This document shows positions 1 to 35,919 of a stretch of DNA of 35,919 bases, piece after piece. The stretch comes from Acholeplasmataceae bacterium (GTDB taxonomy: Bacteria > Bacillota_I > Bacilli_A > Acholeplasmatales > Acholeplasmataceae), in assembly GCA_012515785.1 (NCBI GenBank), contig JAAYXR010000077.1:1-35919 (forward strand), given 5' to 3'. Both the position numbers and the translations under genes were made by a program. The notes beneath the pieces are model-generated. The model saw nothing but the letters and a program-made list of their open reading frames with translations, did not search any database and was not told the DNA's origin. The stretch's first letter is position 1. The number at the start of each line of letters is the position of its first letter.

Positions 1-12
1 GCCTATAATTAA

Positions 13-41
13 TTGAATTTATACCATATAAATGGTATAAT
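13..41 (+). promoter_or_regulatory. Putative sigma-A promoter of tex: TTGAAT (13-18), 17-nt spacer, TATAAT (36-41), overlapped by inverted repeat ATACCAT-ATAA-ATGGTAT (21-38)
   Basis: -35/-10 match with 17-nt spacing upstream of tex; perfect 7-bp inverted repeat read directly. Confidence 0.6.
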
Positions 42-82
42 TACCATGTATTGTAAAAGTATTAGAAAGGTATTGTGATTGT

Positions 83-2230
83 ATGAATGAACAAGTATTA
101 AGAGAAGTTAGCGAATCATTGAAGATTAGTTTAAAACAAATAAATGTTGTTTTACAACTATTAGATGAAGGAAACACCATTCCTTTTATTGCGAGATATC
201 GTAAAGAAGCAACTGGTGGTTTAGATGAAGAACAAATTCAAGCGATTCATAAAGAATGGGAATATGCTAACAATTTATATAACCGTAAGGAAGATGTAAT
301 TAGATTAATTGATGAGCGTGGGATGTTAACTCCTGAATTAAAAGATCAAATTTTAAAAGCTGAAAAATTAGTCGATGTTGAAGACTTATATCGTCCTTAT
401 AAAGAAAAGAAGAAAACTAAAGCTACAGAAGCGATTGCGAAAGGTTTAGAGCCATTAGCGGTATGGATGTTAACTTTTCCAACGACAAGTGTTGAGGAAG
501 AAGCTAAAAAATATATTACTGAAGAAGTACCAACAATTGAAGAAGCCATTGAAGGGGCTAAATTTATTATTGCTGAACAAGTTAGTGATGAAGCTGAGTA
601 TCGTAAAGTGTTACGTGATATGTTAAGAGAACATGGTAATATTGTTTCTAATGTGAGAAAGAATGCTGAAGATGAAAGAAAAACATATGAAATCTATTAT
701 GATTACGAAGAGCCAGTTTCAAAAATTAAACCACACCGTACTTTAGCGATTAATCGTGCTGAAAAGGAAAAAGTTATTACTGTTAAAGTTGATATTGAAC
801 GTCAAATGATGATTGAATATCTAAACGCTCAAGTTATTAAAAAAGAAAATTCAACAGCAACTCCGTTTATCAAGGAAGCGATTGATGATTCATTAAAGCG
901 TTTAATTTTCCCGAGTTTAGAACGTGAAATTAGAAATGAATTAACTGAAGCAGGAGAAGACCAAGCAATTGAAATTTTCTCAATGAACTTACATAACTTA
1001 CTCTTACAACCACCACTTCAAGGGCGAGTTATTTTAGGGGTTGACCCTGCATATCGAACTGGTTGTAAGTTAGCGGTAGTTAATAAGCAAGGTAAAGTTC
1101 TAGCGGTAGATACAATCTTTCCTCATGTATTTGGTAACGAAAGAAGAATGGAAGCTGCAAGAAAAGTTTTCCAACTAGTAACAAAACATAAAGTTGAATT
1201 AATTGCTATTGGTAATGGGACAGCATCAAGAGAAACTGAAGAGTTTATCGCTGATGTCATTAAAGCTACTGGCTTAAAAGCTCAATATGTAATTGTTAAT
1301 GAAGCGGGAGCTTCAGTCTATTCCGCAAGTGATTTAGCCAGAGAAGAATTTCCTGATTTAGAAGTCGAACAACGTTCAGCTGCTTCAATTGCCCGTAGAC
1401 TTCAAGACCCGTTATCAGAACTAGTTAAGATTGATCCTAAATCAATTGGGGTTGGTCAATACCAACACGACGTAACTCCTAAGAAGTTAAATGATCAATT
1501 AAACTTTGTCGTAACTCAAGCAGTAAACTCAGTCGGAGTTGACGTTAATACAGCCTCAAAAGCATTACTTATGTACGTCTCGGGATTAACAAAACGTACC
1601 GCTGACAGTATTGTTGAAACCAGACATAAAATCGGTCGTTATAACAATCGTGAAGAATTATTAAAAGTGCCTTATCTAGGCGAAAAATCATATGAACAAG
1701 CAGTCGGATTCTTACGTATTAGAGACGGAAAAGAAGCTCTTGATATGACATCAATTCACCCCGAAAGTTATGAAGTTGCCAAAGAGATCATGAAAAGATT
1801 TAATATTACGGGCGATATGTTTGGTAAACCAGAAATTGAACTATTACTACATAATGTTAACCGTAATAGTTTAGCTAAAGAATTGAATGTTGACCGCTAT
1901 ACGCTTGATGATATTTTAGATTCATTTGTCGCACCACTTCGCGACCCACGCGATGAGTTCCCACAACCAATACTAAAATCAGGTGTTTTATCACTTGATG
2001 ATTTGCATGAAGGGATGGAATTACAAGGTACGGTTAGAAACGTCGTTGACTTTGGGGCATTTATTGATGTGGGGTTACATGAAGATGGTTTATTACATAT
2101 TTCTAAAATGAGAAAATCATATGTTAAGCATCCATCAGATGTGGTAGCAGTTGGTGATATTGTTAAAGTATACGTCTTAAGTGTTGATAAACAAAGACAA
2201 AAAGTAGCTTTAACAATGATTAAAAATTGA
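83..2230 (+). CDS. tex: Tex-family RNA-binding transcription accessory protein (YqgF-like, HhH and C-terminal S1 domains)
   Basis: N-terminal NTIPFIARYRKEATGGLDEEQI, central ILGVDPAYRTGCKLAVV, QYQHDV, C-terminal S1 motif GTVRNVVDFGAFIDVGLHEDGLLHISKM. Confidence 0.96.
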   Translation: MNEQVLREVSESLKISLKQINVVLQLLDEGNTIPFIARYRKEATGGLDEEQIQAIHKEWEYANNLYNRKEDVIRLIDERGMLTPELKDQILKAEKLVDVEDLYRPYKEKKKTKATEAIAKGLEPLAVWMLTFPTTSVEEEAKKYITEEVPTIEEAIEGAKFIIAEQVSDEAEYRKVLRDMLREHGNIVSNVRKNAEDERKTYEIYYDYEEPVSKIKPHRTLAINRAEKEKVITVKVDIERQMMIEYLNAQVIKKENSTATPFIKEAIDDSLKRLIFPSLEREIRNELTEAGEDQAIEIFSMNLHNLLLQPPLQGRVILGVDPAYRTGCKLAVVNKQGKVLAVDTIFPHVFGNERRMEAARKVFQLVTKHKVELIAIGNGTASRETEEFIADVIKATGLKAQYVIVNEAGASVYSASDLAREEFPDLEVEQRSAASIARRLQDPLSELVKIDPKSIGVGQYQHDVTPKKLNDQLNFVVTQAVNSVGVDVNTASKALLMYVSGLTKRTADSIVETRHKIGRYNNREELLKVPYLGEKSYEQAVGFLRIRDGKEALDMTSIHPESYEVAKEIMKRFNITGDMFGKPEIELLLHNVNRNSLAKELNVDRYTLDDILDSFVAPLRDPRDEFPQPILKSGVLSLDDLHEGMELQGTVRNVVDFGAFIDVGLHEDGLLHISKMRKSYVKHPSDVVAVGDIVKVYVLSVDKQRQKVALTMIKN

Positions 2231-2283
2231 CAAAACTATAAAAATAAGTTATATTATAAAGGCGTACATAGAGTACGCCACTC

Positions 2284-2374
2284 GGAGGAATACTCAAGAG
2301 GCCGAAGAGGACGCACTGCTAACGCGTTAGACTGGGAGACCGGTGCGAGGGTTCAAATCCCTCTTCCTCCGCCA
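2284..2374 (+). tRNA. tRNA-Ser, anticodon GCU (GCT at 2318-2320), CCA encoded
   Basis: Acceptor GGAGGAA (2284-2290) pairs with TTCCTCC (2364-2370); GGTTCAAATCC T-arm; long variable arm; loop CTGCTAA; GCCA 3' end. Confidence 0.93.
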
Positions 2375-2392
2375 CTATAAACTAATTTTAAG

Positions 2393-2415
2393 AAGGAGTT
2401 TGCGCTCCTTTTTTT
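2393..2415 (+). terminator. Rho-independent terminator after the tRNA gene
   Basis: AAGGAG (2393-2398) / CTCCTT (2405-2410) stem followed by a T run. Confidence 0.75.
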
Positions 2416-2603
2416 GTTGGTGACATTAATTATAAAATGTTTACCTATTTTATATTTTTTGCTTCATAATCATATTTAACCGCATTTTATAAATACTACA
2501 TTATTCCATAATTCTCCAAACTTTTTGACAATTATTTAATAAATGGAATCACAATATCCTTTTGGTTATAATGGTATAGACTAATTTAAATTTAAGTCAA
2601 AAT

Positions 2604-3839
2604 ATGAAAAAAGGGGGAATTCTCTTCAAAGAGAATAAAAACAAAAAGATGAGTAAATTAGTAAAAAGAATTATCACGATTACCCTATCAGCCGTTTTAG
2701 GGATAATCTTAATATTAGCTCTAGTAGTAGGAATTACTTGGAGAAATGAAATTAAAACACTAGCTTCAATTAAAGAAATTATGCCAGGTGGTGGTGAAGA
2801 CGGCTATGTTTATGAAATGACGATTCACGGAGATTACTTCTTAGATGACTATGTTAGTCAAGGTGGTATAGCTAATGATAAGGAATTAATTAAATTCTTA
2901 ACTGGAAAAATTACACGCGGATTATTTAATTTGTCAATTGAAGAATCTGAAATTGGTTGTTCATCATTTTCAGTAAAAGCCGAAAATGGTGATAGCATTT
3001 TTGGTAGAAATTATGATATGAGTAAAACGAATGTCGCAATTGTTCATACAAAACCAAAGGGAAGATATCAATCAATATCAACAGTGGATTTAAACTTTGT
3101 GGGAGTGGATCCAGATAGTAAAATGAAGGGTATTGGTTCTAAATTTAATACTCTTGCCGCGGCATATGCACCACTTGACGGAATGAATGAAAAGGGATTA
3201 ACTTTAGGTATTTTTATGAGTTATCAAGGGCCAAATAACGAAAGCTATTCAACTGACCAAAACGACCCAACAAAGCCAAATGCAACTTCTACGGTATTAC
3301 TAAGAATGATGTTAGACTACGCGGCAACAGTTGATGAAGCGGTAGCTATCGCTCAACGCTATAATCTTCATGATTCAGCTAATACATCATTTCATTATAT
3401 GGTAGCTGACGCTAATGGTGATTCAGCAATTTTAGAATATGTGCATGGGAAAGATGCAACTGATACTGATGGTACTTTAAGACAATTAAATGTAATTCGT
3501 AAAGGTGACGTGCAAGACTTATCGGGAACTGATAAATATCAAATTATTACTAACTTTATTATTACTCCTGGTTATTATAATGAGGGAGATATGAAACGCG
3601 GTGAAGATAGATATAATATCATCAAACAAGCTTTAAGTGAAAGAGGTGGCAAAGTTAGCAATTTAGAAGATGCAATGGATGTCTTATCATTAGTTGGAGT
3701 TAACGTTACCGGATTAAATGGTAAAAAGTTTTATACTATCCATAGTATTGTTTTTAACCAAACTACTAAAGAAGTTATTTGGGTTAGTAATAGACATTAC
3801 GGGGAAGAAAAATATACTAAAAGGTACAAATTAAAATAA
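2604..3839 (+). CDS. Membrane-anchored Ntn-hydrolase of the C45 / linear amide C-N hydrolase (choloylglycine hydrolase-like) superfamily; start may be 2649
   Basis: N-terminal TM helix; GCSSFSVKAENGDSIFGRNYDMS candidate nucleophile-Cys region; GMNEKGLTLGIF and ANGDSAILEY motifs typical of the superfamily. Confidence 0.75.
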   Translation: MKKGGILFKENKNKKMSKLVKRIITITLSAVLGIILILALVVGITWRNEIKTLASIKEIMPGGGEDGYVYEMTIHGDYFLDDYVSQGGIANDKELIKFLTGKITRGLFNLSIEESEIGCSSFSVKAENGDSIFGRNYDMSKTNVAIVHTKPKGRYQSISTVDLNFVGVDPDSKMKGIGSKFNTLAAAYAPLDGMNEKGLTLGIFMSYQGPNNESYSTDQNDPTKPNATSTVLLRMMLDYAATVDEAVAIAQRYNLHDSANTSFHYMVADANGDSAILEYVHGKDATDTDGTLRQLNVIRKGDVQDLSGTDKYQIITNFIITPGYYNEGDMKRGEDRYNIIKQALSERGGKVSNLEDAMDVLSLVGVNVTGLNGKKFYTIHSIVFNQTTKEVIWVSNRHYGEEKYTKRYKLK

Positions 3840-3843
3840 TGAT

Positions 3844-3872
3844 AAAAGGTCAATCACAAGATTGGCCTTTTT
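3844..3872 (+). terminator. Rho-independent terminator
   Basis: AAAAGGTCAATC / GATTGGCCTTTT stem (one G-T pair), 4-nt loop, T-rich 3' side. Confidence 0.8.
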
Positions 3873-3940
3873 CAATGTAAGGTAAACCACGGAATAATCC
3901 GTGATATAATTTAAGTAACAAATAGAAAAGGAATAAAACG

Positions 3941-4681
3941 ATGATTGATATAAGGTTTGTTAAAATATCGAAAAAATTAAAATGTGAAGTTTATAATGTG
4001 TTTGAAGATGAAAAAATAATAGGACGATTTTACGCATATGATAATCCTTTTCATAACAATAATAAATATATTAATCCAACAACAAAAACATTTAAAGAGC
4101 TTAATAAGAAAAAATATTTTGATGCAATCAAAAAATATTTTGGAAAGCCACTTCAATTAACTTGTCATTTTAGATATAAAAAAGTTATTCAAATAATCAA
4201 AGATTTAGGTTTTGTTTTAAAAAGAACGACTTCAATATGCAAATATTTAAAAGAAGATATATTAAATTTAGAAATAGAGCCCGTTAAATTTGTTTTATGT
4301 TCTAAAGGAAATAAAGAATACGATGAGGCGATAGGATTGTCATATCAACATTATTTAGATACTCATGTATCAGTCAACGCATTTACGGGTACGAAAGAAG
4401 ATTTTATTAAGGAACTACCTGAAGACGCTATTTGCGAATTTAAAGATGGAAGTCTAGTAAATACTCTTTTCTTTGATGAATGGCTTGATTGTATTTGTTA
4501 TTTTGGTAGTAAAGATAATAATACCTTTAAACCTTTTCTTTATTCAGCAATCAAGTATTTATTTAGTAGATTAGAAGCGATTGAAATAGAGGTTGATTCA
4601 ACCGATCCATTGGCTTTGGAAGTTGAATCATTATTTAAAGAGAAATACAAAGATATAGATTTGACATTTATTTTCAAATAG
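3941..4681 (+). CDS. Hypothetical protein (possibly GNAT-like; not resolved)
   Basis: Full-length 246-aa ORF preceded by an A/G-rich stretch and a TATAAT box; no family motif I can name confidently. Confidence 0.7.
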   Translation: MIDIRFVKISKKLKCEVYNVFEDEKIIGRFYAYDNPFHNNNKYINPTTKTFKELNKKKYFDAIKKYFGKPLQLTCHFRYKKVIQIIKDLGFVLKRTTSICKYLKEDILNLEIEPVKFVLCSKGNKEYDEAIGLSYQHYLDTHVSVNAFTGTKEDFIKELPEDAICEFKDGSLVNTLFFDEWLDCICYFGSKDNNTFKPFLYSAIKYLFSRLEAIEIEVDSTDPLALEVESLFKEKYKDIDLTFIFK

Positions 4682-4747
4682 GAAAGCAACAAATTGTTGC
4701 GTGACAACGTAAATTATCGGTGCTACAATATAGGTGAGGAGAATAAA

Positions 4748-5200
4748 ATGATTGATTCTTACGAAGTTGGAAGGAAAATTTCATCACTAAGACTATCACA
4801 AAATTTAACTCAAGAAGAGTTAGCGGAAAAGCTTTATGTGACGCGTCAAGCTTTATCGCGGTGGGAGCGTGGCCAAGCTGTACCACCAGTTGAGATAGTT
4901 GTCGAATTAGGACGTATTTTTAATGTTCCATTTGATGAAATATTATGTCTTAATGAGACATTTGATGTCGATCCAGAAAATATCTTTAAAAATCATGATC
5001 GTCAACTGATAATAAATCGAATTATTTCAGGTGATTTGGTAGTAGATATTCCTAGTATTTTCTACCAACTATCACCACTTGAAAGAATTCATATTTTATC
5101 AAAAATAAAAGATGAAACAATCAAGACCGATCTTAATGAATTAATCGTTAAATTAACACCCTCAGAACTTAAATTTTTAGGAGGAAATAAAAATGAGTGA
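4748..5200 (+). CDS. XRE-family helix-turn-helix regulator with C-terminal extension
   Basis: HTH LSQNLTQEELAEKLYVTRQALSRWERGQAVPPVEIVVELGRIFNVPFDEIL; internal ATG at 4748 preceded by GGTGAGGAG is a better start than 4694. Confidence 0.92.
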   Translation: MIDSYEVGRKISSLRLSQNLTQEELAEKLYVTRQALSRWERGQAVPPVEIVVELGRIFNVPFDEILCLNETFDVDPENIFKNHDRQLIINRIISGDLVVDIPSIFYQLSPLERIHILSKIKDETIKTDLNELIVKLTPSELKFLGGNKNE

Positions 5201-6110
5201 ATTTGTAAACCGTAGAAGAGCGAGAAGACTAAGCGATGAGCAAGATAATACTGAAGCTAACGAAAAAATTGAAATTATTACTAATGATTTCAATATAGCG
5301 AAAGGCCAATTTGAATCAGCAGTTAAATTATTTAATGAAAATAAAGAACGTATTGAGGATGAAATAGTTCTATCTTTAGAAGAAAGAATAAAGGAAATAA
5401 CTGAAGATATTCAAATTGTAGAAGAAGATTTTAACTATTTAAAAAACAAGAGCGATGATATTGAAAAAAGAAAGTCAAAACTTGACTTAAAAAGACCTCG
5501 TAATCAAGAGCGTATTTTAAAAATGGTTGAAGATTTATTAGTTAATTTAGACGATATTGAAGAAGAAGTCGAAGACTTAACTGATGTAATCATGGATTTA
5601 TATGAGGATATCGAAAATTCAGCTGGTGAATACTATAAAGGTAAAAAAAGATCTTATCGTTTTGAATCAATTGAAGATATCTCAAAAGTAATTAATAAAG
5701 CATTTGATAAGTTAAAAGACACCCTTTCGTTTGATTTTACTAATGACAGAAGCAGTAAAACTAAAACTTTAGTAGCCTTACTTCCTTACTTAGAAGAAGA
5801 GGAATTAAATGAAATTGCTGATATGATTATTAATGATCATGAAGATATGAAAGGATTAAAACTAGCAACCATTTTTCCGTTTTTATCAACCGAAAAATGT
5901 GATGAAATCTTTTTAGCAAAAATGACTTCATTAAACCAAGGTGAATTATCATCAATTGTTCCTTTTGTTAGTCAAAAAGTTTTATCTAGTTTAGTTGATG
6001 AATACATTAAAGGTAACGTTAGTAAAGTTAACATGAATGCTATTTATCCGTTTTTAAGTCAAGAAGACATTAAAAGAATTTTCTTTTACGAGCTAAAACA
6101 AGGAAATTAA
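5193..6110 (+). CDS. Coiled-coil protein with C-terminal ~29-aa repeat module, translationally coupled to the XRE gene
   Basis: Overlaps the XRE stop by 8 nt; acidic/helical N-terminal half; repeats LLPYLEEEELNEIADMII / IFPFLSTEKCDEIFLAKM / IVPFVSQKVLSSLVDEYI / IYPFLSQEDIKRIFFYEL. Confidence 0.8.
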   Translation: MSEFVNRRRARRLSDEQDNTEANEKIEIITNDFNIAKGQFESAVKLFNENKERIEDEIVLSLEERIKEITEDIQIVEEDFNYLKNKSDDIEKRKSKLDLKRPRNQERILKMVEDLLVNLDDIEEEVEDLTDVIMDLYEDIENSAGEYYKGKKRSYRFESIEDISKVINKAFDKLKDTLSFDFTNDRSSKTKTLVALLPYLEEEELNEIADMIINDHEDMKGLKLATIFPFLSTEKCDEIFLAKMTSLNQGELSSIVPFVSQKVLSSLVDEYIKGNVSKVNMNAIYPFLSQEDIKRIFFYELKQGN

Positions 6111-6122
6111 GCAACATGAAGC

Positions 6123-6147
6123 AAGCCCCGAAAAGGGGCTTTTTTCT
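6123..6147 (+). terminator. Rho-independent terminator
   Basis: AAGCCCC-GAAAA-GGGGCTT followed by TTTTTC. Confidence 0.9.
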
Positions 6148-6221
6148 TAGTTAATATAGTTATAAATATAATATGTTATTTAAATATTTATTTAAAAACT
6201 AATAAAAATGTCAAATTTCTA

Positions 6222-6250
6222 TTGAAAAAGAAAACGTTTTCATATATAAT
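6222..6250 (+). promoter_or_regulatory. Promoter P1 of the glucan locus: TTGAAA (6222-6227), 17-nt spacer, TATAAT (6245-6250)
   Basis: Near-consensus sigma-A elements directly upstream of the first SBP gene. Confidence 0.85.
6230..6241 (+). promoter_or_regulatory. Palindromic operator A (GAAAACGTTTTC) in the P1 spacer; LacI/CcpA-family-type site
   Basis: Perfect 12-bp palindrome with central CG; same element at 19981-19992. Confidence 0.82.
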
Positions 6251-6264
6251 GAGATTAGTACTTA

Positions 6265-6278
6265 TCGAAACGTTTCGA
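6265..6278 (+). promoter_or_regulatory. Palindromic operator B (TCGAAACGTTTCGA) downstream of P1 -10; LacI-type site
   Basis: Perfect 14-bp palindrome; same core at 20016-20029. Confidence 0.85.
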
Positions 6279-6293
6279 GAAAGGTGGAAAGGT

Positions 6294-7781
6294 ATGAAAA
6301 AATTATTTATTGCTTTAATTTTGTTAATGCTTCCGTTTGCTTTAATTGGCTGTAATGGGAAGAATGGTAATAATGGAGATGATGATAATAAACCTCCAAT
6401 TAAAAAAGATGATGTCACGATTACATATGCAGCATGGAACTTAGCAACACCACAAGAATACAATATTGAACGTCGAATGATTAATGCGTTTATGGTTGAA
6501 AATCCTGGTGTTACGGTCGAGGTTATTGAAAGACCAAAAGTTGTTGATGAAGAAGGAAATGAAAAAGACGTAGCTTGGGATGAGTTCTTTGCAACAAGAG
6601 CGTCAGTTAATGAAATGCCTGACGTATTCCAAGTTAACCAAGTGACTAAAGTAGTTAGCCAAGGATGGGTTGAAGATGTTACTGAATTAGCTGAAGCTGA
6701 TGAAGATTTCATGAATGTTCCAGAAAACATTAGAAATACTTGCTACTTAGGTGGAAAAGCATTTTCATTACCACAAGCAGTATTCTATTTTGGTTATTTC
6801 ATTAACAGAACTGCAATTAATGAAACTGGTAGCGGAGCAATTATTCCAAAATATGGTATTACATACCAAGATTTAATGGCTGCTGCTAAGAAGAACTCTA
6901 AACCAGCAGTTTTAGGTGGCGACGCCATTAATGGTATCCAAGGAGTTAATAACATTTATGAATGGTTACCAGCTCAAATTGATCCAACTCTTGGATGGTA
7001 CACCTATAACGATACAGGATATCATTTAGATAGTGATGCTTTTAGAATTGCGATGACTGAAAACCAAAAATTCTTTGGCCCTAATAAAAATGAGTATGCG
7101 AGTTATGTTTTTGAAACTCAAGAAAATCGAGAAGACTTATATGGAACCGGCGATGCGTTTGCCAATGGTAAACAATCAATTCGTTGGGGAGGTTCATTTA
7201 ATATTAGAGGTTGGGTTGGTGGAACTACTAATCCAGAACACGGTTTATATGGACACGACATCGACTTTATTGGAACACCATCATGGGAAGTAAACGGAGT
7301 TAAGACTCACCGAATTCCAGTAGTAATGGATTATATTGGTGTTGGAAAAGGAACTAAACATAAAGAAATCGCCTTTAAATTTGCTAAATGGATGGGCTAT
7401 GGTGCTGATGGATTTAGAAAACGTATTGAAATTGCAACTAATAACCCTGAGGCTGGAGCGATTAACTTTGCCCCAGTAGTAAGAGATCAAGAATTATTAG
7501 ATGCATACTTTGCCCTATATCCAACAATGACTGAATATCGTAAGATTGTTGAGACACACCAAGATTTCATTATTGAATCACTACATAAGATTGTTCCAGG
7601 ATATACCAATAGTAGATGGTCAGGTCAATATGATGCTGAAAATACTATTGATAATGCTTTAATTAAAATTAGAAACGGAGAGCTGGCATTAGCTGATGCC
7701 CTAGCTGCAGGATTAAATAGAAGAGTTAACGAGGAATGGGATTTAGCTAAACAAGAGCTAGATAGAATACTAAACGGATAG
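6294..7781 (+). CDS. ABC-transporter extracellular solute-binding lipoprotein (SBP 1)
   Basis: Lipoprotein signal MKKLFIALILLMLPFALIGC; SBP features YAAWNLATPQEYNIERRMINAFMVENPGVTVEVIERP, MPDVFQVN, AFKFAKWMGYG; ATG at 6294 preferred over 6222, which lies inside the promoter. Confidence 0.9.
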   Translation: MKKLFIALILLMLPFALIGCNGKNGNNGDDDNKPPIKKDDVTITYAAWNLATPQEYNIERRMINAFMVENPGVTVEVIERPKVVDEEGNEKDVAWDEFFATRASVNEMPDVFQVNQVTKVVSQGWVEDVTELAEADEDFMNVPENIRNTCYLGGKAFSLPQAVFYFGYFINRTAINETGSGAIIPKYGITYQDLMAAAKKNSKPAVLGGDAINGIQGVNNIYEWLPAQIDPTLGWYTYNDTGYHLDSDAFRIAMTENQKFFGPNKNEYASYVFETQENREDLYGTGDAFANGKQSIRWGGSFNIRGWVGGTTNPEHGLYGHDIDFIGTPSWEVNGVKTHRIPVVMDYIGVGKGTKHKEIAFKFAKWMGYGADGFRKRIEIATNNPEAGAINFAPVVRDQELLDAYFALYPTMTEYRKIVETHQDFIIESLHKIVPGYTNSRWSGQYDAENTIDNALIKIRNGELALADALAAGLNRRVNEEWDLAKQELDRILNG

Positions 7782-7799
7782 GTCAAGCTGAGGTTTTCT

Positions 7800-10730
7800 A
7801 TGAAAAAGATTTGGTTGGTTGTATATTTAACATTAATTTCGGGTTTGATTTTTTTATCGAGCCCTCATCTTAATGCCAAAAATACCGCAACTCAATCTGA
7901 AAGCCTTGGTTTAGAAGAAACTACCGAATTATCTTATTTTGATGTTGAGCCTAAATGGCGAAAAGAAGGATTAAGAGACGATAACGCTCTTAATTTAGAA
8001 ATTTCGCCTTTAGGCTTTTTTGAACCTAAAGTAATTTATGCTGATGAAGAAAAGGGTGACGTTTTAAAAGTCGATGAACTTTCTTCTAAAGTTGAATTTA
8101 ATGTTGATGTTCCTAAAGCTGGACTATATACATTAAATTTTGAATATAAGGCAATTACTGAATCGGTTAGAAATATTGAAGTATCAATTGTAGTTAATGA
8201 TATCTCACTTTATAAAGAAAGTAAATCAATCATTATTCCAACTTTTTATGATAATTCAAAAGAAATTATTCAAGATCGTTACGGAAATGATATTATGCCA
8301 GTTTCCAATAGATATGAAACATGGACTAATTTTACCTTAAAAGATACACAAAGATTAGTTGAAGATGTTTTACTATTTAAGTTAAATAGGGGAATTAATA
8401 AAATTTCAATTATAAGACAAAACGGAGATTTCTTATTATCTAAGGTAACAGTTAAAAATAAAAAAATATTACCAACATATAAACAATATTTACCAAATAA
8501 TGACGCGTTAAATATTGAAAAAGGGTTTATTAAAACTTTAGAAGCGGAGCAACCACTATATAGAAACTCATTATCGATTAGATATGGTACTGATAGAGAG
8601 AAAAATGTGACTCCGTTTGCTCTTCAAAAACAACGATTAAATATCGTTGATGGTGGTAACTTTCAAACTGGTGGGCAAGCTTTATATTATGATGTTAAAG
8701 TGGAAAAGGCTGGATATTACTATATCACTTTAAAAACGAAACAACTCCAAAACTTCCAAACTAGTTTTAGAAGAATTACGATTAATGGTGAAGTACCATT
8801 TGAAGAAGCGAATTTAATTCCATTTAAAAATCATAAGAAATGGGTTAACTCGACGATTGGAAAAGACGGAGTTGACTATTTATTCTATTTAAAAGAAGGG
8901 AAAAATAGAATTGGAATTGAAGTTAACGTTTCTCCGTTTGCGAAAATCCATCAAAACTTAAATAAAGTTATGATTGGGGTTAACGATATTAGTTTAGATC
9001 TTAAAAAGTTAGCTGGTAGTACTACTGATAAAAATAGAGAATGGGATATTTTAAGTTATCTTCCAAATGTTGTTGATGAACTTCAGTACTATTATGATTT
9101 GTTAGTTGAGTCGGAAAGATTATATCAAGAGATTAACGGTTCAACTAAGGTTAATGAAACTATCTCAGCAATTAAACAAAGTTATGAAACTTTAGAAAAA
9201 CTAATTAAAAAACCTAATACATTACCAAAAAATATTGATAAATTGTCAACTGATTCCAATTCAGTTACCGCTAAAATGGGTTTAGTTATTCCGTTAATTG
9301 TTAGATCACCATTATCAATTGATAAAATATACGTTCATGGGAATACTAAATTGCCAAGACCAAATGCCAACGCGTTTGAGTCTATGTGGTTAGGAATTAA
9401 AAGATTTTTCTTATCATTTTTCAATAATGAATATAAACCAACTAAAAATAGTGAAGTTTTAGAAGTGTGGGTTAACCGTTCACGTCAGTACGTGAACGTG
9501 ATGCAAGAAATGGCTGATGCCACATTTACTAGAGAAACAGGAATTAAAGTTAATATTTCACTAATGCCTGATGAAGGCAAATTAATTATGGCGGTCTCAG
9601 CTGGTTCACAACCAGATGTCGCCTTAGGGGTCTCAGGATGGAGACCATATGATTACGCTTTAAGAAATGCAGTTGCGGATTTAAAACAATTTTCGAACTT
9701 TAAAGAAGTTTCAAAAAGATTTAATGAAGGCGCATTTTTACAATTAATTTATGAAGACGGAGTGTATGCACTTCCGGAAACTCAAAACTTTAATCTATTA
9801 TTTTACCGTGAAGATATTATGAATAAATTAAACATCGAAATTCCTGATACTTGGGATGATGTTTTATCAATTCTTCCGGAGCTTCAACGATATGGATTAA
9901 ATTTCTTCGCTCCATTATCAACTACTGGAGCTTTTAAGGGGTTCGTTCAAACGATGCCGTTTATTAAACAGCATCAAGGTAAAATTCACTCTGATGATGC
10001 TTTAAGGACGACCATTGATTCAGAAGAAGTCATTAAAGCGATGACTTTGATGACCGATTTATATACTATATACTCCCTACCGCTAGAAGTCGGCTCATTT
10101 TATAACAGTTTTAGATATGGTGATATTCCAATTGGAATTGGTGATTTTGGAATGTATGTTAGACTTTTACACGCGGCTCCAGAAATTGCTGGACTTTGGA
10201 AAATTGCCAAATTACCAGGAGTCCTCCGTTCTGATGGGGTAGTGGACAGGTCGTATGACGGGGCTTCCACTAGTGGAGTAATTTTTGAAAAGTCAAAGAA
10301 AAAAGAAGATGCTTGGAAGTTTTTAGATTGGTGGACTAGAGATGATACTCAGTTAAACTATGCCAATAACTTAATTAACTCAATGGGTCCAGAATATATG
10401 TGGAATACATCTAATGTGAACGCATTTAAAGATATGGCATGGGATGAACTTGATAAACAAGTCTTCTTAGACCAATGGCAATGGGTTAATGATACTGAAA
10501 AAACACCAGCATCATATATGATTGAACGCGAGCTGTCGAATGCTTGGAACCGAGTCGTTTTTGACGGAATTAATGTTAGAACGGCAATTGAGGATGCGAC
10601 AGTTACCATAAATAAAGAAATTACTAGGAAAATGAAAGAGTTTGGCTATCTTGATAAAAATGGTAATCACATAAAGACCTACAAGATACCTACCAAAGAT
10701 AGGTTAGGAGAGATTTTATGGGATGAATGA
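7800..10730 (+). CDS. Large SBP: signal peptide, two N-terminal carbohydrate-binding-like beta-sandwich regions, C-terminal SBP_bac_1-like domain (SBP 2)
   Basis: C-terminal [39 protein letters not shown] ... [35 protein letters not shown] ... [16 protein letters not shown]-terminal repeats [25 protein letters not shown] and [25 protein letters not shown] resemble CBM6/35-type folds. Confidence 0.88.
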
Positions 10731-11685
10731 CGTAAAGAAAACATCAAAGGTTAAAACCTTCTTTCAAAAAATTAAATTAAGATTTAAAAAGATTGGTGAT
10801 AAGCACGGCGAAGGATTACTTGGAACTACCTTCATCGCTCCTTACGGACTAGCCTTTTTAGTTTTTATCGTTATTCCGGTATTTATGGGAATCTTTTTGT
10901 CATTTACTACCTTTAATTTAATTGAGTCACCGCGATTTAGTGGTTTAAATAACTATGTTAACTTACTAACTGTTGATGAGAAGTTTATGCAAAAAGTTGT
11001 CCCAAATACGATTGTATTTGCCTTCTTTACCGGTCCAGTTGGTTATGCCCTTTCGTTTTTCTTAGCTTGGCTTTTAGCTCAAGTGCCAAGAAGATCAAGA
11101 ACGGTTTTAGCCTTAGCTATTTATTCACCATCAATGACCGCAGGAGTCGCGATGAGTGTGATGTGGAAAATTATCTTTTCTGGTGATAGATCAGGTTATA
11201 TGAATTCAGTTTTACTTAAAATGGGGTTAATCTCCCAACCAATTCAGTGGTTAACTAACCCAACATATTTAATGCCAATTATGATTGTCGTAACGATTTG
11301 GGGTAGTATGGGAATTGGTTTTTTAGCGATGCTAGCGGGAATTTTAAATGTTAACCCAGAATTATATGAAGCCGCCTATGTTGATGGTATGAAAAGTAAG
11401 TTCCAAGAAATTATTTATATTACGATTCCTTCAATGAAGCCACAAATGTTATTTGGTGCCGTCATGAGTATTGTTGGAACTTTCAATGCCGGAGCGATTG
11501 GGGTCTTACTCTCAGGAACCAACCCAACGCCACAAGATGCCGGACAATTAATTGTCACTCATATTGATGATTATGGTTTTAATCGGTTTGAAATGGGATA
11601 TGCGGCCGCAATTTCGGTTGTTTTATTAATTATGGTTTTATTAATGGGCCGAATTGCGAGAAGATTATTTACAGAAAGGGATTAA
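10723..11685 (+). CDS. Sugar ABC transporter permease (MalF/UgpA-like), pair 1
   Basis: Six hydrophobic segments; [29 protein letters not shown] loop. Confidence 0.93.
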
Positions 11686-11689
11686 GATT

Positions 11690-12562
11690 ATGGCAAGTTT
11701 TAGCGGAACCAAAATAAATCCATCTAAATTACATATATCGCAATGGAAGTTTTTCATTATCTTAATTCCAGTTGCCATTTTTATGGTGCTTCCAATTGTC
11801 TATATTATTAATCATGCCTTCAAACCAGTTGAAGAACTTTTCTTATGGCCACCACGATTTGTCGTGAAAAATCCAACAGTTTCTAACTTCGTTGAGTTAT
11901 TTGCCCAAACTTCACGAACTGGGGTGCCGATGAGTAGATACTTATTTAATAGTATCGTAATTACTTTAACGTTAGTAGTAGTCTCAATTATTCTTTCATC
12001 AATTGCGGGCTATGCATTATCTAAGTTAAAGTTTAAACTCAAAAAACCATTATTATTCTTAAACAATATTGCGTTAATGTTTGTGGGATCAAGTGTTGTC
12101 ATCCCGCGTTATTTAGTAATTGAAAAGTTAGGATTAATTAACAACTTTTTTGTCTATATTTTACCAGCAATTGCAATGCCAGTTGGGTTATTTTTAATTA
12201 AACAATTTATTGACCAAATTCCTGATGAATTAATTGATGCCGCCAAAGTTGATGGCGCTTCTGATTTCAGGATTTACTGGTCAATTGTCTTACCTTTAAT
12301 TAGACCGGCGATTGCAACTATTGCGATTGTGGCCTTCCAAGCTGCTTGGAATGATTCATCAATTGCCTCAACTTATATTGATGATGAATCACTTAAAAAT
12401 TTTGCCTTTTATATGACAACCTTAACCGGAGCTACTAGCGTTGTTTCTGGTCAAGGAATGGCGGCGGCAGCATCGCTCATTATGTTTATTCCTAACTTAG
12501 TTATCTTTATCTTCTTACAACGTAATGTGATGAATACAATGTCACATTCAGGAATTAAGTAG
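11690..12562 (+). CDS. Sugar ABC transporter permease (MalG/UgpE-like), pair 1
   Basis: EAA loop ELIDAAKVDGASDFRIYWSIVLPLIRPAIAT; ATG at 11690 just after the upstream stop preferred over 11654. Confidence 0.93.
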   Translation: MASFSGTKINPSKLHISQWKFFIILIPVAIFMVLPIVYIINHAFKPVEELFLWPPRFVVKNPTVSNFVELFAQTSRTGVPMSRYLFNSIVITLTLVVVSIILSSIAGYALSKLKFKLKKPLLFLNNIALMFVGSSVVIPRYLVIEKLGLINNFFVYILPAIAMPVGLFLIKQFIDQIPDELIDAAKVDGASDFRIYWSIVLPLIRPAIATIAIVAFQAAWNDSSIASTYIDDESLKNFAFYMTTLTGATSVVSGQGMAAAASLIMFIPNLVIFIFLQRNVMNTMSHSGIK

Positions 12563-12570
12563 GTGATATT

Positions 12571-14562
12571 ATGAAGAAAATACTATTAACTTTATTATCA
12601 CTAATCTTAATTGTCGTTTTAATTCCTAATCTCAAAGTATCAGCAGATTCACAAACCTCTGCCCCTTACGATACTTATACAACTGGTCCAAATGGAAGAA
12701 TTATTAAAACGCAAACAGCGTATGAACCAGCCGGAGCAATTAAAATTGGACTTCGCAGTCCCGAAGATCTTTATTTAAAAGATGATATTATTTACATTGC
12801 CGATACCGGCAACAAAAGAATTTTAAAGTACCACTTAGATGGTACTACTGAAGTAATTGTAACTAATTTATCGGAACCTACCGGAGTTCATGTTGACGAA
12901 GAAGATTATATTTATGTCGCTGATAAAGGAGCAAGAGCGGTAGTTAAGTTTGATAAATTCGGTAATAAAGTCAAAACCTTTGAAAAACCAACGGAATTAA
13001 TCTTTGGAACCTCTCCTTACATCCCACTTAAGATAGTAACCGGACCAAAAGGGTTACTATACGTAGTGGGAGAGGGGTCCACAGCAGGTTTAATTCAACT
13101 CTCTTACAATGGCGAGTTTCAAGGATTTTTTGCCGCTAATGAAACAAGAATGAGTTTCGTTCAAAAAGTAGCTAACTTCTTTAAAGTTTCATCAGCGAGT
13201 AATATTCCAGTATCACCATCAAATGTAGCAATTGATGAAAAAGGTTCGATTTATACCGTTAGTAACACTTTTAAAGATAAAACTAAAAAGTTTAATATTG
13301 CTTCTGAAACAATTTTAAAAATTAATTCGGATTTAGTACCAAATTCAATTCATATTAACGAATTTAATAATATTTATGTCTTAACGAATGAAGGTTATAT
13401 TAATGAATATGACCAATATGGTAATATCATTTTCGGTTTTGGTGGTTTAGATACCGGAACGAAACGTTTAGGTTTATTTGTCACTCCAGTTGATATTACC
13501 ACTGACTCTAATCATAATATTTATGTTTTAGATAAAGGGTTAAATGAAATTCAAATTTTCCAACGTAGCGAGTTTACCGCTTTAGTTCATGAAGGATTAA
13601 AAAACAATAAAGATGGTATTTATGATATTAAGCAGTGGGAAGAAGTTTTAAGGATGAACTCGATTTTCTCGGTGGCAAATAGCGCCATCGCTAGAGCGGA
13701 ATACCGGAACCAAAATTATCGTGAAGCGTTAGAATATTATAAGATTGCCACTGACAAAGTTGGCTACAGTGAAGCGTATTGGCAATTAAGATATGATTTT
13801 ATGCAACGCCATATGTTAACGATTTTAATTGTCTTTATCGTTTTATATGTTTTAGTTGCCTCAGTTAAATTTGCTGATCGAAAATGGGGCACTTTCTATT
13901 TTGTTCATGACTTTACTAAAAAAGTTAAATCAAAGAGAAGTGTTAGTGAGTTTTTATTACTATTTAAGATGTTTAGACACCCAATTGATACCGTTCATGA
14001 TGTAAAAAGATATCAAAAATCAAGTAAGAAAACCGCAACAATTATCTATGTGTTATTTGTTGTGGTAATGATTTTATCAAGATATTTAGAATCATTTATC
14101 TTTAGCACGGTTAATTTTGAAAGATTTAATGTCTTTAAAGATGCCTTGATTTTATTTGGGATTGTCTTTTTATTCGTGATTTCTAACTATTTAATTAGTA
14201 GTCTTCAAAATGGTGAGGGTTGGTTAAAAGATGTCTATATTGCGACTAGCTACACGCTAGCCCCAATTATCGTCTTTATGCCGTTTATCACTTTAATGTC
14301 ACATGCCTTAACTTTAAACGAGATGTTTATTTATCAGGCGGCTAATTATATTATCTATGGTTGGGTTTTACTTAACTTAATTATTATGATTAAAGAGGTT
14401 CATAATTATACGATACCTCAATTAATTGGAAATATTTTATTAACTATCTTTACGATGATTATTATTGTAGTGATTGTGGCTTTAATTATCATTTTAGGGA
14501 ATCAACTTTATGAATACGTAAGCGGCATCATAAAAGAGGTGATACAGAGTGTATACATTTAA
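12571..14562 (+). CDS. Exported NHL-repeat beta-propeller protein with C-terminal YIP1-like multispan membrane domain
   Basis: Signal peptide; repeated IYIADTGNKRILKYHLDG / IYVADKGARAVVKFDKFG / IYVLDKGLNEIQIF NHL motifs; TPR-like YREALEYYKIATDKVGYSEAYWQ; several TM segments after residue ~410. Confidence 0.85.
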   Translation: MKKILLTLLSLILIVVLIPNLKVSADSQTSAPYDTYTTGPNGRIIKTQTAYEPAGAIKIGLRSPEDLYLKDDIIYIADTGNKRILKYHLDGTTEVIVTNLSEPTGVHVDEEDYIYVADKGARAVVKFDKFGNKVKTFEKPTELIFGTSPYIPLKIVTGPKGLLYVVGEGSTAGLIQLSYNGEFQGFFAANETRMSFVQKVANFFKVSSASNIPVSPSNVAIDEKGSIYTVSNTFKDKTKKFNIASETILKINSDLVPNSIHINEFNNIYVLTNEGYINEYDQYGNIIFGFGGLDTGTKRLGLFVTPVDITTDSNHNIYVLDKGLNEIQIFQRSEFTALVHEGLKNNKDGIYDIKQWEEVLRMNSIFSVANSAIARAEYRNQNYREALEYYKIATDKVGYSEAYWQLRYDFMQRHMLTILIVFIVLYVLVASVKFADRKWGTFYFVHDFTKKVKSKRSVSEFLLLFKMFRHPIDTVHDVKRYQKSSKKTATIIYVLFVVVMILSRYLESFIFSTVNFERFNVFKDALILFGIVFLFVISNYLISSLQNGEGWLKDVYIATSYTLAPIIVFMPFITLMSHALTLNEMFIYQAANYIIYGWVLLNLIIMIKEVHNYTIPQLIGNILLTIFTMIIIVVIVALIIILGNQLYEYVSGIIKEVIQSVYI

Positions 14563-16771
14563 ACGAATTGTCTTACTAGTAATAGTTGCGGCAACAGCGA
14601 TTCTTTCTAGTAATGTTAAACCTAAATATGATGTTGTTACTGAGTCAGTTAATGTGGCACCGCAATATAGTTCTTTAATTTCTAATCGGTATACGCAAAA
14701 AGAAGAAGATTTAAGAATTGCGAAAAATGATTATATTGATTTAATTGATTATCAAAGACTAGGTGCAGTTAATAATTTAGAACTTTATGTTAAACAAGAT
14801 GATTTATCATTTAGAGTTGTTAATCTTGATACGGGTTATATTTGGGGAAGTAATTTTAATTTTGATTATTTAGATGAAACTTCACCACTACATGATCCAG
14901 GGGATCTTGGAGCTAATGAAGGGTGGAAGCGAATCTTTAATTCACCAGCTTCAGTTAGTTATTATCATAAAACTAATCTTCGTGAAGAGTATTTATATAC
15001 TAACGCCTTATCAAGAAAAACATTTGTTAATATTACGACAACTAATAGAGTTGGCTTCCGTGCTAAAACTTCATTCTTTTTATCAAAAGTTAAATTTGAT
15101 TATGAAGTCTATTTAGACAAAGAAGGACTTCACTTTGAAGTCCCATTTGATTTGATTGAAGAAGGAGAAACTTTCAAATTAGCTAGTATTAAACTCTATC
15201 CATTCTTTGGCGCCGCTAAACGGAACCGGATTCCTGGTTATGTCTTTGTTCCGGACGGAATGGGGGCGTTAATTCGCTTTGATGATGAATACGATAAAGG
15301 TGTTTATACTAAACGGTTTTATGGTCCTGATTACGGAATTTATTTAAAATCAGATGAAGAATATTTAACCCTAAATACTTATGGGGTGGTCCACGGAGTT
15401 AATCAAAACGGGTTTTTATCAGTGATTGATAGTGGGGCTTCACATGCTATTTTAAGCCACTATCCATCACAAATAACGACCGATTTTAATCATACATACG
15501 TTTCATATGAATATCGGAAAGATTATGTTCAATATTTAAACAAATCAAAAACAAGTAGTGTAATTTTAGTTCAAGAAAATAAAAATAAATATGATATCAA
15601 ACAATCATTTTATTTCTTATCAGGAGATAAGGCTAACTATGTTGGTATGGCTAATAAGTATAAAGATAATTTGATTAAAGAAGGCGTTTTAGAAAAAACA
15701 AATCATAATGAAATACCAATTCATTTTGACGTCTTAATGAGTGAATCTAAAAAAGCTTTTATTGGTAGGAAAATCATTTCAATGACTACCATTAATGAAC
15801 TTGATGAAATAATTTCAAGATTAAATAGCAATCAAGTTAAAAATATTACTCTTACCTTACGTGGCTGGCAAAAAGGCGGATATTCACTAACCGCCCCAAG
15901 ATATAACAGTGTTGAAGCCCGAATTGGTGGACAAAGAGACTTAACAAAATTTAATGAAAATCATCAAAATGTTTATTTAGAAGCCGATTATTTTAAGGTC
16001 AGTAGTTACGGCACTAATTATCATAAAGCTGATGTTGGCCAATCAATTGGTCAACAATTACTTGAAGAAAATGCCGGTAGATCATATTTTTTAAGACCTG
16101 ATGTGAGTATCAAAAAATATGAAAGTCATTTAGAAAAAATGGCTCGGTATTCAGATGGCATTCATCTGTCTTCAACTAACTATTTATATAGTGAGTTTTC
16201 AAGTAATCGTAATCGTGAAGAGCAAATTGAAACGATGAAAGAATTTTTATCAAAAGCCAATCAGACATCAGTTTCAAAGCCATTCGCTTATTTATTAGGA
16301 GCTAATCGAATTACTGATGTCGCGCTTTATTCATCGCAACAAAAAAGATTTAGTGATACCGTTCCATTTTTAGCGATTGTCTTAAGTGGATATAAAGATG
16401 TTTTTGGTAGAAACGCTAACTTCTTTGCTAATACGACCAATGAATTACTAAGATTAGTTGATTATCATATTTATCCGTCATTTTATATTACTAATGAATC
16501 AAGTTATTATTTACTAAATACTGGAAGCGAAAATATATATACTTCAAGATATTTAGATTGGGAAGAAGAAATTAAACGTCAATATGATTTTGTTAATGAA
16601 GCGTTAAAACATGTTGCAAATGAGCGTATAGTTTCAAGAACTGTTTTAGATGCTGGTTTTGTAAAAGTTAGTTATGCTAACGGAGTAAGTATTTATATAA
16701 ATTATTCAGGGACTATGAAAGTTGACGGGGCAGTTAGTGTCCAACCTAGTAGTTATCAGGTGATCTTATGA
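14549..16771 (+). CDS. DUF5696-like exported/membrane-anchored protein, candidate uncharacterised carbohydrate-active enzyme
   Basis: GTG start overlapping the upstream stop; N-terminal hydrophobic segment; architecture and gene context recalled from DUF5696 proteins (FVPDGMGALIRF, ITLTLRGWQKGGYS). Confidence 0.65.
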   Translation: MYTFKRIVLLVIVAATAILSSNVKPKYDVVTESVNVAPQYSSLISNRYTQKEEDLRIAKNDYIDLIDYQRLGAVNNLELYVKQDDLSFRVVNLDTGYIWGSNFNFDYLDETSPLHDPGDLGANEGWKRIFNSPASVSYYHKTNLREEYLYTNALSRKTFVNITTTNRVGFRAKTSFFLSKVKFDYEVYLDKEGLHFEVPFDLIEEGETFKLASIKLYPFFGAAKRNRIPGYVFVPDGMGALIRFDDEYDKGVYTKRFYGPDYGIYLKSDEEYLTLNTYGVVHGVNQNGFLSVIDSGASHAILSHYPSQITTDFNHTYVSYEYRKDYVQYLNKSKTSSVILVQENKNKYDIKQSFYFLSGDKANYVGMANKYKDNLIKEGVLEKTNHNEIPIHFDVLMSESKKAFIGRKIISMTTINELDEIISRLNSNQVKNITLTLRGWQKGGYSLTAPRYNSVEARIGGQRDLTKFNENHQNVYLEADYFKVSSYGTNYHKADVGQSIGQQLLEENAGRSYFLRPDVSIKKYESHLEKMARYSDGIHLSSTNYLYSEFSSNRNREEQIETMKEFLSKANQTSVSKPFAYLLGANRITDVALYSSQQKRFSDTVPFLAIVLSGYKDVFGRNANFFANTTNELLRLVDYHIYPSFYITNESSYYLLNTGSENIYTSRYLDWEEEIKRQYDFVNEALKHVANERIVSRTVLDAGFVKVSYANGVSIYINYSGTMKVDGAVSVQPSSYQVIL

Positions 16772-17649
16772 AGTTAAGTAATAGACAACGAGAAAATTTA
16801 TATGGATATCTATTTATCGGAATTTGGATTATTGGGTTTTTATGGCTAACCTTGTATCCGCTAATTATGAGCTTTATTTATTCTTTAAATAAGGTTACGA
16901 TTACGGCAGCAGATGGAATTGTCTTAACTCCAATTAAACTCCAAAATTATGTCGATATTTTTTCAAAGGATTTTAACTTTGTTAACGCATTAACCGACTT
17001 TATTGGTGAGATTGTTTTATTCGTTCCAATCATTATTATTATGTCAATTATTATCGCTCTTTTATTAAATCAAAAGATTAGATTAAGAGGAGTATTTAGA
17101 TCAATTTTCTTCTTACCAGTTATCATTGCTTCAGGGCCAATGATTACGGAATTAATTAGACAAGGCGCGGGAACAGTTCCGATATTTGAAGATGCGGAAG
17201 CGTTAGCATTTGTTGAACAGTTACCAAGATTTTTAGCCAATCCAATTTTATCGTTATTTAGTAAGATGATTATTGTCTTATGGTTTTCAGGAGTTCAAAT
17301 TGTTTTATTCTTAGCTGCGCTTCAAAAAGTTGATAGTGAAATTTATGAAGCGGCATCAATTGATGGTGCTAGTCCGTGGGAAATGTTTTGGAAGATTACC
17401 TTACCAACCTTAAAGCCAACAATTTTAATTTCATCAATTTATACCATTGTCTTTCTAGCTACTTTCTCAAGTAATAGCGTTTTAGTTCATATTCAAAATA
17501 ATATGTTTGATATTACGACTGGATATGGTTATTCAAGTGCACTGGCTTGGATTTACTTTGTTGTAATTTCAATTTTACTTGGAATCGTCTATCTTCTATT
17601 TAAACAAAGGAAAGAAAGAAAAGAGAAGAAAGTGAGGCGAGTAAGATGA
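16768..17649 (+). CDS. Sugar ABC transporter permease (MalF-like), pair 2
   Basis: EAA loop EIYEAASIDGASPWEMFWKITLPTLKPTIL; ATG overlaps upstream stop (ATGA). Confidence 0.93.
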   Translation: MKLSNRQRENLYGYLFIGIWIIGFLWLTLYPLIMSFIYSLNKVTITAADGIVLTPIKLQNYVDIFSKDFNFVNALTDFIGEIVLFVPIIIIMSIIIALLLNQKIRLRGVFRSIFFLPVIIASGPMITELIRQGAGTVPIFEDAEALAFVEQLPRFLANPILSLFSKMIIVLWFSGVQIVLFLAALQKVDSEIYEAASIDGASPWEMFWKITLPTLKPTILISSIYTIVFLATFSSNSVLVHIQNNMFDITTGYGYSSALAWIYFVVISILLGIVYLLFKQRKERKEKKVRRVR

Positions 17650-18572
17650 AAGCCGAACGAGTCAAGTCAAAGTTAAGAAAAACTTTAATTGGGATGAAGT
17701 TTGTTGATGGACTATTATTTAAAATTTTAGTCTACGGACTTTTAATCATTTTGGCGTTTGTTTATCTTTATCCACTTCTTCATATGGTTAGTTATTCATT
17801 TCAAGGGGTAGAAGATTTATTAAATCCAATGGTTAACCAAGTTCCAACTGAATTGTATGTTCAAAACTACAAAGAAGCTTTCTTAGTTTTAGATTATTTT
17901 AAAACATTAAGAACTAGTTTATTAATTACGTTAGTACCAGCGTTAGTTCAAACGATTATTGCTAGTTTAGTTGGTTATGGGTTTGCGCGATTTAATTTCC
18001 GCGGCAAGAAGTTTTGGATGATGTTAGTTTTAGCAACATATATTATCCCTCCGCAAGTAACCATGATTCCGCGATATGTCTTATTCCATAAATTAGGTTT
18101 CTTAGGAAAAGCCCTATCAATTATTGTACCAGCGACCTTTGGTCAAGGATTAAATAGTGCCATCTTCATCTTAATTTTCTATCATTTCTTTAGTCAAATT
18201 CCAAAATCATTAGATGAAGCTGCACAAATGGATGGCGCTAGTCCACTTTATATTTATTTTAGAGTTTCGGTTCCACTATCAATTCCAAGTTTTATTACTT
18301 CATTTTTATTTTCATTTGTTTGGTATTGGAATGAAACATATATTTCATCATTATTCTTGGGTAGTAAAAACCCAACACTACAAATGATGTTACAAAACTT
18401 CGTTTCCGCCTATAAGTCGGTAATGGGCGGCGATGATGGCTCAAGAATAGCTAATGAGGCGGTTAGAATGGCTGCCACACTATTAATCATTTTACCGATG
18501 ATAATCATATATTTTATCCTTCAAAGATGGTTCATTGAAGGAATTGACAAGGCGGGGATTACAGGTGAATAA
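17646..18572 (+). CDS. Sugar ABC transporter permease (MalG-like), pair 2
   Basis: EAA loop SLDEAAQMDGASPLYIYFRVSVPLSIPSF; overlaps upstream gene. Confidence 0.93.
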   Translation: MKAERVKSKLRKTLIGMKFVDGLLFKILVYGLLIILAFVYLYPLLHMVSYSFQGVEDLLNPMVNQVPTELYVQNYKEAFLVLDYFKTLRTSLLITLVPALVQTIIASLVGYGFARFNFRGKKFWMMLVLATYIIPPQVTMIPRYVLFHKLGFLGKALSIIVPATFGQGLNSAIFILIFYHFFSQIPKSLDEAAQMDGASPLYIYFRVSVPLSIPSFITSFLFSFVWYWNETYISSLFLGSKNPTLQMMLQNFVSAYKSVMGGDDGSRIANEAVRMAATLLIILPMIIIYFILQRWFIEGIDKAGITGE

Positions 18573-19944
18573 AAAAAGTTTAATTGTTTTATTATTAGTA
18601 TTTTCTTTAATATCTTTATTTGGATGCAAGAAAAATGACAAACCAAAACCACCAGAACCACCAGAGCCACCAATTATTATTGATGAGGATGAAGTTGCTT
18701 GGGGGTTAGTTAAAGATGAAGCTAATTTATGTTTCCAGTTTTTCATGGAAACAACGAATTTTAAAGATGGAAGTTTAGGATACGGCCTAGCGCGTGATCG
18801 GTGGCCAGATAACCAGTATATGGCCAGTATTGCCAGTGTCGGGTTTATGTTAGCCTCACTTCCATATGGGGTTGAAAACAAGTTAATTACTCGTGAGCTA
18901 GCATTTGAGAGAGCCTCAAAAACCATGGACACATTACTTAGACTTAAAAATTACTCAGGTTTTTTCTATCACTGGATGGATATGAGAAATGGGATTGAGT
19001 TAGATGGTAGTGAAGTCTCAGTTATTGACACGGCATTAATGTTAGCTGGAGCCATTGTTGCTGGTGAGTATTTTGGCGGCGAAGTTAAAACGAAAATGCA
19101 ACAAATTTATGACCGAATTGATTGGAATTTCTACGTTAATAAAGATCGCAATATGTTTTATATGGGGTATAAACCAAATGCTGGCGGATTTTCAGGAGCA
19201 TGGGACCACATTAGCGAACAAATGATAATGTATGTTATGGGGGCTGGATCTTCAACTCACCCAATTGACGCGTCATTATATCGAACAGTTAAAAATATCG
19301 CGATGATGAATTACCGCGGCCGCTATAAATCAAAAAATTATGAAACGGAAACGTTTATTTATGTTGGAAATGGCTCTCTTTTCCAACATCAATTCTCACA
19401 TGCATTTATTGACTTTAGAAATATTGTTGACCATCAAGGAACTAATTGGTTTAAAAATGCGACTGAAGCTACTAAAGCTAACTATTATTTTTGCAAAGAC
19501 GAAGCATATAAATATATCGCTTATCAAGATGCTTGGGGAATTTCAGCTGGAGATCACCCGTTTGGTTATAAAGCATTCGGATCACCACCAGCTAAAAACC
19601 ACTCGCATAATGGCACCATTATGCCGTATGCAGCCTTAGCTAGTATCAATTACACACCAGAGTATACCTTTGAAGCGGTAAGACATTTTGATACTTTAGA
19701 AAAGTTAAAAGGCAATTATGGCTATGTCGATGCCTATAACTTAGGACCGGTTGATCCAACGTTCTTTCCACAACTAGCAGAAAGAGCTCCTTGGTATGAT
19801 AATGACGTTTTAGGAATTGACAAAGGAATTACTTTGTTGATGATAGCAAATTACGAAAGTAATTTAATTTGGAACTTATTTATGCAAAATGCAAATGTTC
19901 AAAGAGGATTAGAGATTCTTGAATTCAGACCGGCAACTGAATAA
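18565..19944 (+). CDS. Lipoprotein with glucoamylase-like (PF10091-type) domain, GH144-like; predicted extracellular beta-1,2-glucanase
   Basis: GTG start at 18565 with GGCGGGG upstream; lipobox SLISLFGC; GYGLARDRWPDNQYMASIASVGFMLASLPYGVE, GFFYHWMDMRNG, EVSVIDTALMLAGAIVAGEYF, LFQHQFSHAFIDFRNIVD, YQDAWGISAGDHPFGYKAFG, NGTIMPYAALAS. Confidence 0.85.
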   Translation: MNKKSLIVLLLVFSLISLFGCKKNDKPKPPEPPEPPIIIDEDEVAWGLVKDEANLCFQFFMETTNFKDGSLGYGLARDRWPDNQYMASIASVGFMLASLPYGVENKLITRELAFERASKTMDTLLRLKNYSGFFYHWMDMRNGIELDGSEVSVIDTALMLAGAIVAGEYFGGEVKTKMQQIYDRIDWNFYVNKDRNMFYMGYKPNAGGFSGAWDHISEQMIMYVMGAGSSTHPIDASLYRTVKNIAMMNYRGRYKSKNYETETFIYVGNGSLFQHQFSHAFIDFRNIVDHQGTNWFKNATEATKANYYFCKDEAYKYIAYQDAWGISAGDHPFGYKAFGSPPAKNHSHNGTIMPYAALASINYTPEYTFEAVRHFDTLEKLKGNYGYVDAYNLGPVDPTFFPQLAERAPWYDNDVLGIDKGITLLMIANYESNLIWNLFMQNANVQRGLEILEFRPATE

Positions 19945-19972
19945 AGAACTTTGATAAAATGTTTAAACGGAC

Positions 19973-20001
19973 TTGAAAATGAAAACGTTTTCAAGTATAA
20001 T
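19973..20001 (+). promoter_or_regulatory. Promoter P2: TTGAAA (19973-19978), 17-nt spacer, TATAAT (19996-20001)
   Basis: Same layout as P1, upstream of the 927-aa lipoprotein gene. Confidence 0.87.
19980..19993 (+). promoter_or_regulatory. Operator A copy 2 (TGAAAACGTTTTCA) in the P2 spacer; fits the general cre/LacI-family pattern
   Basis: Perfect 14-bp palindrome. Confidence 0.85.
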
Positions 20002-20014
20002 GGTAGTAGTAGAA

Positions 20015-20030
20015 ATCGAAACGTTTCGAT
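20015..20030 (+). promoter_or_regulatory. Operator B copy 2 (ATCGAAACGTTTCGAT) downstream of P2 -10
   Basis: Perfect 16-bp palindrome. Confidence 0.87.
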
Positions 20031-20054
20031 AGGTTAAAAGGAGGAAAAGAATCT

Positions 20055-22838
20055 ATGAAGAAATTTTTATTAGCGATTTTGATGTTATTTAGTGTCGTCG
20101 CGCTTGTTGCGTGCGAAGACAAACCAAAACCACCAGAGCCACCAGTTGAAACTGATACAGTTAAACCGGTAATTACGGTTCCAGGGGCTGAGGTTGAAAT
20201 TTATGTAGGAGATACGTTTGATCCAATGTTAAACGTTACAGCTCAAGATAACAAAGATGGAAATCTTACTTCAAGTATTACCTATACATCATCTCCAGCA
20301 TTAGATGTTAACACACCAGGAAGATATACAATTACTTACAAAGTTAAGGATAGTGCGGGTAACGAAGGAACTAAACAAGTAGTAGTTATTGTTCAATCAC
20401 GTCCACAAGGACTAGGAATTGGAAACCCTGACTTTGATGAGTGGGATGAAGAAAAAGGTATGCCTGTTGGCTGGACTAATTGGGTAAATAGATCTCAAGA
20501 TGTTGAAGCTACCTTCTCACACGGAGAAAGTATGGCTATCGTTGATGTTACCGCTCAATCAACAGTTAAAGATAATAACTGGTGGGACGTTCAATTCAGA
20601 TGTGAAACAGTTACCTTCCCAGCATTTGAATCTTATACTTTAAGAATTTGGGCATATGCAGAACATCCAAGATATATGATGGTTAACATTCAAGAAGGCG
20701 GATTAGCTCAAAAAGCAATTGATGCTAAATTAATTGAATTAGGAACTGAAGTTCCAACCGAACCAATCGAAATTGATTTCTTCGGTTTACAAGATGCTAA
20801 CAACGCAATGCTTCAATTCAACTTAGGTACATTCCATAAAGTTGCTGATACACATCCAGACAAACAAACAGTTTTAGGAAAAGTGTATTTCATGAAAGTT
20901 GAAGTAGTTAGTGGTCCACCAATTGAAAACCAAGCACCATTATTAACTGGTAGTGATATTTTAGTTGCTATTGGTCAAGACGTTTTATTAAAACAAGGTA
21001 TTAAAGTTAAAGACGATAGAGATAATTTAACTTTAAACGACGTTAAAGTAGAACCTGTTGGTGATCCAATTGATGTTAACAAACCAGGCGTTTATGAGTA
21101 TCGTTATACTGTTAAAGACTCTGGAGGATTAGAAACATCAATTACTAGAAAATTCATTGTTGGTTCATTTGTTATCCCAACTATGGATAAATGGACTTCA
21201 TGGGTTGAAGCTGGAAAAGCTGAACAAGTTGTTACAGCAGCAGCAGGCTCTAAAGAAGCTAAAATTGAAATTACTAAACTAGGAGAAAAAGCATGGCATA
21301 ACCAATTCAAACTAACTGGTTTAATGGGAACTAAAGGAACTTATCGTATTAAGTTTACTGCGTCTGCTAACCCAGCTAGAACGATTGTCTTTGCGTTAGA
21401 ACAAAACTATGGTGTTGGTGTTCCAAGAGCATGGCACAGAGTTGAATTAACTCCAGAAGAACAAGTATTCAAGTTTGATTTAACATTACCAGCTGATGCA
21501 AAAGCTCCAGGTCAATTCCAATTCTTCATGGGTGATGCTAGCCATGATACTGCTTTTGCAGATGGTGTCTTTGTTAAATCACTAATCACTATTAAAGACG
21601 TTGCCGTTAGAGAAGTTCTTCCAGAAGCTGGATTAAAGAATGGAAACTTTGCTGAGTGGGATGATGCAAACGGAGTACCTCTTGGCTGGACTAAATGGGT
21701 TAACGAATCTCAAGATGTTGCGGCAACATACTCTCAAGTTGACGGCAAAGCAGTTATTGATATTACTGCACAATCAATTGTTAAAGATAATAACTGGTGG
21801 GATGTTCAATTAAAATATCCAAACTTAGTTTTCGATGCTTATGAATCATATACCTTAAAGATTTGGGCATATGCTGAAAAAGCTAGATTTATGAGAATTA
21901 ACCTTGATGGCGGCGGCTTACCTGAAAGACCAATTAACGAACTTCAAGTTGAACTTGGAACTACAGTTCCAACTGAACCAATTTCAATTAATTTCTTTGG
22001 TAAAGGTGATGCGGTTAACGCAGCATTAACCTTCCACTTAGGTACCTTCCATAAGGTTGCTGGAGTTCCAGATGAAAAGAAAACTGTATTAGGTAAAGTC
22101 TACTTTGTTAAAGTTGAAATTGTTGAAGGACCTGAATTAGTAAACCAAGCACCAACATTACAAGGTGGCCCAGTTGTTACTGATGTGGGTGTAGAAATTG
22201 ATATTAAGAAGGGTATTAAAGTTCAAGACGATATGGACGTTATGAAATTAGCTGACGTTGTTGCCACTCCTGTCGGAGCAGCGTTAGATATTAATACTCC
22301 AGGCGTTTATGAATATAAATATGTTGCTACTGACTCAGAAGGATTAACTGCAGAATTAGTAAGAAAGATTTATGTCGGCTCATTTGTCGTTCCAACTATG
22401 GACAAATGGACTCAATGGTCTGGTGATGGCGGAACTCAAGTTGTAACTGCACCAGCAGGATCAACTGAAGCTTCAATCGAAATTACAGCACTTGGACCAA
22501 ACGCATGGCACAATCAATTCAAACTTACTAATACAATTGCGACTAAAGGAACATATGTAATTAAGTTTACTATTTCATCAACTGTTGCCAGAACAGCAGT
22601 CTTCGCTCTAGAACAAAACTATGGGGTTGGCGTTCCAAGAGTATGGCACAGACTAGATTTAACACCAACTGAACAAACTTTGGAGTTTGAAATTACTTTA
22701 CCTCAAGATGCAACTTCAGTCGGTCAATTCCAATTCTTCTTCGGAAAAGCTTCAGATGAAGCAGGCTTTGAAGACGGAGTCTTCGTTCTATCAACGATTG
22801 TAATTAAGAATTTCACAGTTACTAAAAAAGTAGCTTAG
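20055..22838 (+). CDS. Surface lipoprotein: Ig-like (DUF5011-type) domain plus two tandem ~400-aa glycan-binding-like modules
   Basis: Lipobox FSVVALVAC; PVITVPGAEVEIYVGDTFDPMLNVTAQDNKDGNLTSSITYTSS Ig-like; long internal duplication (see repeat features). Confidence 0.85.
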   Translation: MKKFLLAILMLFSVVALVACEDKPKPPEPPVETDTVKPVITVPGAEVEIYVGDTFDPMLNVTAQDNKDGNLTSSITYTSSPALDVNTPGRYTITYKVKDSAGNEGTKQVVVIVQSRPQGLGIGNPDFDEWDEEKGMPVGWTNWVNRSQDVEATFSHGESMAIVDVTAQSTVKDNNWWDVQFRCETVTFPAFESYTLRIWAYAEHPRYMMVNIQEGGLAQKAIDAKLIELGTEVPTEPIEIDFFGLQDANNAMLQFNLGTFHKVADTHPDKQTVLGKVYFMKVEVVSGPPIENQAPLLTGSDILVAIGQDVLLKQGIKVKDDRDNLTLNDVKVEPVGDPIDVNKPGVYEYRYTVKDSGGLETSITRKFIVGSFVIPTMDKWTSWVEAGKAEQVVTAAAGSKEAKIEITKLGEKAWHNQFKLTGLMGTKGTYRIKFTASANPARTIVFALEQNYGVGVPRAWHRVELTPEEQVFKFDLTLPADAKAPGQFQFFMGDASHDTAFADGVFVKSLITIKDVAVREVLPEAGLKNGNFAEWDDANGVPLGWTKWVNESQDVAATYSQVDGKAVIDITAQSIVKDNNWWDVQLKYPNLVFDAYESYTLKIWAYAEKARFMRINLDGGGLPERPINELQVELGTTVPTEPISINFFGKGDAVNAALTFHLGTFHKVAGVPDEKKTVLGKVYFVKVEIVEGPELVNQAPTLQGGPVVTDVGVEIDIKKGIKVQDDMDVMKLADVVATPVGAALDINTPGVYEYKYVATDSEGLTAELVRKIYVGSFVVPTMDKWTQWSGDGGTQVVTAPAGSTEASIEITALGPNAWHNQFKLTNTIATKGTYVIKFTISSTVARTAVFALEQNYGVGVPRVWHRLDLTPTEQTLEFEITLPQDATSVGQFQFFFGKASDEAGFEDGVFVLSTIVIKNFTVTKKVA
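20415..21614 (+). repeat. Internal coding repeat unit 1 of the 927-aa lipoprotein (approximate bounds)
   Basis: GNPDFDEWDEEKGMPVGWTNWVNRSQDV ... NNWWDVQF ... GSFVIPTMDKWTSW ... FALEQNYGVGVPRAWHRVEL ... FQFFMGDASHD. Confidence 0.85.
21630..22829 (+). repeat. Internal coding repeat unit 2 of the 927-aa lipoprotein (approximate bounds)
   Basis: GNFAEWDDANGVPLGWTKWVNESQDV ... NNWWDVQL ... GSFVVPTMDKWTQW ... FALEQNYGVGVPRVWHRLDL ... FQFFFGKASDE. Confidence 0.85.
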
Positions 22839-22846
22839 TTTAGCTC

Positions 22847-22881
22847 ATAAAAGGCGCATGCTAACTACATGCGCCTTTTAT
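22847..22881 (+). terminator. Strong intrinsic terminator/attenuator hairpin inside the locus
   Basis: ATAAAAGGCGCATG-CTAACTA-CATGCGCCTTTTAT, 14-bp perfect stem, 7-nt loop. Confidence 0.82.
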
Positions 22882-22895
22882 TTAATTACTTGATA

Positions 22896-24107
22896 ATGAA
22901 ATCGACTGAAATAATTAAAAAAATTGAAAAAACTGCAATTAAGTTCTTTTCAAAATATACTAACTTAAATGAAAACCAAACTGGATATGGTTTAACGATA
23001 GATAGTACCAATAATTTAGATGTTGCTACAATTGCCGGTAGTGGCTTCATGTTATCCAGTTTAATTATAGCTGATAAAAGAGGATATCTTGAAAGAGATG
23101 AAGCAATCAAGATAGCGAGGAATACCCTTAAAAACTTTTATGACAACATTAGTCATTATGAAGGGTTTTTTATCCATTTCGCTAATTTTAAGACTGGCCA
23201 AAGATATAAACTTTGCGAGTATTCAACGGTTGATACGATGATTTTTTTGTGCGGAGCGATTGCAGTTGATAGTTATTTTCAAGATGAAGTAATTAATAAA
23301 TATTTTAAGAAGTTAATTAATCGAATTAATTTTCCAAAATTTGTTCATATAAAAGATGGTAAGCCAACCTTTTATATGGCGTATAACCCCGACCGTCAAG
23401 GTCAATATGTTAGAGGTGAACCAGGATTTATTCATCACTGGTCAATGTTTGCTGAACAATTACCACTATATGTAATCTATGCCGGATTAGGATATGAAAA
23501 TGCCCTTGATGTTTATCACAGTTTTAAGCGCGTTAAAGGTTCGTATAAAGATATTGAATATATTTATACCCCAGGTAATGCATTATTTGTTTATCAATAT
23601 CCACTTACATTTTTAGATTTAGAAAAAATTTGTGATGATGAAGGTATCAACTGGCATGATAACGCTAAAAAAGCAATCTTAGCTCATCAAAGGCTTGCCG
23701 TGGATATTAGTGATATTTATTCATCTTTTAACAAATACGCTTTTGGGTTTACTGCGGGAATGACTAAAACTGGATATCAAGTTTTCCGCGGTTTACCAAA
23801 CATTGAAAATAAATATGCCACCGATGGTACAGTTCATCCGAATGCCATCGTCGGATCACTTAGTATTGCTAATGAGATTACTGTACCGGGAGTCGAATAT
23901 TTATATAACAAACCTAACTTATTCCAAGAATACGGATTTGTTAGTGGTTATAATGAGGATCAAGACTGGGTGGCTAGTTGCTATTTATCAATCGACAAAG
24001 GATTAGAGATGTTAATGGCTAATGCCTACTTATCTAATGATGTTAGAAGGGCATTTATGAACCACGAAATTATTAAAAAAGGACTTAAAGCATTAAAATG
24101 GGAGTAA
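22896..24107 (+). CDS. Cytoplasmic glucoamylase-like (PF10091-type), GH144-like enzyme without signal peptide
   Basis: YGLTIDSTNNLDVATIAGSGFMLSSLI, GFFIHFANFKTGQ, EYSTVDTMIFLCGAIAVDSYF, FVYQYPLTFLDLEKICD, TDGTVHPNAIVGSL mirror the lipoprotein paralogue; the annotated start 22869 falls inside the terminator stem, 22896 is preferred. Confidence 0.8.
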   Translation: MKSTEIIKKIEKTAIKFFSKYTNLNENQTGYGLTIDSTNNLDVATIAGSGFMLSSLIIADKRGYLERDEAIKIARNTLKNFYDNISHYEGFFIHFANFKTGQRYKLCEYSTVDTMIFLCGAIAVDSYFQDEVINKYFKKLINRINFPKFVHIKDGKPTFYMAYNPDRQGQYVRGEPGFIHHWSMFAEQLPLYVIYAGLGYENALDVYHSFKRVKGSYKDIEYIYTPGNALFVYQYPLTFLDLEKICDDEGINWHDNAKKAILAHQRLAVDISDIYSSFNKYAFGFTAGMTKTGYQVFRGLPNIENKYATDGTVHPNAIVGSLSIANEITVPGVEYLYNKPNLFQEYGFVSGYNEDQDWVASCYLSIDKGLEMLMANAYLSNDVRRAFMNHEIIKKGLKALKWE

Positions 24108-25642
24108 TTTATCAAATCTATCCCTTAAGCTTTTTAGATACCAATCAAGATGGTATCGGCGATATTAGGGGGATAATTCAAAAAATTAAATACCTAAAAG
24201 AATTAGGAGCCCAGTATATTTGGATTACTCCGATTTTCAAGTCTCCAATGGAAGATAATGGTTATGATATCAGTGATTATTATAAAATTCACCCAATGTT
24301 TGGTAATATGGATGATTTAAAAGAATTAATTAGTATTGCTAAAGAACACAAAATAAAAATTATTTTAGATTTAGTGTTAAATCATACTAGTACTAAACAC
24401 CATTGGTTTAAAGAAGCTAAAAAAGATATTAATAGTAAATATCACGATTATTACATTTGGAGTAATAATCCACCAAAAATTGATTCGATCTTTGGTGGTT
24501 CGGCTTGGGAATATATTAAGAAGATTGATAAATACTATCTCCATATGTTTTCTATAGGCCAAGCCGATTTAAACTGGAAAAATAAACAGTTAAGAGAAGA
24601 ACTATATCAAATGATTAATTACTATATTGATATGGGGGTTGGTGGCTTTAGATTAGATGTTTTAGATTTAATCGGAAAAGATTTAGAAAATAATAATTTA
24701 TATAATAGCGATTTATTATTAACTTATTTAAAAGAACTAAACGAAAGATGTTTTAAAGGAAAAGATATTTTTACTGTCGGTGAGATGAATTTACCACTTG
24801 AAAGAGCTCACTACCTAAGTAAAAATGAAATATTAACGACAGTATTTCAATTTAACCATATTGCCTTAGATGAAGTAGCGGGTAAAGGCAAATGGGAACT
24901 TAAAAAACTTGAATTAAATGATTTAAAGAAAGTACTAAATCAAATTCAAGAAGTTTATCAAAAAGATGGAATGCCGTCACTATTTTGGTCAAATCACGAC
25001 CAACCGCGAGCCCTTGGTAGGTATTTAAATTTAGACTATCGTTACTACGGACAAACAATGTTATTTATGCTTATGTATTTACAAAAGGGACATATCTTTA
25101 TTTATCAAGGCGAAGAATTTGGTATGTCAGGACTAGGCAAAGTAGGGATCGATAAATATCAAGATATCGAGGCAATCAATTATTACAATATTGCCATTAA
25201 GACTAAACCGGTTGAAGAAGTATTAGAAAGTTTATCAGTTAAAGCCAGAGATCATGCGCGAACACCAATGCAATGGAATGATTCGAAGTATGCTGGTTTT
25301 TCACAAGTTAAACCGTGGATGGATGTTAATCAAAACTACCATGAGGTTAACTTTGAAAAAGACTATTATAGCGAAAAGTCAATTTATAAATTTTTGAAAA
25401 AATTATTAGAAATTAGACAAAATAATTCGGTATTTGATAAAGGTTTATTTAAACCAGTTGATTTAGGAAAACACATCTTTGCCTATGAAAGAGTGTTAGA
25501 AGATAACTATTTAGTAGTGTGCAACTTTAGTGATAAAAACCAACCATTTAATAAAATTAAAGGTGAAATTTTACTAAATAATTATAACGATATAAATGGC
25601 GTATTAAGGCCTTATCAAGCGTTATTAATTAAAAGGAGGTAG
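24098..25642 (+). CDS. GH13 alpha-glucosidase (oligo-1,6-glucosidase / exo-alpha-glucosidase-like), cytoplasmic
   Basis: GH13 signatures IIQKIKYLKELGAQYIWITPIFKSPMEDNGYDISDYYKIHPMFG, DLVLNHTS, GFRLDVLDLIGK, VGEMN, SNHDQPR, ARDHARTPMQWN. Confidence 0.92.
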   Translation: MGVIYQIYPLSFLDTNQDGIGDIRGIIQKIKYLKELGAQYIWITPIFKSPMEDNGYDISDYYKIHPMFGNMDDLKELISIAKEHKIKIILDLVLNHTSTKHHWFKEAKKDINSKYHDYYIWSNNPPKIDSIFGGSAWEYIKKIDKYYLHMFSIGQADLNWKNKQLREELYQMINYYIDMGVGGFRLDVLDLIGKDLENNNLYNSDLLLTYLKELNERCFKGKDIFTVGEMNLPLERAHYLSKNEILTTVFQFNHIALDEVAGKGKWELKKLELNDLKKVLNQIQEVYQKDGMPSLFWSNHDQPRALGRYLNLDYRYYGQTMLFMLMYLQKGHIFIYQGEEFGMSGLGKVGIDKYQDIEAINYYNIAIKTKPVEEVLESLSVKARDHARTPMQWNDSKYAGFSQVKPWMDVNQNYHEVNFEKDYYSEKSIYKFLKKLLEIRQNNSVFDKGLFKPVDLGKHIFAYERVLEDNYLVVCNFSDKNQPFNKIKGEILLNNYNDINGVLRPYQALLIKRR

Positions 25643-25647
25643 TTGTA

Positions 25648-26604
25648 ATGGCTACGATTAAAGATGTTGCAAAACTAGCAGGGGTGTCGATTTCTACGGC
25701 ATCATTAGCATTAAACGATTTACCAAATGTTAGTAAAAAAACTAAAGATAAAGTTTTAAAGGCGGCTGAAGAGTTGGGGTACCACCCTAACTTAAATGCA
25801 AGATCACTAAAAACTAATAAAACCGGAAATATTGGCGTTTTTATTTACGGATTTGGTGGTCCGATATTTTCGGATCTACTTGAAACTATTCATATGGAAC
25901 TATTAAAGGAAGGATTAAATTTAGTAGTATCAACAGGCAAGAGTTCGTCCGAACTTTTAAAAAATAAACAAGTTGATGGAGCGATTATTTTTGACACAAA
26001 AATAACTGATGAAGAAATTATTTCTTTTGCTAGAACTAAACCAGTAATTGTTTTAGATAGAAATTTAGAACATGAAAATGTTTTTTGTTCAGTTGTAAAA
26101 AACAAACAAATGGTTTATGAATTAATTAAACAAATGATTAAAAAAGGATATAAAAAGTTTTCTTATGCCAGCGGACCAAAACGGACTAAAGACAATCAAG
26201 ATAGATATGAAGGATTCTTAAAAGCTTTAGAAGAAGAAAAAATCATACCACACTTACAATTTGTTGGGAACTTCACCATTGAAAGTGGATATGAAATTGG
26301 TGAGTCAATCGCTAAAATTGATGATAAACCAGATTTTATCTTTTGTGCCAATGATGAGATGGCTGTAGGGTTAATTAGAGCGCTAAAAGATAATAAAATT
26401 CAAATTCCTCAACAAATAGCTGTGGCCGGATTTGATGGTATTTATTTGGGTGATTACATCACCCCGAAATTAACTACCATTAAAGTTGATTATTTAAATT
26501 GGGGAGTCTACATTTCTCAAAAAATGATTTTATTAGTTAAAGGCCATGATGTTTATGATATGAAAGAGCCTAAAGCTGAAATTATATATAAAAAGAGTAC
26601 ATAG
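25648..26604 (+). CDS. LacI-family transcriptional regulator
   Basis: MATIKDVAKLAGVSISTASLALNDLPNVSKKTKDKVLKAAEELGYHPNLNARSL; periplasmic-binding-like sensor domain; AGGAGG Shine-Dalgarno. Confidence 0.96.
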   Translation: MATIKDVAKLAGVSISTASLALNDLPNVSKKTKDKVLKAAEELGYHPNLNARSLKTNKTGNIGVFIYGFGGPIFSDLLETIHMELLKEGLNLVVSTGKSSSELLKNKQVDGAIIFDTKITDEEIISFARTKPVIVLDRNLEHENVFCSVVKNKQMVYELIKQMIKKGYKKFSYASGPKRTKDNQDRYEGFLKALEEEKIIPHLQFVGNFTIESGYEIGESIAKIDDKPDFIFCANDEMAVGLIRALKDNKIQIPQQIAVAGFDGIYLGDYITPKLTTIKVDYLNWGVYISQKMILLVKGHDVYDMKEPKAEIIYKKST

Positions 26605-26642
26605 ATTAACTAAATTAGTATAAAAAATAAGGCGGGATTGAT

Positions 26643-29600
26643 ATGATTATTAAAAACAAATTAAATGTTTATTCAATTGGTAATGAATTAAAAATTGATG
26701 TTTTACCCTCGGGTGATATCTATAAAATTTATTATAAAGATCAGATGATTAATCAATTAAGAGGAAACTTAATTGATGGAATGACATCTAATATTTATTT
26801 AAGAAACACCAAAACTAAAGAATTTGCGCCATTACTTGGTTTAAAGAGTAATACTTTAAAGACGACTTTATTAGATAATCAAATCCTTTATGAAGGAACC
26901 GCCTTAAACGTCAAATATGAAGTATTATTATCAGTTAAAGATTTTGTTTATACTTATCAAGTGAGCTTATCAGGTCATGGTAAGTATGAATTATATTTTA
27001 CTCAAGATATTGGTTTAAATAGCCAAGGGGCTATTTTAAACAATGAAGCATATAATGCGCAATATGTTGACCATCGTATATTTAATACTGAAAAAGGATT
27101 TGTTACTTTATCAAGACAAAACCAAGGTCAAAATGATTTATTACAAATCGGCTCTAATTATGAAATTAGTAGTTATTCTACTGATATGTTGCAGTTTTAC
27201 GGTTTGCAATATAAAAAAGATAAAGTTATTTTAGGTTTAACTAAAGATGAATTGGAAAATCGCAACTTACAATATGAAATGCCATTAATCGCTTTAAAAA
27301 CTAAAGAGTTTGATTTAAAGAAAACAGTCATTTCTTTTTATGGGAAGTATGTTCCAAATCATGAAGTGATTTTAGATAAACCATTTGATCATGAAGTTAA
27401 ATATATTGAAAAAAATAAAGAAATAAAAGAATTAAAATTTATTAAACCATTAATTGGTAGTCAAATTAATGGTAAAAGAGTTAAACATCCATCGCAAAAT
27501 CGAGAGTTTGTTGAATATAACGAAAGAAAAGAAGTTATTGCCTTCTTTGATAACAACAAACACGTGGTGATGAAAGAAAAAGAACTAGAAACTCAAAGAA
27601 CCCATGGTCATTTAATGATCTCAGGTGATTTATTACATGCTGGAACAACAATGGCAGTAACTAACTTTATGAACGGAGTGTTTGCTAGTAGAATTGTTGT
27701 CGGAAATACTAATTTCCATCGGTTAAATGGTGATCTAAGAAATCAACTATATGCTGAATCAATTTCCGGATTAAGAATATATCTTAAATGTGAAAATAAG
27801 TGGCATAGACTAGGAATTCCTAGTTACTATGAAATGTCTTTAAGTAAAACCACCTGGGTTTATGCACTTGAAGATGATACCATTGAAATAGATTATTATG
27901 TGGCATTAGATAAAAATTGCCAACAATTAGTATTTAAATCTAGAAATAAGATTAAATACGATATTTTGTTTACTAATCAGTTATTACTTGGTAATAATGA
28001 ATATGAATCAAAAATACAATTAAATATTAATAATGATGAGACAATCATTAAATTTAATGATAATCCATTAGTGAATGATAACTACCCAAATTTAAAATAT
28101 AAAATTTCATCAAAAAATGTTAAATATACTACTGATAAAGTATTTTTTGGTGAAGAAATGGGACACGGCTTAATGGTTATGGAATATGAAAAACAAGATA
28201 AAGTCGTTATTAATATTGAAGGGACATTAGATGAATTTATAAGTCAAAAAATAGATTTTGAAAAAGAATATTTAAAATATGAAAATTTCATCAAAGATTT
28301 AATCTCAATTGAAATTAAAAACGATAATGAAATATCAAATAAGTTTAATAAGACTTTGTATTGGTTTACTCATAACGCGTTAGTTCACTATTCTAGCCCT
28401 CATGGTTTAGAACAAACCGGAGGTGCAGCATGGGGGACAAGAGATGTGATGCAAGGACCATTCGAGTTATTTTTAGCATATAAAAAATATGATATCGCCA
28501 GAGAAATCTTACTTAAAGTTTACTCGCGCCAATTTATTGAAAATTATGATTGGCCGCAATGGTTTATGTTTGATAAATATTATTATATTCAAGCCCATGA
28601 TTCACATGGTGATATTATTGTTTGGCCATTAAAAGCGTTAGCTGATTATTTGCTGATTACTAATGATTATGACATTTTAAGTGAAGAAGTTACATACTTC
28701 TCAAAAGATAAAAACGTCTTTACAAAGCCAGATACCATTTTAAATCATGTTAAAAATCAAATTAAGGCAATTGTTGATAGTTGTATACCTAAAACATCAC
28801 TTCCTAAGTATGGTGGTGGTGATTGGAATGATACTTTGCAACCAAAAAATAAAATGTTAACTGAAAAAATGGTTTCAACTTGGACCGTAAGTTTAATCTA
28901 TCAAGCGTTTAATAATTTTAGTAAGTGTGTCAGTAAAATTGATCAAGACTTGTCTAATTTGATTAACGAATTTTTAACTAATCTTAAGCGTGATTATGAA
29001 AAGTATATTATGATTGATAATAAACCAGCCGGTTTTATTATCTTTGAAGATGATAAGCCAAGACCACTACTTCATCCAAATGATGATAAAACTAAAATCT
29101 CATATCGACTCTTATCATATCAAAGGCCAATTATTGCCGAGTTAATCAACGATGAACAAGCCGAACTTAACCATGAGCTAATGTTAAGACATTTAAGATT
29201 TCCAGATGGAATGCGATTGATGGATACGCCAGTTACTTATAGAGGCGGTCAAAAGACTTTATTCCAAAGAGCGGAAACGGCATCTAACTTTGGCCGTGAA
29301 GTTGGAATCTTATATGTTCACGCCCATATTAGACATTTGGAATCACTAGCTAAATTAGGTAAGAGTGATGATTTATTATATGAATTCCAACAAATAAATC
29401 CAATTGGAATTAATAAGTTTGTTAAGATTTCTAATTTAAGACAATCAAATGTTTACTTTACCTCAAGTGATGCTAATTTCTATGATCGATATGAAGCGCA
29501 AGAAAACTTTAAAGAATTAAGAGACGGAAAAGTAAAAGCTAAAGCTGGATGGAGATTATATTCAAGTGGACCTGGTATTTATATTAATCAATTAGTGTCA

Positions 29601-29861
29601 AATTACTTTGGAATTAGACAATTAAATAATAAACTATATTTAGATCCAACTCATAATTTGGATCAATTAGAAATTGAGTTTAAATATAAAGGTAAAGCTA
29701 TTTTAGTTAAATATTTCTTTAATCAAGATAGTGATTCTTTAGTAATTAATGGTAATAAGGTAAATATCAAAAGAACTAACGAGTTTTACCGAAAAGGTGG
29801 ATATTTAATTAATGATGAATTATTAAATGAGAATAATGTATTGGAACTACATTATAAATAA
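26643..29861 (+). CDS. GH94 phosphorylase, probable 1,2-beta-oligoglucan phosphorylase (SOGP-type)
   Basis: 1072 aa, without signal peptide; HYSSPHGLEQTGGAAWGTRDVMQGP, DSHGDIIVWPLKALADYL, YGGGDWNDTLQP (GH94 catalytic-Asp region), MDTPVTYRGGQKTLFQRAETASNFGREVGILYVHAHIRH. Confidence 0.85.
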   Translation: MIIKNKLNVYSIGNELKIDVLPSGDIYKIYYKDQMINQLRGNLIDGMTSNIYLRNTKTKEFAPLLGLKSNTLKTTLLDNQILYEGTALNVKYEVLLSVKDFVYTYQVSLSGHGKYELYFTQDIGLNSQGAILNNEAYNAQYVDHRIFNTEKGFVTLSRQNQGQNDLLQIGSNYEISSYSTDMLQFYGLQYKKDKVILGLTKDELENRNLQYEMPLIALKTKEFDLKKTVISFYGKYVPNHEVILDKPFDHEVKYIEKNKEIKELKFIKPLIGSQINGKRVKHPSQNREFVEYNERKEVIAFFDNNKHVVMKEKELETQRTHGHLMISGDLLHAGTTMAVTNFMNGVFASRIVVGNTNFHRLNGDLRNQLYAESISGLRIYLKCENKWHRLGIPSYYEMSLSKTTWVYALEDDTIEIDYYVALDKNCQQLVFKSRNKIKYDILFTNQLLLGNNEYESKIQLNINNDETIIKFNDNPLVNDNYPNLKYKISSKNVKYTTDKVFFGEEMGHGLMVMEYEKQDKVVINIEGTLDEFISQKIDFEKEYLKYENFIKDLISIEIKNDNEISNKFNKTLYWFTHNALVHYSSPHGLEQTGGAAWGTRDVMQGPFELFLAYKKYDIAREILLKVYSRQFIENYDWPQWFMFDKYYYIQAHDSHGDIIVWPLKALADYLLITNDYDILSEEVTYFSKDKNVFTKPDTILNHVKNQIKAIVDSCIPKTSLPKYGGGDWNDTLQPKNKMLTEKMVSTWTVSLIYQAFNNFSKCVSKIDQDLSNLINEFLTNLKRDYEKYIMIDNKPAGFIIFEDDKPRPLLHPNDDKTKISYRLLSYQRPIIAELINDEQAELNHELMLRHLRFPDGMRLMDTPVTYRGGQKTLFQRAETASNFGREVGILYVHAHIRHLESLAKLGKSDDLLYEFQQINPIGINKFVKISNLRQSNVYFTSSDANFYDRYEAQENFKELRDGKVKAKAGWRLYSSGPGIYINQLVSNYFGIRQLNNKLYLDPTHNLDQLEIEFKYKGKAILVKYFFNQDSDSLVINGNKVNIKRTNEFYRKGGYLINDELLNENNVLELHYK

Positions 29862-29875
29862 AAAAGGTAATAAAT

Positions 29876-30577
29876 ATGGAAACTGTAAAATATAACGAAA
29901 GTTTAGAATTAGATGAATATATTGTTGGTAGTGATACTTGTTTAATTTATTTTCATGGTGGCGGATTAGAAGCGGGATCAAAAAAAGAATTTAATAAGTT
30001 AGCTTTAGTTTTAAATGAAAACGGAATTGATTGTTACTTGCCTAATTACCGCTTATATCCAAATGCGAAATATCCGGACTTTATTTTAGATGCGGCAGAA
30101 GCGGTAGCTTATGCATTAAATAAAAGAAAATATAAAAAAGTAGTTATTGGTGGAACTTCAGCTGGTTCTTATTTAGCGATGATGTTATATTTTGATAAAA
30201 GATATTTAGCAAAATATAATATTAACTCTGAAAAGATTAATGGTTATGTCTTTGATGCTGGTCAACCAACAGTTCATTTTAACGTATTAAGAGAGTACGG
30301 AATGAATCATAAGCGAATTATTGTTGATGAAAGAGCACCAATGTATTATTTAAATGAAAAAGTTGATTCTGATGTTGAATTTTTAGTTTTCTATGCTGAA
30401 TTTGATTTAAATACGAGAAGAGAAGAAATTGAACTTTTAAAACATTTAATGATTAATTATGGATATAAAAAGGAAAACTTAAACTTTCATTACATGGTAA
30501 ATAATAGACATTGTGAGTATACTCCAACCGATTTCTTTAATGAAACAGTTTTAGAGTTTATTAAAAAGTTAAGGTGA
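29876..30577 (+). CDS. Alpha/beta-hydrolase (HSL/esterase-like), candidate carbohydrate esterase
   Basis: YFHGGGLEAGSKKEF oxyanion motif; GGTSAGSYLAMML nucleophile elbow; NNRHCEY near C-terminus. Confidence 0.85.
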   Translation: METVKYNESLELDEYIVGSDTCLIYFHGGGLEAGSKKEFNKLALVLNENGIDCYLPNYRLYPNAKYPDFILDAAEAVAYALNKRKYKKVVIGGTSAGSYLAMMLYFDKRYLAKYNINSEKINGYVFDAGQPTVHFNVLREYGMNHKRIIVDERAPMYYLNEKVDSDVEFLVFYAEFDLNTRREEIELLKHLMINYGYKKENLNFHYMVNNRHCEYTPTDFFNETVLEFIKKLR

Positions 30578-30583
30578 TTAACT

Positions 30584-32629
30584 ATGATTAAGGAAATACT
30601 TGAAAAGTTAACGTTAGAGGAAAAGTTAGGACAATTAACGATGATTCCTCCTTTTTTCTTTATTAAGGACTTGAAAAAAGAAGTATTTGGAGCTTTAACT
30701 AGTTTAAAACTAGATGAAGAAGGGGTTTTTAAAACAGGATCGGTATTAGGAATCCAAAGCCATGAAGAAATGAACGTAGTTCAAAAGAAATATTTAGAAA
30801 AGTCAAGACATCAAATTCCGCTTATTTTTATGGGAGACGTTATTCATGGTGCGGTAACGATTATGCCAACTCCATTAGCTCAAGCTTCATCATTTAATCC
30901 CAAGTTAGTTAATAAAGGTGCCGTTGCTTCAGCAAGTGAAGCGTTAAAAAAAGGACTTCAAGTAACTTTTTCACCAATGTGTGATTTATCACGTGATCCA
31001 AGATGGGGCCGTGTCGTTGAGTCTTATGGTGAAGATCCTTATTTAAATTATGTAATGGCCAAAGAAACAGTTAAAGGGTATAAAAGTGAAGGGTTGCTTT
31101 CGTGTGTGAAACACTTTGCGGCATACGGCCTTTCAGAAGCGGGGCAAGATTATAATACAGTTGATTTATCAAGATTAAATTTATTTGAATATTATTTAGC
31201 GGGATATCGCGGCGCGATTGAAGGCGGTGCCGATATGGCAATGACATCATTTAATACTTTTGAATATATTCCTGCCACAACTAATAAATATTTACTGCGT
31301 GATGTGTTAAGAAAAGAATTGAAATTTAAAGGAGTTACTATCTCTGATTATGATTCCCTACTTCAAACAATATATCACCGGACATCATCATGTGATTGCG
31401 ATGCCGCGATTAAAGGAATCAAAGCGGGATTAGATATTGAAATGGCAACTAGTTCATATATGAGATGTTTAAAAGAAGCGGCCGAAAAAGATCCGAAACT
31501 TTTAAAATTAATTGACGAAGCAGTCTTAAGAGTTTTAAAGTTAAAAGAAAAGGCGAAACTTTTTGATGATCCATATCGGACTAGACATTTATCAATTGAT
31601 TCAAGTCGTGCGATGGATGCGGCATATAATTTAGCTAAAGAATCAATTGTCTTGTTAAAGAATAAATCTTTACCTATAAAAAGACGAACTAAAGTATCAT
31701 TACTAGGAAAATACGCGACAGAAAAACATGTTTTGGGACCTTGGAGTTGGCATGGCGATCCAAAAGATACTGATGAGTTAGCAGAACATATTAATGCTGG
31801 TTATCTTAATAGTTCTGAGTATTTTGATGACTATGATATTGAAAGTATTGAAAAAACTGATCATATTATTTTAGCGATTGGCGAGCTATATCATGAGTCT
31901 GGAGAAGCGCATAGTAAGGCTGATGTCAACTTATCTAATCATTATATAGAATTATTAGAAGATTTAAGAAAATTAAAGATTCCAATTACGGTTATCTTGT
32001 ATACAGGTCGTCCTCAAATTTTAACTAAAGCTCTACCATTAATTGACAATTTATTAGTTCATTTTCATCTTGGTACAACCACCTCTAAAGTGGTAGCTGA
32101 TACTATTTACGGAATTAATAATCCAAGTGCGCGTCTACCAATGACATTCCCAAGACATCAAGGACAAATTCCAATCTATTATAATCGTCTTTCTACGGGG
32201 CGACCATATTCTAAAACTAATCCTTACACTTTAAAATATTTGGATGTCCAAAACGAACCACTATTTGAATTTGGTTATGGGTTGAGTTATTCTAATTTTG
32301 TTTATTCAAATTTAGAATTATCAAATAATCAAGGTGATCTTAAATCACTACCTTCGGTTAAAGTAACCGTAACTAATGATAGTAATATTTCTGGTAAAAC
32401 TAGCGTTCTTTTATATATTAGAGATGAGTTTGCGTCAATCGCAAGACCAGTTAAAGAGTTAAAACAATTTAAAAAAATCTCACTTAAACCACATGAGTCT
32501 AAAGTAGTAGAGTTTAAACTAACAAAAGATGATTTATCATTTTATAACCAAAATTTAAAAAAGATTGTCGAGCCCGGAGACTTTACAATCTTAATTGAAA
32601 ATTTAGCAACGAAATTTACTTTAAATTAA
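30584..32629 (+). CDS. GH3 beta-glucosidase, cytoplasmic
   Basis: LTLEEKLGQLTMIP, FSPMCDLSRDPRWGRVVESYGEDPYL, CVKHFAAYG, GVTISDYDSL nucleophile region, C-terminal FnIII-like domain. Confidence 0.95.
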   Translation: MIKEILEKLTLEEKLGQLTMIPPFFFIKDLKKEVFGALTSLKLDEEGVFKTGSVLGIQSHEEMNVVQKKYLEKSRHQIPLIFMGDVIHGAVTIMPTPLAQASSFNPKLVNKGAVASASEALKKGLQVTFSPMCDLSRDPRWGRVVESYGEDPYLNYVMAKETVKGYKSEGLLSCVKHFAAYGLSEAGQDYNTVDLSRLNLFEYYLAGYRGAIEGGADMAMTSFNTFEYIPATTNKYLLRDVLRKELKFKGVTISDYDSLLQTIYHRTSSCDCDAAIKGIKAGLDIEMATSSYMRCLKEAAEKDPKLLKLIDEAVLRVLKLKEKAKLFDDPYRTRHLSIDSSRAMDAAYNLAKESIVLLKNKSLPIKRRTKVSLLGKYATEKHVLGPWSWHGDPKDTDELAEHINAGYLNSSEYFDDYDIESIEKTDHIILAIGELYHESGEAHSKADVNLSNHYIELLEDLRKLKIPITVILYTGRPQILTKALPLIDNLLVHFHLGTTTSKVVADTIYGINNPSARLPMTFPRHQGQIPIYYNRLSTGRPYSKTNPYTLKYLDVQNEPLFEFGYGLSYSNFVYSNLELSNNQGDLKSLPSVKVTVTNDSNISGKTSVLLYIRDEFASIARPVKELKQFKKISLKPHESKVVEFKLTKDDLSFYNQNLKKIVEPGDFTILIENLATKFTLN

Positions 32630-32944
32630 ATCAATTCCAGTAATGTTTAATACTTCAAGAGGAATGTTGTTGATATAGATTAAGCGTTTAAGGTGATTAA
32701 TTTTAGTGACATATCCATATAAAGTATTAAAATATCCTTGGTTGTAATAAGTAACGATAATTTGGCGGTTCAAATGAATCGCCTCTTTTAATTTTAAGTC
32801 CATATAATAAAGGTCTTCATCTGACATAATCGGTTTATTACTTTTATTTAGTTTGTATTTTAAGTTTAAATATAAATCATTAAAATCAGCAAGTCCATCA
32901 AATGGTGCCCATTTAATGATTCCACGATCTTGATAACTACTCAT
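32621..32944 (-). CDS. YolD-like protein
   Basis: Short protein MSSYQDRGIIKWAPFDGLADF...; ATG at 32944 preceded by GGAGG; coupled to the Y-family polymerase gene. Confidence 0.8.
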   Translation of the reverse strand: MSSYQDRGIIKWAPFDGLADFNDLYLNLKYKLNKSNKPIMSDEDLYYMDLKLKEAIHLNRQIIVTYYNQGYFNTLYGYVTKINHLKRLIYINNIPLEVLNITGIDLI

Positions 32945-34214
32945 GATGACCTCCAATAAATTTATTTCTTTCCTTAATTGTTGAAGCTTCAGTTAAAGAA
33001 GAAAGCCGGTTAACTGAGTTTTTTCCAAAATGAAGTTTTAATTCGTCTAAAGCGTGTAGTAATCTTTCTTCTCGTTCAATTTTTTCATAATCTTCAAATA
33101 AAGATAACTGGTGAACCGAACTAATTTCACATAAACTAGATATGGAAACACTAACGGCACGAATTGCACTTTCTCCGTCATAATGATCATTGAAAATTGA
33201 AAGGGCTAGTTTGAAGATATCGGAAAAAGAAGAACTTGGATTTTCTAGTTGACGTTGGCGGCTAAAACCGCCGCCAACATCTTTAGAATATCTAATGCCA
33301 AGAGTTAATGTTTTACCTTCTTTTTTGGCTAGTCTTAATCTTCTAGTGAGTTCGTCAATCATTTCCAAAATAATCGTATATATTTCAGGCACATAATAAT
33401 CTTCAAATAACACTTGAGAGTTGCCAAAACTTTTACTTTTAGACCTTAATTTATATTTATCTTGAACTAAGCTTGAATCAATTCCGTTAGCGTGATAATA
33501 TAACTCTTCACCAATTACGCCAAAACGTCTTTTTAACTCATTTACATTATAATTGGCTAAATCACCAACGGTATAGATTCCCATAATATTAAAGTGATGT
33601 TCCATCCTCCGCCCAATCCCCCACATCTTTGATAGTGGAGTAACGGGCCAAAGTTTTTCTTTAAAATTATCATAAGTCCATTTAGCGGGTTTTCCTTTTA
33701 AATGTTTTCCTTCAATATCTAAAGCTAGTTTGGCTAATAACATATTCGGACCAATCCCGCAACTAACAGGGAGTTTTAATTCGGTGTTAATTTTATTAAT
33801 AATCATTTCTGCAAGTTCAACATCACTAACTTTGTAGTAATTTAAGTAGTTGGTTACATCTAAAAAAGCCTCATCAATCGAATAGACATATAAATCTTCA
33901 TCGGCAATAAAACTAAGGTATATTTCAATTAATTTCATTGTATATTCAAGATAAGTTTTCATGCGCGGACGCGCATATATTATTTTATCCTTTAAATGTT
34001 CTGGCAATTCAAAGATACGTCCCCTACTTTTGGCCCCTAATAATTTTAAATAAGGGGTAGTTGCAAGGCAAATTGATCCGTCGCCTCTTGATTTATCAGC
34101 AACAACTAGCATTGTTTCAAAGGGATCAAGTCCTCTTAGGGCACACTCAACAGAGGCATAGAAACTTTTTAAATCAATACAAATAATATTTCGGTGAATT
34201 TGATATTTTTCCAT
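32937..34214 (-). CDS. Y-family DNA polymerase, UvrX/DinB-type (UV-damage repair)
   Basis: IICIDLKSFYASVECALRGLDPFETMLVVAD, YSIDEAFLDVTNYL, SCGIGPNMLLAKLALD, PLSKMWGIGRRMEHHFNIMGIYTVGDLA; ATG at 34214 with GGAGG upstream. Confidence 0.95.
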   Translation of the reverse strand: MEKYQIHRNIICIDLKSFYASVECALRGLDPFETMLVVADKSRGDGSICLATTPYLKLLGAKSRGRIFELPEHLKDKIIYARPRMKTYLEYTMKLIEIYLSFIADEDLYVYSIDEAFLDVTNYLNYYKVSDVELAEMIINKINTELKLPVSCGIGPNMLLAKLALDIEGKHLKGKPAKWTYDNFKEKLWPVTPLSKMWGIGRRMEHHFNIMGIYTVGDLANYNVNELKRRFGVIGEELYYHANGIDSSLVQDKYKLRSKSKSFGNSQVLFEDYYVPEIYTIILEMIDELTRRLRLAKKEGKTLTLGIRYSKDVGGGFSRQRQLENPSSSFSDIFKLALSIFNDHYDGESAIRAVSVSISSLCEISSVHQLSLFEDYEKIEREERLLHALDELKLHFGKNSVNRLSSLTEASTIKERNKFIGGHHE

Positions 34215-34343
34215 TTTCTTACCTCCGTGTGTGATGTAATTTAACATATTAAAAGTGATAATACAATGAAAGAGATATTGAAAAAAATTTAATTAGATAC
34301 AATATAAATATTGTATGTTTAAGTTTATAATATAATACAATTG

Positions 34344-34372
34344 TTGAACTACAAAAACATAGGTTGTATAAT
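34344..34372 (+). promoter_or_regulatory. Putative promoter TTGAAC-17 nt-TATAAT
   Basis: Near-consensus elements about 70 nt upstream of the 34445 ORF. Confidence 0.55.
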
Positions 34373-34444
34373 TAAATAGATGGGATTTGATGAAATGCCA
34401 GAAGTAAAATAGAAGGTTTTAAACAACAAAGGGCGAGAAATAAC

Positions 34445-34915
34445 ATGGAAATGACTAAAAAAGAATTAAGAAAATCGTTTGAATATTTAATTTATCGAAA
34501 AGAACTAATTTTTTGGGGATTGTTTTGTCTGGGAACATTTTTATTATTGTTAACAATAGGAATAAGCATTCAAGTGTTAGAGATTTTAATTTCCAGTATT
34601 CCTATTTTTGTATTGTTTTTTGTCTTTGTCATTTTAAATGGCCGCTTAATGATTAAAATAATAGATGATTGCAAAGATTGGAATTACGGCGAAGCTATTT
34701 TAACTAATCCTAAACCAACATTTAATCGCACAGTATATTTTATAGCTGAAATTACGGCAGATGACGACAAAATTCATAAGATAAGTACTAACCCATTTGC
34801 CATAAGTACGGTTATTGGATTTTTAAGACCATCATTTTCAGATTTTAATAATAAAAAGGCATTAGTTAAATACAATCTTAAAACAAGAGAAGTATTTGTA
34901 TTAGAGTTATTGTAG
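34445..34915 (+). CDS. Hypothetical membrane protein (two predicted TM helices)
   Basis: Hydrophobic LIFWGLFCLGTFLLLLTIGIS and ILISSIPIFVLFFVFVIL. Confidence 0.75.
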   Translation: MEMTKKELRKSFEYLIYRKELIFWGLFCLGTFLLLLTIGISIQVLEILISSIPIFVLFFVFVILNGRLMIKIIDDCKDWNYGEAILTNPKPTFNRTVYFIAEITADDDKIHKISTNPFAISTVIGFLRPSFSDFNNKKALVKYNLKTREVFVLELL

Positions 34916-34924
34916 GGATTAACT

Positions 34925-34954
34925 TTGAAGAAAGCATCAAAAAAATGATATACT
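34925..34954 (+). promoter_or_regulatory. Putative promoter of pta: TTGAAG-18 nt-TATACT
   Basis: -35/-10-like elements followed by GGGGAG Shine-Dalgarno and ATG at 34979. Confidence 0.5.
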
Positions 34955-34978
34955 AATAAAAGATGGGGAGTGATTTTT

Positions 34979-35919
34979 ATGTTTAATGATATGATTAAAA
35001 AACTTAAGGGACAAAACAAAAAAATAGTGTTCACTGAAGGTGAAGATATTAGAGTGTTAACAGCTGCAGCAAGACTAGCAAATGAAGGTGTTTTAATTCC
35101 GATAGTATTAGGAAGAAAAGATGTTATTTCTAAGCTGGCAAAAGAAAATAAACTAAACATTTCAAAATTAGAAATTATTCAAATTGATCAGTTTGAAAAA
35201 ACTGAAGAATTAGTAGAAAGAATGTTTGAGTTAAGAAAAGGTAAAATGACTTTACCAGAAGTTAGACAACTTCTAACTCGTGGTAACTATTTTGGAACGA
35301 TGTTAGTTGAAAGAGGATACGCTCATGGATTACTAGGTGGAGCGACTTATTCAACTGCTGATACAGTAAGACCGGCACTACAAATTATTAAAACTAAACC
35401 TGGATGCAATTTAGTATCAAGTGCGTTTTTAATGAGAAGAGTTAAGGATAACGTAGAAGAAAGATATATTATGGCTGACTGCGCAATTAACTTACATCCA
35501 GATGAAAATCAAGTGGTTGAAATTGCACTTGCAAGTGCTGAGACAGCTAAAATCTTTGATATTGATCCAAAAGTAGTCCTACTTTCTTATTCAAGCTACG
35601 GCTCAGGTAAGGGGGAAGACGTAGAAAAGATGACTAATGCGGCATGCAGATTAAAAGAAATGAATTTACCTTATCCAGTTGATGGTGAATTACAATTTGA
35701 CGCAGCATTTTCAATGGATGTGGCTAAAATTAAGGCCCCTACATCTCAAGTAGCGGGACGTGCTAACGTCTTTATTTTCCCAGATATTAATGCTGGTAAT
35801 ATTGGCTATAAGATTGCTCAAAGATTAGGTGATTTTGAAGCCTTAGGACCAATTTTACAAGGATTAAATGCGCCAATTAATGACTTATCAAGAGGTTGTA
35901 ATACTGAAGAAGTTTACAA
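34979..35919 (+). CDS. pta: Phosphate acetyltransferase, 3' truncated by the window edge
   Basis: MFNDMIKKLKGQNKKIVFTEGEDIRVLTAAARLANEGVLIPIVLGRK ... GLLGGATYSTADTVRPALQIIKTKPG ... ADCAINLHPD ... FPDINAGNIGYKIAQRLG; open to the window end. Confidence 0.94.
   Translation, partial: MFNDMIKKLKGQNKKIVFTEGEDIRVLTAAARLANEGVLIPIVLGRKDVISKLAKENKLNISKLEIIQIDQFEKTEELVERMFELRKGKMTLPEVRQLLTRGNYFGTMLVERGYAHGLLGGATYSTADTVRPALQIIKTKPGCNLVSSAFLMRRVKDNVEERYIMADCAINLHPDENQVVEIALASAETAKIFDIDPKVVLLSYSSYGSGKGEDVEKMTNAACRLKEMNLPYPVDGELQFDAAFSMDVAKIKAPTSQVAGRANVFIFPDINAGNIGYKIAQRLGDFEALGPILQGLNAPINDLSRGCNTEEVY

Follow-up and report, generated by a model that had tools for sequence, protein, structure and literature searches.

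A probable beta-1,2-glucan utilization locus with a four-permease uptake cassette in a wall-less Acholeplasmatales bacterium

Which polymer is degraded by a sugar locus whose automatic gene names include 'glucoamylase' and 'alpha-amylase', and how does that polymer enter the cell? The locus occupies about 26 kb of the window, a 35,919-nucleotide stretch of an Acholeplasmataceae genome (contig JAAYXR010000077.1). It is very probably a LacI-controlled catabolic regulon for beta-1,2-glucans from other organisms, carried by a wall-less bacterium of the order Acholeplasmatales; this reading starts from gene content, protein families, conserved catalytic residues, conserved gene order and operators, all read from the sequence.

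All genes lie on the + strand and neighbouring genes are separated by −38 to +38 bp, with a sole exception of 110 bp at 19945–20054. This arrangement is far beyond chance: around 20 related genomes of the order keep the locus as a unit, at 35–85% protein identity. The genes named in the first-pass annotation were all recovered on this strand and in place, with strong Pfam matches. Its start of the locus at 6222 is an open-reading-frame artefact within a promoter, the −35 element of which (TTGAAA) lies at 6222 and the −10 element of which ends at 6250; the probable start is the ATG at 6294, preceded by a ribosome-binding-like stretch. Additional to that annotation are genes for an NHL–Yip1 protein (12571), a DUF5696 protein (14549), an Ig-like/CBM4_9 lipoprotein (20055), a GH13 enzyme (24098) and an alpha/beta-hydrolase (29876), as well as two promoters, a LacI operator pair at each, and the four-permease, seven-gene form of the transport half.

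A hairpin resembling an intrinsic terminator (6123–6141, + strand; AAGCCCCGAAAAGGGGCTT, then a T-rich tail) closes the upstream unit. Promoters P1 (6222–6250) and P2 (19973–20001), both on the + strand, have the form TTGAAA-17-TATAAT, with 11/12 consensus matches each. Overlapping them are two predicted, unstranded LacI operator pairs: O1 (6230–6277), with GAAAACGTTTTC at 6230–6241 and CGAAACGTTTCG at 6266–6277 and an operator sitting in the spacer of P1, and O2 (19981–20028), with GAAAACGTTTTC at 19981–19992 and CGAAACGTTTCG at 20017–20028. Within the 1.04 Mb of the genome searched, the paired pattern occurred only at O1 and O2, and the control returned 0. Operator sites in other genera lie 5' of the genes for SBP1, the CBM lipoprotein or the cytoplasmic GH144; the pairs are conserved across genera. 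The expected LacI-family regulator (25648–26604, + strand; PF00356 and PF13377) is present and is conserved within the locus.

The phosphorylase gene (26643–29861, + strand) encodes a predicted GH94 enzyme of the SOGP type, with SOGP_N (E = 1e-60), SOGP_2nd and SOGP_4th domains; PF21958, PF21250, PF17167 and PF21270 each scored above the cut-off. Among solved structures LpSOGP (5h3z) is the best match: it scores 721 bits, whereas cellobiose phosphorylase reaches only 29. The SOGP-type assignment made earlier holds; membership of the cellobiose, chitobiose or laminaribiose phosphorylase clades had been set beforehand as grounds for abandoning it, and this comparison did not refute it. All 16 LpSOGP residues checked are kept, covering subsites −1, +1 and +2, the phosphate site and the acid D760; the list of substrate, phosphate and acid residues is from PMC5309861, and 13 were matched by script, with H924, Y1004 and S1005 identical in the printed alignment. 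The GH3 protein (30584–32629, + strand; Pfam E = 5e-60), a predicted sophorose-type beta-glucosidase, has Lin1840 (4zoa; 513 bits) as its top solved match. It keeps D91, R149, K191, H192, D270, E473, R572 and Y583 of the Lin1840 residues described in PMC4757417, including the catalytic D270 and E473; W271, which like R572 and Y583 belongs to subsite +1, is replaced by Tyr, as in JMB19063. With SBP2 closest to Lin1841, these matches bear out the suggested kinship to the Listeria innocua Lin1839–1841 locus.

Lin1840-type GH3 enzymes also hydrolyse laminaribiose (PMC4757417), a point against the preferred reading, and genes of the GH16 and GH161-like types occur in sister cassettes; both would fit a locus for the use of laminarin-type beta-1,3-glucan. 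We regard that as highly improbable, given the SOGP-type GH94, the two GH144 genes and the absence of GH16 from the locus. The same genome also has a separate beta-1,3 set (GH16, GH161-like and GH94-like) on contig C49 and a second DUF5696 gene, of the beta-1,3 clade, on contig C87.

Two proteins belong to PF10091. The first is a lipoprotein (18565–19944, + strand; E = 4e-59; lipobox LFGC), listed as a frame from 18535 but with a probable GTG start at 18565; it is a predicted GH144-like endo-beta-1,2-glucanase, with XCC2207 (XcSGL, 8xul) as top solved match, followed by the GH144 enzyme CpSGL. The second (22869–24107, + strand; E = 2e-37) has no signal peptide, is presumably cytoplasmic and also matches XcSGL and CpSGL; its divergence counts against the preferred reading. 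For both, the nearest solved relatives are GH144 enzymes (8xul; CpSGL 5gzh/5gzk), not members of GH162, GH189 or GH192–194, and the only other type of match was 8wy1 (named glycosyltransferase 36; E = 1e-7), to the lipoprotein copy only. The clan-defining residues of XcSGL are Glu239, the general acid, Phe286 and Tyr367 (PMC12102758). The Glu and Phe are kept in the lipoprotein as E228 and F283, and the Tyr367 position aligns ambiguously (Y345 or F348); in the cytoplasmic copy the Glu and Phe were seen by eye in the alignment. A lipoprotein and a cytoplasmic GH144-like enzyme, as first annotated, are both retained. Between them lies the gene for a further lipoprotein (20055–22838, + strand; lipobox LVAC) with an Ig-like domain (PF16403, E = 1e-27) and two CBM4_9-type domains (PF02018, E = 2e-22), probably a surface glucan binder.

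PF10091 is titled 'Putative glucoamylase', and this title, the automatic names and the GH13 gene would suggest starch or glycogen as the substrate. That reading is scarcely credible: the nearest solved PF10091 members are endo-beta-1,2-glucanases, SOGP and Lin1840-type GH3 enzymes target beta links, and the GH13 enzyme is cytoplasmic and of the alpha-1,6-oligosaccharide type. The earlier preference for beta-1,2-glucan over starch is upheld by the SOGP-type GH94, the GH3 and SBP2 resembling Lin1840 and Lin1841, and the GH144-like pair.

The transport half was first described as a solute-binding protein (SBP)/permease module. SBPs and permeases are indeed present; rather than a single module, they form two SBPs and two permease pairs. 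SBP1 (6294–7781, + strand; SBP_bac_1 E = 1e-8), with its start moved from 6222, is a lipoprotein (lipobox LIGC). SBP2 (7800–10730, + strand; 976 amino acids; SBP_bac_1 E = 1e-20) fuses a CBM35-like N-terminal part to a sugar SBP, the closest solved relative of which is the Listeria beta-1,2-glucan protein Lin1841. Permeases A (10723–11685; BPD_transp_1 E = 1e-12) and B (11654–12562; E = 8e-18) follow on the + strand, and then a protein (12571–14562, + strand) with an NHL beta-propeller (E = 9e-13), a Yip1 membrane domain (E = 2e-7), a signal peptide and, by hydropathy, around five C-terminal transmembrane segments. Beyond the DUF5696 gene come permeases C (16768–17649, + strand; E = 1e-11) and D (17646–18572, + strand; E = 1e-19), which form a single fused frame of about 626–631 amino acids in several relatives.

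This seven-gene order (CBM35–SBP, permease pair, NHL–Yip1, DUF5696, permease pair) is identical in 52 of 61 DUF5696 loci, the remaining 9 being cut off, and it ranges across Bacilli, including Paenibacillus, and one rumen bacterium of Clostridia, with the same order in Butyrivibrio. The enzyme genes that follow vary, with sets for beta-1,2-glucan, beta-1,3-glucan, peptidoglycan (in wall-less species) and NAGPA. No ATPase gene lies within the locus. Of the components of a CUT1-type importer, the SBPs and permeases are encoded in the locus and MalK/MsmX-type ATPase candidates (TOBE_2) elsewhere in the genome; in Paenibacillus, ugpC lies 5' of the same cassette. A literature search, with subscription journals outside its coverage, found no paper that joins Yip1 to ABC polysaccharide loci and no mention of DUF5696.

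The DUF5696 protein (14549–16771, + strand; PF18952 E = 6e-142) is predicted to be membrane-anchored and outward-facing, and is remotely GH129-like. Its profile matched a 3,6-anhydro-D-galactosidase (E = 1e-7) and the GH129 enzyme NagBb (E = 0.005) in the PDB. The stretch matched to GH129 ends before the catalytic residues and only two acidic columns, D261 and D/E638, are conserved (23/23 sequences), so we did not accept the protein as a clear GH129 enzyme. A beta-1,2-specific enzyme was also dropped as a candidate role because the family sits before many enzyme sets. An AlphaFold2 model built from only three sequences (pLDDT 35) was set aside. Weak DUF5696 profile matches occur in other genomes; a scan of viral contigs with a single DUF5696 protein gave no matches.

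Transpeptidases were absent from the 8 genomes searched, whereas 10 of 14 controls were positive, and the genus-mates are Acholeplasmataceae metagenome-assembled genomes without these enzymes; from this we infer a wall-less host. One alternative is that the locus remodels a beta-1,2-glucan of the cell's own instead of using a foreign one, since turnover can involve endoglucanases and phosphorylases. We judge this very unlikely here. A PF10091 search found no cyclic-glucan synthase in the genome itself or in two genus-mates that are 98–99% complete, which argues for a catabolic role; the genome itself is 68% complete, so that its absences alone are weak. The SBPs, importer and LacI control also indicate uptake. 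Elsewhere, in genome G268, the PF10091-containing cyclic-glucan synthase is a separate gene with a 2923-amino-acid frame.

Plain beta-1,2-glucan does not account for the GH13 gene (24098–25642, + strand; Pfam E = 1e-126), which counts against the preferred reading in its simplest form. The enzyme is of the glucan 1,6-alpha-glucosidase/oligo-1,6-glucosidase type, with 4aie, 2zic, 4wlc and 1uok as top solved matches; of the motifs bearing the catalytic Asp/Glu/Asp, GFR[LM]DV and NHDQ occur in 13/13 relatives, and VGEM was found in 9. A Val after the GH13 nucleophile goes with alpha-1,6 specificity; our literature search turned up no paper on this rule. Of the 19 loci with the cytoplasmic GH144, 14 also carry GH13, compared with none of the 5 that lack this GH144 (Fisher P = 0.006, uncorrected for relatedness). 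A possible, although unlikely, special case of the preferred reading is that the natural target is an alpha-1,6-cyclised beta-1,2-glucan of the CbG16alpha type (Xanthomonas, Ralstonia, Rhodobacter), which is known to exist (PMC11228985). Rings or large fragments would be imported, the cytoplasmic GH144 would open them and GH13 would remove the lone alpha-1,6 link. The enzyme type, the Val in all 13 relatives and the co-occurrence favour this; five loci with the cytoplasmic GH144 lack GH13, sugar loci commonly carry GH13 alpha-glucosidases, and uptake of DP16 rings through this type of ABC importer is conjectural. For the natural substrate more generally, the earlier preference for cyclic glucans or OPGs is a guess.

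For the beta-1,2-glucan regulon as a whole, we infer activities, locations, substrate form, importer mechanism and the roles of DUF5696, NHL–Yip1, GH13 and the esterase as follows. Surface lipoproteins (GH144, the Ig/CBM protein and SBP1) would bind and cut glucan outside the membrane. Oligosaccharides would enter through a composite ABC importer of CBM35–SBP2 and permease pairs A/B and C/D, with NHL–Yip1 and DUF5696 as outward-facing accessory parts and an ATPase encoded elsewhere supplying power. In the cytoplasm, the second GH144 may trim long or cyclic chains, SOGP would yield glucose-1-phosphate down to sophorose, and GH3 would then cleave the sophorose. The GH13 alpha-1,6-glucosidase and an alpha/beta-hydrolase (29876–30577, + strand; Abhydrolase_3 E = 3e-11), probably an esterase, probably handle features of the natural polymer other than beta-1,2 links. 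LacI would repress both promoters through the paired operators until sugar relieves repression.

The four-permease uptake cassette is undescribed, and the novelty of the locus rests on it. We put forward, with confidence evenly divided, that SBP2(CBM35)–permA–permB–NHL/Yip1–DUF5696–permC–permD is an unrecognised modular class of Firmicutes polysaccharide importer: a single composite ABC machine that combines two permease heterodimers with NHL–Yip1 and a GH129-like DUF5696 surface protein, present in several copies per genome and paired with different enzyme sets (for beta-1,2-glucan, beta-1,3-glucan, peptidoglycan or NAGPA substrates). Its role would resemble that of SusCD in Bacteroidota and would allow wall-less bacteria to subsist on polymers from the envelopes of other cells. 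If the cassette is one importer, DUF5696 could be used as an annotation marker for Gram-positive polysaccharide-utilisation loci; the cassette also singles out two uncharacterised proteins beside two permease pairs. Wall-less bacteria are usually viewed as minimal parasites, and the locus would give them a concrete route to feed on the glucans of other bacteria; organisms that make no peptidoglycan also carry related loci, for beta-1,3-glucan and even for peptidoglycan itself. Through the operator pairs and GH13, regulation and the true substrate become directly testable.

Among known systems, the Acholeplasma laidlawii GH161/GH94 laminaribiose-phosphorylase clusters have a similar cassette with beta-1,3 enzymes and thus a different substrate; ABC genes without an NBD were noted in the two clusters, one of which lacks an SBP, and that account covers permeases and the SBP but not DUF5696, NHL–Yip1 or a single cassette (PMC6484121). 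Streptomyces griseus SGR_2422–2427 (PMC12369401) likewise combines a Lin1841-like SBP, an endo-beta-1,2-glucanase, a beta-glucosidase and a predicted esterase, but has GH193 where the present locus has GH144 and GH1 where it has GH3, contains a simple transporter and is described without mention of a phosphorylase. XcSGL (XCC2207, 8xul) and CpSGL (5gzh) share family, general-acid Glu and clan Phe with the GH144 enzymes here (PMC12102758), one of which is a lipoprotein and the other of which lacks a signal peptide. Lachnoclostridium phytofermentans SOGP (5h3z; PMC5309861) shares its domain layout and all 16 checked residues with the GH94 enzyme, which differs in its divergent sequence and wall-less host. 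Listeria innocua lin1838–lin1843 (PMC3960220, PMC4757417) has in common the LacI regulator, SOGP, Lin1840-type GH3, Lin1841-type SBP and a permease pair, and likewise contains no cyclic-glucan synthase; the Acholeplasmatales locus adds two GH144 enzymes, the CBM lipoprotein, GH13 and the esterase, and has a larger transporter, with a second permease pair, a CBM35-like SBP fusion, NHL–Yip1 and DUF5696.

Sixteen genes lie on the plus strand between 6294 and 32629, separated by short gaps and preceded by a terminator-like hairpin (6123-6141). Further upstream, a choloylglycine-hydrolase/AAT-type linear amide hydrolase (2604-3839) follows a tRNA-Ser; downstream and convergent with the locus, a YolD-like protein adjoins a Y-family DNA polymerase (32624-34247, minus strand). 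The assembly is 1.04 Mb in length and 68% complete, and its close relatives are Acholeplasmataceae MAGs (G003 and G057 from the same genus, G040 from the same order). Acholeplasmatales are reported to be peptidoglycan-deficient (PMC10868615); the transpeptidase PF00905 was absent from this genome and seven related genomes, and present in 10 of 14 control genomes.

The GH94 protein carries every SOGP (1,2-beta-oligoglucan phosphorylase) domain in Pfam. Its closest solved structure is LpSOGP (721 bits across ~1040 residues; the next, cellobiose phosphorylase, scores 29 bits), and all 16 LpSOGP residues of subsites -1, +1 and +2, the phosphate site and the acid (PMC5309861) are identical, which upholds the SOGP-type assignment of the first-pass annotation. 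The two GH144-like proteins proposed there are likewise supported: both PF10091 proteins match the GH144 enzymes XcSGL and CpSGL; one is a lipoprotein (probably 18565-19944) and the other lacks a signal peptide (GH144cyt, 22869-24107). The GH3 protein is nearest to Lin1840 and retains the catalytic pair together with the remaining four residues of subsite -1. It also has Arg572, which carries the greatest weight for sophorose; the position of Trp271 is occupied by Tyr, as in JMB19063 (PMC4757417). A GH13 gene between GH144cyt and LacI, missing from the earlier gene list, has glucan 1,6-alpha-glucosidases as its best relatives.

In the proposed mechanism, the lipoprotein GH144 and a CBM lipoprotein would bind and cut glucan outside the cell, and the substrate-binding proteins (SBPs) would capture the sugars for import by permease pairs driven by a shared ATPase, for which candidates are present elsewhere in the genome. 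Inside the cell, GH144cyt would shorten the chains, SOGP would release Glc1P and sophorose by phosphorolysis, and GH3 would split the sophorose. Judged by predicted topology, both DUF5696 and the NHL propeller probably point out of the cell, where they may keep the polymer close to the membrane. DUF5696 is remotely similar to GH129-like enzymes and is at most a candidate enzyme itself.

The two top-scoring promoter-like matches of the region (6222-6250 and 19973-20001; 11 of 12 matches each) both have GAAAACGTTTTC inside the spacer and CGAAACGTTTCG 24 bp beyond. Position 6222, at which the first-pass annotation began the locus, therefore belongs to a promoter-like site and is not a gene start. 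Promoter-like matches in general were not commoner than in shuffles (59 versus 66), so it is the operators that count: nowhere else in this genome does the paired pattern appear, and a control pattern had zero matches. For AAACGTTT, the core taken singly, enrichment within the window is only mild (6 versus 2.1 expected; 4 of 100 shuffles equally high). In many loci of relatives, ATCGAAACGTTTCGAT or near forms lie immediately ahead of SBP1, of the CBM lipoprotein gene or of GH144cyt. The natural reading of these sequence patterns is that the locus's own LacI binds the paired operators.

Of the order's 131 genomes, 29 contain SOGP_N, and the gene set is mostly common to the neighbourhoods of 25 SOGP_N loci. 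One genome (G033) has SOGP separate from the GH144 genes, and the one main rearrangement places the enzymes before the transporter (genus-mate G057 and G053). Where GH144cyt is present, 14 of 19 loci also have GH13; where it is absent, 0 of 5 do (P = 0.006, relatedness ignored). A PF10091-based search revealed no cyclic-glucan synthase in this genome or its near-complete genus-mates. In a more distant relative (L091:2987-5257), a GH35 gene adjoins two GH144 genes, recalling the GH35 beta-1,2-glucosyltransferase of Ignavibacterium (PMC8861115).

The transport genes form a cassette of their own. Among 61 DUF5696 loci from many genomes, selected through DUF5696 or SOGP so that counts describe the surroundings of DUF5696, 50 have the complete order SBP2-permA-permB-NHL/Yip1-DUF5696-permC-permD, in some cases with the last two genes fused, two more were completed by six-frame search and nine end at the edge of a contig or fetched piece. 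Carrying genomes of the order have one to seven full DUF5696 matches, and the family extends to other families of the class. The same order occurs in Butyrivibrio fibrisolvens, with GH43 ahead, and in Paenibacillus cellulosilyticus, with ugpC ahead. The latter cassette (L113) is on a 509-kb plasmid; behind it, in place of glycoside hydrolases, come more SBPs and a number of LLM flavin-dependent oxidoreductases. The fusion of permC and permD into one frame of ~624-631 amino acids (G045, G085, G103, G105, G117, L085 and L099) suggests that they are partners.

Enzyme genes downstream of the cassette are of several types, some of them without an assignment: GH144/GH3/SOGP; GH16/GH161-like/GH3; NAGPA phosphodiester glycosidases; and, in Acholeplasma-type genomes, NamZ, GH3, a BadF-type kinase, a MurQ-like SIS protein and NagB, an apparent set for scavenging peptidoglycan sugars. 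The NamZ exo-muramidase type also occurs with DUF624 (L067, L069, L071, L073, L076, L078 and L080, mostly from genomes of the wall-less order), and NAGPA genes follow or precede the cassette, often several in a row (L087, L093, L095, L103 and L104). Because Pfam gave no match for the GH161-like protein, its label is based on size, neighbours and agreement with an A. laidlawii cluster (PMC6484121). On the DUF5696 tree, these types require 9 changes versus 32.5 with shuffled labels, a difference to which genome relatedness contributes; the peptidoglycan type is a single fully supported group and the beta-1,2 type takes 2 changes. Elsewhere in this genome, a GH94-like gene (848 amino acids) shares contig C49 (L112) with genes for GH16, LacI and a GH161-like protein, while contig C87 (L105) carries another DUF5696 that belongs to the beta-1,3 clade; together these are probably a separate beta-1,3-glucan locus.

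The cassette genes carry individual annotations in public records, and we found no description of the cassette, or of its reuse for several envelope polymers, in searchable papers. We conclude that this unit and its reuse are apparently the new part; the catabolic half is a further representative of a known kind, that of Listeria lin1838-1843.

Follow-up and report, generated by a model that had tools for sequence, protein, structure and literature searches.

Dual control of sugar-utilisation genes by CcpA and a local LacI-type regulator is well known and standard, and the mechanism as such is not new. In the fructo-oligosaccharide clusters of Lactobacillus plantarum, the regulators are CcpA and the local SacR1 and SacR2, the binding of which was determined by EMSA and ChIP (PMC7419226). 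In Bacillus subtilis, the cre of bglPH and of acuABC overlaps the core promoter, where CcpA reportedly keeps the polymerase from binding; the cre consensus is WTGNNARCGNWWWCAW (PMC3463425). The LacI-family regulons of RegPrecise are characterised by even palindromes with a central CG and include local sugar regulons, with CcpA as the global member; the main text of that study makes no mention of sophorose (PMC4052901). For beta-1,2-glucan clusters, the searchable literature on regulation holds just one suggestion, namely that lin1838, the LacI gene of the Listeria innocua 1,2-beta-oligoglucan cluster lin1838–lin1843, is a possible regulator (PMC3960220).

The window, that is, the whole stretch of 35,919 nucleotides analysed here, is, judged from the proteins that it encodes, a beta-1,2-glucan utilisation locus of an Acholeplasma-like genome, with predicted enzyme activities. 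Relatives of an endo-beta-1,2-glucanase, of a 1,2-beta-oligoglucan phosphorylase and of a sophoro-oligosaccharide-binding protein are all present: (i) the protein encoded at 22869–24107 matches the endo-beta-1,2-glucanase structure 5gzh; (ii) the protein encoded at 26643–29861 has SOGP domains in Pfam and matches the structure 5h3z across nearly its full length (E = 2e-215); and (iii) the second solute-binding protein of the gene run behind promoter P1 matches Lin1841 of Listeria innocua. This run is followed by a second one behind promoter P2 (Table 1). The stretch from 19944, where the P1 run ends, to P2 yielded no terminator-like hairpin, so P2 may be an internal promoter. The NHL-repeat/Yip1 and DUF5696 proteins of the P1 run (12571–16771) are retained within the glucan gene run of two relatives (G115 and G101).

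Comparison of the window with the systems described above revealed that (i) like the Listeria cluster, it has a LacI gene next to genes for SOGP, GH3 and an ABC transporter, with a binding protein resembling Lin1841 and a phosphorylase of the SOGP type, but is larger than the cluster described in PMC3960220 and differs from it in having GH144-type enzymes and two promoters; (ii) as in the RegPrecise LacI regulons, its operators are even palindromes with a central CG, belonging to a local sugar regulon for which CcpA would be the global regulator; (iii) as in the L. plantarum clusters, the promoter regions of the same cluster carry both a global cre and a local palindrome that resembles the cre but differs from it, whereas the sugar and the operator sequences are different, and binding, established there by EMSA and ChIP, is what we infer here; and (iv) it shares with bglPH and acuABC the cre consensus and the overlap with the promoter, whereas in the window the cre-like operator A lies wholly within the -35/-10 spacer and is accompanied by a second LacI-type operator, B, downstream. 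In the L. plantarum clusters, local repression is lifted by the substrate and the effect of glucose is exerted via CcpA, and the same logic is proposed for the window. What is new is the regulon, together with the operator sequence and its spread from Acholeplasmatales to Bacillales. The locus provides a concrete, testable operator, ATCGAAACGTTTCGAT, and a regulon for beta-1,2-glucan use in both orders, and points to catabolite control of individual promoters in a lineage with reportedly small CcpA regulons (PMC5138195).

Operators A and B at promoters P1 and P2

The preliminary description had placed a pair of distinct palindromes, A and B, at each of the two promoters, with their centres 36 bp apart, and rereading of the sequence confirmed these positions. 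The centres lie at 6235.5 (A) and 6271.5 (B) at P1 and at 19986.5 (A) and 20022.5 (B) at P2. Two outer half-site positions differ between A and B, in the same way at both promoters. Operator A of P2 fits the 14-mer cre core exactly, and that of P1 has 1 mismatch (A for T at position 1). The P1 core sequence is also retained in two relatives (G001 and G115), and the P1 operator A has the same position ahead of the -10 box in close relatives.

Table 1. Promoters, operators and gene runs of the window.
Feature	Position	Strand	Description	Basis
Terminator-like hairpin	6123–6141	+	Upstream of P1	
P1 core promoter	6222–6250	+	-35 TTGAAA (6222–6227), 17-nt spacer, -10 TATAAT (6245–6250)	11/12 consensus positions
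Operator A of P1	6229–6242	.	GAAAACGTTTTC (6230–6241), within the spacer; cre-like 14-mer AGAAAACGTTTTCA	1 mismatch to the cre form TGNAANCGNWTNCA
Operator B of P1	6264–6279	.	TCGAAACGTTTCGA (6265–6278), centred near the predicted +15	No exact B elsewhere in the genome except at P2
P1 gene run	6294–19944	+	2 solute-binding proteins, 2 permease pairs, NHL/Yip1 protein, DUF5696 protein, GH144-type protein	ORFs, Pfam
P2 core promoter	19973–20001	+	TTGAAA (19973–19978), 17-nt spacer, TATAAT (19996–20001)	11/12 consensus positions
Operator A of P2	19980–19993	.	Perfect cre-type palindrome TGAAAACGTTTTCA	0 mismatches to the cre form
Operator B of P2	20015–20030	.	ATCGAAACGTTTCGAT	
P2 gene run	20055–32629	+	Ig/CBM4 protein, GH144-type endo-beta-1,2-glucanase relative, GH13, LacI, 1,2-beta-oligoglucan phosphorylase (SOGP), alpha/beta hydrolase, GH3	Pfam; matches to the solved structures 5gzh and 5h3z
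Local LacI-family repressor, proposed reader of B	25648–26604	+	Recognition helix SISTASLALND	Pfam LacI and Peripla_BP_3; B-clade tree

The genome is a 1.04-Mb draft assembly, in which pattern searches were run and named stretches were examined; the assembly is 68% complete, so sites in the missing part escape the following counts. The exact B 14-mer occurs in the assembly at P1 and P2 only. The pair A-N24-B, with up to 3 mismatches, was likewise found in the genome at P1 and P2 only, and the backwards-read control gave 0 matches in 150 genomes. A–B pairs, which would be expected elsewhere if they were a common property of unrelated promoters, are thus confined to these two in the assembly. 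The arrangement of A and B at P1 and P2 is not due to chance.

The two operators are likely to subject the sigma-A-type promoters of one beta-1,2-glucan regulon to substrate induction, through B, and to catabolite repression, through A. When the start site is taken 7 nt after the -10 box, the centres of B and A fall at about +15 and -21, respectively. B, located just past the -10 box, would resemble a classical primary operator, from which the local LacI would block the start of transcription as long as the substrate is absent; a beta-1,2-gluco-oligosaccharide, the presumed effector, would free B from LacI. The lacI gene lies behind P2, so LacI would be autoregulated. A would act as a cre that overlaps the -35/-10 spacer and covers the stretch between the polymerase contact boxes, and the CcpA homologue bound to it would exclude RNA polymerase, acting with HPr that HPr kinase has phosphorylated in the presence of a better sugar. 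Either protein, once bound, would prevent initiation, and full expression would require the substrate to be present and the preferred sugar to be absent. In this scheme, we infer the binding, the identity of the effector and the direction of the effect. The A centre at about -21 counts against the cre reading, because it matches neither of the positions (-27 and -14) at which the strongest CcpA repression was reported in B. subtilis (PMC3463425).

Positions of A and B in related genomes

The sample for INDEPENDENCE and spacing consisted of the B sites obtained when relatives were scanned for B only, with near-duplicates removed (n = 69). A cre with up to 1 mismatch was located within 60 bp upstream of B at 20 of these 69 sites, compared with 0.17 in shuffles; because the related genomes are not independent, this count stands for non-randomness rather than for 20 separate origins. 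Another enrichment figure, 21/28, came partly from loci found via the pair search, and 20/69 is the cleaner one. At the other 49 sites A is missing, so A is not required for B, and the two sites come and go separately. Many B-bearing relatives are without A, and catabolite control through A would therefore not be universal among them.

At core promoters, the start of A precedes that of the -10 box by 16 bp in the Acholeplasma relatives (by 15 bp in one) and by 22 bp in most of the Bacillales, and B starts 13 to 22 bp past the start of the -10 box. The distance between A and B at homologous core promoters is 29 or 33–38 bp; the values at the two promoters of close relatives are 36/33 (G001), 35/34 (G002), 36/34 (G115) and 37/37 (G091), and in some other relatives the cre lies 47–56 bp upstream of B. 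The 36-bp spacing, which had been regarded as a shared feature of the two promoters, is thus not conserved, and we rejected it as a constraint: A is nearly fixed relative to the -10 box, and B shifts. Since the spacing varies among relatives, the equal 36 bp of the window would reflect either coincidence or a recent common origin of both promoters. The accompanying argument for two proteins, which was drawn from a distance of about 3.4 helical turns, also falls, as such a distance has no bearing on how many different proteins bind. On these measurements, each site is placed with reference to the promoter, which would be expected if the two act as separate blocks.

A selected distance would be expected if CcpA and its paralogue, the local LacI, bound cooperatively, interacting at a preferred 33–38 bp around one core promoter and forming a two-input gate that extends from Acholeplasmatales to Bacillales. 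The core-promoter pairs do cluster at 33–38 bp, every Bacillales pair has a distance of 35 bp even though the pair as a whole is placed 6–7 bp further upstream relative to the -10 box, and a different gene in the genome has a cre and another palindrome 34 bp apart. Such cooperation is nevertheless very unlikely, because the differing values of the four close relatives, the 29 bp found in two others and the distant pairs at 47–56 bp reveal no fixed geometry, and the constancy of the Bacillales pairs can be explained by shared ancestry.

Candidate reader of A

It had been suggested from the palindromes that two LacI-family proteins may read them, the local one at B and one of the CcpA type at A, and all the sequence tests that were run support this assignment: (i) B goes with one LacI clade; (ii) A matches the cre consensus and recurs without B at other genes; (iii) the genome encodes a CcpA homologue and an HPr kinase; and (iv) the gain and loss of A are independent of those of B. 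A is very probably the cre for CcpA, and B the site for the local LacI. A degenerate A scan of the whole genome with 2 mismatches gave no more matches than the control and was dropped, so that exact cre-type matches alone are used as evidence. The exact cre form TGNAANCGNTTNCA occurs at 9 sites in the genome, compared with 1 in the backwards control. Cre-like sites without B precede a GH13 gene, the gene of a CBM48 protein and the gene of a PnrA-like binding protein (transporter).

The CcpA homologue is encoded on contig C175. The best PDB matches of this protein are CcpA structures (top match 1rzr, E = 3e-68), and it retains an SLATISR helix and, near the C terminus, the motif YDIGAVAMRLLTK, which we take to be the HPr-contact signature and which is absent from the local LacI (25648–26604). 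Among the NCBIfam models, TIGR01481 is the best by more than 100 bits; the score of 283 bits lies under the equivalog cut-off of 442, and for this reason we name the protein "CcpA homologue". One clear orthologue exists in 38 of 41 genomes, its own genome counted, and an HPr kinase is encoded in the genome (E = 4e-67). According to a published survey, CcpA is present in Acholeplasmatales (PMC5138195). The genome has five LacI-family genes, and A could in principle be read by another of their products, encoded on contig C116, C117 or C49, instead of by CcpA. We consider this very unlikely, because A has the canonical cre sequence, which recurs before several unrelated genes, and because the C117 gene has a different palindrome, TTGACAACGTTGTCAA, directly upstream.

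A degenerate cre, TGAAAGCATTTTCA on the gene strand (L119:1513–1526, contig C175), is located about 50 bp upstream of the gene for the CcpA homologue, which suggests that this gene is autoregulated.

Candidate reader of B and further palindromes

Eighty loci were fetched with the local LacI as the query, and sites with up to 2 mismatches were counted as B-like. The recognition helix in the 29 nearest loci (L024–L052) reads [ILV]ST[AV]S, followed mostly by Y, L or I. B-like sites are present in 28 of these 29 loci with the helix pattern of the local LacI, compared with 1 weak match in the 51 other LacI loci, and the sole locus without B (L027) is a 3.1-kb contig. In the tree, the 29 LacIs, the window LacI and the LacI of G101 form one supported group (99/85), which also takes in one second LacI copy from L024. 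In the relatives, B stands before the same genes, encoding the solute-binding protein, the Ig/CBM4 protein or the GH144-type proteins. The local LacI has LacI DNA-binding and sugar-binding domains, and its gene is located inside the regulated cluster; its best NCBIfam match, the RbsR equivalog, scores 189 bits, under the 382-bit cut-off. Taken with high confidence, the local LacI would be the reader of B. That it is the only reader of the two palindromes, one being a strong and the other a weak operator, would fit the AAACGTTT core common to A and B and their closeness at both promoters, but is highly improbable in view of the 49 of 69 B sites without A, the A-type sites at genes without B, the two outer half-site positions that differ alike at both promoters and the different recognition helices of the two proteins.

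In Bacillales loci (L033–L050), B sites are often paired about 155–250 bp apart near glucan genes, so the local LacI could form loops there; no pairs at such a distance are present in the window. An exact B also occurs at a separate place in G101 (L152/L208; G101:C1:72051–72064); the 400 bp downstream of it contain no homologue of any gene of the window, and it is possibly the site of a further regulon member.

Other palindromes of these types were found in the genome. On contig C27 (L121:1896–1945), a cre-type palindrome, TGAAACCGTTTTCA, is followed 34 bp downstream by a different LacI-type palindrome, GGAAATCGGTTTCC; this second pair of a cre and a local operator precedes a GDPD/3-keto-disaccharide-hydrolase-like gene. 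The palindrome of contig C117 (L117:4338–4353) is perfect and stands ahead of a LacI gene different from that of the window. The 14-mer TGACAACGTTGTCA also occurs 61 bp before LacI genes on three Chloroflexota contigs (L067, L084 and L086).
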